Shown piece after piece: positions 1 to 64,000 of a DNA stretch of 64,000 nucleotides. Numbering within the stretch: position 1 is the stretch's first letter; every line of letters starts with the position of its first letter. Made by a program: the position numbers and the translations under genes. This DNA comes from Solen grandis. Taxonomy: Eukaryota > Mollusca > Bivalvia > Adapedonta > Solenidae. The notes below the pieces were generated by a model. The model was not told the origin of the DNA. It did not search any database and saw only the letters and a list, made by a program, of their open reading frames with translations. Where the stretch lies: the NCBI GenBank assembly GCA_021229015.1, contig CM037795.1:13425193-13489192 (forward strand), read 5' to 3'.

Positions 1-12
1 TCTGAAGCTTCA

Positions 13-306
13 ATGAAGAAAAGGAGCTCAGCATTCTATGGTATGCAGGAAATTTGTAACAACTTTGACAATGAAACACACATTGTGAAACGAGCACAGA
101 AGCCCAGAACTTTATCTTCCTATGATGATGAAATGCAAATTGTTAAAGATTTGAGGTCTGTGAGGCCATTTCAGCATAATTGTGGCAGACAAATTGACTC
201 AATGAGAAGGGTACCAAAAAATCCAGTCACAAAAGTTGACATTGAGTACATTGTAAAGTGGATCGAAACCAACAAAGTCATCATGTTTTACGAAATAGGA
301 CAGTAA
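13..306 (+). CDS. 3' end of an unrecognised protein-coding gene (partial)
   Basis: An open frame enters from the window edge (the codons before position 13 are also open) and ends at TAA 304-306. The 97 visible residues are hydrophilic. They include a stretch around VKRAQKPRTLSSYDDE, a CGRQIDSMRRVPKNP segment and a C-terminal KWIETNKVIMFYEIGQ. I see no catalytic motif or membrane segment. It is probably a terminal exon or the C-terminus of a longer protein, because nothing marks position 13 as a true start. The function is not recognised. It could be host or domesticated-transposon coding sequence. Confidence 0.4.
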   Translation: MKKRSSAFYGMQEICNNFDNETHIVKRAQKPRTLSSYDDEMQIVKDLRSVRPFQHNCGRQIDSMRRVPKNPVTKVDIEYIVKWIETNKVIMFYEIGQ

Positions 307-1100
307 ATGAATTCTATGGGAAAAGAAAGATAAAGTCTGTTTGGAGATAATGATAATATTTTATAAAATTATCTTACTTATAAAAAATGATTCAGGCATA
401 ATTCAAACTGAAAACAATATGAAAAAATAAAACACATTTCATTTGATCAAAATAAGCGAGAACTAGTCATAAGTACTATGTATGACTACCTTTAGTTTAT
501 ATTTATGGAGGAATTTTCTCTCAAGGTTTCATTGAACTTAATTCAAGCTTTGAAAATGAAATGTGATGCTTTTGCTACAAGATCAAATTTTCTTTCAAAT
601 TTGATCACAGAAACCTAGGCAAAAAATTCCACTTTTGGTTGTATGCCACTTGTGAAATGAAACCATCACTAGTGATAAAATACCCCTGCATACTGCATTG
701 ACAGAGACATCATTTTAGTAAGTTTAAAGGTTTTATTAACAAAAGTTACCAAACTTCATGTAATGTGATTGTAGGGAAAACCAAGATGAGCAAGATTCCT
801 ATAATATATGCACAAACTTCTATGAGAAGCAGTGTATAAATGTAGCATAGTTTTCTGTGATAACAGGATGGAGTAAAATTTCATCTTACGCTGAAATCAG
901 TAAATATCTCAAGAGAGACATTTTTAAACAATTGGAAGTGAGACGGTCTATTACATAGCAAGTTTATTGAAATCCCATTCAATTCCAAGTTGTTTTGTGC
1001 AAACATCACAGCAGTTACATGGTGTGCTGTCAATTTTAAAACCAAAGTAATTGTTAATCGATCATCACCTTCATAAGTCATAATAATAATGACAATATTC
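307..1100. other. Non-coding, possible 3' UTR of the upstream gene
   Basis: AT-rich sequence with no convincing coding frame, repeat or structural RNA. It directly follows the stop at 304-306, so part of it is probably 3' UTR. Confidence 0.3.
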
Positions 1101-1104
1101 CTTC

Positions 1105-1445
1105 ATGTCTTTTTTATGTCCCCACATTGAATGAAAATGGGGGGGGGGGGGGGTAATGTTTTGGTCTGTTTGTTTGTCACAAAATTATAACCTTGAGCAT
1201 AACATGGAATTCTTTCCACCTAGAGCCTCCAAACTTCACAAGTGCATGCACTTTGATGAGCACTATTGCCACACCCACTAAGAGGTCACTGGGTCAAAGG
1301 TCAAGGTCACTGTGACCCAATACATTATGATTGTGCTTCCATCCATAACCTCCAAACTTCACAGGTGTATGCACCTTGATGAGCTCTACTTGCCAGGTGA
1401 CCTTGACCCACAAGGAATAAGCGGGGGCATGGCGTTCATTCAAAC
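1105..1445. repeat. Dispersed bivalve-type repeat with two similar halves
   Basis: A poly-G run (about 1140-1153) precedes two related blocks. Each contains 'CCTCCAAACTTCACA' followed by 'TGCA(C)TTTGATGAGC' or 'TGCACCTTGATGAGC', and 'GGTCAAGGTCACTGTGACC'-like sequence. The end 'AATAAGCGGGGGCAT' is typical of an abundant non-autonomous family in bivalve genomes. Family identity rests on recall, not a search. Confidence 0.45.
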
Positions 1446-2520
1446 GTAGTGCTTGTTCAAACTAGGAAGACCAATGTCAGCTTTTTTTGTAGTATAAAAT
1501 GGCATCAGCTTCACATTATCTCCCAGCTGTCCCTATCTCTTGCACATATGCTAGAATAGAATAGAAAGGAATAAATTTCAACAGCTTTGCTCTTGGACAT
1601 AACTAAAATGTGACGTATATGCCGTAGCTTAACTGTTAGCTTAATATTTCATCATATTATGTATGTAATAATTAAACAATATAGATAAAAACATACTATA
1701 TGTATATATGTAATACAGTGATTTACTGTCTTGCTCTAAACGACTGCAATTACATACGTACATCATCAATTGTTCACTTTTAAAGGAAAAAAGTTTGCAA
1801 CCAGAAAAGATCATGATCATATTGCACATTTGTGATCTGGACGTGAATGAATTTCACATGTATTAAAATGTGTCATTACTCTGAACTTAATCATAAACTA
1901 CTAATATTATTACAGGGAGACATTTAAAGAATGTAAGCATTCACTTCATGCTTCCCCACCTTCACTATTCTCTCACATGTGTGACTGATGCATTTATTTC
2001 TTCCAAATATTTATTGACAAATTTAATACAATTATTTTTCCATATTTCTATTAAGGTACTGATGTACATTTGTATCTTGATCTAGATGTATTAATAACTA
2101 TTATTGTACACTTTCATACCTGATATATTAAGTTTTGTTTATAAAATGTCAAGTATGTTAAATGCTAAAGTGTCATATTTTGTTACATAAATAAAGATGT
2201 TAAAAATGATGAAATAAAAGTTTGCAAACTTACTTTCTAGAGTTGTTAGTGTACCAGCATGAATGATACATGAAACATGTTTCAAATCTGCCCCAATGCT
2301 AAGAGCAACTGATGAGAAAATGAGTCTAATTCCTCATTCACTTTTGTCTTTCTTCATACTGTCTTGGATGTATTCTTTCAGCTTAAAAAAAGTATTATTC
2401 AAGTGTTATTCCTGAATACCTAAAGTCAAATAATGTATGGGCACTAAAGTGATTTAGTGGGTTAAATCTGTCTGTGGGTGAATGAACAGTTATCAAAATT
2501 AACCATAATCATTGCTTTAA
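1446..2520. other. Non-coding, nothing recognised
   Basis: AT-rich sequence with only short frames. There are several AATAAA-type hexamers (for example near 2188-2216), but none can be tied to a gene. Confidence 0.3.
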
Positions 2521-2524
2521 TGAA

Positions 2525-2600
2525 AGGCGCCTTAGTTTAGTGGTTGCAGTATACCGGACTGCGAATCTAAAGGGTGTGGGTTCGAACCCATTGGGGTCAA
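2525..2600 (+). repeat. tRNA-derived SINE head
   Basis: It has an A-box-like 'TTAGTTTAGTGG' and, about 50 nt later, a B box 'GGGTTCGAACCC'. The 5' and 3' ends do not pair into an acceptor stem and the anticodon stem is poor. This is a tRNA-derived SINE or decayed tRNA, not a working tRNA gene. Confidence 0.5.
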
Positions 2601-3594
2601 GGTTTTTAATGACCTTCTAATGCAACCAAGGAATCATCAAGAGTGATTTAGTTGCAAGCACTTGTTACCAAATCAAGTTAAATGAAACAATTTACCTAAA
2701 AGTAGAACAGTACTTTTCATGGTGGATGAGGTGCATTGTTTTTCAATGATATTGTTTTTTTTCTTCACATTTTCTCACTTACCAATGTAAATATACATGT
2801 ATGTGTTTTTCCATCAAAATTAAAATAAGAGTTAGTTCTCTGTTAATTGTTTTCATGTTATAACTAAATGCATTCCACCAGGGATCATATATACAACTTT
2901 ATAGAATCCTTTAGGTAGTAAACGACTTAGACGTGAGAGGCATGCTCCCTAAAAAAAATTAAAAAATAAACACACACACGTTAAGAGTATGTATATGTGT
3001 GCAGTTATCGATAAGAACTTAATACGATTGTTTATTTACGGTCATTCACATGAAAATGGGTTGCACATTTAACCAACCCCATATCAAAATTCATCTTCAT
3101 TTAACAAACTGTTTTTTTTAACATTTTTATTCTATTGCTAAACCGAAAGTAGAGCAATATCAAATTACAGGTACTAACCAGCACCGTGATCGGTTTTTCC
3201 GTCAAAATATGTCTTAAATATGAAGAATAAGAATATAATGATTGAATAATAAATAAAAATGTATATCATTTCAGAGATATATGCGCGTATGTCAAGAATT
3301 ATGCATAAAGATTAACACATTTCTGATGTGTATCCGAAATTCAACTAAATGTTTATATATCCGAAATATATTCAACTTAACAATGTATCATTTTCCTTTA
3401 AACAGGAAAAAGGATCATAAAATTAAATCGTTGAATAGGTTTATGATATCATTTAAATGTGATAAACGGATTATTATCCAAATGATCAACAAACTATAAA
3501 ATTTATATACTACCTGGTAATCCACGGCGGCCGCCATTGTTTAGTTTGTGCCTGACCCTTTACTTCAGTAATAAGGGGAAGGTACTCCAGACTA
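2601..3594. other. Non-coding, nothing recognised
   Basis: AT-rich, without a supported gene or a repeat that recurs elsewhere in the window. Confidence 0.3.
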
Positions 3595-3808
3595 TGTTGT
3601 GTTAAGCATTATAATATGTAAAGGGAGACAACAACGATGTGCTTATATGATCTATCACGCACATGAGTTACTGTTATTGTATAATGTTATAAATGCATGT
3701 ACCATTGTTGTAGACCAGTTAGTCTCTATTTACTTACGTGAGAGTATGCTGTGTTATGTACAATAAAACATTATAACCATGAAGGTGTTCGGTTATCTTG
3801 ATACAACA
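3595..3808 (+). mobile_element. Solo LTR of a Gypsy-type retrotransposon
   Basis: It begins TGTTGTGTT and ends GATACAACA, giving terminal TG...CA. Its last ~125 bp, including an AATAAAACA segment, match the sequence at 10854-10977 that precedes a primer-binding site and gag. No internal coding sequence follows, so it is a solo LTR. A clear 5-bp target duplication is not visible. Confidence 0.65.
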
Positions 3809-4237
3809 ATAATGCTACTTTTTCTCTTTTTTCTTTCATAGCAATATGATACCAATGTGTTTACATGCATACTTACTTTAAAATATTAGCATTGGTATAC
3901 AGTATTAAGATTTTATTCACATGTACATGTACTCCCATGAATGAGTGTCGCTGTATATGCTCAGCTCTGATTAATGTTATAGAAAGATAAAATGCAATTT
4001 CTGAATACGAAATGATGATGTGAAAAAGAAACAATTTCAGAGACTTTTTCTTTTTCTTTACCTGTAAACAAGCGTTACTCATTGAATTATGTCTATTTAT
4101 GCCAGCTGCTTACTCTGCCCATTTGAATTGTGTCTGGAATGAATGCATGTAAAAAAAGAAAGAAGAAGAAAAAAAACAAAAACCCCCAAAAACAGGAATC
4201 ATTGTAGTTTACTCTCTCTTTATTGCGCATTCAGTGC

Positions 4238-4312
4238 TCTTTCTCTCTCTCTTTCTATATCTCTCTCTCTCTTTCTCTCTCTCATTTTTTTTTCTTTTTT
4301 TTTTTGCATTTC
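4238..4312. repeat. (CT)n / poly-T simple repeat
   Basis: A run of CTCTCT and TTTTT. Reading frames across it are low-complexity artefacts. Confidence 0.8.
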
Positions 4313-4476
4313 GCGTCTAAAATTAACTCATTTATGTGCTGTTTATATGAAAATTTTATAATAAAACGTTACGTAACTAAAATAAAAAATGTCTCAACAC
4401 TTTTCATATTTGTCCCTCTTTCAATGTCTAAAACATCTTTCCCTCTCTCAATTTACAAATTTCGCACAAATTTCGC

Positions 4477-4731
4477 AGGGCCGCCGTGGTCGAGCGGTTA
4501 CAGTCGTAGACAACAAATCTCTCAGCCCCTCACCGCTGTGGGTTCGAATCCAGGTAGGGACTTCGGATTTTTCATGTGAGGAAGCTCTCCAGCTGGCTTG
4601 CGTTTGGTCGATGGTTCTACCTGGGTACCTCTGTGTACTCGGGGTCTTCCTCCACCTGTAATTTGCTGGACGTCGCTATATGATTGAAATACTATCGTAG
4701 CGACGGTAAACTCAAATACAACAACAACAAC
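4477..4731 (+). mobile_element. Full-length tRNA-derived SINE with target-site duplication
   Basis: The A box 'GTGGTCGAGCGGTTA' and B box 'GTGGGTTCGAATCC' form a tRNA-like head. A conserved body ('TGTGAGGAAGC', 'AGCTGGCTTGCG') and an (AAC)n tail follow. A 9-bp direct repeat AAATTTCGC flanks it (4468-4476 and 4732-4740), marking a retroposed insertion. Related copies lie at about 20197-20447 and, 5'-truncated and reversed, at 23371-23482. Confidence 0.8.
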
Positions 4732-4888
4732 AAATTTCGCGCATACTTTGCGCACACGTCTCCGCTTTTCGCACACATTCAAACGCTTTTCAACTGCCCC
4801 CAAAAAACGCCAAGGGTTCTCTCAACCCCCCACCTCATTTCACCACCAACAAAACAAAATACACACGCCAAAACACAGATTTAACTTT

Positions 4889-7800
4889 ACGCGTCCATTG
4901 TTCAGATATCTGGACCTATATCTTGCTTAAAATTACACTGAGAGTGTTGCAATGAGCAAGGAATCATCCTGAGATGATGCCCAAGGTTCAGGAAAAAAGA
5001 AATCTTAGCTCAGAAGTTCTCTATGGGTGGTTTCGGGACCTTTTTTTATTCCAACATGGCCGCCACCATACCCCTATAGTTAATATAAAGTGTCTATATC
5101 CGAGGCGTGGGTGAAATGTGACCGCTAAGGTGTGCCGATACCATTAATTTGGGCAAGATAGCGCTTTATTTGCTGCGAAAAGGCGCCCGTTTGACCAAGT
5201 TTGCGGCACTTCAAAGAGCTGACCAGGGCGTCCATTGTGCAGATATATTGAAAATGTAAACAAGACCTGTTTCTGGACCTATAACTTGCTTAAAATTGCA
5301 TTGAGAGTGTTGCAATGGGCAAGAAATTGTCCTGAGATGAGGCCCAAGGTTCAGGAAACAAGAACTCTTGGCTCAGAGGTTCTCTACGGGTGGTTTCGGT
5401 ACCTTTTTATTTCCAACATGGCCGCCGCCATAACCCTAAAGTTAATATAAAGTGTCATTATCCGAGGCGTGGATGCAATGTGACCGCCCAGGTGTGCCGA
5501 TACTATTAATTCGGGCAAGATAGCGCTTTATTTGGTGTGAAAATGCACCCGTTTGACCAAGTTTGAGGCAGTTCAAAGAGCTGTCCAGGGCGTCCATTGT
5601 GCAGATATATTGAAAATGTAAACAAGACCTGTTTCTCGACCTATGACTTACTTAAAATTGCATTGAGAGTGTTGCAATGAGCAAGGAATCATCCTGAGAT
5701 GAGGCCCAAGGTTCAGGAAAAAAGAAATCTTGGCTTGGAAGTTCTCTATGGGTGGTTTTGGAACCTTTTTACATTACAACATGGCCGCCACTATACCCCT
5801 ATAGTTAATATAAAGTGTCTTAATCCGAGGCCTGGCTGGAATGTGACCTCCCAGGTGTGCCGATACCATTAATTCGGGCAAAATAGCGCTTTATTTGGTT
5901 CGAAATGGCGACTGTTTGACCAAAGTTGGGGCAGTTTAAAGAACTGACCAGGACGCCCATTGTGCAGATACATGTATATTGAAAATGTAAACAAGACCTG
6001 TTTCTGGACATATAACTTACATAAAATTGCACTGAAAGTGTTGCAATGAGTAAGGAATCATCCTGAGATGATGCCCAAGGTTCAGGAAAAAAAGAAATCT
6101 TTGCTCAAAAGTTCTCTATGGGTAGTTTCGGGACCATTTTTCATTCCAATATGACCACCGTCATACCCCTATAGTTAATATAAAGTGTCTTTATCCGAAG
6201 CGTGGATGCAATGTGACCACCCTGGTGTGCCGATACCATTAATTCGGGCAAGATAGCGCTTTATTTGGAGCGAAAAGGCGCCCGTTTGACCAGGTTTCGG
6301 GCACTTCAAAGAGCTGGCCAGGGCGTCCATTGTGCAGATATATTGAAAATGTAAACAAGACCTGTATTTGGACCTGTAACTTGCTTAAAATTGCACTGAG
6401 AGTGTTGCAATGAGCAAGGAATCATCCTGAAATGATGCCCTTGGTTCAGGAAGAAAGAAATCTTGGCTCAGAGGTTCTCTTCGAGTGGTTTCGGGACCAT
6501 TTTGCATTCCAACATTGCCGCCGCCATACACCTAAAGTTAATATAAAATGTATTTATTCGAGGCGTGCCGATACCATTAATTCGGGCGAGATAGCGCTTT
6601 ATTAGGTGCTAAAAGGCGCCCGTTTGACCAAGGTTGGGGCAGTCCAAAGAGCTAACCAGGGCGTCCATTGTGCAGATATATTGAAAAAGGTAAACAAGAC
6701 CTGTTTTTGGACCTATAACTTGCTTAAAATTGCACTGAGAGTGTTGCAATGAGCAAGGAATCATCCTGAGATGATGCCCAAGGTTCAGGAAAAAATTAAT
6801 CTTGGCTCAGAAGTTGTCTGTGGGTGGTTTCAGGACTTTTTATTCCAACATGTCCGCCGCCATACCCCTGGGGTTAATATAAAGTGTCTTTATCGAAGGC
6901 GTCGGTGGAATGTGACCGCCCAGGTGTGCCGATACTATTAATTCGGCCAAGAAAGTGCTTTATTTGGTGTGAAAAGGCACCCGTTTGACCAAGTTTTGGG
7001 CACCTCAAAAGGCTGACCAGGGCGTCCATTGTGCAGATATATTGAAAATGTAAACAAGATCTGTTTCTGGTCCTATAACTTGCTTAAAATTGCATTAAGA
7101 GTGTTGCAATGAGCAAGGAATCATCCTGAGATGATGCCCAAGATTCAGGAAAAAAGAAATCTTGGCTCAGAAGTTCTCTATGGGTGGTTTCGGGACCTTT
7201 TTTCAAAAGAAAGGCTGCCGTTTGACCAAGATTGGGGCAGTTAAAAGAGCTGTCCAGGGCGTCCATTTTGTAGATATATTGAAAATGTAAACAAGATCTG
7301 TTTCTGGACCTATAACTTGCTTAAAATTGCACTGAGAGTGTTGCAATGAGCAAGGAATCATCCTGAGATGATGCCCAAGGTTCAGGAAAAAAGAAATTTT
7401 GGCTCAGAAGTTATCTATGTGTGGTTTCGGGACCTTTTTTCTTTCCAAAATGGCCGCGGCCACACCCCTATAGTTAATATAATGTGTCTTTATCCGCGGC
7501 GTGGGTGGAATGTGACCGCCCAGGTGTGCCGATACCATTAATTCGGGCAAGATAGCGCTTTTTTTGTTCGGAAATGCACTTGTTTGACCAAGTTTGGGAC
7601 AGTTCACATAGCTGACCAGGGCGGCCATTGTGCAGATATATTGAAAATGTAAACAAGACCTGTTTCTGGAACTATAACTTGTTTAAAATTGCACTGAGAG
7701 TGTTGCAATGTGCAAGGAATCATCATAAGGTGATGCCAATGGTTCAGGAAAAAAGAAATCTTGGCTCAGAGGTTCTCTACGGGTGGTTTTGGGACCTATT

Positions 7801-7890
7801 TGCATTCAAACATGGCCTCCGCCATACCCCTATAGTTAATATAAAGTGTCTTTATTCAAGGCGTAGGTGGAATGTGGCCGCCCAGGTGTG
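4889..7890. repeat. 361-bp satellite array, about eight units
   Basis: Units begin at 'GCGTCCATTGTGCAG' near 5228, 5590, 5953, 6323, 6661, 7022, 7259 and 7620, with a partial first unit at about 4889. Spacing is 339-370 bp except for one internally deleted unit (7022-7259, about 238 bp). Each unit carries 'ACATGGCCGCC', 'GTTAATATAAAGTGTC' and 'CCGATACCATTAATTCGGGC'. Frames in the units are short and not conserved. The same satellite appears inverted at 12241-14140. Confidence 0.9.
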
Positions 7891-8099
7891 CCGATGGCTA
7901 AAAACGAACATTTACGTTTTGCCTGCTTTGTAAGTTTCTTTGAATAAAATGAACATATTTAACATTGAAATTTGTCATACGTTAAATAAATATACATTGT
8001 GGCAGATAAAACAGAAACCTTGTTTTTGTTTAGCTTTTTCTTTTATTCCAAATTGCAGAAGAAAAGTACATGCTTTGATTCACACTTCATTCGTGTTCT

Positions 8100-8640
8100 G
8101 ATTCGGCCGTGCCGGGAGGCCAGCGGCGGTAAGCCACGCTGAGAGCGTACGGGAGGCGAGACCGCGCTCTCAGCGTGGCTTCCGCCGCGGCCCCCGGCAC
8201 GGCCCGACGAACGGGAGCGGGACCGCTCTCCCTCTCTCCGCGGCCGGCCTTCCCCTTGCCTCCCCGTATGGGAGGCGAGACCGCGCTCTCAGCGTGGCTT
8301 ACCGCCGCTGGCCTCCCGGCACGGCCCGTACGAACGGGAGCGGGACCGCTCTCCCTCTCGCCGCGGCCGGCCTTCCCCTTGCCTCCCCCTACGGGAGGCG
8401 AGACCGCGCTCTCAGCGCGGCTTACCGCCGCTGGCCTCCCGGCACGGCCCGTACGAACGGGAGCGGGACCGCTCTCCCTCTCGCCGCGGCCGGCCTTCCC
8501 CCCCCCCGACCGGCAGGGGCTCGCCTCCTCGCACGGACCGTAAGGGAGGCTTGACCGCTCTCGCCGAGGCCGGCCTGCCCCTCGCCTCCCCGTACGGGAG
8601 GCTGGTCCGCGCTGCTGTCCGCCACTTTCGCAGCGCTCCT
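8100..8640. repeat. CpG-rich ~122-bp minisatellite
   Basis: About four units of roughly 121-124 bp. 'GGGAGGCGAGACCGCGCTCT' recurs at about 8149, 8270 and 8394. GC content is very high in an otherwise AT-rich region. Long frames on both strands (up to 187 codons) are Arg/Ala/Gly/Pro-rich and simply follow the repeat, so none is called a gene. Confidence 0.85.
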
Positions 8641-8689
8641 CCTCGAACAAGACATCTATTACGTTCTGTTAATGCCGGGACATTTCCAT

Positions 8690-9960
8690 CGAGGAATGTC
8701 TTGATAAATTCATAAATTCCATGATATTGCCCTTACTTGCTCTTTGACTGTCGAGCTGATCCGACGTGTTTATGTTAGCTCCGCCAGATACCTGAAAATG
8801 ATGAAAAAATGACAAAGTCCGATTTTTGCTTAAACATAAAAAATCCATACATACAGTTATATAGGCATTAATAGTGTATTGCTAGCTGCTCCAGATACCT
8901 TAAAATGATGAAAAAATGACAAAGTCCAACTTTTGTTTTTGTATCAAATATACATATATACAGTTATATAGAAATAATGCACGATGTCAACTGACCAATC
9001 AGAATGCAGCATTTCTATAATCTTGGCCGGGAATTTTTTTCACTGATTTTACACTCAGTTGCTATTTGACTGCCAAGCTGATCAGACTGATCAGCAGCTG
9101 TTTTTCATAGCTGCTTCACATACCTAATAAAAATGATGAAAAAATGACAAAGTCAAACTTTTTCTTTAGCATCAATAATTAATGCTAGCTGCTCTAGATG
9201 CCTAAAAATGATGAAATCATGACAAATTCCAACATTTGCTTCCTGATCAAATATACCCGAAAAATGACAAAGTCCAACCTGCAAGAAACTTGAAAAATTG
9301 ACAAAGTCAATTTTTTGCGCATGTAAAAATATTAAAACATACATATATATAGGCATCGTCCCATATGACCAGAAAATGAGGAAAAATGACAAGTTCATAA
9401 TTTGCACAAATATCAAAAAATACAAACATACAGATTTACAGGAGCGCAGAAACAATGCAGGATGTCAACTGACAGATCAGAATGCAGCATTTCTAAAATC
9501 TCGGCCGGGATTTTTTTTCAATGATTTTGCCCTCAGTCGCTCTTTGACAGTTGAGCTGATCAGACGTGTTTTTGATAGAAAAAAAATTAGTCCAATCTGT
9601 AAGAAACTTGAATTATTGACAAAGTCAAATTTTGCACATGAAAAAATTAAAGGTTGATATCAAAATTTCATTGCTAGCAGCTCCAAATAACCCGAAAAGT
9701 AGGGAAAAAGACAAAGTCCATAATTTGCACAAATATCAAAAAAAATACAAACATACAGATTTACCGTAGCGCAGAAATGTTGCAGGATGTCAACTGACCA
9801 ATCAGAATGCAGCATTTCTAAAATCTCAGCCGGGATTTTTTTTTCAATGATTTTGCCCTCAGTCGCTCTTTGACAGTTGAACTGATCAGACGTGTTTTTA
9901 ATAGCCCGCCTACAAATCTGAAAATGAGGAAAATTACTAAGTCCAATATTTTTCACATCC
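8690..9960. repeat. Degenerate tandem/dispersed repeat block
   Basis: Segments recur 3-4 times: 'AATGATGAAAAAATGACAAAGTC', 'GATGTCAACTGACCAATCAGAATGCAGCATTTCTA', 'TTTGCCCTCAGTCGCTCTTTGACAGTTGA' in part, and 'CTGATCAGACGTG'. The array is old and rearranged, with no coding potential. Confidence 0.65.
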
Positions 9961-10853
9961 CATCCAGGTCACATCCAGCTCGCCACAGTACCACTGTATT
10001 TTTCTTCTTTACAAATCCGGCACTGAAACTAAAATGAGCAGAAGTGTCAGAAGTGACAGAAATATTTTGCAGAAGGGCACATCTCTTGACAGTTAAATAA
10101 ACGGGATTTGAAACGGTCTTTACTTGAGAAAAGATGCAATAACAACCCATCGATCATTTAAATTTAAATTTAAGTCGGACATGGTGTTTCATGATTCAAA
10201 GTTTTTTTTTTCTGAAACATTACTAACATTCTAGATACAAGAAAAAATCAAAAATTATTAGGAGTAAAGCATAAAATTGTTAGCATTCAAATCATTCTGT
10301 CAAAACAATTTCAATTCTTAAAATATACACTGTCACATATGCTTGAAAAGTGTCTGAAAACATTAAAAAAACAACGGTCCGAAATGTAAACAATCCAAGT
10401 TACTAAAGGACACAAACTTTCAGTAAAAGAAGGGTACAGCGATTTAAATCTGCTTCAAATCTCCGCAGACGCTGCTTAAAACATTTCAAAATCGTCAACA
10501 AAACCCCAAGGTCACTCAAGGTCACGAGGGAAAAAACGGAGTTTGGCAGAATAAAGACTTCATTTTGCATCAAATTTATGGTGAATCGTGTGCGGAATCA
10601 CAGAAACCTACTCAGATACAAGTTTCTTATCGAGAACAACCCTTATTCCTATTTACAACTGGCGGAACGCTGTTTTTTCACCAGAAAAAAACATCCGAGA
10701 ACTTCCTAGATTTTTCTCACCGAGACGGAATAAACCCTAGATATGTAGAATAAAAGGGAAACAGGAGAAAGAAACTCAAGATGGTAGTAAAAAAAACACT
10801 TACCTTTCGTCCAGATCCTTAATCCTAATCCAATTTGTATAGAAATCCACACT
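9961..10853. other. Non-coding, nothing recognised
   Basis: Unique-looking AT-rich sequence. A 62-codon frame near 10565 has no recognisable features. Confidence 0.3.
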
Positions 10854-10977
10854 GTTATAAATGCATGTACCATTGTTGTAGACCAGTTAGTCTCTATTTA
10901 CTTACGCTAGAGTATGCTTGTGTTATGTACAATAAAACAATATAACCGTGAAGGTGTTTGGTTATCTTGATACAACA
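10854..10977 (+). mobile_element. 3' part of a 5' LTR
   Basis: Nearly identical to the last ~125 bp of the solo LTR at 3595-3808, and ends in GATACAACA. The first ~90 bp of the LTR are missing, so this is a 5'-truncated LTR. Confidence 0.75.
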
Positions 10978-10990
10978 TGGTGTCAGAAGG
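10978..10990 (+). promoter_or_regulatory. Retrotransposon primer-binding site
   Basis: TGGTGTCAGAAGG directly follows the LTR end. Position and TGG start are those of a tRNA primer-binding site. The tRNA used is not determined. Confidence 0.6.
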
Positions 10991-11123
10991 AAAAACAAAA
11001 TGGACTTACATTAAATTGTATACAAAAATGTTGGATTTAAACATTTAATTGTTTTAAAGGCTTGAATACATTCAATTGTATACAGCTTTGATTTTTGGAC
11101 ACTGGGCACATATATACAGCACA

Positions 11124-12240
11124 ATGGCAAAGTTACCACCACCAGAGGTGTTCGACTTCACACAGCCCAACAAATGGGATGAATGGAAGGAAAGATTTAT
11201 ATTTTACAGAACCGCATCTAAATTACACAAAGATGATAATATTCAGGTGGCAACATTAATTTATACAATGGGCAAAGATGCTGACAATTTGATAAAATCT
11301 TTCGGACATTCGGCCGAGGACAGAAAGAAATTCGAAAAAGTCCTGAAAAAATTTGATGCCCACTTCAATCCCAAAAAGAACGTTATACATGAAAGAGCTA
11401 AGTTCCATTCAAGACGACAACGCCAAGGGGAGACAGTCGAATCATTCATAAGATCAAGATCACTATACGAACTTTCCCACAATTGCGCATTTCCGGAAAA
11501 CACTAAAAAAAGAGCTAATTAGGGACAAAATTGTGATTGGAATTTTAAATAGTAATTAATCAGAGAAAAAGGAGTTAGAGTCTGAGCTCACACTTGAAAA
11601 AGCCATTCAAATGGCCAGACAGAGTGAAATCGTAAAAAGTGAGGTCAAAATCCAACACGAGACAGAACAATATTCGACGGATGAAGTCCAGCGAGGAGCC
11701 AGGCCAAAACACATTTCGAAACGACACGGAGAACCGACAAATCGAAACAGTTCGAATCCTAAAGTACAAAGAAATTTCACACGATGTAATAGATTACATG
11801 CACAAGGGAAGTGTCCAGCAATGGGGAAAAAGTGTAAGAAGAGCGCTAAAAAACGTTCATTTCGTTGATTGTTGCAAAACCAAAACATTAAACGAACTTG
11901 CTGCAGAAAGTTAATTTCTGGGAACAATCAACTCAGGAGACATTCCATGGACAGCCAAACTAAAGGTGGGACAATTGTTAGTCTGATAGACACTGGTGCT
12001 GATGTTACGGTCATTCCAGAAAGCATTCACTTATCTTTAGGAAAGCCAAAATTAAAGAAATCTAATAAAAGTCTATATGCCCCAGGAAACAAGAAGCTGA
12101 ATGTCTTAGGTTTCTTCACAGAAACTGTATCAAGCGAAACAATGTAGTCAGTAGAAGAAATATTTGTTGTGCGTGGCATTGACCGATGCCTACTAGGCAG
12201 ACCTGCAATTATGAGTTTGAATTTGGTCAGACTTAACGTA
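11124..12240 (+). pseudogene. Broken Gypsy-type gag-protease
   Basis: The frame starting at the MAKLPPP methionine (11124) encodes a Gypsy-like Gag with 'NKWDEWKERFIFYRTASKL' and a domain ending near 11510. A frameshift there moves the continuation ('IRDKIVIGIL', then 'ELTLEKAIQMARQSEIV') into another frame, and further stops follow. Downstream are a Cys/Lys-rich nucleocapsid-like region (about 11785-11880) and an aspartic protease active site DTGAD (about 11990-12005), then 'LLGRPAI'. The pol gene is cut off at about 12240, where the inverted satellite begins; reverse transcriptase and integrase are missing. It is inactive. Confidence 0.8.
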
Positions 12241-14140
12241 AATATTAACTTTAGGGGTATGGCAGCGGCCATGTTGGAATGAAAAAAGGTCCCGAAATCA
12301 CCCATAGAGAACCTCTGAGCCAAGATTTATTTTTTCCTGAACCTTGGGCATCATCTCAGGATGATTTCTTGCACATTGCAACACTCTCAATGCAATTTTA
12401 AGCAAGTTATAGGTCCAGAAACAGGTCTTGTTTACATTTTCAATATATCTGCACAATGGACGCCCGGGTCAGCTCTTTGAACTGCCACAAACTTGGTCAA
12501 ACGGCCGACTATTCGCACCAAATAATGCGCTATCTTGTCCAAATTAATGTTATCGGCACACCTGGGTGGTCACATTCCACCCACGCATCGGATAAAGACA
12601 CTTTATATTAACTATAGGGGTATGGCGGCTGCTATGTTGGAATGAAAAAAAGGTCCCGAAACCACCCAAAGAGAACCTCTGAGCTAAGATTTCATTTTTC
12701 CTGAACCTTGGGCATCATCTCAGGATGATTCCTTGCACATAGCAACATTCTCAGTGCAATTTTAAGCAAGTTATAGGTCCAAATACAGGTTTTGTTTACA
12801 TTTTCAATATATCTGCACAATGGACGCCCTTGTCAGCTCTTTTAATTGCCCCAAACTTGGTCAAACGGCCGCCTATTCGTATCAAATAAAGCGCTATTTT
12901 GTCCAAATTAATGTTATCGGCACACCTGGGTGGTCACATTCCACCCACGCCTCGGAAAAAGACACATGATATTAACTATAGGGGTATGGCGGCTGCTATG
13001 TTGGAATGCAAAAAGGTCCCGAAACCACCCAAAGAGAACCTCTGAGCTAAGATTTCATTTTTCCTGAAACTTGGGCATCATCTCAGGATGATTCCTTGCA
13101 CATAGCAACATTCTCAGTGCAATTTTAAGCAAGTTGTAGGTCCAGAAACAGGTCGTGTTTGCATTTTCAATATATCTGCAAAATGGAATCCCGGCTCAGC
13201 TCATTTAATTGCCCCAAACTTGGTCAAACGGCCGCTTTTTCGCACCAAATAAAATGCTATCTTGCCCGAATTAATGGTATCGGCACACCTGGGCGGTCAC
13301 ATTCCACCCACGCATCGGATAAAGACACTTTATATTAACTTTAGGGGTATGGCGATGGCCATGTTGGAATGCAAAAAGGTCCCGAAACCGACCAAAGAGA
13401 ACCTCTGAGCCAAGATTTCTCTTTTTCCCTGAACCTTGGGCATCATCTCAGGATGATTCATTGCACATTGCAACACTCTCAGTGAAATTTTAAGCAAGTT
13501 ATAGGTCCAGAAACAGGTCGTGTTTGCATTTTCAATATATCTGCACAATGGAATCCCGGCTCAGCTCATTTAATTGCCCCAAACTTGATCAAACGGCCGC
13601 TCTTTCGCACCAAATAAAGCGCTGTCTTGCCCGAATTAATGGTATTGGCACACCTGGGTGGTCACATTCCAACCACGCCTCGGATAAAGACACTTTATAT
13701 TAACTATAGTGGTATGGCGGCGGCCATGTTGGAATGCAAAAAGGTCCCGAAACCACACAAAGAGAACCTCTGAGCCAAGATTTCTTTTTTCCTGAACCTT
13801 GGGCATCATCTAAGGATGATTCCTTGCTCATTGCAACATTCTCAGTGAAATTTTAAGCAAGTTATAGGTCCAGAAGCAGGTCGTGTTTACATTTTCAATA
13901 TATCTGCACAATGGGCGCCCCGGTCAGCTCTTTGAACTGCCCTAAACTTGGTCAAACGGCCGCCTTATCGCACCAAATAAAGCGCTATCTTGCCCGAATC
14001 AATGGTATTGGCACACCTGGGTGGTCACATAACACCCACGCCTCGGTTAAAGACACTTTTATGAACTATCGGGGTATGGCGATGGCCATGTTGGAATGCA
14101 AAAAGGTCCCGAAACCACCCGAAGAGAACCTCTTAGCCAA
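12241..14140. repeat. 361-bp satellite array in inverted orientation
   Basis: The reverse complement of the 4889-7890 satellite. Boundaries near 12461, 12821, 13183, 13549 and 13911 give a period of about 361 bp and just over five units. It abuts the truncated gag-pol directly. Confidence 0.9.
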
Positions 14141-14455
14141 TTACGATCGTCGTATGGTACGAAATTTCACTCGATAATCAAAGTAATTTAACTTATTAAA
14201 ATGTGTATTATAATGATATTAAAGTTAATAAACTATATAAAGGATTTATACCTGAAAGATGTTGTATCAAGAAGAAAACATCCATATACACCTTTACATT
14301 CTAGTTCTGAAGTTTTGTTTTCATTATCACTAGGAAGTTGGTCCCTTTTTTGAGTTAGCATTAGATGCAGTTCTCAGCTAACGGTTAATTATGCCAATGG
14401 TAAACTGTAATGTTTATATGAAATAAACAGCAGCATTCATATCTAACATTGTAAA

Positions 14456-15484
14456 CAAGAGGGCCAAGATGGCCCTAGATCGCTCACCTGATAAAAGTAT
14501 CATTCATTGCCTGTACAAAACAGATTGCTTTAGAATTAAGATGATGAGGTGAAACAATGTTCAGGAATTTTCTGACCCCATCCACAAAAGATATCATCAT
14601 GACAAACATTCTGCCAAAGTTTGAGGATGATTGGACCAAAAATGTTGCCCTCAGAGTATAAACAAGATTTTTCTAAGATTTGACCTACTGACCTACATTT
14701 CTATCCAGCCCCACCCATTTTCAAACTGGTTCGAGATATCATCATGACAAACAATCTGACCAAGTTTGAGGAAGATTGCATCAAAACTGTGGCCTTTAGT
14801 GTGTAAACAAGATTTTTCTAAGATTTGACCTACTGACCTACATTTCTATCCAGCCCCACCCATTTTCAAACTGGTTCGAGATATCATCATGACAAACAAT
14901 CTGACCAAGTTTGAGGAAGATTGCATCAAAACTGTGGCCTTTAGTGTGTAAACAAGATTTTTCTAAGATTTGACCTTCTGACCTACTTTTTGATCCGACC
15001 TGACCCATTTTCGAAAGGGTTCAAGATATCATCAAGACTAACATTCTGACCAAGTTTGAGGAAGATTGGATCAAAATTGTGGCCTCTAGTGTGTAAACAT
15101 CAAAATTGTTGACGGACGACAAGATTTTTCTAAGATTTGACCTACTGACCTACTTTTTGATCCAACCTGACCCATTTTCGAAAGGGTTCAAGATATCATC
15201 AAGACAAACATTCTGACCAAGTTTGAGGAAGATTGGATCAAAATTGTGGCCTCTAGTGTGTAAACAAGATTTTTCTAAGATTTGACCTACTGACCTACTT
15301 TTTGATCCGACCTGACCCATTTTCGAAAGGGTTCAAGATATCATCAAGACAAACATTCTGACCAAGTTTGAGGAAGATTGGATCAAAATTGTGGCCTCTA
15401 GTGTGTAAACATCAAATTGTTGACGGACGACGGCCGACGGACAATCAAGTATCCCAAAAGCTCACCCTCAACCAAGATGGTATT
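14456..15484 (+). mobile_element. Non-autonomous bivalve element with ~146-bp subrepeats
   Basis: It starts 'AAGAGGGCCAAGATGGCCCT' followed by 'CGCTCACCTGA' and ends near 'AAAAGCTCACCCTCA'. Inside, 'AAGATTTTTCTAAGATTTGA' recurs at about 14663, 14809, 14954, 15120 and 15267. A reverse-oriented relative lies at 55640-56372. No coding capacity is seen. The repeat of variable internal units between conserved ends is a known style of bivalve element; the class is not established here. Confidence 0.65.
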
Positions 15485-16393
15485 TTAGTCGCATGCATAA
15501 TCCATCAAACGAAAATGAGGAAGGGGAGGGCAGTCAGGTTGTAAATCATGCAGGATCTCGGTTATCCGAAGTCGACTGACGTTTTTAAATTTTTTTTTTT
15601 TTGTAAATGAAATTCATGTTCTTTAATTATGAAACAGGTTTTTAAATAATATGCTTTTATTGTTATATTAATTACCTTATGTGTCAACCATTTTATTTCC
15701 TGTTTCTCTACATCGATCTCATTCCACGTGAAAAAAATATATAATGGCATTGAAGCTGATCTGGATATTCAACCATTGCTGGGTCCATCCCTACTATGTG
15801 GCTCAGCTTAGATATCACCTGCTTTAGTCGTGGAAACCATTCTTGAAAAAAAAAAAAACCGGTCCACATTTATACCCATCTTAAGTTTGCTTTATCGGTA
15901 AACCCCGCATAAAGGGTTCTATTTTATATGATCTTATATAAGGAAAAAATCGGGACCGAAAGTTAGGTTCAGATAAAGGGTAGGCTTCGGATAACGCATG
16001 TTTGGATAACCGAGATCCGACCTTTTGTTTAAAACGCACACAAAAAAATATACATGTGGCATGCCATGATACCACACCAAGTCAAATGATCCCGACATTA
16101 CGCCAGTTAGTCCTGGAACTACCTTATATATGCTGAGCTACCAAAATGCTGCTTAGGAAACCGATTTATGTGGATGAGGGCCACATCTTTGGTGTTCCAT
16201 TGTCAGTGATACATGCATTTCCTTATTGTAGTAAACGTATAGGTGTTGTTTAGAAATGAACCAGTTCCAAGCAGACATATGAATATAAAGGAAATTGTCA
16301 TATAACTATTGTGTTCCCAGATCTAGTTTACATACATGGCAATTTCCCATTTTAATATCCTCAAGCAATTTAATAAAAAAACAACTGTTTCCA
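15485..16393. other. Non-coding; contains a SINE-2 fragment
   Basis: Mostly unique AT-rich sequence. About 16050-16165 matches the body of the second SINE family ('GTGGCATG..ATACCACACC', 'CCAGTTAGTCCTGG'). Confidence 0.4.
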
Positions 16394-16493
16394 NNNNNNN
16401 NNNNNNNNNNNNNNNNNNNNNNNNNNNNNNNNNNNNNNNNNNNNNNNNNNNNNNNNNNNNNNNNNNNNNNNNNNNNNNNNNNNNNNNNNNNNN
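16394..16493. other. Assembly gap (100 N)
   Basis: Exactly 100 N, the usual size for a gap of unknown length. It sits at the edge of the 31-bp minisatellite, which probably broke the assembly. Confidence 0.98.
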
Positions 16494-18413
16494 ATACATG
16501 GGTGTAAGTAATCAGACATAATACATGTGGTGTAAAGGGATATCAGACATATATACGTATGGGGTGAAGGTAAATCAGACATACATACATGTGGTGTAAG
16601 GTATATCAGACATATATACATGGGTGTAAGGTATATCAGACATATTATTCATGTGGGTAAGGTATATCAGACATACATACATGTGGTGTAAAGTATATCA
16701 GACATATATACATGTGGTGTAAGGTAAATCAGACATACATACATGTGTTGTAAGGTGAATCAGACATAGATACATGTAGTGTAAGGTATATCAGAATTAC
16801 ATGCGGTTTGGGTAAATCAGACATATATACGTGTGGTGTAGGGTATATCAAACATACATACATGTGGTGTAAGATTAATCAGACATATATACATGTGGTG
16901 TAATGTATATCAGACTTACATATATGTGGTGTGAGGTATATCAGACATATATACATGTGGTGTAAGGTATATCAGACATAATACATTTGTGTAAGATATA
17001 TCAGACATACAATACATGTGGTGTAAGTAAATCAGACATATATACATGTGTGTAAGGTAAATCAGACATATATACATGTGGTGTAAGGTATATCAGACAT
17101 ATAACATGGGTGTAAGTATATCAGACATATATCAGTGTGGTGTAAGGTATATCAGACATACATACATGTGGTGTAAGTAAATCAGACATATATACATGTG
17201 GTGTAGTATATCAGACATACATACATGTGGTGTAGAGGTATATCAGACATACATACATGGGTGTAAGTATATCAGACATATATACATGGTGTAAGTAATC
17301 AGACATTAATACATGTGGTGTTAGGTATATCAGACATATATACATGTGTGTAAGGTATATCAGACATACATACATTGGGTAAGGGTATATCAGACATAAT
17401 ACATGTGGTGTAAGGTATATCAGACATATATACATGTTGTGTAAGGTAATCAGACATACATACAATGGTGTAAGTATATCAGACATATATACATGTGGTG
17501 TAAGGTATATCAAACATATATACATGTGGTGTAAGGTATATCAGACATAATACATGTGGTGTAAGGTATATCAGACATATATACATGGTGTTAGGTATAT
17601 CAGACATTTATACATGTGGTGTAAGGTATATCAGACATTACATTCATGTGGTTTAAAGTATATCAGACATATATAACATCGGTGTAGGTTAAACAGACAT
17701 ATATACAGTGTGGTGTAGGTATATCAAAACATACATACATGTGGTGTAAGTATATCAGACATATATACATGGTGTAATGTATATCAGACATAATACATGT
17801 GGTGTAAGGTATATCAACATATATACATGTGGGTGTAAGGTATATCAGACATAATACATTTGGTGTAAGTATATCAGACATAATACATGTGGTGAAGGTA
17901 AATCAGACATATATACATGTGTGTAAGGTAATATCAGACATACATACATGTGGTGTAAGGTAATCAGACATATATACATTGGTGTAAGGTATATCAGACA
18001 TATTATACTTGGTGTAAGGTATATCAGACATATATACATGTGGTGTAAGTGTAAATCAGACATATATACATGTGGTGTTAGTATATCAGACATATATACA
18101 TGTGATGTAAGGTATATCAGACATATATACATGTGGTGTAATGTATATCAGACATATATACATGTGGTGTAATGTATATCAGACATATAGACATGGGGTG
18201 TAACGTATATCAGACATATATACATGTGATGTAATGTATATCAGACAAATATACATGTGGTGTAAGGTATATCAGACATATATACATGTGATGTAATGTA
18301 TATCAGACATATATACATGTGGTGTAAGGTATATTAGACATATATACATGGATTGTAACGTAAATCAGACATATATACATGTGGTGTAATGTATATCAGA
18401 CAAATATACATGG
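16494..18413. repeat. 31-bp minisatellite, roughly 60 copies
   Basis: The unit is approximately TATATCAGACATATATACAT followed by GTGGTGTAAGG. Copies beyond about 18050 are clean, with substitutions only. Copies from the gap to about 18000 are full of 1-2 base indels. There are no spacers, so it is not a CRISPR array. Confidence 0.95.
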
Positions 18414-18985
18414 CCCAGGCTTGCGCTTGTTTGAACCAAGCTTTATAAAGATTATATTAAACTTAAATTTTTTACCTAGATGACCGAAATTCAATTTCAT
18501 ATCAAGAAGAAAGCCTGAAGATTGTAGAAATACAATCATTTATTTTATTCTTGCCATGGTTCATGAAGATTGGATAAAATCTGTTGACTTTGACGTAAGT
18601 ACCTGATTTTTTTTACCAAATGCCAAAATCATTTACGTGATACCATGATGACAAATATGTTCTGACCAAGTTTCATGATGATCGGATACTGGCAAACTGT
18701 TGAATCCTTAAAATATCAAACGAGTATATATTTTCTGCGTATTAATGGCAGTCAATGCAATTCTAATGTGGTTATTATTCAAAATCCAAAGAACCAGTAT
18801 TTCCAAAATACGATTCATATTTACAGATTCATTAAAGCAGCTCGTTCACGGATGATCAGTAGAAATAAAATGTTTTTTTTTTCTTTCTTTCAATCATTAA
18901 TGTTGGGTAAGTCTTTAGTTTTCTTTCAAATAAACTGGGGAAGTTCACAGGTGGGCGTGTTACTGGGTTTGGCAACCCGTTGACA
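18414..18985. other. Non-coding with repeat fragments
   Basis: No gene seen. 'ATTAAAGCAGCTCGTTCACGG' at about 18832-18852 matches the terminal repeat of the element at 30157-30672, so a fragment or solo end of that family lies here. Confidence 0.4.
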
Positions 18986-18989
18986 ATCA

Positions 18990-19240
18990 TATGGAGACAG
19001 ATATAGTGCTGCCACACTTCGGTATCACGCCGTAGACATGTGGCATGATACCACACCCAGCCACATTATCCTGACACCGGGTCATCCAGTCCTGGTACTA
19101 CCATTGTGTATATGCTGGGCGCCACGGAAGGAGCTACCAAAACCTTTTTTAACGACTTTGGCACGTAATGGCCGTGTATCGAACCCAAGACCTTCCGCTC
19201 CCGAAGCAGACGCTTTAACCAGTTGGCCACCGGGAACAAT
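18990..19240 (-). mobile_element. tRNA-derived SINE, family 2
   Basis: Read on the minus strand, the head has A box 'TGGCCAACTGGTTAAAGC' and B box 'GGGTTCGATAC'. A body with 'GTGTGGTATCATGCCACATG' follows. Relatives lie at about 22760-22990 (minus), a fragment at 16050-16165, and a short fragment at 51770-51800 (plus). Confidence 0.65.
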
Positions 19241-20190
19241 TCTTCAAGGTTTAAATAGCGTATTCTAGTTTTGAAATCATGAAGAATATGATATGATCTT
19301 ATCCATTTAGTTCAACATCAATACACGTAATTGATCATAATTTCGCATTTGAACTGAGCGCAAAACAACGGGAAGTTTTTGAAACTTAAACAAACGGAAA
19401 TTGTATCCAAATGCCATTAAGTGCCTAGAATTTAGATAGTCGACGAAAAGCTTATGAAGTCGAGTAATCAACAAATCATTATTTCAGATATGGAAATAGA
19501 TACGCCTAGACCACATAAATCTAATCTAAATTGATAATTCGTCTAGATTTTCAGACATATCTAATCAGGTTATAAATAAGATTGCCTTATCCCTCAAATT
19601 TCCGAGTCTTTATCAAATATTTACACGTGTCACCCCTATTGAAAAGGAGATCAAACTGGCTCGTGAAATACGTCTATAAAGGACGTCATTATCTCTTAAA
19701 CATAAAGAGAAAGTTTGTCCTCAAAGATATATGAATTTGACTCAAATTTCAGAAGCACAATACAGATATTTAACCAACTGCAGAGGAGAATGTCTCCAAT
19801 TCATTATTCATTTTTAAGTCATTTTTTAGGACATACAGTCAAGGGAACAACAGAAAGTGAACGCTTAAAAGAGGTAACCGCTTAATTTATTTTAAATGTA
19901 TAACAAAATGCTACGGTTTAGTAATATTATATTTGACTGCTAAATACAGATGACCGCTTAGTACATGTGGCCGCTAATACAGGTCCGTCCAACTGTAGTT
20001 GTTTTAGTGAGCAACCTTTTACATGTTTAAGCTTCTGATTTTTAGATATGGGCATTTAAATATAGGTATATCGGTAAAAATCATATGCTTCATTAACTGT
20101 TCATAGAAACAAGAGTGCCAAGATGTTCCCGTGTCGTCCACATGAGTAAAATTGATGTTAAAGGCATCTTTGAAAAGTAGAGTCACCCCT
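19241..20190. other. Non-coding with a short dispersed repeat
   Basis: No supported gene. About 19880-20000 has repeated 'ACCGCTTA', 'GACCGCTTAGTACATGTGGCC' type sequence, a dispersed motif familiar from bivalve genomes. Confidence 0.35.
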
Positions 20191-20196
20191 TGGGTA

Positions 20197-20447
20197 GGGC
20201 CGGGGCCTCCGTCACCGAGAAGGTAAAGTCGCTGACTTTAACACTCACTCAGCCCCTCACCGCGTGGGTTCGAATCCCGACAGGGTCATTCGGATTTTCA
20301 TGTGAGGAAGCCTTTTAGCTGGCTTGCGGTAGGTCGTTGGTTCTACCCGGATGCCTCCGTGCATTCGGTGTCTTCCTCTATCTGTAATTAACTGGACGGC
20401 GCTATATTTGACTGAAATTCTGTCGAAGTGACGGTAAACTCAAACAG
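20197..20447 (+). mobile_element. tRNA-derived SINE, family 1
   Basis: It shares the B box 'GTGGGTTCGAATCC', 'ATTTTCATGTGAGGAAGC', 'TAGCTGGCTTGCGG' and 'GACGGTAAACTCAAA' tail with the copy at 4477-4731. The A-box half has diverged. No target duplication found. Confidence 0.7.
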
Positions 20448-20459
20448 TCAAGTCTGGGG

Positions 20460-21420
20460 CAGAACCAATTTTGACCCCAGGGTCATGATTTGACCAAACT
20501 TGAAATCTATTTCAATTCTTGCCCTTCACGTACTCTGTATATAAAAATAGTCAAAAATGATATACCTTGATAGTCTGATACCCCTGAATATTTCTGTGAA
20601 GTCTAAAATCAATCTCATGCCTAGTTACTGGGACATAAGAATAATAACACTGTGCAAGCAAAACTTTAACAAAGTATCCAAGTTAGAAAAGGGCCATAAT
20701 TTGTTTAAAATTCAGTCCTTAAGTTATCCTCCTTGGTTTTGTGATGCCCCTGAATACACTCCTTAGCTTTCTAGTCAATACCATGAACAATAACTGAGAT
20801 ATAAGCTAGATAGTAGTTTGAATGCAAAACTTTAACCAAAATTTCTAAGTTAAAAAGGGGCCATAACCTCTAATATATTCCATCAAAAGTTATCTACCTT
20901 GATAGTAAGATACCCCTATGTGTATTAAAGATGTTTCAAATCAATCGCATGCCTGGATACTGAAATATTAGCATGAAAGTAACTTGCATGCAAAACTTTA
21001 ACCAAAATTTCTACGTTAAAAAGGGCTATAATTTGTAATATATTCGTACAAGAGTTATCTACCATGGTTGTCTGATGCCCCTAAACATATTCATAAACTT
21101 TCAAGTCAATACCATGAATGATTGTTGAGATACAAGCTGGATAGACGTTTGCATAAAAAACTTTAACCAACATTTCTAAGTTAAAAAGGGGCAATATTTT
21201 ATATTAAATTCAGTCAAGCGTTATCTACCTTGGTTGTCTGATGCCCCTGAACATATTTATAAACATTCAGTCAATACCATAAATGGTTATTGAGATATAT
21301 GGTTGATAGTAACTTGCATGCAAAACTTTAACCAAAAGCTGCAACGCAAACACCGACGCCGACGCAAGGGCGACTACAATAGTTCTCATATTCTTCGAAT
21401 AGTCGAGCTAAAAATCCAAT
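20460..21420 (+). repeat. ~165-bp tandem repeat within a dispersed element
   Basis: 'CAAAACTTTAACCAAAATTTCTAAG' (in parts) recurs near 20661, 20825, 20991, 21158 and 21321. The element ends with 'ATTCTTCGAATAGTCGAGCT' at about 21391-21413. The same end occurs at about 25836-25857, showing a family. Confidence 0.7.
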
Positions 21421-22440
21421 GAAAGCCTATAAATTCAGGTGATCTCTGTGACTTGGCCAATTTTTACCCCGGGTTTGTGGTTTCGGATAAGATTCTTAAA
21501 TAGTTTTCATGCATTGAACATCACATCACAAGTTTCATAAACCTCGGCTCAGTGGTTTCAGAGGATATGTCGTTTGAAACCATTGTGAACGACAGACGAC
21601 GACGGACGAACAACAGACATCCATTGATCCTAACAGTTTTACATGAGGACCACGTGCTCAGCATGAAAAATGTAAAATTTAAATTTTGATTTTTTTTAAT
21701 ACTTTGGTTGATTTTAAGCGCCTCTGGCGGAAAAGGCTCGCAAATGTCACACTATACATTTCATATGTCTGAGTAATGCAAATCAGTTACAAAACAGACA
21801 TATTTAAAACAGTCAATACACTTACCCAAATTTAAGATTTTTTTTTTTACAAGGATCGACTATTCAGCGTATAAACTTTAAAACATATAATTACTGATAT
21901 AAAATAAGACCGAATTTCAAACTCGATTGAGATACAATGCAAATACATGTTGTGACAAAGCTTGGTAGAGATTGATTCAGGTTTGCGAGTGTTTGAGTGC
22001 AGACAAATTTTTTAATTTTCATCAATTCACGGGACGTAAATCTGGAATGTTCAAGACATTTTGGCTGGTTATCAAGTTTAGTTGAGATATTGTTCCCATC
22101 CACATTGTGACAAAGTTTGGACAAGATTGGTTCATATTTTAAAGTAAGAGAGCGGACACTGTAAATTTAGCAAATTTTCACCAATTCAAGGGTCATATCT
22201 CTGGAGTGTCTGGGACAGTCAGGATGGTAGTGTCTGGGACATTCTGACAGGTGACCAAGTTTCGTAAAGATCAGTTTGTGTTTGTATTGTTCCTATCCAC
22301 ACTTGGACAAGATTGGTTCATATTTTTGAAGTAAGAGAGCAGACATTGTAAATTTAGCATTTTTCACCCATTCAAGGGCTTTAACTCCGGAGCGTCTGGG
22401 AAAATTTGGCTGGGGTGTATAATTAATGATTTTACAATAT
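21421..22440. repeat. Decayed ~190-bp repeats
   Basis: 'AAGTAAGAGAGCGGACACTG' then 'TAAATTTAGCA' recurs at about 22143 and 22334, with a weaker third copy near 21990. The copies carry phrases such as 'TGACAAAGTTTGGACAAGAT'. No gene. Confidence 0.5.
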
Positions 22441-22759
22441 ATCGTAACTAAGAGGCACTTACAATAAGTTAGGAGATAACTAAACTGACTTCTACAGAAT
22501 TAGCCTGCAAGGTAACTGAAATCTGTATACAAATAAAATGAGATCAGGCTGAAAAAGTATATCTTTTTATCTTTATTTATTGTCATTCACTTGCATTCTT
22601 TTAGCCTTTCACCTCTGCGGACTTGATTCCCATTCTGGGCACTTCGGATTTTTCTTGTGAGGAAGACCTCCACTAGTTTTACACTGCTCGCATAGTTTAC
22701 TTTCAGACTGATCTGATTTTATACTGGATGTAGAAATCAGAGGAAACTTGGATCATTCC
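22441..22759. other. Non-coding with a degenerate SINE-1 fragment
   Basis: 'CACTTCGGATTTTTCTTGTG' and 'AGGAAG' at about 22640-22665 match SINE family 1. Nothing else recognised. Confidence 0.35.
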
Positions 22760-22990
22760 ATCAGTCGTAGTGCTGCCACACTACAGTATCACGCAGGAGA
22801 CATGTGGCATGATACCACATCTTTTACATTATCCTGACACCGGGCCAACCAGTCAGGGGCTACATGTACGCTTTTATGTTGGAGCTTTACCGGTACCACT
22901 TATCACAATTTGATATGTTGCGGCCTAGGATCAAACTCATAACCACCCGATTCCAGGAAAGACGCTCTACTACCAAATGAATCAGTTTAC
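22760..22990 (-). mobile_element. tRNA-derived SINE, family 2 (diverged)
   Basis: On the minus strand it has A-box-like 'TTTGGTAGTAGAGCGTC' and B-box-like 'GAGTTTGATCC'. The body shares 'ACATGTGGCATGATACCACA' and 'CATTATCCTGACACCGGG' with the copy at 18990-19240. Confidence 0.55.
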
Positions 22991-23370
22991 ATATACTATA
23001 TCCATATGTGTGTTTGTCCATTCATATGCACAATACAAAGTATTTTTTATCATCTATGTTCATGAAATTCACATTTTCAGACAGCTGAAAACGACTAAGA
23101 TATGATGAAAGCACTATGTCAAATATATACAGGTATACTACTTGTTATAAAATATAAAACCTGTTCAAAATTAATTACCTTTTAAGTCACTTTTTTTTTA
23201 AATGGCATATCAATATCAAATTTTAAAAATATGAATTTGTGTTAAACTTTAATTTGGAAATATATATTTTGGTGCCTAATAAGGTGCATGTAAGGTAGAT
23301 AGAAATAATAACTATTTTAAGCATTTAATTTTAAACGTGTTTACGGTTTAAAAAAAAAAAAAAAAGACTT

Positions 23371-23482
23371 GACTTGACAATTTGAGTTTACCGTCGCTTC
23401 GACAGTATTTCAGTCATATAGCGACGTCCAGCTAATTACAGGTGGAGGAAGACCCCGAATGCACGGAGGCATCCGGGTAGAC
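23371..23482 (-). mobile_element. 5'-truncated SINE, family 1
   Basis: The reverse complement of the SINE-1 3' half, from 'ATCCGGGTAG' side to the 'GACGGTAAACTCAAA' end. An (AAAT)n tract (about 23488-23520) borders it. Confidence 0.7.
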
Positions 23483-23520
23483 CAAAATAAATAAATAAAT
23501 AAATAGATAAATAAATAAAA

Positions 23521-25040
23521 AGTTACAGTGATATTAAATAGAGAGTGATTATCTTTTATTTCATAGCTAAAATCAATATCAAAATGTGTATTAAATAAAC
23601 CTTTTCTCAGACAGATCTTTACACCCAATGCTGATTCAATGCCTCTTTCATTTAAATTGATACAGTATAATTTAAGATATTTAGAAAAAATTTACTTCAC
23701 ACACATTTATTTTGAACTATTTCTTATTTGTGTACAATACATATAATAACATGCATGATAAAAATAAGTAGAAAAAAGAAAACAATCGCTTTATTGATTC
23801 TCTACATTTTTATATTTGAATAAACATCTGGCTTGTTTATAGTGGAAATAAATGAACACATGCAAATGCCTTCATTAAACTTATGAAACCATCTGTAAGA
23901 TTAATAGAGAAGATTTTCAAGAATTGTGTACATATTGAGTAAAACTACTGGATGTATAATTATGCTAAAGACCTAAACCAACATATTCGCTACTCAAATA
24001 AGCGTGCGAAGGAAATCTCGTCTACTCTCGGCACAACCATGATATCGTGAGAAAAAGCCATTGCGCTTGTCCTTTCAAAAAAAGGAAGTAACTACTGCAT
24101 GGCATTGTGTAAACTGGTCAACAACTTTCTGGTTATTTTTATCTATTTAGGTGTGTTTGCAGCCAGGTAGATGACAGTCGGTAGAGCATTCGCCTCTTGC
24201 CCCAAGTGTGTGTGTGTGTGTGTGGGGGGGGGGTTATACCCCTTTCCACCCCTCTTTTATGTATATTTCAGGCATAATAGCCAAATCACCCCCCCCCCCC
24301 TTGGATCCGGGCAAGTATGGTTTTTCATTTACCTAAAGTATTTAAAAGCATTAAAGTGAATAGAACATACCTTAACTGAAAGCAGCTAGAGTGCAGATGT
24401 GATCATAAATAACTTGATGCTTAAAAAGACTTCAGTGCAGATGCAAACATCCATTGACCTGGAGTTATAGGCTCTTTACTTCAAAGTATATAAAGGCTTG
24501 CATTTATTATAAAATCCCCATGATCACTTGATTGACCATCCTCACAATTAAATGATGGATGGATTGCCTTAATATAGAAAATGTTCAACAATTTATTTTA
24601 CCATGTGTATACTGCATATATATTTTCCTGCAAAGTATACCATTAACAAAATTAACAATTATTAATCCCCCATTGAAATGAGATTACAGTTTGATTATCC
24701 GTGAAAATATACTAGAAGAATAAAGAAACACCCATTTTATACAGTAGTATTTTAAATATTTTACTTCATTGTATTGCATTCCAGATTTTTGCATCAGTAC
24801 TGATTGCTGTTGTCCAAAAACAAACTACTTTAAAGCAAAATCTGAACCATTTGTGCAAGATCCAATATTGCTTAAGTTAAAAAAACATATTGCTTCGGGA
24901 TATTAACAAACATTCTGTACCATACAAGGTTTTAAAAGTACAATAGCATCATGTATAATTTTGATGTATCATTGTAGACCAATCCCATGCATTTCATTCA
25001 CAGTAATCCTCACTAGGTGAGATATCTACCCCATGCAATT
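23521..25040. other. Non-coding, simple repeats only
   Basis: It contains (GT)n and poly-G at about 24207-24232 and poly-C at about 24288-24300. A tRNA-like 'CCAGGTAGATGACAGTCGGT' at about 24160-24185 is too weak to call. No gene. Confidence 0.35.
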
Positions 25041-25860
25041 TAAACAAGAGCTGTCCATGTAGGTAAGAGTACACAACTCTGTTACGGATTTTGACCAAAT
25101 TATGATCTTTTCAATCTATTTCAGACTTTTAAGTCTTGATTTATCTTTTTGTACTAACTTGCTTTTTTCACTGAACCTTTTGAAATATTGCTTTGAAACT
25201 TGGACTGTGTGTTCATTGCCTTTTATTGACAAGCACAGATGATGGTCATAAACAGATATTCCAAACTTCAAAGCAATACCTAAAAGGGTTTAGTGAAAAT
25301 GTTAAGTGGAAAGAAAACCTTAACCAAGATTCTTAACTATGTCAAAATTCATAACAAAGTTATGTACTCTTGCCTGACTCCCTATATTTTATTAAAAGCA
25401 GAATTGATGACAAATATATGCAAAAATACTTGAAAGACTTTTCAAGTATTGGTTTGTCTGAAGATGATAAACACGTGTGTAAAGTTTGAGTGGCATCCAT
25501 TCTGTAATAGGGGAGATAATGGCCATGTTAACCCTTTCCCTCATAGAGGAAACCATGAAAAGACCTATGCGAACAACATAAAACAAGATCAGCCTGCGAG
25601 TAACTCGCAGGCTGATCAGGTTTTATGCTGTTCGCTGCTCCTCAGTGGTCTGGAAATGAGGATTTTGTAATTAAATTTGGTAAGGTTTAACTGTGGTTTT
25701 CTGCAGATCAGGCTGTATGTGGTACCTACTGAGTGCGTCAAAATGAGTCTATGAGGGAAGGGTTAAACAAAACCTTAACATTTCTCGGGACGCAGACGCT
25801 GACAATGGCGGCAGGGTAACAACAATAGCGCATCATATTCTTCGAATAATCTAGCTAAAA
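25041..25860 (+). mobile_element. Dispersed element interrupted by a foldback MITE
   Basis: It begins 'ACAAGAGCTGTCCATG' and ends 'ATATTCTTCGAATAATCTAGCT', the end type also seen at 21391-21413. The MITE at 25528-25766 is inserted inside it, giving the relative age of the two. Confidence 0.5.
25528..25766. mobile_element. Foldback MITE with TTAACCCTTYCCCTCAT ends
   Basis: Inverted termini 'TTAACCCTTTCCCTCAT' and 'ATGAGGGAAGGGTTAA'. A perfect internal palindrome centred on 'GCGAGTAACTCGC' sits at about 25590-25620. Related copies are at 50796-51011 and 63422-63663, in reverse orientation. Confidence 0.75.
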
Positions 25861-26706
25861 CTGACCATCAAACCATGCTTTATCAAATGCTTGATGAGTA
25901 ACTTAACCAAGTAAAACGGATAAATCTCTTTCATCATAAACCTAGTCACATATTGCATCAATTTTAACTTTGAAAATCTCTAATCCACACAGGTAATACA
26001 TAGATTGATTCAAATCAGACTTATCTTATAATACTGGGACAGTATTCAATATACATCTTAACTCTAAACTTGAATAAAGTTTACAACGAATGTGTATGAA
26101 TACACAGTTCAATCTACAGCGTGCGTTTTCGAAATCCTTAACTATTATAACCTACTCGATTGGGACAAAACGATTCTATACAACAATTGTGATAGCATAG
26201 ATATTTATTTCAATGTGATCATCCTGTCATGAATATGTTTATAACTTCTCAAATGCTTCAAAGGCGTCTGTTTTATATATCCACTACTTAAAAATTACTT
26301 TGAATCAAAAGGATGTCTTTCTACACAAATAAAATAAAGTTTTTTTGTACTTCATAGATAGGTTTTCTTTACTTCTATGATGTGATGAATATAATTATAT
26401 AGTTCCTAGGAATTAAAAATTATAGTAATAAAACCCTCTCGTTTTACTTCATTGCCTTTGAAATCCCTCACTATCATCCGTTCAAATAGCTATTCACGCT
26501 AAACACGGACAGACAACTTAACCTAAAGTGATGAATGCATGTTTGCACTCTGAAAGAGAGTCTACCATTTAACCATTGTATTGTTGTATTGTAAATGAGT
26601 GTATGCAAATCGGGCATCCGAGTATAGAGATAGGTCTGTGTGCGTACGTTATTCATATTTCAAGTATAGAATTAATCTTCCTGTTTATGTACATTTTACT
26701 CCACTC

Positions 26707-26740
<34 letters not shown>

Positions 26741-27458
26741 GACCAAAGATAAGGAATAAAACTTTTGTTTATGGGTAGTGTCAAAACTAATTTCCCAATG
26801 AATGTTGTATAAAATTGAACAATTTTATGTACAAGCTAGATAGCGATGTGTTTTTTTATACACAGAATAAATATATGTGGGCTGTAAGCAGAAAATGAGA
26901 GAAACTGAATAGAAAATGAAACAACAAAAAGAGAATTCGTGTAACAATAACAAGAGTGAACAAATACCAATATTAACAAGAAATACCATAAAAAGGAACA
27001 ATATTGACTATAAATCAACAGCGAACGAGACTACAGACGTATGAATACCGTTCCCATGTGGTCACATAGCCCTCATATCCGTTGTTGTGCAAAGGTTGTG
27101 GGTTCAAACCCCATGGTAACCTAGTTGCTGGAAAAGTGGAAATATGTTTTAATTATTACAACTTGTGTTCCCCAAAAGTCCCGAAAAAATGTAATACAAT
27201 CGGTGTGACGTAAAACATCACCAAACAAACGAATAGAGAGATTTCAAATGTTGTATACACATGTACAAATTAATATTTAATTAATTCAAAAACAATTTGG
27301 AGTGTGTATTCTAGTGGTAAAAAAAACATGAGTGTATGCGTCAAAGGTTAAACAGTAATAAAGATCCCAACGACAATGATAATTAAGTGCATTCTTATAC
27401 AGTGTTATCCTTCATGTGAACGTTTTTTTATCTAATAATTTGCATTATATGACTATAG

Positions 27459-27460
<2 letters not shown>
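25861..27460. other. Non-coding with (TG)n and a weak tRNA-like remnant
   Basis: A (TG)n microsatellite lies at about 26711-26738. About 27060-27120 has a B-box-like 'GTGGGTTCAAACCCCA' but no convincing A box. No gene supported. Confidence 0.35.

Positions 27461-27461
<1 letters not shown>

Positions 27462-27498
<37 letters not shown>
27462..27498. repeat. (CA)n microsatellite at the edge of duplicated segment
   Basis: CA dinucleotides run into 'CTTATGAAAACACTATC'. The second copy of the locus begins in the same CA tract, right after the N gap (56713). Confidence 0.9.
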
Positions 27499-27499
<1 letters not shown>

Positions 27500-27636
27500 T
27501 ATGAAAACACTATCATTTCGAATCCGATATTTTATAAATGTAAAATTTCAACATCGCTATTAAGTTTTTTCATCTTTCCGCACATTTTTACAATTTAACA
27601 TGTTTGTCCAAGATACATGTACTTTTCATGGAATAT

Positions 27637-29922
27637 TCAAAGATTTGCTCTTCGTGTAATTTCATCTGATGCAAGTTCTAAGACAGACTTGCAGAATCTA
27701 GACCAATCTGGCTTCATTTCTCCACCATTTGGACCATTTGTCCAAGACGCATGCGCTTTTTGCTCGAATATATCCCTTACCAAGGTGTCCATGGCGCGTT
27801 TTTCCACCCGTTCCACCATAATCATGATGACCGGTTTTTTCTGGTACTTGGCTTCCCTTACTTCCATTTGACACCAGCGCTTTTGACAAAATCTATTAGA
27901 GACGATGCAAACAACCACTTTAGACTGTCTTATATTTCGAATTGCCTCTTGAAGCACCGGAAAGCCTGGCCTAAAATCTCGATCTCCTAATGAAACATAG
28001 TCTATGTCAACGTGTATCATCAGATTCATTTCTCTATTTAGTCGATCTATAATTTTGTCTGCAATATGTCTGTCTTCAGAACAGTGGCAAAGAAAGATTA
28101 AGCGATTTTTGATCCCACCATTTTGTACATTTTGGATAAAATTGTTAAGCCTCTCTTTCTTCTTCTGCCTTCTAATGAAGTACATGGCTGCAATGACAAC
28201 TGTTAGACTTAAGGCTAACGCCAATGGCCCAGCAATCAATAAAGTGCGTAGACTTTTTTCGCGTTCACAGTATGCATTCATGTATTCAACAGCATTGTCA
28301 CGTATATCTAACAGCTTATTGTCTTGAGTACATTTGTATGTTCCCTTCGAAACTGAGGGAGACTGAGAAAGCCACCTTATGAACTTCCTATTGAAATCAG
28401 AGCATGAACAAACAAGTTTGTTGTTTGTCAAGTCAAACTGAAACCTAGAGGTGCCAGAACTTCTTCCACGAAAACTGCTGAAAAATATGAATGACAGTTC
28501 ATCAATGGTTTGGAGCAAATTTCCACTTACATTAAATAATTTCAAGTCATGGAGGTGTGTCAGTTTAAAAGCTATGCTTGAGAGTTTGTTGTCGTTTAAG
28601 TCTACTTCTTGTAGTTTCCTGTTATAAACGAATGTATCAGATGGAATATGAGACAAATTGTTTGAGGATAAAATAATCACTCTCATGTGTGACAAGTTTG
28701 CGAACAGGATTTCAAATTCATGGGGATAATGCCTCTGCATATATCCTAGTTGATTGCTTGAAATGTTGAGTATCTCTAGGTTTCTGGATGGATTCAGAAA
28801 GTTTGGAGATATATACTGTATTATATTGTGTGAAAAGTCTAACACAGATAAACTGTGTGCTGTTGTGTCATGAAGAAATACAGAGGCACTAAGTGTTTTG
28901 AATGTGTTAAAAGATGCGTCGATATACTGAAGTCGTAATTCACATGTTGATAGATTAAAAATACCCTGCACGGTTTTAGCTGAGGATGACTCCAGTTTGA
29001 ACACGTTTTTTATCATCAGTTTTGTCACACGTAAATACAGATAGAAGTATAGACAGTCCATATCAGCATTGTCGATAATGTCGTTAGTGATAGGAATAAA
29101 AATCCCGGTGATATCCAGAATTCTGAGAGTGGCACAAGGAGTCATCAAGGGAAGTTTCGGTGGAAGGAAAATGGAATCTCGAACTACCAGTTTCTCGATT
29201 GTTGTACAAAAGTTATCGACTATGGATGGATCATCTGCAATACGAACATTAACCGATGATATTTCTACTGTTTTCAATGGTCGCTTGTGAACTAATGCGT
29301 CAAGATTCGATTTCTTGAGGTAAATCAGTCCCACCCTAGACTGAATGCCATCTAAAAGAACTGACGTCATATTTGGTAGAACAGAACCTCTCGCGGACGT
29401 GTGCAGTAAGGGGGCGGTCAGATGGTCTAAATACATACGAGTATTGCCTGACAGATTCAATACTTTCAAGTCATTCAGACCACTGAAACTACGTTCATCA
29501 AATAGGCATTCTGACTTTACATGTAGTCCCAAAACCTGTAAATGAACAAGGTTTAGAAATGGCATGCCTTCAACTTTTGTGCAAGTTCCAGCTGAAATAT
29601 CCAATTCACGTACAGTTTCCAACCCCCTGCTCCTTACAGATAATGTTTTGCCTATGTTGTCAAGATTTTCAAGATGTAAGAACAGTTTCCTGGCCAAGAT
29701 GCTTTGATCATCAGGTATTTTCACACACGACATGGTGTCCCCTTCACAGACACAGTCTTGCGGGCAATTTCCTTTCACGTAAGCTATCAAAATAATACCG
29801 TAGAAGCACCTTAAATTTACACTATGCATCATCTTTTGTTTGCAGAAATTAGAATTTGATGTTCTTTCGACACAATCTTCGCATAACAAATCCTGTTCTA
29901 CTATGATTACAAGATTATCCAA
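27637..29922 (-). CDS. Toll-like receptor, single LRRCT type (copy 1)
   Basis: An uninterrupted 761-codon frame. The real start is probably Met31 or Met32 (about 29832), because the hydrophobic signal peptide (about 35-51) follows it. A Cys-rich N-terminal cap (CPQDCVCEG) and leucine-rich repeats (about 100-500, for example LRILDITG, LEILNISSNQLG) come next. Then there is an LRR C-terminal cap with CSC (about 505-555), a membrane helix (about 560-583) and a basic stop-transfer RRQKKK. A TIR domain (about 607-745) has box 1 LIFLCHCSEDRH, box 2 GDRDFRPGFP and a WSRFCKSVL end. Receptors of this form sense microbial ligands and signal through MyD88-type adaptors; ligand unknown. It lies head-to-head with the GTF2H3 gene. 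Copy 2 differs at four residues. Confidence 0.93.
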   Translation of the reverse strand: MDNLVIIVEQDLLCEDCVERTSNSNFCKQKMMHSVNLRCFYGIILIAYVKGNCPQDCVCEGDTMSCVKIPDDQSILARKLFLHLENLDNIGKTLSVRSRGLETVRELDISAGTCTKVEGMPFLNLVHLQVLGLHVKSECLFDERSFSGLNDLKVLNLSGNTRMYLDHLTAPLLHTSARGSVLPNMTSVLLDGIQSRVGLIYLKKSNLDALVHKRPLKTVEISSVNVRIADDPSIVDNFCTTIEKLVVRDSIFLPPKLPLMTPCATLRILDITGIFIPITNDIIDNADMDCLYFYLYLRVTKLMIKNVFKLESSSAKTVQGIFNLSTCELRLQYIDASFNTFKTLSASVFLHDTTAHSLSVLDFSHNIIQYISPNFLNPSRNLEILNISSNQLGYMQRHYPHEFEILFANLSHMRVIILSSNNLSHIPSDTFVYNRKLQEVDLNDNKLSSIAFKLTHLHDLKLFNVSGNLLQTIDELSFIFFSSFRGRSSGTSRFQFDLTNNKLVCSCSDFNRKFIRWLSQSPSVSKGTYKCTQDNKLLDIRDNAVEYMNAYCEREKSLRTLLIAGPLALALSLTVVIAAMYFIRRQKKKERLNNFIQNVQNGGIKNRLIFLCHCSEDRHIADKIIDRLNREMNLMIHVDIDYVSLGDRDFRPGFPVLQEAIRNIRQSKVVVCIVSNRFCQKRWCQMEVREAKYQKKPVIMIMVERVEKRAMDTLVRDIFEQKAHASWTNGPNGGEMKPDWSRFCKSVLELASDEITRRANL

Positions 29923-30156
29923 GTCAAATATATATTGTAATACGCATTTGTAAACAAAAAGCTGATCTTCCTATCCAAAGGTTTAAGTGCACATTTGAAA
30001 AGTCTCCATCACGTGAGAACTGAAATTTTGATGAATATCTTAGGTAAAGAACAGAGATAAAGGTATAGTATACGTCTCTTGTAAAGAAGAGAGGGCATAT
30101 CTGACATGCATATATTGAAACAAGGGCAAGGTTTTTGCGCATGCCATTCCAATGCA
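29923..30156. other. 5' flank of TLR copy 1
   Basis: Short AT-rich region upstream of the TLR start. No TATA box or other element can be assigned with confidence. Confidence 0.3.
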
Positions 30157-30672
30157 TTAAAGTAGCTCGTTCAAATTCGATTTTAACTATATGTGTGTAT
30201 TACGTCTATCAATACCCATCTACAGACGCATTGCAACCATCCATATCGTTAAAAAATGGGTGGTTTCCCCATCACATGAAATAGTGTCACGAACAGTATT
30301 GAATTAAACTACCGGGTACATTTAATATTATAAAATTTTCTTTTGCCATCACTGGACTGGTCACAATTCACTCTTCGCATATGCTCTCACTTTACAGGTT
30401 GAACTTACGATTTCACTACCCGGAAGTGGTGAAGACGCCATGTTGCGGAACTTGTCACGTGATACCGCAAGCACCCGCTACGGGATACCGTATTCTATAT
30501 TTAACTTTCGTCGAAGTGGCATTTACGAAATTAGCTTTTCCCCGTACACTCGCCGCGTTAATTTGTCATGAAATAAATATTTCTCTAACATTAAAGAAGG
30601 AGTGAACGGAGAGAAGAAAAAAAAGTCCCCCCCCCCCATCTCTACCGGCCATCTGTGAACGAGCTGCTTTAA
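30157..30672. mobile_element. MITE-like element with 17-bp inverted ends
   Basis: Left end TTAAAGTAGCTCGTTCA (30157-30173) and right end TGAACGAGCTGCTTTAA (30656-30672) are inverted with one mismatch. The inside has CpG-rich, promoter-like sequence ('GGAAGTGGTGAAG', 'GCCATGTTGCGG', 'TCACGTGA'). The same 516-bp element is present in copy 2 (59403-59915), and a lone end is at 18832. No transposase. Confidence 0.65.
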
Positions 30673-31509
30673 GGTGTATTCGACACATGCATGATTTGTA
30701 TATATTTTTTACTGTAACTGAAAACTGACGATGAAACTTAAAATCCGGAAGATAAATAACCAAGAAAAAAACATATACATACGAGGCCTGAGAAACTGTT
30801 TGCAAACAATCCGAACATGCAATTACTTTTATCACGGAAAGCAATGTGATAACAAATAGTAATTTTGTTTGTTTGTTTGTTGGGTTTAACGTCTCACCAA
30901 CAGTATTTCAGTCATGGTAATTTTGAGCACTGAGCCAAATGTTCCCCTGGAACTTAAAGAGCTGTAATGGTCCGTGATTTAGATATGAAAAAAAAGATGA
31001 TAGAAAGACATCCCTATATTCCGATTTAAAAACTGCCAGTTATATTGACAAAATAAATGATGGGGGTATAGTGTTCATGTAGTGATAACTATTTGATACA
31101 ATGATACACAATAAGTATTTTATCAATATAAAAAAAGAAATTAAAATATAACAGAAATAACTCTAAACAAGCGCAACGTTCGAATGAAAGGGGCCTTAGA
31201 CATTGGGGGGTCAATGTCATTTGAAGATCAAGATGTGGAGTCATCGGGAGGCCTTGGGTGTACTGCAAAAAGAATTCATTGAAATTTTCCCGATGTGTTC
31301 TCGATGTTTTATCGGGAAAACAAGCCGGGGAAATGTCCGCAGAAAAGCTCCGGTCAGCATTCACGGAGCTTCCGCGATTTTTTTTTCCTCCGATGAATCC
31401 CCGATGCGTCTGTGATGTCTCGCCGAAGTATCAGGGGGGCATTCGGGGATATTCGGCGGCCTTTCTGTGACACATTCCCGATCTTATGGTTGAATCTCAT
31501 AATATTTGC

Positions 31510-31550
<41 letters not shown>

Positions 31551-31733
31551 AAGGGTTGAAAAGCGCACCCAGAAATTAGTTTCTGTTTTGACCAGTCTTA
31601 GACTGAGACGGTCAAAAAGGCCATTGGAGGACATTGCTTAGGGCATCCCTTTAAACCCCCCAAAAGTTTTCTCTTGACTTTGTCGTTTAATTCCACCATC
31701 AAATTTTCATACTCTCAATAATCTTCCCCGAGA
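30673..31733. other. Intergenic: repeat fragments and Polinton target region
   Basis: (TTTG)n followed by 'GGGTTTAACGTCTCACCAAC' (30868-30904) is a common mollusc dispersed motif. About 31200-31470 is a GC-richer block with repeated 'CCGATG', 'TCGGGGATATTCGGCGGCC' and 'CGGGAAAACAAGCC', continuous in copy 2 with the block at 47478-47740. A poly-A tract (about 31509-31545) is bracketed by 'GCCA/TGGC'. No gene supported. Confidence 0.4.
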
Positions 31734-31739
31734 CACGTG
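31734..31739. repeat. Polinton target-site duplication, left
   Basis: CACGTG immediately outside the element end. The same six bases follow the right end (47472-47477), and a single CACGTG stands at the empty site 60961-60966. Because CACGTG is palindromic, the terminal inverted repeat appears six bases longer than it is; the empty site settles the boundary. Confidence 0.95.
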
Positions 31740-31980
31740 AGTAGTATAGGGTGGCACTATGGTACCAAGGTACCATAATTTTTTTTTTTTTATGGTACCG
31801 TGGTACCATAAATTTTTTTTTTTTTTTGGTACTTATGGTACCGAATCTATAGTACCGAATGGTACTCTATATGAAAACAGATTTATGTCTTAAAGGAGGA
31901 CCACATCTTAACATTGACAATTGTAAAAATGTCCTTTCGAGACATTTGGGTTGGCCCTGAAAAGGGCCGTTTTGTTTCTT
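31740..31980 (+). repeat. Polinton left terminal inverted repeat
   Basis: About 241 bp. The outer part contains near-palindromic blocks 'TATGGTACCAAGGTACCATA' and 'TATGGTACCGTGGTACCATA' separated by poly-T. The inner part holds 'GTACCGAATGGTACT' and ends with the histone-type stem-loop (31953-31968). The match to the right end stops after 'GTTTCTT'. Confidence 0.92.
31953..31968 (-). terminator. Histone-type 3' stem-loop, gene 1
   Basis: On the minus strand it reads GGCCCTTTTCAGGGCC: a 6-bp stem with loop TTTC. It starts 14 nt after the TAA of the 119-aa gene. A-rich 'AAACAAAAC' precedes it and 'AACCCAAA' follows, as in replication-dependent histone mRNAs. A purine element GAAAGGACA lies about 14 nt further on (about 31933-31942). 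Confidence 0.75.
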
Positions 31981-31982
31981 CT

Positions 31983-32342
31983 TTAGATTTCGGTGACATT
32001 GTCCACATCGTGCTTGGTTTCAGTGACATCGTGTTCATCGTCACTGATTACGATGACATCGTTTTCATCTTGTAACATCTGCTGTTGTTCTATGAGCATG
32101 TGATCTTCATCTTCATCTTGTTGCTGTTGTCTCAACATCTCCTGATGTTCCATGAGCATATAGGCATCATGTTCATCGTGTTGCATCATCTGTTGTCTCA
32201 ACATCATCTGATGTACCATGTTTGACAAAACCAGATGGTATTCTGCAATATGGTCTTGCTGTTGTCTCCACTCATTGCGTTGTCGTTCGATCAACCCCAT
32301 CAATTCGTGGACAAATTCATTCAGTTGCTGAATTTGTTCCAT
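31983..32342 (-). CDS. Gln-rich coiled-coil protein with SUMO-interaction-like motif
   Basis: 119 residues, unrecognised as a family. The N-terminal two thirds is a Gln/Met/Glu-rich helix likely to form a coiled coil (MEQIQQLNEFV, then QQQ and QMM runs). Near the C-terminus, ENDVIVISDDEHD has the form of a SUMO-interacting motif: a four-residue hydrophobic core followed by Ser and acidic residues. The ATG at 32342 is preceded by TATAAAA at 32386-32392. It ends in the left inverted repeat with a histone-type stem-loop. It is the outermost gene at this end. A regulatory or host-interaction role is inference. Confidence 0.65.
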   Translation of the reverse strand: MEQIQQLNEFVHELMGLIERQRNEWRQQQDHIAEYHLVLSNMVHQMMLRQQMMQHDEHDAYMLMEHQEMLRQQQQDEDEDHMLIEQQQMLQDENDVIVISDDEHDVTETKHDVDNVTEI

Positions 32343-32385
32343 GGTTGTGCAGTGAGAATATGACCGAATGCTTGATGCGGTGCGC

Positions 32386-32392
32386 TTTTATA
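32386..32392 (-). promoter_or_regulatory. TATA box of the 119-aa gene
   Basis: TATAAAA on the minus strand, about 44 nt upstream of the ATG. It is part of a module duplicated at 33703-33862. Confidence 0.7.
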
Positions 32393-32512
32393 GCCTTGAG
32401 GCGGATTGACCTACTTTTTATTTCTATTCAATGATTCAAGTTTAACCTTGACCTGAGTTGGATAGCATTGCCTTTGGCCTTGACATTGGGGTGGATTGAC
32501 CTACTTTTGTAT
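32386..32512 (-). promoter_or_regulatory. Promoter module A
   Basis: It shares with module B (33703-33862), in the same order: the TATA box; 'CTTGAGGCGGATTGACCTAC'; 'CAATGATTCAAGTTTAACCT' (diverged in B); 'AGTTGGATAGCATTG' ; 'GGCCTTGACATTGGG' ; and a second 'GGATTGACCTACTTTT'. The repeated TGACCTA is AGGTCA on the minus strand. Confidence 0.7.
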
Positions 32513-32746
32513 TGACATATCAGAATTGCTGTAAAATTAAAAACATTTCAAGCCGAATTTGTAGTAGTGATGACTTTTTTTTTTTGTAACATTTTTTATT
32601 TTTGTAACATTTTTGTAACATTTTTGTAACATTTTTGTAAACTTTTTATAAAACATTGGATCATATTTTTAATGAAAGAAAATTTGAATGGAATTTGAAA
32701 ATAATGGTGACAATTGAGGTATATTCTCTTTCGAGACATTTGGGTT

Positions 32747-32762
32747 GGCCCTGATAAGGGCC
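32747..32762 (-). terminator. Histone-type 3' stem-loop, gene 2
   Basis: GGCCCTTATCAGGGCC on the minus strand, loop TATC (U kept at loop positions 1 and 3). It starts 24 nt after the stop of the 98-aa gene. The downstream purine element here contains AAAGAG (32726-32731), the canonical core of the U7-binding element. Confidence 0.7.
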
Positions 32763-32786
32763 GTTGTTTTTTTCACAGAGTAGTGG

Positions 32787-33083
32787 TTACTCATGATTGT
32801 CTGTGAGTTTCTTCAGCAGGTATTCAACATGTTCTATGGTGATGAAATGTGCTTCAATGATATTTAAGATATCATCGTAGTATAGTTCATGAAAGTAACA
32901 TGCACTCAATTTGTCTATGATACTCCTGAGTGTTGTTGTTATTTTAAGCGTACGTTGGTATCGGGCTTGTAGTTTAAGCGAACGTTGGTGTCGGGCTTCT
33001 ATTTTGTCCATGTCAGATATGCAGTCGTTAGTTATATGTGACTTATCCATAGCACAGTCTGAAAACGAATGGCATGAATTCAT
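32787..33083 (-). CDS. Small Polinton protein, function unknown
   Basis: 98 residues, not recognised. An internal near-repeat 'ARHQRSLKLQ / ARYQRTLKIT' lies at about residues 30-49, followed by predicted helices ending LLKKLTDNHE. A TATA-like TAAATAAAAG lies about 10-25 nt upstream of the ATG, close for a TATA box. The gene ends with a histone-type stem-loop and sits between two genes of the same class, which supports its being real. Confidence 0.5.
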   Translation of the reverse strand: MNSCHSFSDCAMDKSHITNDCISDMDKIEARHQRSLKLQARYQRTLKITTTLRSIIDKLSACYFHELYYDDILNIIEAHFITIEHVEYLLKKLTDNHE

Positions 33084-33151
33084 TTCGTTTGATACTTTTA
33101 TTTACTTGGTTTGACAATTGTAAAAATATGTCCTTTCGAGACATCTGGGTT

Positions 33152-33167
33152 GGCCCTGAAAAGGGCC
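33152..33167 (-). terminator. Histone-type 3' stem-loop, gene 3
   Basis: GGCCCTTTTCAGGGCC on the minus strand, starting 14 nt after the stop of the 161-aa gene. It is flanked by 'ACAAC' and 'AACCCAGATG', then 'CGAAAGGACAT'. Confidence 0.75.
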
Positions 33168-33181
33168 GTTGTTTTTTTTCT

Positions 33182-33667
33182 CTACTTCTTACTCTTTTTG
33201 CAATTTTGTATGTCTTTACAATGGGCTCCAAGTCCAGTCTTAGAATGGGATCCACCATCATGCGGACGTTTGTTGGATGCTTCCACATTTTCCGGAGTGA
33301 AAGTGATAGGCACCACCAGCTTGTCTGTTTTCATTTTGATACGGCATTCCACTTCTACCATTCTCTTTTGCAATTTGATGAGGTTGTTGTTCACCTCTTT
33401 GAGTTCCCTCAGAATAGATTGTCCAACATTATTTACTGGCTGCGCTGCCGGTTGCTGTTGCACTGGTTGTTGCACTGGTTGTTGTTGCTGTACTGGTTGC
33501 TGCTGGTGTGGTGGAGGCTGAGGTTGATACGTTGGTTGGTAGCTGGGTTGGTACACCGGAGTCGGAGTGTACGACACTGATGCCTGGTTAGCAGCTGTCG
33601 TCAGCTCATACAAATCAGCAGCCTGTATGGCGTTGTTAACGAGATCAGAAGTTACGTAGCTTTCCAT
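33182..33667 (-). CDS. Pro/Gln-rich protein, function unknown
   Basis: 161 residues. A short N-terminal helix (MESYVTSDLVNNAIQAADLY) is followed by a low-complexity Pro/Gln/Tyr region (about 33-80) of YQP and QQPVQ repeats. A coiled-coil-like segment (about 83-112, ILRELKEVNNNLIKLQKRM) and a basic C-terminus (KKSKK) complete it. Such a layout suits a scaffold or DNA/RNA-binding adaptor, but no family is recognised. TATAAAAG lies 36-43 nt upstream of the ATG. It is transcribed divergently from the RING gene. Confidence 0.6.
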   Translation of the reverse strand: MESYVTSDLVNNAIQAADLYELTTAANQASVSYTPTPVYQPSYQPTYQPQPPPHQQQPVQQQQPVQQPVQQQPAAQPVNNVGQSILRELKEVNNNLIKLQKRMVEVECRIKMKTDKLVVPITFTPENVEASNKRPHDGGSHSKTGLGAHCKDIQNCKKSKK

Positions 33668-33702
33668 GGTTGGGTAGTAGGATTATGATACGATGCAGTG
33701 TG

Positions 33703-33862
33703 CTTTTATAGTCTTGAGGCGGATTGACCTACTTTCTACTGTTAGCGTACACCAATCAGAGAACGTTATTTTTTCATCCAATGAATCAAGTTCGACCTTG
33801 ACCTAAGTTGGATAGCATTGTCTTCGGCCTTGACATTGGGATGGATTGACCTACTGACCTAC
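33703..33862. promoter_or_regulatory. Divergent promoter module B
   Basis: It lies between the 161-aa gene (minus) and the RING gene (plus). The TATAAAAG for the minus gene is 33703-33710. Compared with module A it has about 32 extra bases holding CCAAT (about 33752-33756). The distal part has two AGGTCA half-sites spaced by two bases (minus strand, about 33846-33859). Confidence 0.65.
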
Positions 33863-33875
33863 TTTTTTTCATAAC

Positions 33876-33883
33876 TATATAAG
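33876..33883 (+). promoter_or_regulatory. TATA box of the RING gene
   Basis: TATATAAG, 32 nt upstream of the ATG at 33915. Confidence 0.6.
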
Positions 33884-33914
33884 TGTTTTTTTAAAAAAGA
33901 AGGATGAAATCACA

Positions 33915-34178
33915 ATGTCTGAACAAAACCTCTGGTTCGAAAAGTGTGGTGTGTGTTTAGAGGAGAGGGAGGAGGATATATATCACATAAACCAGTGTCA
34001 ATGTCAGGACATTGTATGCGTCAGATGCTTCGCACGGCTTCAAAAGTGCCCGTTTTGTAGGGCACCCTATCAAGTGTATGCCTGGCCTGCCTGTGTTTTC
34101 GCTAAACATGGGCCTACAGTGCGCTCAGCCTATTATGGCATATGGTTTGACCCTGATTATTCAGAGTTAGTAGGGTGA
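33915..34178 (+). CDS. Small RING-finger protein
   Basis: 87 residues, almost entirely a RING domain: CGVC (about 13-16), QCQC (about 29-32), CVRC (about 37-40) and CPFC (about 47-50). The position usually held by His in C3HC4 RINGs is Cys, so it is an all-cysteine form. RING proteins usually recruit an E2 for ubiquitin transfer. Viral and transposon RINGs often act on host regulators, but a target cannot be read here. It is one of only two plus-strand genes in the element, has its own TATA box, and carries a histone-type stem-loop 34 nt after the stop. Confidence 0.85.
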   Translation: MSEQNLWFEKCGVCLEEREEDIYHINQCQCQDIVCVRCFARLQKCPFCRAPYQVYAWPACVFAKHGPTVRSAYYGIWFDPDYSELVG

Positions 34179-34212
34179 CTCCGAGTAATTCAGGATCACA
34201 AAAACCAAATAC

Positions 34213-34228
34213 GGCCCTTTTCAGGGCC
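34213..34228 (+). terminator. Histone-type 3' stem-loop, RING gene
   Basis: GGCCCTTTTCAGGGCC on the plus strand, preceded by 'CCAAATAC' and followed by 'ATCAAAC'. A purine element 'CGAGAGGGAA' lies about 13 nt later. This copy lies outside the terminal repeats and is more diverged in flanks, yet the hairpin is unchanged. Confidence 0.75.
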
Positions 34229-34309
34229 ATCAAACTATATTCGAGAGGGAATATATCACAATTGTTAATGTGTAAGATAAACAACAAGAAATCAAATCAG
34301 TTTTAGCCT

Positions 34310-34315
34310 TTTATT
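34310..34315 (-). terminator. Polyadenylation signal for the structural gene cluster
   Basis: AATAAA on the minus strand, about 95 nt downstream of the protease stop. It contrasts with the stem-loops used by the accessory genes. Confidence 0.55.
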
Positions 34316-34409
34316 GAACTCTATGAACATTGCAAACAAAATATAAACAAACAATATGAACAAACAATATGAACAATGCAAACACTATGAACAACAAGTA
34401 CATAACACT

Positions 34410-35009
34410 TTAATGAAAGTAGAATGGGTCCAAACTATTCGTCAGTAATTCAAAACACGCACGACCATCTCCAAACTTTGGTGGATGTTTAGCTGTGCAT
34501 GTTTGTTGGTGCTGATTACACACTTGTCTTCTTGCACGTTTGTACAGTTCTGAATAGTTCTGGTAAAACCAACATCCCACATTGGAATCGTTCAAATTGA
34601 AGTGAGGTTGATCCTCTGTCCGGAATTTAGCTCTAAACACCCGTGTTAAATCACATCCTCGAACAAGAAAATGCAAAGCAAACAAACAATATGCTCCACA
34701 CACAAACGTGTTGTATCCTTGAAGTCTCATGAGATTCCATGTATAGGGTCCATGTCTTTCCAAGAAACGTTGAATGTCACAATGGAGTGGGTTTTGTCCA
34801 TACGAATCAAAGTAGTAAGTCGATTTATCGTTGAAAAACACAACCACCCAATGTTCACCAGGTTGAGTCGAATTGTGGGTATTCACTATGTAAGCTTTTA
34901 CAGTCTCTGGTCTACGTTGTGGTAGTTGATCTTTAGCACATACCACGGCATTCAAGGGAGCTAGAATTGGTGAATGATCCAAAATATACTGCAACTCAAT
35001 CGTTTCCAT
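34410..35009 (-). CDS. Adenain-like cysteine protease (PRO)
   Basis: Clan CE (adenovirus protease/Ulp1) fold. Numbering from an in-frame Met 14 residues upstream, the catalytic set is His67 (GEHWVV), Asp82 (YYFDSYG), Gln111 (LQGYN) and Cys118 (FVCGAYC). The order and spacing fit adenain. METIELQYIL at 35009 is preferred as start because it overlaps the upstream gene less. In adenoviruses and Polintons this enzyme cleaves virion precursors during maturation. It follows the 150-aa gene with a 14-base overlap and ends the structural cluster, before the AATAAA signal. Confidence 0.93.
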   Translation of the reverse strand: METIELQYILDHSPILAPLNAVVCAKDQLPQRRPETVKAYIVNTHNSTQPGEHWVVVFFNDKSTYYFDSYGQNPLHCDIQRFLERHGPYTWNLMRLQGYNTFVCGAYCLFALHFLVRGCDLTRVFRAKFRTEDQPHFNLNDSNVGCWFYQNYSELYKRARRQVCNQHQQTCTAKHPPKFGDGRACFELLTNSLDPFYFH

Positions 35010-35448
35010 TTTCCCAATCTTGTTTAATGCGTCCTGCCCATTCGCACTCAAAAGCTTCCAATGGTGTGATCTTGTTCGTATCTACACTAGCCTTTATATT
35101 TGCCCACATCTGATAAGCATCAGCTTTCTCAGCGCGTGTGAGATCCATGTTTTGTAGTTCAGCGTACCATCTTTCCATCACTTGATACATGTCCAGTTTT
35201 TTTAATGCACTGTTCAGAAACATCTCGACCCACTCACTTTTACTGCTAAACAAACATATGGGATGTTGGGTCTGACTGGGATGATCAACAATGCAACCAT
35301 AACAGTTTTCTTTCACGATATCAAAGAGGTGTGTCTGCAGTTCATGCACCACATGCTGGTTCAAACTCTTTACCATATCGTTTCGCCTATTCAAGTTGTA
35401 GATTTCTTCGTACAGTTGTTTGGCCAGCTGTTGTCCTGATTTGCTCAT
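34996..35448 (-). CDS. Polinton protein between protease and major capsid, unknown
   Basis: 150 residues, mostly helical. It has MSKSGQQLAKQLYEEIYNLN at the start and Cys/His residues in ENCYGCIVDHPSQ. I do not recognise a family. Tight placement between capsid and protease genes (2 bases after the major capsid stop side, 14-base overlap with the protease) suggests a virion assembly role, by position only. Confidence 0.65.
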   Translation of the reverse strand: MSKSGQQLAKQLYEEIYNLNRRNDMVKSLNQHVVHELQTHLFDIVKENCYGCIVDHPSQTQHPICLFSSKSEWVEMFLNSALKKLDMYQVMERWYAELQNMDLTRAEKADAYQMWANIKASVDTNKITPLEAFECEWAGRIKQDWENGND

Positions 35449-35450
35449 GG

Positions 35451-36755
35451 TTAATAGTCTGTGATGACTTCTCTGAACCCGTTAATCTCTATCTGACTGT
35501 CATATTCGGCATACACAATCACATTGATGGGGTCACCAAGAGCTGCACGAAACTGAAGCTCGATTCGCAAGTTTCCCGTTTTTATAGGATGCAGCTGTCC
35601 CTCTTCTGATCCTTGATCTGGCGTTAAGTCAATGCCCCACAGTGTGTACCCCTGCATGTAATCGTTCATTGTCAGACCCATGGAGCGGTTTAAACCGAGT
35701 GATCCCGTGGCTTGATGCAGGGACATGTATGATCTCAAAATTTCTCCTGTGGGAAAGTTAGGCTGGAACGGCAAGTTGTGTGTCGTCTTTCCGTCTACAC
35801 TGACTTCTAACTTAGACAAGTTGAAATGTTGAAAATCAAATGGGTTGGTTGCCAGATCACCGTTCATGTCTGTATTCTTTACCAGGCCCAGAATGATACG
35901 TTTGGGTAACTGTCCTTGAAATAAATGATCTTCGATCTTTGATCGCTGGCCTGCAGGAATGGTGAAAGTTTTTACCTCAGCTCGGCGAATTGGGATCTTC
36001 ATGCCATGTTGAGCGATGGTCTGGTTTAAGTTGTTGGCCACTACGGGTAACAGGTCAACAGTCCGAACATTGAATCCAGCTTGAATTAACTGGATTTTTG
36101 CCTCTTCTCCAAACAGGCAAAAACTGACTGGGTATCTGTTGAGTCGCAGTCTTATCTCTACACCATTGGGAAGGTACTTGTCTTGCAAACACAGATCTAA
36201 ATGCAGACGTCCGCACATTTCCAGAACACGACTCTGGTGGATACGTGTTCTTCTTTTTCTATATCCTTCATTACCTCCCGCAACTGTATGCGCTTGCATA
36301 TGACCCGCCGTGTCAGGACTCCACATTTCCGTAGCGTAGAGCTGTGTTGATTTACTGTCCCTAGAATAAGACAGCAAATTCTCAATGTAGGCCCGGTACG
36401 CATATGTGTCAGCATTATTGGTGATCAGTTTGTTGTTCAGGTACACATCAATACTGCTAAACAAGCTGTGGAAGAAATTATTTACTGTGGATGTTTCTCC
36501 ATCGGCAGCCAGATTAGTGCCATCAGGTTGGACTACTTTGACTTTCAGGTACAAGTAGCTCTGGTTGATATCAGTCCACTTTTCTGATTGAGCAGGAATT
36601 ACAAATTCAATGGGAGATGAATTGCTCAGTGCTGACACAGGATAATGTTCTGTCCACTGTGCATCTTGCATTGCTGTCATGGTAGGTGGGACATGTGTCA
36701 CATCAAGTTCAGTTTTGCTACTCTCACAAGAGCCGTGTTGCATCATGTTGTTCAA
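35451..36755 (-). CDS. Major capsid protein, double jelly-roll
   Basis: 434 residues. The N-terminal segment PIEFVIPAQSEKWTDINQSY, then VNNFFHSLFSSIDVYLNNKL, and a C-terminal LRIELQFRAALGDPINVIVY match the conserved blocks of Polinton/adintovirus hexon-like proteins. These form pseudo-hexameric trimers on icosahedral shells. Length is at the short end for the family, but both jelly-roll halves appear present and the frame is intact. It directly follows the pVI-like gene on the minus strand (stop to start with no gap). No TATA box is evident just upstream, so it is probably co-transcribed with the minor capsid gene. Confidence 0.9.
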   Translation of the reverse strand: MNNMMQHGSCESSKTELDVTHVPPTMTAMQDAQWTEHYPVSALSNSSPIEFVIPAQSEKWTDINQSYLYLKVKVVQPDGTNLAADGETSTVNNFFHSLFSSIDVYLNNKLITNNADTYAYRAYIENLLSYSRDSKSTQLYATEMWSPDTAGHMQAHTVAGGNEGYRKRRTRIHQSRVLEMCGRLHLDLCLQDKYLPNGVEIRLRLNRYPVSFCLFGEEAKIQLIQAGFNVRTVDLLPVVANNLNQTIAQHGMKIPIRRAEVKTFTIPAGQRSKIEDHLFQGQLPKRIILGLVKNTDMNGDLATNPFDFQHFNLSKLEVSVDGKTTHNLPFQPNFPTGEILRSYMSLHQATGSLGLNRSMGLTMNDYMQGYTLWGIDLTPDQGSEEGQLHPIKTGNLRIELQFRAALGDPINVIVYAEYDSQIEINGFREVITDY

Positions 36756-37112
36756 TCAAAAATATCTAACGGTCGTGATGAGATTTTTCTTTTTTTGTTG
36801 TGTCTCCTTGACGTGCTGGAAGCAGAATGATGTCGACGTTTGAAATCTCGAAGCTTTATACCTCTCAGAGTTTTCAGACCCACATCTTTCAACATCTTTC
36901 AACAATGTTTTACCCCGTTTCTTGATCACTGTCTTTACATTTTGGCCAGACAGAATATCTTTTACGGCTCCTATACCTTGTTTAAAGCCCTCTCTTTTCA
37001 GAGTCTTTAGTCCTGAGGTCACGATGGGTTTCATCATGGGTAAGATGTTGTTGAACATGGAGCCCAAACCATATCCGACTTGTCGAGCTTGACCACGGTA
37101 AACTGGAATCAT
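36756..37112 (-). CDS. pVI-like small virion protein
   Basis: 118 residues. The N-terminus IPVYRGQARQVGYGLGSMF resembles the 'VYxGxxxQxGxGxG' start of small proteins found between the capsid genes of Polintons and adintoviruses. These are compared with adenovirus pVI, a membrane-active maturation substrate. A basic C-terminal region follows (KKRGK, TQQKKKN). The ATG overlaps the TGA of the minor capsid gene (ATGA). The pVI comparison is by position and motif only. Confidence 0.7.
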   Translation of the reverse strand: MIPVYRGQARQVGYGLGSMFNNILPMMKPIVTSGLKTLKREGFKQGIGAVKDILSGQNVKTVIKKRGKTLLKDVERCGSENSERYKASRFQTSTSFCFQHVKETQQKKKNLITTVRYF

Positions 37113-37951
37113 CGTGTCTTTCTTTTAAAATGAAGCTTCACCATCGACTTCCCGTGAGTGAAATGAACTGATTCCCCTGTGTCACCGGTTATATTGATAC
37201 TGATCTCTTTGAAATATGATCTGCTGACAGGTATGTAGTGTAGATTTAGAAATTCAAAGTGCATGTGTGGATTAGCCCCTGCTTTTGTTTTTGTGGCAAA
37301 TGGCACAACGCGTAAAATGGGTGCTTCGACATCCCCTATCAAAGTGTGTTCTGCCAGATCGGTATATACAAACAAATGGTTCATCTTCGTGAAGAGGTCC
37401 ACACCGTACTTGAATCTGCTGTTGTCTCTGTCCGGAAACACCACAGTACTTCCCTCTCCTCCAAGTTTCGTAAGGAGGATTGGATGAAGTTCCAAGCCGA
37501 TCTTTGATCCAGTATTACCGGTAAACTTGACACGTTTTGACAAGCCGGAAAAATCAAGTCCAAATGTGAGGTTTCTTTGAGTTAAAATTGTCTTAGTGGC
37601 TTGTTTAATAGCCTTGTCCATTTCGTCAGTGAGATGTTGTGGTGACGCATAGATGCCTGCAGGAATGCAAAGGGGTAATGCCCATTTTTTGCCTTCTAAT
37701 TCACACCCGTTTTTCACTTGTGAAAAGGCTGCCGCCAGTTCTGGATCTTTAGTCACGATGTAGAATTTTCCTTCCTCCTCTTCAATGTTTCTGACTTGTG
37801 TGGGAACGATCATTTCCACGAGAGCAACTTCCCAATTTTGTTTGTCGACATCAATGGTTTTTGTCAGCTTGGTTCTAAAACAGCATTGTGTGTTGTTTGG
37901 GTACAATGCCATCGAACTATCACTGATGAGAGTGATGTAGAAAGAATTCAT
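37109..37951 (-). CDS. Minor capsid (penton) protein, single jelly-roll
   Basis: 280 residues. The start MNSFYITLISDSSMALYPNN and the following KTIDVDKQNWEVALVEM block are the signature of Polinton penton proteins (a short strand, then 'DLxxxWEVALxE'). The middle has predicted beta segments, and the end is basic (HFKRKTR). Penton proteins fill the five-fold vertices. The start overlaps the 82-aa gene (ATGA) and the stop overlaps the pVI-like gene (ATGA), indicating a compact late unit. Confidence 0.88.
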   Translation of the reverse strand: MNSFYITLISDSSMALYPNNTQCCFRTKLTKTIDVDKQNWEVALVEMIVPTQVRNIEEEEGKFYIVTKDPELAAAFSQVKNGCELEGKKWALPLCIPAGIYASPQHLTDEMDKAIKQATKTILTQRNLTFGLDFSGLSKRVKFTGNTGSKIGLELHPILLTKLGGEGSTVVFPDRDNSRFKYGVDLFTKMNHLFVYTDLAEHTLIGDVEAPILRVVPFATKTKAGANPHMHFEFLNLHYIPVSRSYFKEISINITGDTGESVHFTHGKSMVKLHFKRKTR

Positions 37952-38196
37952 GATTTCTTAAATTTTAAACTTGGGTTTGGAAGAATGTATCCGATAGAAG
38001 TACTCATCAGCAGCAACCAAAGTTCACGATCTGGACTGTTGAGACACAGGTTCACTAATGACACGATGACAATGATAAAGATGATCACAATCTGTGTCAA
38101 GAAAGTGATTCTGTTGTTTGGTACCTCACTTTTTCCTGTCTGTATACTGTTGTCTACCTGAACACTGCTGGTATCGGACTGAGACATGCTGTTCAT
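37948..38196 (-). CDS. Small membrane protein
   Basis: 82 residues. A polar N-terminus of about 28 residues precedes a strong hydrophobic segment FLTQIVIIFIIVIVSLVNLC (about 30-49) and a second, weaker one (LWLLLMSTSIGYILP). No family recognised. A small transmembrane frame in this position, between integrase and penton, is common in Polintons. Two TATAAA hexamers sit at 38201-38213, close to the ATG. Confidence 0.65.
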   Translation of the reverse strand: MNSMSQSDTSSVQVDNSIQTGKSEVPNNRITFLTQIVIIFIIVIVSLVNLCLNSPDRELWLLLMSTSIGYILPNPSLKFKKS

Positions 38197-38208
38197 GACG
38201 TTTATACT

Positions 38209-39303
38209 TTATACTAAATGCGATTTTGGAATCCAACTGTTAAACTTTTTAGGATATCCAAGCCACTTGACTTTCACTTCTTGAAAAGTTTTACCGCCTA
38301 CACGCCTTGTACGCCGATCAAGAACTGATTCCACTTCGTATAGCTCATCATCTTTTATATGTTGAATTTCATCCCTGTAGAAGGATCCGGCGATAGTTTC
38401 TCCAGCCAAGTCTTCCAGTTTTACGGTCAATGGATGTGTTCTGTTGATGCGAACCACTTTGAACAATTCCACTGTCCAGTTGGGTAGATAGCCTTTGGCA
38501 AATGTTTGCTTGGTTTTATTGATGCGCACTATATCACCCACTTTCAAATCAGTTGATTTCTTTTTTTTCTTTTGATGGTTGCCATATAATGTCTTGGTGA
38601 CTTCATGCTCATTTTCTCTAGACACAGATGCAGGGGTACGTCCGATGCTTCGATGAAAACGATGATTGTAGCCATGTACCAATAGTTGCAGTACATCCAC
38701 ATAATGACGGGTCTTGTGATGAGTAAAATATTTCCACATTCTTGATTTAAGCGTACGTTGAAAACGTTCAACAATACTCGCTTTAGTTTCTGGGTTTTCA
38801 GACGTGAAGAAATGAATGTCATGCTTGTCTAGAAACTTCTGAAAGTCTTTGTTAAAAAATTCTCGGCCTTTGTCTGTTTGCAAAGAGAGCGGTTTTCGGC
38901 CTTCTTTTAGAATAGACTGAAAGGCTTGGATGAGCGTCTTTCCAGTTTTGTCAATGATGGGTATTACCCAAGCATATTTTGAAAACACATCAATGACACA
39001 TAGTAAGTAGCGATATGGTGAATTCTCTTTGTACATACGTTGCATATCTGCGAGATCAGCTTGCCATTGATGATCGATACCTCCTACCACAGTCTGTCGA
39101 CGTCGAAATTTTCGTCGTATTGTTTTATGCAACGTGTAGGTTCTTTGACTTCTCAACCAGTCTCGTACATCCTCTAAAGTGATAGATTTCAACTGTTTTT
39201 TCGCTGCCTTGTAGAGTCCCTGAATTCCTCCAAAACTCGTAGGAATATCAGTATCATAGTACAGGTGACGAAGTAACGTGTCCTTCTTTAGTAGGCGTCC
39301 CAT
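38209..39303 (-). CDS. Integrase with C-terminal chromodomain (INT)
   Basis: 364 residues of retroviral-type (rve) integrase. The catalytic triad is Asp83 (QADLADM), Asp144 (LQTDKGREF) and Glu179 (SIVERF); 34 residues separate the last two. The SH3-like region around DLKVGDIVRINKT (about 252-264) is followed by a chromodomain (about 321-364, YEVESVLDRR ... VKWLGYPKKFNSWIP). Integrase joins Polinton ends to target DNA and makes 6-bp duplications, as seen here. The chromodomain may bias insertion to marked chromatin. The frame is intact. Confidence 0.95.
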   Translation of the reverse strand: MGRLLKKDTLLRHLYYDTDIPTSFGGIQGLYKAAKKQLKSITLEDVRDWLRSQRTYTLHKTIRRKFRRRQTVVGGIDHQWQADLADMQRMYKENSPYRYLLCVIDVFSKYAWVIPIIDKTGKTLIQAFQSILKEGRKPLSLQTDKGREFFNKDFQKFLDKHDIHFFTSENPETKASIVERFQRTLKSRMWKYFTHHKTRHYVDVLQLLVHGYNHRFHRSIGRTPASVSRENEHEVTKTLYGNHQKKKKKSTDLKVGDIVRINKTKQTFAKGYLPNWTVELFKVVRINRTHPLTVKLEDLAGETIAGSFYRDEIQHIKDDELYEVESVLDRRTRRVGGKTFQEVKVKWLGYPKKFNSWIPKSHLV

Positions 39304-40022
39304 GACGAATGGGCTAATATCTCCTCGGGTTCTTCCTTTTTAATAGGTTTTCGTTTCTTTGATGTAGGTGCGTGGGCAAAACTATCATAAAATTCATCCT
39401 CCTCCTCTTCTTCTTCTTCATCATCATCTGGTCTTTGTATGAAATTCCATCGACGTTTATTGCCCACGACTTCTTGTGGGATGTTGACCTCTTTCAGTCC
39501 CCTAGAAAATTGTTCCCATCCTCGTGGATTTGACCCTTTCCGCTGTCGAAGTACATCATTGACCAGATCAATAATATTTGAACCTTCAGCGGGTTTTCCA
39601 TCATATTCTAACAGGCCATGTTCATCCCAACTTAAGTGAGGATGGTCTTTCAGCATGTTTAACAAGAGAGTAGCCTTTCGCCGCATGGTCGTTGGAACAC
39701 TGTCTAGAATTTGATCTTTCAAGGTCATCGGTTTTTCCTCTTTCTTTTCAGTCACTGTACTTGTTGTTTTCTCAGCCATGTGTGGTCTGAAGGGTTTGAG
39801 TGCTTTTTTATGTGACACTTGAAAGCGATGTAATACTTCTCCAAATTGTTGTGCTTTTTCTGACTCAGACAATTGATTGTCGTCAAGAACTTGATTCATT
39901 TCTTTCTGTAATGATGAAGTCTGACTCACTTGAGGGGATGGGGGTAACCGAGGTCGTTGTTCTTTCTTCCATCGATTCATCTCTTCCAACAACCGAACTG
40001 GAACATAGGCCATCTTCTTCAT
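39288..40022 (-). CDS. Conserved-type Polinton protein with acidic tract, unknown
   Basis: 244 residues. The start region AYVPVRLLEEMNRWK and the block GLLEYDGKPAEGSNIIDLVN then VLRQRKGSNPRGWEQF resemble a protein I associate with invertebrate Polintons, function unknown. Near the C-terminus, a Glu/Asp run (about 203-214) is followed by KKRKPIKKE, a likely nuclear signal. The ATG overlaps the previous TGA (ATGA at 40019-40022). It overlaps the integrase by 16 bases. Confidence 0.65.
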   Translation of the reverse strand: MKKMAYVPVRLLEEMNRWKKEQRPRLPPSPQVSQTSSLQKEMNQVLDDNQLSESEKAQQFGEVLHRFQVSHKKALKPFRPHMAEKTTSTVTEKKEEKPMTLKDQILDSVPTTMRRKATLLLNMLKDHPHLSWDEHGLLEYDGKPAEGSNIIDLVNDVLRQRKGSNPRGWEQFSRGLKEVNIPQEVVGNKRRWNFIQRPDDDEEEEEEEDEFYDSFAHAPTSKKRKPIKKEEPEEILAHSSWDAY

Positions 40023-40375
40023 ATTTTCCGAATGATTTCACCAGCAAGAGGTATAATTGATTTGGCTAAGAGTGGTGCAAGTGCCAGCAGGGGTAGAAAA
40101 CCACCTTTCTGATTGAGAATGATTTTCTTTTTTCGAACTGATACTTTCTTGGTCGCTAACTGTCGGAGCTGTTGTCTCTTAGAATGCAATCGACGCTTCT
40201 GAGCCTCCGACGGTGGTACATTGCCTTTTAAAATGTTGTGACAACATTCAGCAATACAATCTACCAATTCTTTTGGTGCTTCTTGAATAATCTTCTTTCG
40301 AAATTTGGGCGAGGCTTCTGTCAAAGCAAGCAACATTTTGCCATGTTTGCGAACGAGTGGTTGTTTGCGCTTCAT
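40019..40375 (-). CDS. Small basic core-type protein (pX/mu-like)
   Basis: 118 residues, highly basic. Key parts are LRQLATKKVSVRKKKIILNQ then KGGFLPLLALAPLLAKSIIP, a hydrophobic tail. This 'LRxLAxKK...KKK..L.QKGGFL' pattern is common in invertebrate Polintons and is thought to be a virion core or precursor protein. TATAAAT lies 37-42 nt upstream (40412-40417), inside the end of the preceding gene region. It shares its core motif with the neighbouring 302-aa protein. Confidence 0.7.
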   Translation of the reverse strand: MKRKQPLVRKHGKMLLALTEASPKFRKKIIQEAPKELVDCIAECCHNILKGNVPPSEAQKRRLHSKRQQLRQLATKKVSVRKKKIILNQKGGFLPLLALAPLLAKSIIPLAGEIIRKI

Positions 40376-40408
40376 GATGACAAATGATGATGAAATGTTT
40401 GGTCTCTT

Positions 40409-40534
40409 TTATTTATACCACTGTTGAAGGGCTTGTAAAGCGATATTGCAAGCACTACTCAGTGGTCCTGAATTTCTCATCGCAGTAACGGCAGTAGGTA
40501 ATGGGGAATGGAGACTTGGGATTGGTGAAAATCT

Positions 40535-40566
<32 letters not shown>

Positions 40567-41317
40567 GCCCACTTGAAGAATTGGAAAGGTCAAACAATTG
40601 TCGTCGAACTGTAGGGTTTGGTGAAACCGTCATTGATCCTTGTGGTGTAGCCAACCCAGACCTCATCGAACTTCTGTTAGAACGGGGAGTAGATGAGGTC
40701 AGTGGAGAGAATTGGGCCACAAGTGGTGATGCTTTGGATGTTGTCCCTGATGTAACATCACGTCGAATCAGTATGGGGGACACTTTTGGTGTTCCAGTTG
40801 ATACAGAGCGTTTTCTTCTTACAGTGACAAATCGATCATGAGGCAATGTCTGCTTCTTCCTTGTTTGTTTCCTTACTGGTGACTTGCGTTTGGTTGGCTG
40901 TTTTCGTGGTTGTTGTCGTGACCGTTTCCTGGCTGGTGACTTTCGTTTGGGTGGTTGTTTTCTTGCTACTGGACCAAATTTTCTCACAGCTTTGGTCCCG
41001 TTCCATCGAAGCAGTGTACGAATGATGGTGCCCCCAAGGAAACCTCCACCGCCAGGTTTTAAAATAAGTTGTCGTTTTGTGGTCAGATCCACATGTTGAT
41101 CAGCTAACTGTCTTAAAATGTCTTTGTTGCGTTCCATAAAATTCATCGTCTGTTTTGGCACGGTTACTTTTTTCTCTAAGATGAGTCGTGCAGCTAAGGT
41201 GAACCATTTTACCATCTCTGTTAATCCTGATTCTACCAGCTCTTGTCGTTTCGTTGGGTTCTTTTCCCGACTCAACGATAATAGAGCTTTGATCACTGTA
41301 TGTGGTGTGTTTTCCAT
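40409..41317 (-). CDS. Large basic, Ser-rich core-type protein
   Basis: 302 residues. The first ~95 residues end ILRQLADQHVDLTTKRQLIL then KPGGGGFLGG, matching the LRQLA...GGFL core of the 118-aa neighbour. A protamine-like basic region (about 118-160) repeats KRKSPARK and KRKSPVRK. A Ser/Arg/Pro-rich tail contains a Ser run (about 253-263) encoded by a trinucleotide repeat (about 40535-40566). Nucleic-acid condensation in a virion, as for adenovirus core proteins, is inference. TATAAA sits 46-51 nt upstream of the ATG (41363-41368), overlapping the ATPase stop. Confidence 0.65.
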
Positions 41318-41363
41318 GGTAGGTGTATCCTTAATGATGATCGGGTGTCATGTTCCTGTCATT

Positions 41364-42014
41364 TTATACTGTAGTGTAGACGATCGGTCCTCGATCTTCA
41401 CCTGTTACCCACCGATGGAACACATCTGTTCTTAAACGATTCTGGTCGGGTGTTCTTGGATGAAAGTCAATGATAAGATATCCATGAGGTGTAGAGGTTG
41501 CATCTTGATACGCCATCACCAAATAGGATAGTTGTATTTGGTTCGCAAGTGTTTTGATCTGGCCTTTATCTCTTGTGTTTTGAAATAATACCATGTAGTG
41601 TGCATTCAAGCTGATGGTACGACTAGCCTTGGATTGTTGGAACATGTTTTGTGTGATGTAAATGACAGTGGCATTTCTATGGTGTCCCTTTCGCGTGAAC
41701 CATAATTTAATTTTCTCCTCATCTTTTTCTCCTAACATATCATCAAATATGACGAGGTGTGGTAAGGTTGTATCGTCTACTATCTCTTCATCATCCTCAG
41801 GGATACCCTGAATGAATTTGATAGCTTCACGTTCTTGTAACTGTGCGTAGGCACTTTGCCATTCTTTGTAACACCAGACGATGCGTTGTGGTACCACATG
41901 AAATAAATCGGTTTTGTACTCAATAAGTTTTTTTACAAATTGAGTTTTTCCTGAACCACTTGGCCCTGAGATGAAAACGTTACTAGGATGTTGAAAAAGT
42001 AAACTACTTTCCAT
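41364..42014 (-). CDS. A32/FtsK-HerA-like packaging ATPase (ATP)
   Basis: 216 residues from the preferred start MESSLLFQHP. Walker A is GPSGSGKT (17-24), Walker B LVIFDD (87-92), and a sensor-like VIYITQN (117-123) follows. The match is to poxvirus A32/Polinton genome-packaging ATPases, which drive DNA into preformed capsids. An in-frame Met 26 codons upstream (42092) exists, but the residues between are not family-like and TATAAA (42060-42065) lies there, so 42014 is chosen. Confidence 0.93.
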   Translation of the reverse strand: MESSLLFQHPSNVFISGPSGSGKTQFVKKLIEYKTDLFHVVPQRIVWCYKEWQSAYAQLQEREAIKFIQGIPEDDEEIVDDTTLPHLVIFDDMLGEKDEEKIKLWFTRKGHHRNATVIYITQNMFQQSKASRTISLNAHYMVLFQNTRDKGQIKTLANQIQLSYLVMAYQDATSTPHGYLIIDFHPRTPDQNRLRTDVFHRWVTGEDRGPIVYTTV

Positions 42015-42059
42015 GATGGTCCAAGAAATAATAACAGCATTGACATGACAACATTTTAT

Positions 42060-42065
42060 TTTATA
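42060..42065 (-). promoter_or_regulatory. TATA box of the ATPase gene
   Basis: TATAAA on the minus strand, 46-51 nt upstream of the ATG at 42014. It supports this start over the upstream Met. Confidence 0.5.
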
Positions 42066-42099
42066 CATCATAGCAAATAAACACTTGAACAAACATCAG

Positions 42100-42357
42100 T
42101 CAAAAATGTAAACTATGACACACATCATGAATCAGTCTTTCTTTATACATCATCCATTCCGGCAATATCATGGTATATCCCATAGCATTTAAAGCCATGC
42201 ACACTTCGTCAAACAGTTCCTCGGATTGTCTTAACGCCTGTTCTGATTGAATTCCAAGTACACGCACAGCCAACAACACAGCTCTACGCCATGGATTCCG
42301 AATTGGAGTTATGTTTTTTTCCTGTAGTGAAGTATTTCCCATGTTTTGACTTCTCAT
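42100..42357 (-). CDS. Small Polinton protein, unknown
   Basis: 85 residues, helical, with RNPWRRAVLLAVRVLGIQSE and an ILPEWMMYKERLIHDVCHSL end. No domain recognised. The ATG overlaps the stop of the F-box-like gene (ATGA at 42354-42357), supporting translation from a shared unit. Confidence 0.55.
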   Translation of the reverse strand: MRSQNMGNTSLQEKNITPIRNPWRRAVLLAVRVLGIQSEQALRQSEELFDEVCMALNAMGYTMILPEWMMYKERLIHDVCHSLHF

Positions 42358-42974
42358 TCGTCTTGCAAGTACTCTGCGTAGTATCTTATTTTGTAGGTGT
42401 CCCAGAGGGATTCGTCTCCCAACTCAAACCTTTCTAAGTTGTTGAAATTGGGATCTTGAAAGAACTGTTCACTAGGATTTGGCCTCGTTTGTTTGAATAT
42501 TGCGCTGCACTGTTTACCAAAAATGTTAAACACTTGTTCACAAGTGATAGGTTCTGGAGTCAGTAAAATGGCACGTATATCCTCTGGTGTGTCGTTCCGG
42601 TGGTTAATCGCAAATCTGAGATACATACGCTCATCAAAACGGTTCAGTTTCTCCACTGTATCAATGTTTAGGGTATCAATGTATATGTACCACACGTCAG
42701 AGATCAGGTTGCGTAGCAGGTTGTAAATGGCAAAAATCCGTTGAAAGACCACACTTTTATAGCTGCTTGGAAGATTACGCCCTCGTACATCACTAAACAT
42801 ATCATAAACTTGGTTTAAACAAGAGGAATCCTTCATCGTCTGGTGAATTATTCTGTTTCCAACGCGCTGTGCCCAAGTAAAAAATAACTCGTTGCAAAAT
42901 GCAGCAGGTTTCTTATTAGCTTCAACGAGATGTCTGTAGATCATCTGTTGTATTTCTACTGGTAGAGTGTTCAT
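42354..42974 (-). CDS. F-box-like protein
   Basis: 206 residues from the chosen start MNTLPVEIQQMIYRHLVEAN, which fits the first helices of an F-box (LPxEIxxxIxxHL). The remainder is helical and unrecognised. The frame is open for 52 codons upstream but those overlap the polymerase gene, so the F-box Met is preferred; it leaves 61 bases after the PolB stop. F-box proteins link substrates to SCF ubiquitin ligases. With the RING gene, this would be a second link to host ubiquitin. The match is short, so caution is due. Confidence 0.55.
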   Translation of the reverse strand: MNTLPVEIQQMIYRHLVEANKKPAAFCNELFFTWAQRVGNRIIHQTMKDSSCLNQVYDMFSDVRGRNLPSSYKSVVFQRIFAIYNLLRNLISDVWYIYIDTLNIDTVEKLNRFDERMYLRFAINHRNDTPEDIRAILLTPEPITCEQVFNIFGKQCSAIFKQTRPNPSEQFFQDPNFNNLERFELGDESLWDTYKIRYYAEYLQDE

Positions 42975-43035
42975 CGTGAATCTCCGTATGTTTCCACCAC
43001 CGTTCAGGCTATGCACACGACCACAAGCCAACTGG

Positions 43036-46000
43036 TTATGACGGTTGGTAACCGTACGGCACTGTCTTATATTTGTCCACGACCACGCGTTTTGTATACA
43101 CTGAGCGGAATGTCTTGGTCTGTGTCTCACTGATCACTTTGCGATTTCTATGTCTCTTGATTCGGGATTCATATTCGATGACTGTCTTGTAATGTTTGCG
43201 ATCTTGTACACAGTTGACCATAGTCTTAAAATTGACTTTTTGACTAGCATTGTAATCCAAAGTGATGCCTTTTACTTTGCATTTCTGATGTCGATTTCCT
43301 TTTTCATCGATATATTCATACCCATAGTTTTTTGGCCCTAATGCCACGAATTTGACAATGCGTCCATGTGGTACTTCATCTGTCCACTTTCCCAACTGGC
43401 TCTCTTCAATTCGAATGTTGTACTGGTCAGGGTCATAGATGTACATACAACTGTCTGTGTCAAAATACAGTACCCGATCTCCAAGTTTTTCCAACTGGGT
43501 GTAAAGTTCAAGTCGAGCATAGGACGTAACGAAGGCAGCTACCACTGGATTTGAAGATGAATGGGGCTGTGTTGCGTCTGTTTCATCCGAGTAATTCACC
43601 AACATGAAGTTGTCATGATCGAAAATCTCGGCAAACTGCACAGTGACATGACGGTCGGAGAGTAGGTCATACAACCGGTTCACCTTAGTCACATACTCGG
43701 TTTTGGTTTGAACATTGTTTTGTGCATTCTTACCCCACAAACAGTTCAACATGGTTTTGGCAAACGCTCTTTTTCCTTTGTTCTTTTTCACGTTGTCGAG
43801 CCAGATACCCTCTATCTGAAAGTAATTCTGTTTAAAGCGGGCTTCATCATCTTCTGTTTTTACCCAATTAGGGTAACCACTTGCTTCTTGTTTCAATTTC
43901 AAGTATTTGTTAATATACTGTTTATACACATCTTTACTCCATGTGTCCCAGTGCCAGATGTGGAAGACGTCTACCAATTGGTATCCTACCTCAAGAGCTT
44001 TGGCTATTTCCACATGGGTCCAGGTACCTGTCAACATGCGTTTGTACAGAGTGTGATTGCATTTTTCACACTCTTCCTCAGCACAGGTACGGCACAGTGT
44101 AAAGATCATTTTCTTGTTACAGTGAATAGGTAGGACTGGTAGCCACAGGTCTTGTGGTGGCAATACACGACATTTGATGAGTCCCTTGTACATTCCAATG
44201 TTGTTTATATCAATCATCTCTTGACTTAAGATGTCGGGATGTCCCACGGGGTATGCTTTGTACTTGTTCACGAATGGATACAGTGTGCAAATGTCAGCAT
44301 ACTTAATTTCTTCCTTGGTGGTTGTATCCACTTCATGGTATAATTGAACGGCATTGGTTCGTCCACCAAACAAAGCATCCCGAGGTAAAATAGGTTCTTG
44401 GAAGGGAAAGAAACGGTTCACAGTATCTCTGTATTCTGGTTCAATCTTGCATTTCTGATCAAAGTCACATTCCCACATTACAACTGTGTTGTAACCTTGT
44501 TGAGACAAGTCTTTCAACCGAAAAGTTGTGGCATTGTATAACTGCTCCATAGTTTTAAGTGTGTAACCGTTCACACTGTCTCTCCTTGGGTAACATTTTG
44601 GACATCCATGTGTCCAGCACCCCATGAATTCGTATACGGTGTTCGTCTCTTTGTGGAATCCGTCAACGTAATAGGGTCCAATTTGTACTTCACCTCCATT
44701 TAATGCATGGCGAATGTGCTTATTCTCAATGGAAGCAGTTGTTTCTATCCAACGAATCCCTTTGATTGAGTATCGAGTTTTGTTTGGATACCCGTCATCA
44801 GAGATTACAGCCAAGGTCTTTGGAGGCATTGAATTTTTACGCCAAGCTTTGTTGCACACTTGAGCTAGAGTGGTCGCTTCCAAGAACGGATCAATTTGGT
44901 CACTGGCCAACAGTTCTTTCCTAAACTCTCCACAACCTCGTCTCAAGATGTCCACATCTGATTTGCAGTACTTTTGCATTTCTAACTGAAAGTGAAACAC
45001 AGCCTTTTGTGCCACTTTTGCATTGTACCATTTCAGAAACGCTTCTCTCTTGTCAGGTTTCATGCTGTCGGGTCTGTAAAAATGTACGGGGAGATAGTCT
45101 CCAATGTAGTCTTGGTATTCATCCGTGTTGGCATAAAATGGAAACCATCCTTTTGCCATCTCAGTCAATCCATACGTGTCGGGGAAATCGGACAAAGGCA
45201 TGTTGAGAAAACTCAGTGAGTCGATGAATCTCACTTGATGGGCTTTCATCATTAGAATTTTGCTTCCATTCATGATCAATTTTGGTTTGGCTGTATCATG
45301 TGTCAGTAAGTGCCTCAAAATAAACTGTGCATCGTATCCTTGTGAGTTGTGAGCAATCACTGTGGTACCTTTGTGACTGGGTTGAAACAGCCATGTACAA
45401 AATTCTGACAAAGTGTTGTTACCACGAAATATTTTTTCTCTAGGCTCATCCACAGCTTCGCATTTCTGACACGGGTTTTTCATGGATTGACACATACAGT
45501 CTCCACAAGCACGTTGAGCAACACAAAAGTTTGGTATATGTTCACCCAAATCAAATCGACACTCAAAGTCAAAGAAGATGAAAGGTACAGTCGGTGACTT
45601 CATGTTCTCTGGTTCTTTGTACGTGGGGATATAACACTGATGTTCTGCATCCACAACTTTCTTGCAATACTTGCATTTTTTAGTGCCAGGACAGAGATTG
45701 TTCTTCTTTGTACCCACAACCATTTGACCACAGGTCTTGCATTGCCATACACTTTCACAGATGTTTTTTGTAGATTTTCCTGGTTTCGCTTTGTGCTGAT
45801 CAAAGCATTTCTGACTATGAAATGTTCTACCACAGTGACCACATGGAAAGAATCCTTCTTTTGGGCATAGTGTCAAGGCGTAACACAGACAAATATTCCT
45901 ACACCAGTGAGCTTCTCTGTTGTTATAACCGTAGTTACAGTGTTCACAGAAGTAGCTGCATCCCAGGAAACCAGTGATTGGTGTAATGCAATCATAATGT

Positions 46001-46716
46001 TTATCATGATGATAAATGTGAATAACTTTGCTTTTGTCTGTCAGAGGTGGGTGATTGAACAACACGTCCATTTTCTCAAATTGTGGCCACACTTTGATCA
46101 CATAGTCTGGATAAAGGTGGGCTTGAATCTTCTTGTATTCTTCTATACCACAAGGCTGATTTGGACTAATGCCCACACTATCTAACAATGTCTTGGCTTC
46201 TTGGCTTTGAAGAAATTTTGCAGATTGTCTCATCAAATTCCATCGCTTCTTCCAGGCTGTATCGTCCGTTTTATTGAGTTTACATATCCCTACCACAATT
46301 GATCGTGCCAAACACATACTGTCGTGAACATTGTCTATCTTTATCATACTTCGTTTGACTTTGGACATGTTCTCAATGCTTAGGTGCGATCCAAACGTTC
46401 TTTTTGTTCTTCCACCTCCCTCGGGCATAATGACATGTGTCATTTCTAACTGGAGATGCCCGTCATGAATCTCAAACTTGTGGTTGCTTTGTGATACTTT
46501 CTCTATTTCGTTCAACAGCGTATCTCCTGAAATGTGTGTTGCATTCCCGAATGGAATGTGGATACCAAATGCTAGGTCAGGATGATTTATGGAGATACGA
46601 ATTTGATCGTTGTCATTGACCCGTGCTTCTCTGTATAATTGTTTCACCATGTCATTGAAAAGTTGATGTGTAAATTCAAACGGTTTTTTATATCTTTCAA
46701 ATGTAACATCGTACAC
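43036..46716 (-). CDS. Protein-primed family B DNA polymerase with OTU-like N-terminal region (PolB)
   Basis: 1226 residues. Exonuclease motifs: FFDFE (D383/E385), AHNSQGYD (N457/D462), YCKSD (Y583/D587). Polymerase motifs: A, DICTLYP (808-814); B, KTMLNCLWGK (987-996); C, YFDTDS (1084-1089); and KNY (1129-1131). Between the N-terminus and the exonuclease lies a region with DSMCLARS (Cys135) and DKHYDC (His240), like the OTU-type cysteine protease domain fused to some Polinton polymerases. Several zinc-knuckle-like Cys/His clusters follow (257-361). It replicates the element from a protein primer at the terminal repeats. A minus-strand TATAAA is at about 46789-46794. The frame is intact. Confidence 0.96.
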   Translation of the reverse strand: MYDVTFERYKKPFEFTHQLFNDMVKQLYREARVNDNDQIRISINHPDLAFGIHIPFGNATHISGDTLLNEIEKVSQSNHKFEIHDGHLQLEMTHVIMPEGGGRTKRTFGSHLSIENMSKVKRSMIKIDNVHDSMCLARSIVVGICKLNKTDDTAWKKRWNLMRQSAKFLQSQEAKTLLDSVGISPNQPCGIEEYKKIQAHLYPDYVIKVWPQFEKMDVLFNHPPLTDKSKVIHIYHHDKHYDCITPITGFLGCSYFCEHCNYGYNNREAHWCRNICLCYALTLCPKEGFFPCGHCGRTFHSQKCFDQHKAKPGKSTKNICESVWQCKTCGQMVVGTKKNNLCPGTKKCKYCKKVVDAEHQCYIPTYKEPENMKSPTVPFIFFDFECRFDLGEHIPNFCVAQRACGDCMCQSMKNPCQKCEAVDEPREKIFRGNNTLSEFCTWLFQPSHKGTTVIAHNSQGYDAQFILRHLLTHDTAKPKLIMNGSKILMMKAHQVRFIDSLSFLNMPLSDFPDTYGLTEMAKGWFPFYANTDEYQDYIGDYLPVHFYRPDSMKPDKREAFLKWYNAKVAQKAVFHFQLEMQKYCKSDVDILRRGCGEFRKELLASDQIDPFLEATTLAQVCNKAWRKNSMPPKTLAVISDDGYPNKTRYSIKGIRWIETTASIENKHIRHALNGGEVQIGPYYVDGFHKETNTVYEFMGCWTHGCPKCYPRRDSVNGYTLKTMEQLYNATTFRLKDLSQQGYNTVVMWECDFDQKCKIEPEYRDTVNRFFPFQEPILPRDALFGGRTNAVQLYHEVDTTTKEEIKYADICTLYPFVNKYKAYPVGHPDILSQEMIDINNIGMYKGLIKCRVLPPQDLWLPVLPIHCNKKMIFTLCRTCAEEECEKCNHTLYKRMLTGTWTHVEIAKALEVGYQLVDVFHIWHWDTWSKDVYKQYINKYLKLKQEASGYPNWVKTEDDEARFKQNYFQIEGIWLDNVKKNKGKRAFAKTMLNCLWGKNAQNNVQTKTEYVTKVNRLYDLLSDRHVTVQFAEIFDHDNFMLVNYSDETDATQPHSSSNPVVAAFVTSYARLELYTQLEKLGDRVLYFDTDSCMYIYDPDQYNIRIEESQLGKWTDEVPHGRIVKFVALGPKNYGYEYIDEKGNRHQKCKVKGITLDYNASQKVNFKTMVNCVQDRKHYKTVIEYESRIKRHRNRKVISETQTKTFRSVYTKRVVVDKYKTVPYGYQPS

Positions 46717-46788
46717 GTGGCCATTCGTTTTAAACTTTCTTGAAGTTCTCTGTGACCGTGGCTGTATGGAATAATATTCCCGTATATC

Positions 46789-46794
46789 TTTATA
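46789..46794 (-). promoter_or_regulatory. TATA box of PolB in divergent promoter
   Basis: TATAAA on the minus strand, 73-78 nt upstream of the PolB ATG. It lies in the ~105-bp spacer shared with the plus-strand 112-aa gene. Confidence 0.45.
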
Positions 46795-46821
46795 TCATAC
46801 TTTATTATTCATGATTGAAAC

Positions 46822-47160
46822 ATGAGACCGTACACACGTAGGTCCACCCCAGACTTGCTAAAATTGTTCCTCGACAATCCCAGCTATGAGGAACAAGAGA
46901 GCGACCCAGACAGCTATCACGACCAAGTTGATGTGTATGATCTATATCTCACTCTTATAAAAAGGGGAGATCTCCCTAATTACCTGTCAGTTACCTTTGA
47001 AGATGTACCATCTACCCTACTACAGGGATCGGGAGTCAGCCTGAACTTCATAGGTGACAAGGATCTAACCCGTTGTCATTTGCATCTCCTTGCAGGATGG
47101 ATGAAGAGATATGTCCTGGGATGGGACTGTCAAACGTGTGGTATAGACCACAATATGTGA
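46822..47160 (+). CDS. Right-end Polinton protein, unknown
   Basis: 112 residues, unrecognised. Acidic in the first half (DNPSYEEQESDPDSYHDQVD), it ends DCQTCGIDHNM with a CxxC. Its last codons are tandemly duplicated after the stop (47118-47156 versus 47157-47195). It is divergent from PolB, the outermost gene at this end, and followed by a histone-type stem-loop that lies in the right terminal repeat, mirroring the 119-aa gene at the left end. Confidence 0.6.
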   Translation: MRPYTRRSTPDLLKLFLDNPSYEEQESDPDSYHDQVDVYDLYLTLIKRGDLPNYLSVTFEDVPSTLLQGSGVSLNFIGDKDLTRCHLHLLAGWMKRYVLGWDCQTCGIDHNM

Positions 47161-47197
47161 TGGGACTGTACAACATGTGGTATGGACCACAATTAAT

Positions 47198-47471
47198 AAG
47201 AAACAAAACGGCCCTTTTCAGGGCCAACCCAAATGTCTCGAAAGGACATTTTTACAATTGTCAATGTTAAGATGTGGTCCTCCTTTAAGACATAAATCTG
47301 TTTTCATATATAGTACCATTCGGTACTATAGATTCTGTTTTCATATAGAGTACCATTCGGTACTATAGATTCGGTACCATAAGTACCAAAAAAAAAAAAA
47401 ATTATGGTACCACGGTACCATAAAAAAAAAATTTATGGTACCTTGGTACCATAGTGCCACCCTATACTACT
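47198..47471 (-). repeat. Polinton right terminal inverted repeat
   Basis: About 274 bp, the reverse complement of 31740-31980. The main difference is a ~34-bp tandem duplication around 'TAGTACCGAATGGTACT' present only on this side. Poly-T lengths also differ. Confidence 0.92.
47210..47225 (+). terminator. Histone-type 3' stem-loop, 112-aa gene
   Basis: GGCCCTTTTCAGGGCC on the plus strand, 49 nt after the stop. Flanks are AACAAAAC and AACCCAAATG, followed by CGAAAGGACAT (47239-47249), 13 nt from the stem. Confidence 0.75.
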
Positions 47472-47477
47472 CACGTG
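47472..47477. repeat. Polinton target-site duplication, right
   Basis: CACGTG directly after the element's terminal ...TACTACT, matching 31734-31739. Confidence 0.95.
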
Positions 47478-48550
47478 GGATGGTTCGCAAGATCCCCTAA
47501 TCTACGGGGATATTCCCCCGATGATGTTACAAACTCAGGGAAACTCCGGGGCACCTTCGCCGATCATCGGAGGAGGTCCCCCGGTGCTTTTCCGAACATC
47601 GGGACCCAAGGCTATTGTGTCATAGCCGAAACAATAGTGAATGTTCAACGGACCAATCCCGAAGCCTAATAATTGTCATTTTTCAACGGACTGCTCAGTC
47701 TTTGGCTCAAACATCGGGAGCCATCGGTAGAATATATATCGGATTTAAAAACAAAAACAACAACAACAACAACAAAAACAAAAACCTTCACTATTATCCC
47801 CAGATACCCTTCAGAATGCATCTCCATAACACTAAAAACTTTTTTTCCGGGGGAGCATGCCCCCGAACCCCCCTACCACTCCTATCACATTCGGATTTTG
47901 CCCCCCCCCCCCCCCAGCAGAAAATTTCTGGATCCGGGCCTGAATCTATATGTTTTATTTTATTCTGCTTGTTGTTTTCGGTACATGCATTATTCAACAC
48001 AATTCTATAAAATGTTAAAATAGCAAGTTCATATTTCTCATATTTGAGAGCACGGGCTTACTGTGAGCATCTCTATGGGGGACAAAGCACTCTTGATTAA
48101 AGGGGAGCCGCAACCTACTTAATTACGAAGTCTTATGATTAGGGTTAATTACGATTGATCCCTTTTAAGTTGATGATTTTTTTCGCACGTGTACAAATTT
48201 GACATTGTGTTTGATTATTCAAAATATTATTAGTTAGATTGTCCTTCTATTTCGAAGTGCTGAAGGGATTTTGGACAAGTAAAATTAAGCCGGGCCTTCA
48301 CAATTTTTGAGGTTTCAATCTCATTACGTCAATACGGGGCCCATATGGGTCCCGTGTCAGACTGGTCACATTACTTGATTATACAATGGATATATGATGA
48401 AAATTTAATTTTGCAGTGAATAATATGTAATTTACTAAAACACTGTAAAATTTTAACGTACTTTTACCGAGTTAGTACATATTGAAGATTCATACATGGG
48501 ACCCATATGGGTCCCGTATGGGAAACAATCTCTATATATGGGACCCACAT
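47478..48550. other. Intergenic, Polinton target repeat and palindromes
   Basis: 47478-47740 is the continuation of the GC-richer block at 31200-31470 ('ATCGGGA', 'CCGATGATG', 'CGGAGGAGGTCCCCCGG'). An (AAC)n tract and 'GGGGGAGCATGCCCCCGAAC' follow. From about 48335, 'GGGACCCATATGGGTCCC'-type palindromes recur. Frames across it are low complexity. The same sequence is in copy 2. Confidence 0.45.
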
Positions 48551-49421
48551 AGTTAAATCCATATGGGCCTACCCAGATACAGCCCATATGGGTCCCATAT
48601 ACCATTCGCTATGTGCCGGTATCCGCACTTAAAATGGGGAGGGTCTAAAACGCGGACGTCTTACGCGGACAATATAAACAAAGAAGGAAAACGCGGACAA
48701 TATGTAACATATAGGGAAAACGCGGACGATATGTATCATATAGAGAAAAAGCAGACGCTGAAGTTTTTATCATCTTTATGTTATTATTATTGTCTTTTTG
48801 AAGTATTTATGTAGTTACTCAACTAGAACATTTGAAGATAATATGTTGTTGGTTGTAAGAAAAATAAAAATGAGTTTATTATTAGGAAAAAGTCGGAAAA
48901 TATGTAACATATAGGGAAAACGCGGACGATATGTAATATATAAGGAAAGGATATTTGGCAATATGATAAGTATTTGTTTTTAGTTCTAAATGATAATAAA
49001 AGTGTATGAGTATCAGTTTTGTAGTAAATTGAATTAAATAGGCGGGTGTTGATGTCACATGCGTCTGAGTTCCAACGTCTTATGAAGGTGTCTGACATAC
49101 TACACCCAGCGAAATTGTTCTCACATCTTGGTAATATTGTTGATACGCATACCACAGTGCTTGGAGAGACGCTGTGAATCTTGTAGCAGAGATTCAAAAT
49201 ATCATCAGCGATTCTCCCCGTCGACAAAGAACCAACGTCATTTGCCCCTGTCACTAGGTCGACTACCTGTGTGCATTCAATAAATTCAATAAACCAAATA
49301 ACAGTAGCCGATACATTAAAGAATGTCCGGACCCCCACCCCTGTGTATGTATACGGGTGCGACAGGCATGTCCGTGGGGTGCCCCGTATTAGGCACTGTC
49401 AGCGGCGCGTGCATTAGACTT
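48551..49421. other. 871-bp segment present only in copy 1
   Basis: Copy 2 joins the equivalents of 48550 and 49422 directly (near 62033). The segment holds short 'AACGCGGAC' repeats with 'ATATGTAACATATAGGGAAA' and the SGNH-like fragment below. No target duplication or inverted ends are seen, so deletion from copy 2 is at least as likely as insertion here. Confidence 0.8.
49020..49338 (-). pseudogene. Possible SGNH/GDSL-hydrolase-like fragment
   Basis: The frame contains VVDLVTGANDVGSLS, then a helix and VVCVSTILPR. This fits the GxND block and following strand of SGNH-type hydrolase domains, which occur as fragments in mollusc repeats. There is no flanking Ser or His block, and the rest of the frame (48823-49020) is low quality. 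Fragment only. Confidence 0.35.
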
Positions 49422-50019
49422 GTCCCGTGCATTAGACTTGTCCGGTGTTAAAGTAAATATTATCCTTGCCGGCAAAATGAGTTATATGTTTTTGTTCACA
49501 TAATTATTTATCATATTATTAATGAAGAGGATTTCACGAAATTAGATTTATCATTTACTGCATCATGAATTCGTGATTAAAAGAAAGATTGATACCGCGT
49601 GATACAGAACACAGACAAAAATGAACGGTAATTTCTATAGTTTAAACCTACTCGATCAATTTATCCTGTTATCAGTCAGTAAAGATTCCCTTTTGATACT
49701 TCCTTTTCAGTGTTGTAATTGGCTTACAATGGCAGTTCAAAAAATCTGCAGGTGGGCTTGCTCTTCGATGAAGTAATTACAGTGTTGATCTGCTGACTGT
49801 CCATACCAGATTCTTTAACTAAAACAGGAAAGGAACTTTTTGGGGGGCAAAAATTCATCAGATAATGAAAAGTGTTTACACTAATATGTTATGTATACCG
49901 TTTTGAGTGTTTATGCTCATCTTATTCATTTTCCAGTACACTTAAGAACACAATTTATTATTTACTCAGTGCATTAAAAAAATAAAGAAAAAAATATATT
50001 TATTTTTGACCATCACCAG

Positions 50020-53000
50020 GAAGTGGCAGTGTGTGCAGTTTACTGGTTATTGTCCTGGATGCCAACCCAGTGTGGTGGGGGAAAAACTTGACCACTAGGA
50101 CGACACAGGTACATTGGGACCATACCTGCAGTTAAGAATTATTTTGAATTTGGGAAGGACATTATATTTTGTGTATGACAAAGATTTCAGCCTTTTTTCT
50201 AGATTATTTTGACAGTGACTAGTGATACCGTAAAAGCTCCATTAATTTTATCCTTTACTTCATAAAGACTCAATATGACACATTTTCAAACAGAGTAAAC
50301 ACAGATCAGACAGCTACTAAAGGATAGGTCTGATAAGGGACTCTTGTTGCCTCAGTACTGTTAAGACAAATCTATTGTTTCATATATCATTGAAAGATCA
50401 GTCACAGACTTGTACATGAATATTCATGAGGTATATGGTTAAAAGCTACCAACACATCACCCTATGGTTGTTTCATTTTCTTTTAAAATACAAAGGAAAT
50501 AAAAAAAAAAAAACCAGTGTTGATCCATTACTATGGATTATAATGCGAATGACAGTATCTTATGGGTCAAACCTTAGAGCCCAAATCATTTAGGGAAGTG
50601 GGGAATAATGCTTATCACTTCATGTTATGTCACATCCGACCCAGCACTCACTTTTCTTGAAGTTTGGTAGCTGTTGCTATTAATGCCTTAACACTTGTGT
50701 AACTAGGTGAGAAAAATATGTAGCCAGACCTTAGCTTGGACCCGGGACCACTCTCTTACAGGACGAGTGCTCTACCGACAGAGCTACCAGACCACTTAAC
50801 CCTTTCCCTCATATAGACTCATTTTGACGCACTCAATAGGTACCACATAGAGACCTTACCAAATTTAATTATAAAATCCTCATTTCCAGACCACTGAGGA
50901 GCAATGAACAGCATATAACCTGATCAGCCTGCGAGTTACTCGCAGGCTGATCTGGTTTTATGCTGTTCGCATAGGTCTTTTCATTGTGTCCTCTATGAGG
51001 GAAAGGGTTAAACAAATCTCTCTTTGATAAGTTACTTATAGGCCGATATAGCTTGGAATAATTATTTTTCATGATAAATCTGATCAGCAGAGAAGTGCAG
51101 ATAACTGTGTAAAGGATTTTGTAAGAATTATAGCCCTTTTTTGTGTCAATGTGGTATTTGGAGGTTTTAATCACCTTCAGTGACAGTTCTAGTTTGTTAA
51201 TATTGTCATTGAATTATTTCATAGTTCAATATCATGAGATAACCAGGTTTAGTTCACCAAAACTGCATTATATTGGATATGCACTGTATTGAACAGGTCC
51301 TAAATTAACCATCCCTCTCCTTGCATTAGTCTCTCAACAATCAATATCTTCTTCATCTTTAAAAGGAATTGTGTATTCAAATTCTCCTTCATGGTTTTAT
51401 TTATATCAGTAGACTCATTATGATTAGATGTGCATGACAAACTTCAACTGTATTTAAAAGAAATTGAAACAAATATGAAATACGAATGAAAAATGCAGAA
51501 TAATAAAAGATCAACTATTGATTAGATGTTACATGTAGATTGTTAATGGACTTACTGTTCCCCTATAGCTGACGCTGTCAAAATGTCTGGACGCAGTAAT
51601 GGTGTTTGCCAATTCACACCTGGTGATGAGTCACCATAACAAGCTTGGACTGATAGCCTCCCACTCCAATGCTAGGTAAGTCTATCATGACTGTTAAATG
51701 GTTCAACTCATCTCAGTTCTCAGCATATAAGTGTACTTACAGGACTGGTTTGCAGAGTGTCTGGTTAATATGACCGGGTGTGGTATCATGCCACTTGCAG
51801 GGTTCTGAAAACTGGAATCCTATACAGAGATCTGACAAAGGTTGGAGTCTTTACTCCCATATATCTATTCTCAAGTATTGAGTTCTCGCCATATTGGTAT
51901 TCTCAGGCTATTTACACTAGTGCAACAAAATTGATTGATCCTTGTTTCTAAACCCTCTTTTTATTGAAAATATTTGGGAAACAGGTAAAAATATAATTTA
52001 ATAAAGAAGTACCGATTTTCTACCATTTTCACTAATGCTTTTTTTTTATGATTTTTTAAACCATTTTTAAATCTACCAATAATACTCAGCAAGCATACGA
52101 TCACTGATTTATGTAAACTTACATTTGTTCTTAAAATAGTGGTTTTTTTCTCAACAATACTATGTACAGAAGTCATTTAGAACCATAGCTGTTATTAATA
52201 TGATAGTAAACTTTATACTTAATAATTGTAATGCAGCATGTCCATTTAACCTTTGTACAATGTATAGGGTTTTTACACCCAGAATTGGCCATATACCTCC
52301 AAAATCGTAGGGACTCTCTGGTTGAAAGGACATAAAGTTTAGGAAAATTGCAATTGTGCCCCCAGTTACAAAACTCGGAGGGCTCCCTATAATAACATGA
52401 ACACTTTCAGTGTGATAGTGTTTCTTGTTCTCATTTGGATCATCTTATATTTTACAAACCAATCTGTTCTGTAGTTAAGAACACAAAACTTCAATGCAAC
52501 TGTTGTTTATAGATTTTGTCTCTATATGTGCACCATTTTCATGGCAGACGCATTTTCAGTTCATTGTTGAGAACTGCAGACGCCATTTTGGAAATGTTTT
52601 TTTTTTACTGGTATTGGATTTTGACAGTTACTTTTATACGCCCATCTTAAGATGGGGCGTATTATGTGAACACTCACGGCGGGCGTGCGGACGGGCGGGT
52701 GGGCGTGGAACATTTGTTGTCCGGGCTCTAACTTCAATACCGTTTGCCCAATCCTTTTCAAACTTTCCACACATGTGCATGGCTATAATATCTCAGAGGA
52801 GTTCAATATCCAGCATTATCGCGTGAATGACTTTGAAGTTATGGCCCTTGACGTACACAAAATACTTGAAATTGTGATTGTCCGGGCTCTAACTTCAATA
52901 CCGTTAGTCCAATCCTTTTCAAACTTTTCACACATGTGCATGGCCATAATATCCCGCAGGAGTTTTATATCCAGCATTATCCCTTGAATGACTTCGAAGT

Positions 53001-54836
53001 TATGGCCCTTGACGTACACAAAATACTTGAAATTGTGATTGTCCGGGCTCTAACTTCAATATAGTTTGCCCAATTCTTTTCAAACTTTTCACACATGTGC
53101 ATGGCCATAATATCACGAATGAGTTCGATATCCAGCATTATCTCGTGAAAGACTTAAAAGTTATGGCCCTTGACATACACAAAATACTTGAAATTGTGAT
53201 TGTCCGGGCTCTAACTTCAATATAGTTTGCCCAATTCTTTTCAAAGTTTTTTACACATGTGCATGGCCATAATATCGCGGATGAGTTCAATATCCAGCAT
53301 TATCGCGTGAATGACTTAGAAATTATGGCCCTTGACGTACACAAAATACTTGAAATTGTGATTGTCTGGGCTCTAACTTCAATACCGTTAGACCAATCCT
53401 TTTCAAACTTTCCACACATGTGCATGGCCATAAAATTGCGGATGAGTTCGATATTCAGCATTATCGCGTGAATGACATTCCATTGCAAAAGCCATTTAAG
53501 CCTGTAAAAATAAAAGCACCTTCCATTTTCTTCACAGGAACAATCCATATCAGTAGAATAGCATTTCAAAGATGATTTTTCAAAAATACTTCTTGAAAAA
53601 TCAAGATTTTTTATCTTTTCAGCAACATTGCAGAATCCAATCACTCCTATTACAGCTCTCTGGTCTATGTCTTCATTATTTGTCCCCTAAACTGTTCTTG
53701 TTTATGAACCAAAATTAAGCATGTAACTACTTTAAGAAAAGATTAGCTATTCATAGACCAACTCTTTGAAATTTTTACAGATCTGACAACAACATCCAGT
53801 TTTAGGCATTCTTTTCTGATCTTTACCAAAATTGCAAGAAATGTGAATAGTTGTAAAATATTGGCTAAGTTCAATACCTAGCAAAATCATGTAATTTGGA
53901 CTTGAATACTTGAATAAGTCAAAAGAGACATTTTCCTTCAAATTAATGGAAATGTTTCAACATGATTGTTTTAATAAGTAACATTCATTAACTAATGGGA
54001 TTTAGGAGACAATAGCTTGTTTCTCTGAGCTATTTCTGAGAGTCACCATACTGTGATGGGCGTATTTTGTGGCAGTCCTGACCCTTGTTTAAATTTGTTT
54101 TTAATTACCACTGAAAATTTATTACATTTGAAGGGAAGATATTGATGCATTTGATAAGATATTAATATAAAAGTGAAGGATCGTTTTGTTCATTTTCCTT
54201 GCAATAACTTCTTATGCTGTCAAGAACTGGATACTCCAGGATATACAAGGGCTGCTCATGAAAACAGAAGTTCCTTTTCTAATAACTTGAGACCTGGGAC
54301 TAACTTGTCTATTGCATTTTATTGTGTAAAGGCAAAAGTTGAATCTTATATGAACAAAGTTCCCAAATTCTTAAAAGACTGAGAAATTAAAACCAAGCTA
54401 ATAAACTTGAGATTTCAGAATTTTTTTCAAGACAAGAGTTACTAAATGTGACTGAAAAAAAATATGTAAACACTTTGAAAAAACAGTTATCCTGATTGTG
54501 TTGTGTCAAATATTAAAGGAAAAAAATTTGGTGGAATAATCAGATTATTTTTTAATGATTTTTGCTTTTGTGTAGAGAAATAAGTAACAGTGACACTGGT
54601 AAAATAAAACATATGACATAATTATTAGCCAAACTTAATTCTTAATTGCATAATTCAGTATCCGCTATTATTATATCACTGTTTCAGCCATTTTGTGTAC
54701 CCGAAGCGATGCCCGGCTGATGGCACCGAGGCTGCACTTGCTGGTCGCAGTGAAGGCCGCAGTGACGGGAAGTATGAACTGTTTGACCATATGAACAGTC
54801 AGATTAAGAATGAAGTAAAGGATCTCATTGTTAACT
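50020..54836 (+). CDS. GTF2H3: TFIIH subunit 3 (p34) gene, three exons seen (partial)
   Basis: Exons recognised by spliced reading. 50020-50108 (AG before, GT after) encodes [17 protein letters not shown]. 51569-51675 encodes [18 protein letters not shown] then [12 protein letters not shown]. 54688-54836 encodes [12 protein letters not shown] and [20 protein letters not shown]. These match, in order, the N-terminal von Willebrand-like domain of the TFIIH core subunit p34, used in transcription initiation and nucleotide-excision repair. Phases agree across both introns (0 then 2/1). The first coding exon is not certain; an ATG at 49729 next to a GT is a weak candidate. The next expected exon (54999 on) meets an in-frame stop. 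Confidence 0.85.
50720..50794 (-). repeat. tRNA-derived sequence in intron
   Basis: On the minus strand, A box 'TAGCTCTGTCGGTAGAGCAC' is near-perfect, with a weaker B box 'GGTCCCGGGTCCAAGC'. Acceptor ends do not pair, so it is not a working tRNA. A copy is at 63345-63420. It abuts the MITE. Confidence 0.55.
50796..51011. mobile_element. Foldback MITE in the p34 intron (copy 1)
   Basis: Perfect 17-bp inverted ends TTAACCCTTTCCCTCAT, 216 bp. An internal palindrome centred on 'GCGAGTTACTCGC'. It lacks about 36 bp present in the copy-2 version, near 63477-63512. Confidence 0.85.
51012..51568. other. Intron, nothing recognised
   Basis: AT-rich intron sequence up to the acceptor at 51567-51568. 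The duplicate in copy 2 runs off the window at 64000, equivalent to 51348. Confidence 0.5.
52630..54090 (+). mobile_element. Intronic element with 161-bp tandem repeats
   Basis: It begins 'ATACGCCCATCTTAAGATGG' then 'GGCGTATTATGTGAACACT' and ends near 'GTGATGGGCGTATTTTGTGG'. Five 'GTCCGGGCTCTAACTTCAAT' starts lie at 52719, 52880, 53041, 53202 and 53364, a 161-162 bp period. It lies wholly inside the p34 intron. The 'gggcgtatt' ends are known from a common bivalve repeat; no coding capacity. Confidence 0.7.
54091..54687. other. Intron, nothing recognised
   Basis: AT-rich sequence up to the TTTCAG acceptor at 54682-54687. Confidence 0.4.
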
Positions 54837-55639
54837 GTAAGTATGTCCAGCTCTTTGTAATTTGTGCATCACTTTGTAAAATGGGGTAAATACAGGTGTA
54901 TATAGTTTGTATTTCATTTTGAAACTATGACATGGCTTACCATTAACCATATTTCTGACCATGCTGTTAATTTGGGTATTCATCATTATCTGTGACAGCT
55001 CTACTGTCCTCAGCTTTAGCCAGAGCATAAAACTTTTCATCAACTGTAAGCACCAATTCTAGTCATCTACCAACAATACTTAGCACTAAGTAACGGAAGA
55101 AAGCTCTAGGTAAGTTTTCAGTTATTTTGTTTGCGTGTGAAATTAAAAAGTTAGATTTCTTAAATAATGAACAAGATGTTGATAACAATGATTATGCAAC
55201 AGAAGGAAGTCCCAATCACACTAGAGCTACATCCTACACATTTTTGCCCCAAGTTCAAAAGAATTGAAAGCATTGTGAGAGCATTTTCAGTTATGGAATT
55301 AAGGTCAGGTCTTTTTTTCAGATGTTAGGGAAGGGGACTTTATATCATGTTTTGGGGAAAATTCTTATGATTTTCCAATTTTTTATTTGTAATGCAAATT
55401 GTCCCAATAAGAAAGCCCCAGATTGTTAAAAAAAAAGTCACTGTCACCACAGTCTTGGAATGTAGTGAGATCTGGGACCTGGCGTCATGGGGCTATAAAG
55501 ATTTGTCTTTATCAGTGTATTAAAAGTTGATAAAGTTTGTACAAAATGTATCAAGTATCATGCAAAGACCTATGTTTAATAGGTTTTTGTATCATGTATG
55601 TCAGAGATTTACAAATGCACTTTTTTTAAAGGTAATTTT
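54837..55639. other. Downstream of the last clear p34 exon
   Basis: 54999-55027 reads SLLSSALARA in the expected phase, like the next p34 exon, but TAA follows at 55028-55030. The remainder is non-coding. Confidence 0.35.
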
Positions 55640-56372
55640 TAGCTCATCTGAGCATAGCTCAGGGTGAGCTTTTGGGATACTTGATTGTCCGTCGTCCGTC
55701 ATGTGTCGTCCGTCAACAATTTTGATGTTTACACACTAGAGGCCACAATTTTGATCCAATCTTCCTCAAACTTGGTCAGAATGTTTGTCTTGATAATATC
55801 TTGAACCCTTTCGAAAATGGGTCAGGTTGGATCCAAAAGTAGGTCAGTAGGTCAAATCTAAGAAAAATCTTGTTTACACACTAGAGGCCACAATTTTGAT
55901 CCAATCTTCCTCAAACTTGGTCAGAATGTTTGTCTTGATGATATCTTGAACCCTTTTGAAAATGGGTCAGGTTGGATCAAAAAGTAGGTCAGTAGGTCAA
56001 ATCTAAGAAAAATCCTGTTTACACACTAGAGGCCACAATTTTGATCCAATCTTCCTCAAACTTGGTCAGATTGTTTGTCATGATGATATCTCAAACCAGT
56101 TTGAAAATGGGGGGGCTGGACAGAAAAGTAGGTCAGTAGGTCAAATCTTAGAAAAATCTTGTTTATGCTCTGAGGGCAACATTTTTGGTCCAATCATCCT
56201 CAAACTTTGGCAGAATGTTTGTCATGATGATATCTTTTGTGGATGGGGTCAGAAAATTCCTGAACATTGTTTCACCTCATCATCTTTATTCTTAAGCAAT
56301 CTGTTTTGTACAGGCAATGAATGATACTTTTCTCAGGTGAGCGATCTAGGGCCATCTTGGCCCTCTTGTTAA
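55640..56372 (-). mobile_element. Non-autonomous element, inverted relative of 14456-15484
   Basis: Reverse complement of that family: starts 'GCTCAGGGTGAGCTTTTGGG' side and ends 'AGGGCCATCTTGGCCCTCTT'. Internal units 'ACACTAGAGGCCACAATTTT' recur at about 55734, 55876 and 56022, about 145 bp apart. Confidence 0.75.
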
Positions 56373-56612
56373 TGTTGCAATGGAAAGCTCTAAATCCTTA
56401 AGAATGAAAAACATTTTAGTTTGGGGATTTTATTTATACTTCCTTGTTTGTTATTCCAAGTGTCTAATTATCTGGGTTTTTTTCTGTTTGTTTGTTTTTT
56501 ATTCACCATTGTTTCTTTGTCTTTCTTTTTAGATTCTTTCACACAGCTCTTTCCCCCCTCCCTCTCTCTCCAAACACTCTCCTTCTGTCTCCACCTAAGT
56601 CTCTCTCTCTGT

Positions 56613-56712
56613 NNNNNNNNNNNNNNNNNNNNNNNNNNNNNNNNNNNNNNNNNNNNNNNNNNNNNNNNNNNNNNNNNNNNNNNNNNNNNNNNNNNNNNNN
56701 NNNNNNNNNNNN
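56613..56712. other. Assembly gap (100 N)
   Basis: Exactly 100 N. Left side is a (CT)n-rich tract, right side is the (CA)n tract that begins copy 2 of the TLR-p34 locus. The sides share no unique sequence. Confidence 0.98.
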
Positions 56713-56746
<34 letters not shown>

Positions 56747-56882
56747 TATGAAAACACTATCATTTCGAATCCGATATTTTACAAATGTAAAATTTCAACA
56801 TTGCTATTAAGTTTTTTCATCTTTCCGCACATTTTTACAATTTAACATGTTTGTCCAAGATACAGTACTTTTCATGGAATAT

Positions 56883-59168
56883 TCAAAGATTTGCTCTTCG
56901 TGTAATTTCATCTGATGCAAGTTCTAAGACAGACTTGCAGAATCTAGACCAATCTGGCTTCATTTCTCCACCATTTGGACCATTTGTCCAAGACGCATGC
57001 GCTTTTTGCTCGAATATATCCCTTACCAAGGTGTCCATGGCGCGTTTTTCCACCCGTTCCACCATAATCATGATGACCGGTTTTTTCTGGTACTTGGCTT
57101 CCCTTACTTCCATTTGACACCAGCGCTTTTGACAAAATCTATTAGAGACGATGCAAACAACCACTTTAGACTGTCTTATATTTCGAATTGCCTCTTGAAG
57201 CACCGGAAAGCCTGGCCTAAAATCTCGATCTCCTAATGAAACATAGTCTATGTCAACGTGTATCATCAGATTCATTTCTCTATTTAGTCGATCTATAATT
57301 TTGTCTGCAATATGTCTGTCTTCAGAACAGTGGCAAAGAAAGATTAAGCGATTTTTGATCCCACCATTTTGTACATTTTGGGTAAAATTGTTAAGCCTCT
57401 CTTTCTTCTTCTGCCTTCTAATGAAGTACATGGCTGCAATGACAACTGTTAGACTTAAGGCTAACGCCAATGGCCCAGCAATCAATAAAGTGCGTAGACT
57501 TTTTTCGCGTTCACAGTATGCATTCATGTATTCAACAGCATTGTCACGTATATCTAACAGCTTATTGTCTTGAGTACATTTGTATGTTCCCTTCGAAACT
57601 GAGGGAGACTGAGAAAGCCACCTTATGAACTTCCTATTGAAATCAGAGCATGAACAAACAAGTTTGTTGTTTGTCAAGTCAAACTGAAACCTAGAGGTGC
57701 CAGAACTTCTTCCACGAAAACTGCTGAAAAATATGAATGACAGTTCATCAATGGTTTGGAGCAAATTTCCACTTACATTAAATAATTTCAAGTCATGGAG
57801 GTGTGTCAGTTTAAAAGCTATGCTTGAGAGTTTGTTGTCGTTTAAGTCTACTTCTTGTAGTTTCCTGTTATAAACGAATGTATCAGATGGAATATGAGAC
57901 AAATTGTTTGAGGATAAAATAATCACTCTCATGTGTGACAAGTTTGCGAACAGGATTTCAAATTCATGGGGATAATGCCTCTGCATATATCCTAGTTGAT
58001 TGCTTGAAATGTTGAGTATCTCTAGGTTTCTGGATGGATTCAGAAAGTTTGGAGATATATACTGTATTATATTGTGTGAAAAGTCTAACACAGATAAACT
58101 GTGTGCTGTTGTGTCATGAAGAAATACAGAGGCACTAAGTGTTTTGAATGTGTTAAAAGATGCGTCGATATACTGAAGTCGTAATTCACATGTTGATAGA
58201 TTAAAAATACCCTGCACGGTTTTAGCTGAGGATGACTCCAGTTTGAACACGTTTTTTATCATCAGTTTTGTCACACGTAAATACAGATAGAAGTATAGAC
58301 AGTCCATATCAGCATTGTCGATAATGTCGTTAGTGATAGGAATAAAAATCCCGGTGATATCCAGAATTCTGAGAGTGGCACAAGGAGTCATCAAGGGAAG
58401 TTTCGGTGGAAGGAAAATGGAATCTCGAACTACCAGTTTCTCGATTGTTGTACAAACGTTATCGACTATGGATGGATCATCTGCAATACGAACATACACC
58501 GATGATATTTCTACTGTTTTCAATGGTCGCTTGTGAACTAATGCGTCAAGATTCGATTTCTTGAGGTAAATCAGTCCCACCCTAGACTGAATGCCATCTA
58601 AAAGAACTGACGTCATATTTGGTAGAACAGAACCTCTCGCGGACGTGTGCAGTAAGGGGGCGGTCAGATGGTCTAAATACATACGAGTATTGCCTGACAG
58701 ATTCAATACTTTCAAGTCATTCAGACCACTGAAAATACGTTCATCAAATAGGCATTCTGACTTTACATGTAGTCCCAAAACCTGTAAATGAACAAGGTTT
58801 AGAAATGGCATGCCTTCAACTTTTGTGCAAGTTCCAGCTGAAATATCCAATTCACGTACAGTTTCCAACCCCCTGCTCCTTACAGATAATGTTTTGCCTA
58901 TGTTGTCAAGATTTTCAAGATGTAAGAACAGTTTCCTGGCCAAGATGCTTTGATCATCAGGTATTTTCACACACGACATGGTGTCCCCTTCACAGACACA
59001 GTCTTGCGGGCAATTTCCTTTCACGTAAGCTATCAAAATAATACCGTAGAAGCACCTTAAATTTACACTATGCATCATCTTTTGTTTGCAGAAATTAGAA
59101 TTTGATGTTCTTTCGACACAATCTTCGCATAACAAATCCTGTTCTACTATGATTACAAGATTATCCAA
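56883..59168 (-). CDS. Toll-like receptor, single LRRCT type (copy 2)
   Basis: 761 codons, intact, same architecture as the copy at 27637-29922: signal peptide, LRRs, LRR C-terminal cap, membrane helix, TIR. Amino-acid differences from copy 1 are S145I, N225Y and F238V in the LRR ectodomain and I596T between membrane helix and TIR. There is at least one synonymous change at codon 224. Differences are at allelic or recent-duplicate level. All TIR box residues are unchanged, so both should signal. The likely start is again Met31 or Met32. Confidence 0.93.
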   Translation of the reverse strand: MDNLVIIVEQDLLCEDCVERTSNSNFCKQKMMHSVNLRCFYGIILIAYVKGNCPQDCVCEGDTMSCVKIPDDQSILARKLFLHLENLDNIGKTLSVRSRGLETVRELDISAGTCTKVEGMPFLNLVHLQVLGLHVKSECLFDERIFSGLNDLKVLNLSGNTRMYLDHLTAPLLHTSARGSVLPNMTSVLLDGIQSRVGLIYLKKSNLDALVHKRPLKTVEISSVYVRIADDPSIVDNVCTTIEKLVVRDSIFLPPKLPLMTPCATLRILDITGIFIPITNDIIDNADMDCLYFYLYLRVTKLMIKNVFKLESSSAKTVQGIFNLSTCELRLQYIDASFNTFKTLSASVFLHDTTAHSLSVLDFSHNIIQYISPNFLNPSRNLEILNISSNQLGYMQRHYPHEFEILFANLSHMRVIILSSNNLSHIPSDTFVYNRKLQEVDLNDNKLSSIAFKLTHLHDLKLFNVSGNLLQTIDELSFIFFSSFRGRSSGTSRFQFDLTNNKLVCSCSDFNRKFIRWLSQSPSVSKGTYKCTQDNKLLDIRDNAVEYMNAYCEREKSLRTLLIAGPLALALSLTVVIAAMYFIRRQKKKERLNNFTQNVQNGGIKNRLIFLCHCSEDRHIADKIIDRLNREMNLMIHVDIDYVSLGDRDFRPGFPVLQEAIRNIRQSKVVVCIVSNRFCQKRWCQMEVREAKYQKKPVIMIMVERVEKRAMDTLVRDIFEQKAHASWTNGPNGGEMKPDWSRFCKSVLELASDEITRRANL

Positions 59169-59402
59169 GTCAAATATATATTGTAATACGCATTTGTAAA
59201 CAAAAAGCTGATCTTCCTATCCAAAGGTTTAAGTGCACATTTGAAAAGTCTCCATCACGTGAGAACTGAAATTTTGATGAATATCTTAGGTAAAGAACAG
59301 AGATAAAGGTATAGTATACGTCTCTTGTAAAGAAGAGAGGGCATATCTGACATGCATATATTGAAACAAGGGCAAGGTTTTTGCGCATGCCATTCCAATG
59401 CA

Positions 59403-59915
59403 TTAAAGTAGCTCGTTCAAATTCGATTTTAACTATATGTGTGTATTACGTCTATCAATACCCATCTACAGACGCATTGCAACCATCCATATCGTTAAAA
59501 AATGGGTGGTTTCCCCATCACATGAAATAGTGTCACGAACGGTATTGAATTAAACTACCGGGTACATTTAATATTATAAAATTTTCTTTTGCCATCACTG
59601 GACTGGTCACAATTCACTCTTCGCATATGCTCTCACTTTAAAGGTTGAACTTACGATTTCACTACCCGGAAGTGGTGAAGACGCCATGTTGCGGAACTTG
59701 TCACGTGATACCGCAAGCACCCGCTACGGGATACCGTATTCTATATTTAACTTTCGTCGAAGTGGCATTTACGAAATTAGCTTTTCCCCGTACACTCGCC
59801 GCGTTAATTTGTCATGAAATAAATATTTCTCTAACATTAAAGAAGGAGTGAACGGAGAGAAGAAAAAAAGTCCCCCCCTCATCTCTACCGGCCATCTGTG
59901 AACGAGCTGCTTTAA
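59403..59915. mobile_element. MITE-like element, copy 2
   Basis: The same TTAAAGTAGCTCGTTCA and TGAACGAGCTGCTTTAA ends as at 30157-30672. The shorter length comes from shorter homopolymers. Shared position shows it predates the split of the two copies. Confidence 0.65.
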
Positions 59916-60960
59916 GGTGTATTCGACACATGCATGATTTGTATATATTTTTTACTGTAACTGAAAACTGACGATGAAACTTAAAATCCGGAAGATAAAT
60001 AACCAAGAAAAAAACATATACATACGAGGCCTGAGAAACTGTTTGCAAACAATCCGAACATGCAATTACTTTTATCACGGAAAGCAATGTGATAACAAAT
60101 GGTAATTTTGTTTGTTTGTTTGTTGGGTTTAACGTCTCACCAACAGTATTTCAGTCATGGTAATTTTGAGCACTGAGCCAAATGTTCCCCTGGAACTTAA
60201 AGAGCTGTAATGGTCCGTGATTTAGATATGAAAAAAAGATGATAGAAAGACATCCCTATATTCCGATTTAAAAACTGCCAGTTATATTGACAAAATAAAT
60301 GATGGGGGTATAGTGTACATGTAGTGATAACTATTTGATACAATGATACACAATAAGTATTTTATCAATATAAAAAAAGAAATTAAAATATAACAGAAAT
60401 AACTCTAAACAAGCGCAACGTTCGAATGAAAGGGGCCTTAGACATTGGGGGGTCAATGTCATTTGAAGATCAAGATGTGGAGTCATCGGGAGGCCTTGGG
60501 TGTACTGCAAAAAGAATTCATTGAAATTTTCCCGATGTGTTCTCGATGTTTTATCGGGAAAACAAGCCGGGGAAATGTCCGCAGAGAAGCTCCGGTCAGC
60601 ATTCACGGAGCTTCCGCGATTTTTTTTCCTCCGATGAATCCCCGATGCGTCTGTGATGTCTCGCCGAAGTATCAGGGGGGCATTCGGGGATATTCGGCGG
60701 CCTTTCTGTGACACATTCCCGATCTTATGGTTGAATCTCATAATATTTGCCAAAAAAAAAAAAAAAAAAAAAATGGCAAGGGTTGAAAAGCGCACCCAGA
60801 AATTAGTTTCTGTTTTGACCAGTCTTAGACTGAGACGGTCAAAAAGGCCATTGGAGGACATTGCTTAGGGCATCCCTTTAAACCACCCAAAAGTTTTCTC
60901 TTGACTTTGTCGCTTAATTCCACCATCAAATTTTCATACTCTCAATAATCTTCCCCGAGA

Positions 60961-60966
60961 CACGTG
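60961..60966. other. Empty Polinton integration site
   Basis: A single CACGTG between 'CTTCCCCGAGA' and 'GGATGGTTCGC', the sequences that flank the Polinton at 31734 and 47477. It fixes the element ends to the base. Confidence 0.95.
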
Positions 60967-62647
60967 GGATGGTTCGCAAGATCCCCTAATCTACGGGGAT
61001 ATTCCCCCGATGATGTTACAAACTCAGTGAAACTCCGGGGCACCTTCGCCGATCATCGGAGGAGGTCCCCCGGTGCTTTTCCGAACATCGGGACCCAAGG
61101 CTATTGTGTCATAGCCGAAACAATAGTGAATGTTCAACGGACCAATCCCGAAGCCTAATAATTGTCATTTTTCAACGGACTGCTCAGTCTTTGGCTCAAA
61201 CATCGGGAGCCATCGGTAGAATATATATCGGATTTAAAAACAAAAACAACAACAACAACAAAAACCTTCACTATTATCCCCAGATACCCTTCAGAATGCA
61301 TCTCCATAACACTAAAAACTTTTTTTTTTCCGGGGGAGCATGCCCCCGAACCCCCCTACCACTCCTATCACATTCGGATTTTGCCCCCCCCCCCCCCCAG
61401 CAGAAAATTTCTGGATCCGGGCCTGAATCTATATGTTTTATTTTATTCTGCTTGTTGTTTTCGGTACATGCATTATTCAACACAATTCTATAAAATGTTA
61501 AAATAGCAAGTTCATATTTCTCATATTTGAAAGCACGGGCTTACTGTGAGCATCTCTATGGGGGACAAAGCACTCTTGATTAAAGGGGAGCCGCAACCTA
61601 CTTAATTACGAAGTCTTATGATTAGGGTTGATTACGACTGATCCCTTTTAAGTTGATGATTTTTTTCTCACGTGTACAAATTTGACATTGTGTTTGATTA
61701 TTCAAAATATTATTAGTTAGATTGTCCTTCTATTTCGAAGTGCTGAAGGGATTTTGTACAAGTAAAATTAAGCCGGGCCTTCACAATTTTTGAGGTTTCA
61801 ATCTCATTACGTCAATACGGGGCCCATATGGGTCCCGTGTCAGACTGGTCACATTACTTGATTATACAATGGATATATGATGAAAATTTAATTTTGCAGT
61901 GAATAATATGTAATTTACTAAAACACTGTAAAATTTTAACGTACTTTTACCGAGTTAGTACATATTGAAGATTCATACATGGGACCCATATGGGTCCCGT
62001 ATGGGAAACAATCTCTATATATGGGACCCACATGTCCCGTGCATTAGACTTGTCCGGTGTTAAAGTAAATATTATCCTTGCCGGCAAAATGAGTTATATG
62101 TTTTTGTTCACATAATTATTTATCATATTATTAATGAAGAGGATTTCACGAAATTAGATTTATCATTTACTGCATCATGAATTCGTGATTAAAAGAAAGA
62201 TTGATACCGCGTGATACAGAACACAGACAAAAATGAACGGTAATTTCTATAGTTTAAACCTACTCGATCAATTTATCCTGTTATCAGTCAGTAAAGATTC
62301 CCTTTTGATACTTCCTTTTCAGTGTTGTAATTGGCTTACAATTTCATAATAATACAATGGCAGTTCAAAAAATCTGCAGGTGGGCTTGCTCTTCGATGAA
62401 GTAATTACAGTGTTGATCTGCTGACTGTCCATACCAGATTCTTTAACTAAAACAGGAAAGGAACTTTTTGGGGGGCAAAAATTCATCAGATAATGAAAAG
62501 TGTTTACACTAATATGTTATGTATACCGTTTTGAGTGTTTATGCTCATCTTATTCATTTTCCAGTACACTTAAGAACACAATTTATTATTTACTCAGTGC
62601 ATTAAAAAAATAAAGAAAAAAATATATTTATTTTTGACCATCACCAG
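60967..62647. other. Intergenic, copy 2
   Basis: Equivalent of 47478-48550 joined to 49422-50019. It has the same repeat block, poly-C, and CATATG palindromes. A 17-bp extra stretch (about 62343-62359) ends in a repeat of 'ACAAT'. No additional gene. Confidence 0.6.
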
Positions 62648-62736
62648 GAAGTGGCAGTGTGTGCAGTTTACTGGTTATTGTCCTGGATGCCAACCCAGTG
62701 TGGTGGGGGAAAAACTTGACCACTAGGACGACACAG
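62648..62736 (+). CDS. GTF2H3: TFIIH p34 exon, copy 2 (partial gene)
   Basis: 89 bases with AG acceptor and GT donor, identical in reading to the exon at 50020-50108 ([15 protein letters not shown]). The next exon would lie beyond the window. It shows that the duplicated segment includes the 5' part of the p34 gene. Confidence 0.75.
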
Positions 62737-63421
62737 GTACATTGGGACCATACCTGCAGTTAAGAATTATTTTGAATTTGGGAAGGACATTATATTTTGT
62801 GTATGACAAAGATTTCAGCCTTTTTTCTAGATTATTTTGACAGTGACTAGTGATACCGTAAAAGCTCCATTAATTTTATCCTTTACTTCATAAAGACTCA
62901 ATATGACACATTTTCAAACAGAGTAAACACAGATCAGACAGCTACTAAAGGATAGGTCTGATAAGGGACTCCTGTTGCCTCAGTACTGTTAAGACAAATC
63001 TATTGTTTCATATATCATTGAAAGATCAGTCACAGACTTGTACATGAATATTCATGAGGTATATGGTTAAAAGCTACCAACACATCACCCTATGGTTGTT
63101 TCATTTTCTTTTAAAATACAAAGGAAATAAAAAAAAAAACCAGTGTTGATCCATTACTATGGATTATAATGCGAATGACAGTATCTTATGGGTCAAACCT
63201 TAGAGCCCAAATCATTTAGGGAAGTGGGGAATAATGCTTATCACTTCATGTTATGTCACATCCGACCCAGCACTCACTTTTCTTGAAGTTTGGTAGCTGT
63301 TGCTATTAATGCCTTAACACTTGTGTAACTAGGTGAGAAAAATATGTAGCCAGACCTTAGCTTGGACCCGGGACCACTCTCTTACAGGACGAGTGCTCTA
63401 CCGACAGAGCTACCAGACCAC
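62737..63421. other. Intron, copy 2
   Basis: Same as 50109-50795, including the tRNA-derived remnant (63345-63420). Confidence 0.6.
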
Positions 63422-63663
63422 TTAACCCTTTCCCTCATATAGACTCATTTTGACGCACTCAATAGGTACCACATAGAGCCTGATCTGCAGAAAACCACAG
63501 TTAAACCTTACCAAATTTAATTATAAAATCCTCATTTCCAGACCACTGAGGAGCAACGAACAGCATATAACCTGATCAGCCTGCGAGTTACTCGCAGGCT
63601 GATCTGGTTTTATGCTGTTCGCATAGGTCTTTTCATTGTGTCCTCTATGAGGGAAAGGGTTAA
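63422..63663. mobile_element. Foldback MITE in the p34 intron (copy 2)
   Basis: Same 17-bp inverted ends as 50796-51011 but 242 bp long. It keeps about 36 bp ('CTGATCTGCAGAAAACCACA' region) absent from copy 1. That segment is also in the copy at 25528-25766, so copy 1 has the deletion. Confidence 0.85.
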
Positions 63664-64000
63664 ACAAATCTCTCTTTGATAAGTTACGTATAGGCCGATA
63701 TAGCTTGGAATAATTATTTTTCATGATAAATCTGATCAGCAGAGAAGTGCAGATAACTGTGTAAAGGATTTTGTAAGAATTATAGCCCTTTTTTGTGTCA
63801 ATGTGGTATTTGGAGGTTTTAATCACCTTCAGTGACAGTTCTAGTTTGTTAATATTGTCATTGAATTATTTCATAGTTCAATATCATGAGATAACCAGGT
63901 TTAGTTCACCAAAACTGCATTATATTGGATATGCACTGTATTGAACAGGTCCTAAATTAACCATCCCTCTCCTTGCATTAGTCTCTCAACAATCAATATC
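63664..64000. other. Intron, copy 2, to window end
   Basis: Matches 51012-51348. Nothing further recognised. Confidence 0.5.

What the first reader, a model, noticed from the sequence alone, without database searches (positions are those of the whole stretch)
31953..47225. Histone-mRNA-type 3' stem-loops behind five Polinton accessory genes
Seen: a 16-nt hairpin GGCCCTTTTCAGGGCC (one copy with TTATC) occurs five times in the element, always just downstream of a stop codon and always in that gene's orientation: 31953-31968, 32747-32762 and 33152-33167 (minus), 34213-34228 and 47210-47225 (plus). It lies 14, 24, 14, 34 and 49 nt after the stops. Known: metazoan replication-dependent histone mRNAs end in a 6-bp stem starting GG and ending CC, with a 4-base loop keeping U at positions 1 and 3, an A-rich 5' flank and an ACCCA-like 3' flank. 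All of this is present. SLBP binds this structure and the mRNA is not polyadenylated. Inference: these genes use host histone 3' processing, giving S-phase-limited expression timed to DNA replication. I know of no description of this for Polintons.
Basis: partly seen in the sequence, partly recalled or inferred. Interest (0 to 1): 0.93.

Follow-up and report, generated by a model that had tools for sequence, protein, structure and literature searches.

The report
Clam mobile element copies histone-gene signals
A virus-like mobile element in a clam-type genome ends five of its small genes with the RNA tail signal that animals use for histone genes, and two of these genes also share a histone-type promoter motif, which suggests that the element times them to host DNA replication.

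Summary
Five hairpins GGCCCTT(T/A)TCAGGGCC lie 14-49 nt after the stops of five accessory genes of a 15.7-kb Polinton (31740-47471), each in its gene's orientation. A covariance model built only from seven host histone 3' ends ranks the five first in the window (43.9-60.3 bits; next 16.6). Each is followed by a U7-type purine element and CAATTGT at host histone spacing. In 12 other Polinton loci the cassette follows 29 of 32 accessory homologues and 0 of 49 core homologues. New here: two of the genes share GTAGGTCAATCCG plus TATA with host H2A/H2B promoters. Most likely these genes use host U7 snRNP/SLBP processing and histone-type transcription, giving S-phase-linked, non-polyadenylated mRNA (inferred). 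Caveats: no RNA data; no U7 gene found; Rfam scores sit just below the curated cut-off; two of the five copies are one terminal-repeat sequence; one genome, one element family.

The parts
31740..47471 (.). Polinton element, 15,732 bp, ends AGTAGTATAGGG...CCCTATACTACT, terminal inverted repeats about 241 bp (left) and 274 bp (right)
   Evidence: Pfam DNA_pol_B_2, rve, Chromo, Pox_A32 over cut-off, Peptidase_C5 weak
31734..31739 (.). left target-site duplication CACGTG
47472..47477 (.). right target-site duplication CACGTG
60961..60966 (.). single CACGTG of the empty site in the duplicated flank
31911..31973 (-). histone-type 3' cassette of the 119-aa ORF (stem 31953-31968); in the left terminal repeat
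   Evidence: R1 60.3 bits; RF00032 31.0 bits
32704..32767 (-). histone-type 3' cassette of the 98-aa ORF (stem 32747-32762, loop TTATC variant)
   Evidence: R1 52.7 bits; RF00032 28.8 bits
33108..33172 (-). histone-type 3' cassette of the 161-aa ORF (stem 33152-33167)
   Evidence: R1 55.0 bits; RF00032 31.7 bits
34208..34271 (+). histone-type 3' cassette of the RING-like ORF (stem 34213-34228)
   Evidence: R1 43.9 bits; RF00032 32.1 bits
47205..47267 (+). histone-type 3' cassette of the 112-aa ORF (stem 47210-47225); in the right terminal repeat
   Evidence: R1 60.3 bits; RF00032 31.0 bits
31983..32342 (-). accessory gene, 119 aa
   Evidence: no Pfam family at E 0.1
32787..33083 (-). accessory gene, 98 aa
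   Evidence: no Pfam family over cut-off
33182..33667 (-). accessory gene, 161 aa, P/Q-rich
   Evidence: no Pfam family over cut-off
33915..34178 (+). accessory gene, 87 aa, RING-finger-like
   Evidence: zf-C3HC4_3 E 1.9e-4, under the curated cut-off
46822..47160 (+). accessory gene, 112 aa
   Evidence: no Pfam family at E 0.1; only weak antibody-chain matches in PDB, best E 0.19
32403..32414 (-). promoter motif GTAGGTCAATCC(G) with a TATA box 22 nt from its start, upstream of the 119-aa ORF; a second copy without TATA at 32493-32504
33721..33732 (-). same motif with a TATA box 22 nt from its start, upstream of the 161-aa ORF; a second copy without TATA at 33843-33854, in the region shared with the RING-like ORF
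34410..46650 (-). core gene block on one strand (PolB, ATPase, integrase, capsid candidate, protease candidate and others), no histone-type cassette
34310..34315 (-). AATAAA 95 nt after the last core gene

Best explanation
Five accessory genes of this Polinton are built like host replication-dependent histone genes. Each carries the host histone 3' cassette: an A-rich flank, an SLBP-type stem-loop, a cleavage region, a purine element of the kind that U7 snRNA pairs with, then CAATTGT. Two of the genes (119- and 161-aa ORFs), perhaps a third (RING) through a shared upstream region, also carry the motif GTAGGTCAATCCG just upstream of TATA, as host H2A and H2B do. Shown: the sequence features, their gene-by-gene and strand-specific placement, and their match to host histone signals. 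Inferred: host U7 snRNP and SLBP cleave these transcripts a few bases after the stem, giving non-polyadenylated mRNAs made and kept mainly in S phase, so that accessory proteins peak when host replication factors are available. The outward-facing pair in the terminal repeats would also stop read-through into flanking DNA. The core block probably uses ordinary polyadenylation.
For: Model R1 from seven host histone 3' ends only: the five sites are the top five in 64 kb, 43.9-60.3 bits, next 16.6 bits at E 0.25. Alignment with H1, H2A, H2B, H3, H4: stem, purine element and CAATTGT line up. CAATTGT and CGAAAG each occur at 1.7e-4 per position in the window; CAATTGT is at five of five sites, CGAAAG at four of five (RING has CGAGAG). 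In 12 other Polinton loci the cassette lies behind 29 of 32 accessory homologues (20 of 23 without the hits by which the loci were found) and behind 0 of 49 core homologues. 20 RING copies sampled from 150 found by protein, not by hairpin: R1 match in 20 of 20, 19 at 36 bits or more. The 119-aa, RING and 112-aa ORFs have no AATAAA/ATTAAA within 250 nt, the first and last none up to the element end. Promoters: TAGGTCAAT occurs 4 times in the window, all upstream of accessory genes, 0 times in 105,674 bp of background and 0 in the core. Shared 10-mers with five host histone promoters: 9 and 12, against maxima of 7 and 11 in 1000 first-order shuffles and 8 in 478 host-flank windows. No histone coding sequence was found in the window or in 19 further loci.
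Against: No transcript or protein-binding data. All five sites score under the RF00032 gathering cut-off, although cassettes of other Polinton copies exceed it (37.0-38.6 bits at L005, L014, L016, L017). No U7 snRNA gene was found, though few candidates were scored. The 98- and 161-aa ORFs have AATAAA/ATTAAA 80-187 nt downstream, so some transcripts could be polyadenylated. The promoter motif is absent before the 98- and 112-aa ORFs and before host H3, and at word lengths 8 and 9 the promoter excess is weaker (1-3 of 478 flank windows reach it at 8, 1 of 1000 shuffles at 9). Copies in this genome are one family, about 77-98% identical outside gaps, so likeness between them is weak evidence of selection. 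No second species could be tested.
Confidence: 0.86

Rival explanations
1. The hairpins are DNA elements or simple terminators of the transposon itself (for example cruciforms for replication or integration) and only resemble histone stems.
For: Two copies sit at the inner edge of the terminal repeats.
Against: They are always in the gene's orientation, with a purine element and CAATTGT at host histone spacing; 0 of 49 core homologues have one; two of the genes share promoter sequence with host histone genes.
Confidence: 0.05
2. SLBP binds the stems but the mRNAs are mostly polyadenylated further on; the stems serve translation or stability, as a mixed 3' end.
For: The 98- and 161-aa ORFs have poly(A) hexamers 80-187 nt downstream.
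Against: The 119-aa, RING and 112-aa ORFs have none within 250 nt; a purine element for U7 is kept at all five.
Confidence: 0.07
3. The cassettes were captured once from a host histone gene and are carried along without current use.
For: The cassettes of the 119/112-, 98- and 161-aa ORFs are near-copies; copies in the genome are one family, and 3 of 20 sampled RING copies have a damaged stem.
Against: 17 of 20 sampled RING copies keep an intact stem; the RING cassette differs from the others outside the motifs yet keeps stem, purine element and CAATTGT; the cassette is behind 29 of 32 accessory homologues.
Confidence: 0.04

Closest known systems
Metazoan replication-dependent histone genes (Rfam RF00032; U7 snRNP/SLBP 3' processing)
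   Same: Stem, loop, ACCCA-like flank in four of five, purine downstream element, single-exon ORFs, TATA promoters; a promoter motif shared with host H2A/H2B in two genes
   Different: The genes encode non-histone accessory proteins of a virus-like element. PMC2781718 (2009; passages) says SLBP had never been implicated in direct regulation of genes other than histone genes; PMC12166091 (2025; [quoted passage not shown]
Polinton/Maverick elements of bivalves
   Same: Core genes, terminal inverted repeats, 6-bp target-site duplication; capsid candidate 72% identical to a Mercenaria mercenaria protein
   Different: Histone-type gene ends and promoters have, in my ten paper searches, no listed precedent for Polintons
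In-silico RF00032 hits in RNA viruses (PMC7786107; passages)
   Same: A Histone3 match reported in a viral genome
   Different: There 14.7 bits inside a coding region; here five full-length matches of 28.8-32.1 bits behind stop codons, and 43.9-60.3 bits with a host-trained model

Membership tests
Metazoan histone 3' end (RF00032) | 6-bp stem GG...CC with a 4-nt loop that has U at positions 1 and 3 | tested here: met
   five of five
Metazoan histone 3' end (RF00032) | score at or over the curated gathering score of 34 bits | tested here: not met
   28.8-32.1 bits at the five sites; cassettes of other copies reach 37.0-38.6
Metazoan histone 3' end (RF00032) | purine-rich downstream element after the stem | tested here: met
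   CGAAAG in four of five, CGAGAG in RING, aligned with host histone genes
Metazoan histone 3' end (RF00032) | pairing of the downstream element with the host U7 snRNA | tested here: inconclusive
   no U7 gene found
Metazoan histone 3' end (RF00032) | same signal as in the host's own histone genes | tested here: met
   host-only model R1
Metazoan histone 3' end (RF00032) | no poly(A) signal near the gene end | tested here: inconclusive
   none within 250 nt in three of five genes, present in two
Metazoan histone 3' end (RF00032) | mature mRNA ends a few bases after the stem, without poly(A); S-phase expression; SLBP binding | not testable with these tools
   no RNA data
Replication-dependent histone gene | encodes a histone | tested here: not met
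   no histone match in the window; Pfam
Polinton/Maverick | family B DNA polymerase, rve integrase, A32-type ATPase | tested here: met
   DNA_pol_B_2 E 5.6e-38, rve 2.3e-13, Pox_A32 3.9e-6, all over cut-off
Polinton/Maverick | adenovirus-type protease | tested here: inconclusive
   Peptidase_C5 E 0.0064, under cut-off
Polinton/Maverick | major capsid protein | tested here: inconclusive
   431-aa ORF: no Pfam family, 398 homologues at E 0.001, named uncharacterized where named in the 120 listed; no fold made
Polinton/Maverick | terminal inverted repeats and 6-bp target-site duplication | tested here: met
   with the empty site in the same window

The most novel reading that the evidence does not exclude
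The accessory genes form a histone-mimic regulon: host histone promoter logic plus host histone 3' processing, so that a virus-like DNA element runs its accessory programme on the host's replication-dependent histone clock. At least two further non-histone gene families in the same genome (a 114-aa Cys-rich ORF and an SGNH-type repeat ORF) carry the same 3' cassette, which would make this a route open to mobile DNA in general.
Probability: 0.6. Interest if true: 0.95.

Novelty: new variant of a known kind. Interest (0 to 1): 0.87.

Why it matters
The histone-type 3' end is known as a mark of histone genes. Its use, together with a histone-type promoter motif, by a virus-like element would show a new way for mobile DNA to couple gene expression to host DNA replication and to do without poly(A) tails. 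It makes the question of when animal Polintons are active directly testable, and it would explain why standard poly(A) RNA libraries could miss these transcripts.

Tried and rejected
A second species: viral contigs pattern (0 matches); PolB, integrase and capsid-alignment scans of viral contigs (none confirmed); capsid alignment in genome contigs (one 33-residue match in a bacterial MAG, L051, not pursued). U7 snRNA: RF00066 in the own genome gave nothing (65 of 388,410 candidates scored; none of the control genomes rang either, so it proves no absence); a pattern recalled from U7 (Sm-type site behind CTTTC) gave 33 hits against 57 for the reversed control, and 12 of the 33, fetched, held no credible U7 (one RF00066 match of 14.3 bits, cut-off 34). 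I first took the low protein identities of other copies (about 30-50%) as deep divergence; nucleotide comparison showed one family, about 77-98% identical outside gaps, with many indels, so that argument was dropped. Cassette against downstream identity (cassette higher in 21 of 22 comparisons) is only indicative, since flank alignments drift. The 114-aa ORF of L001 found no homologue. In one search four patterns with IUPAC letters went to a plain regex, so their zero counts are void; only CAATTGT and CGAAAG are used.
Full report
WHAT IS THERE. The five hairpins exist as described, 14, 24, 14, 34 and 49 nt after the stop codons. The element is a Polinton of 15,732 bp, 31740-47471, ending AGTAGTATAGGG/CCCTATACTACT, with CACGTG on both sides; a duplicated copy of the flanks in the same window has a single CACGTG at 60961-60966, so the empty site is visible. 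It has a family B polymerase, an integrase with chromodomain, an A32-type ATPase and a weak adenovirus-type protease match. Its 431-aa capsid candidate is 72% identical to an uncharacterized Mercenaria mercenaria protein and about 43% to oyster ones (best 120 of 398 listed). The host is therefore most likely a bivalve near Mercenaria (inference); the genome held is 1.32 Gb in 811 contigs.

THE 3' CASSETTE. Rfam's histone stem-loop model covers all five sites end to end with 28.8-32.1 bits and E 6.5e-6 to 1.1e-4, but below its gathering score of 34. To ask the question in the host's own terms I located histone genes of this genome: 52 RF00032 matches among 75 candidates scored of 260,318, with H1, H2A, H2B, H3 and H4 recognised by sequence upstream of stems. 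From these I took seven 3' ends, one per gene and cluster. Each has the stem, a short spacer, a purine element and then CAATTGT (four of seven), CAGTTGT (two) or, in H2A, a shifted AATTGT, about 28-32 nt after the stem. The five Polinton sites have the same parts in the same order, CAATTGT in all five at 29-31 nt. A covariance model from those seven host ends alone puts the five sites first in 64 kb, at 60.3, 60.3, 55.0, 52.7 and 43.9 bits; the next hit has 16.6 bits, E 0.25. Its function is unknown to me.

INDEPENDENCE. The copies at 31953 and 47210 are one sequence at the inner edges of the terminal repeats. The cassettes of the 119-, 112-, 161- and 98-aa ORFs are near-copies; that of the RING ORF differs outside the motifs but keeps stem, purine element and CAATTGT. 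So the element holds about two sequence lineages of the cassette.

WHICH GENES. None of the core genes, all on the minus strand between 34410 and 46650, has a cassette; the last one has AATAAA 95 nt downstream. 19 loci of 8-10 kb around RF00032 hits were scanned with R1; 12 of them have Polinton matches by tblastn, 7 do not. In the 12, a cassette lies within 200 nt behind 29 of 32 accessory homologues, or 20 of 23 when the hits that brought the loci in are left out, and behind 0 of 49 core homologues; three PolB rows without enough sequence beyond them were dropped. One of the 29 (161-aa homologue in L050) was assigned to the neighbouring gene's cassette. The three misses are 119-aa homologues in L040, L041 and L050. 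To avoid choosing by hairpin, 20 of 150 RING copies found by protein were sampled down the list: R1 matches in 20 of 20, 19 at 36 bits or more; by eye 17 have an intact stem, one (L060) has lost it, one (L058) has a mismatch in it and one (L059) a single-base deletion.

THE PROMOTERS. Upstream of the 119- and 161-aa ORFs lies GTAGGTCAATCCG with a TATA box 22 nt from its start; host H2A has it with TATA at 21 nt, and host H2B of two clusters, in one with one mismatch, at 33 nt. TAGGTCAAT occurs four times in the window, all here, and 0 times in 105,674 bp of background and in the core. This motif was picked by eye, so an unguided test was made: shared 10-mers with five host histone promoters are 9 (upstream of the 119-aa ORF) and 12 (between the 161-aa and RING ORFs), against maxima of 7 and 11 in 1000 first-order shuffles and 8 in 478 host-flank windows; the region before the 112-aa ORF shows no excess (1; 509 of 1000 shuffles reach it). 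With 9-mers 1 and 0 of 1000 shuffles and 0 of 478 flank windows reach the two values; with 8-mers 0 and 2 of 1000 shuffles and 1 and 3 of 478 flank windows do. With up to one mismatch the motif GTAGGTCAATCC is in 11 of the 12 Polinton loci (not L045) and in 0 of the 7 others. It is absent before host H3.

MECHANISM. In animals the stem-loop is bound by SLBP, the purine element is targeted by U7 snRNP, and a single cleavage between them makes a non-polyadenylated end, with expression tied to S phase (passages of PMC2781718 and PMC5011920). The five Polinton genes have the sequence parts that this needs. The best reading is that they are processed, and some of them transcribed, as histone genes and so peak in S phase. 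For the 119-aa, 112-aa and RING ORFs no poly(A) hexamer lies within 250 nt; for the other two one lies 80-187 nt on, as a possible back-up. No histone coding sequence was found in the window or in 19 further loci, so these are not histone gene fragments.

LIMITS. No RNA data were available. U7 was not found. One genome only. The copies compared are one family, about 77-98% identical outside gaps; low protein identities largely reflect indels. Copy numbers are lower bounds: 608 and 1275 first-look candidates, 150 and 131 scored, for RING and a PolB piece.

LITERATURE. Ten paper searches were answered, in open-access PMC text only; two searches found no paper, and only the top 12 of 22, 15 of 18, 10 of 228 and 15 of 67 were listed. 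No listed title or abstract start describes a Polinton, transposon or DNA virus with histone-type 3' ends. I saw passages of PMC7786107, PMC2781718, PMC5011920, PMC6713331 (a reference-list entry only) and PMC8905726, and the abstract and outline of PMC12166091. Two bear on the claim: PMC7786107 reports a weak Histone3 match (14.7 bits) in SARS-CoV-2, a warning about weak hits, and PMC12166091 reports that SLBP binds SARS-CoV-2 frameshift RNA, so SLBP and viral RNA have met in print in another way. PMC8905726 lists Maverick elements at 1.69% and 1.93% in its two columns. Subscription papers and preprints were not searchable, so priority is not proven.

Noticed in passing
window 27466-31739 and 47472-51141, against 56713-63793: The flanks of the element recur further along the window at 97-99% identity with the element missing: a duplication with one filled and one empty site, so the insertion looks recent.
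   Followed up: partly
window 27637-29922 and 56883-59168 (-): Two 761-aa ORFs in the duplicated flanks; the first has leucine-rich repeats and a TIR domain, the second was not scanned.
   Followed up: partly
L031:4453-4971 and L032:4538-5062: A 114-aa Cys-rich ORF of unknown family bears the histone-type cassette (R1 50.5 and 38.6 bits); L031 also holds an ORF with a Helicase_C match just under cut-off, so perhaps another virus-like element.
   Followed up: partly
L033, L034, L035, L049 near 4780-5035: A repeated SGNH/GDSL-like ORF family (Lipase_GDSL E 7.4e-5, just under cut-off) bears the histone-type cassette (R1 34.7-47.7 bits).
   Followed up: partly
L046:4853-4918 (-): A strong cassette (R1 54.8 bits) at no recognised histone or Polinton gene.
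   Followed up: partly
host histone arrays G000:C3:50.91-50.96M and C1:50.506-50.517M: CAATTGT or a close form follows the purine element in the seven histone 3' ends examined; its role is unknown.
   Followed up: partly
window 31983-32342 (-): The 119-aa protein has an acidic tail with VIVISDDE that looks like a SUMO-interacting motif (recalled, not tested), in an element that also has a RING-like gene.
   Followed up: no
window 52747-53476 and 55659-56235: Tandem repeats of about 161 and 145 bp in the host flank.
   Followed up: no
G000, matches: 150 RING copies at 97% identity or more, 149 of 150 without stops, and 131 PolB-piece copies at 96% or more among those scored: a highly amplified family.
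   Followed up: partly
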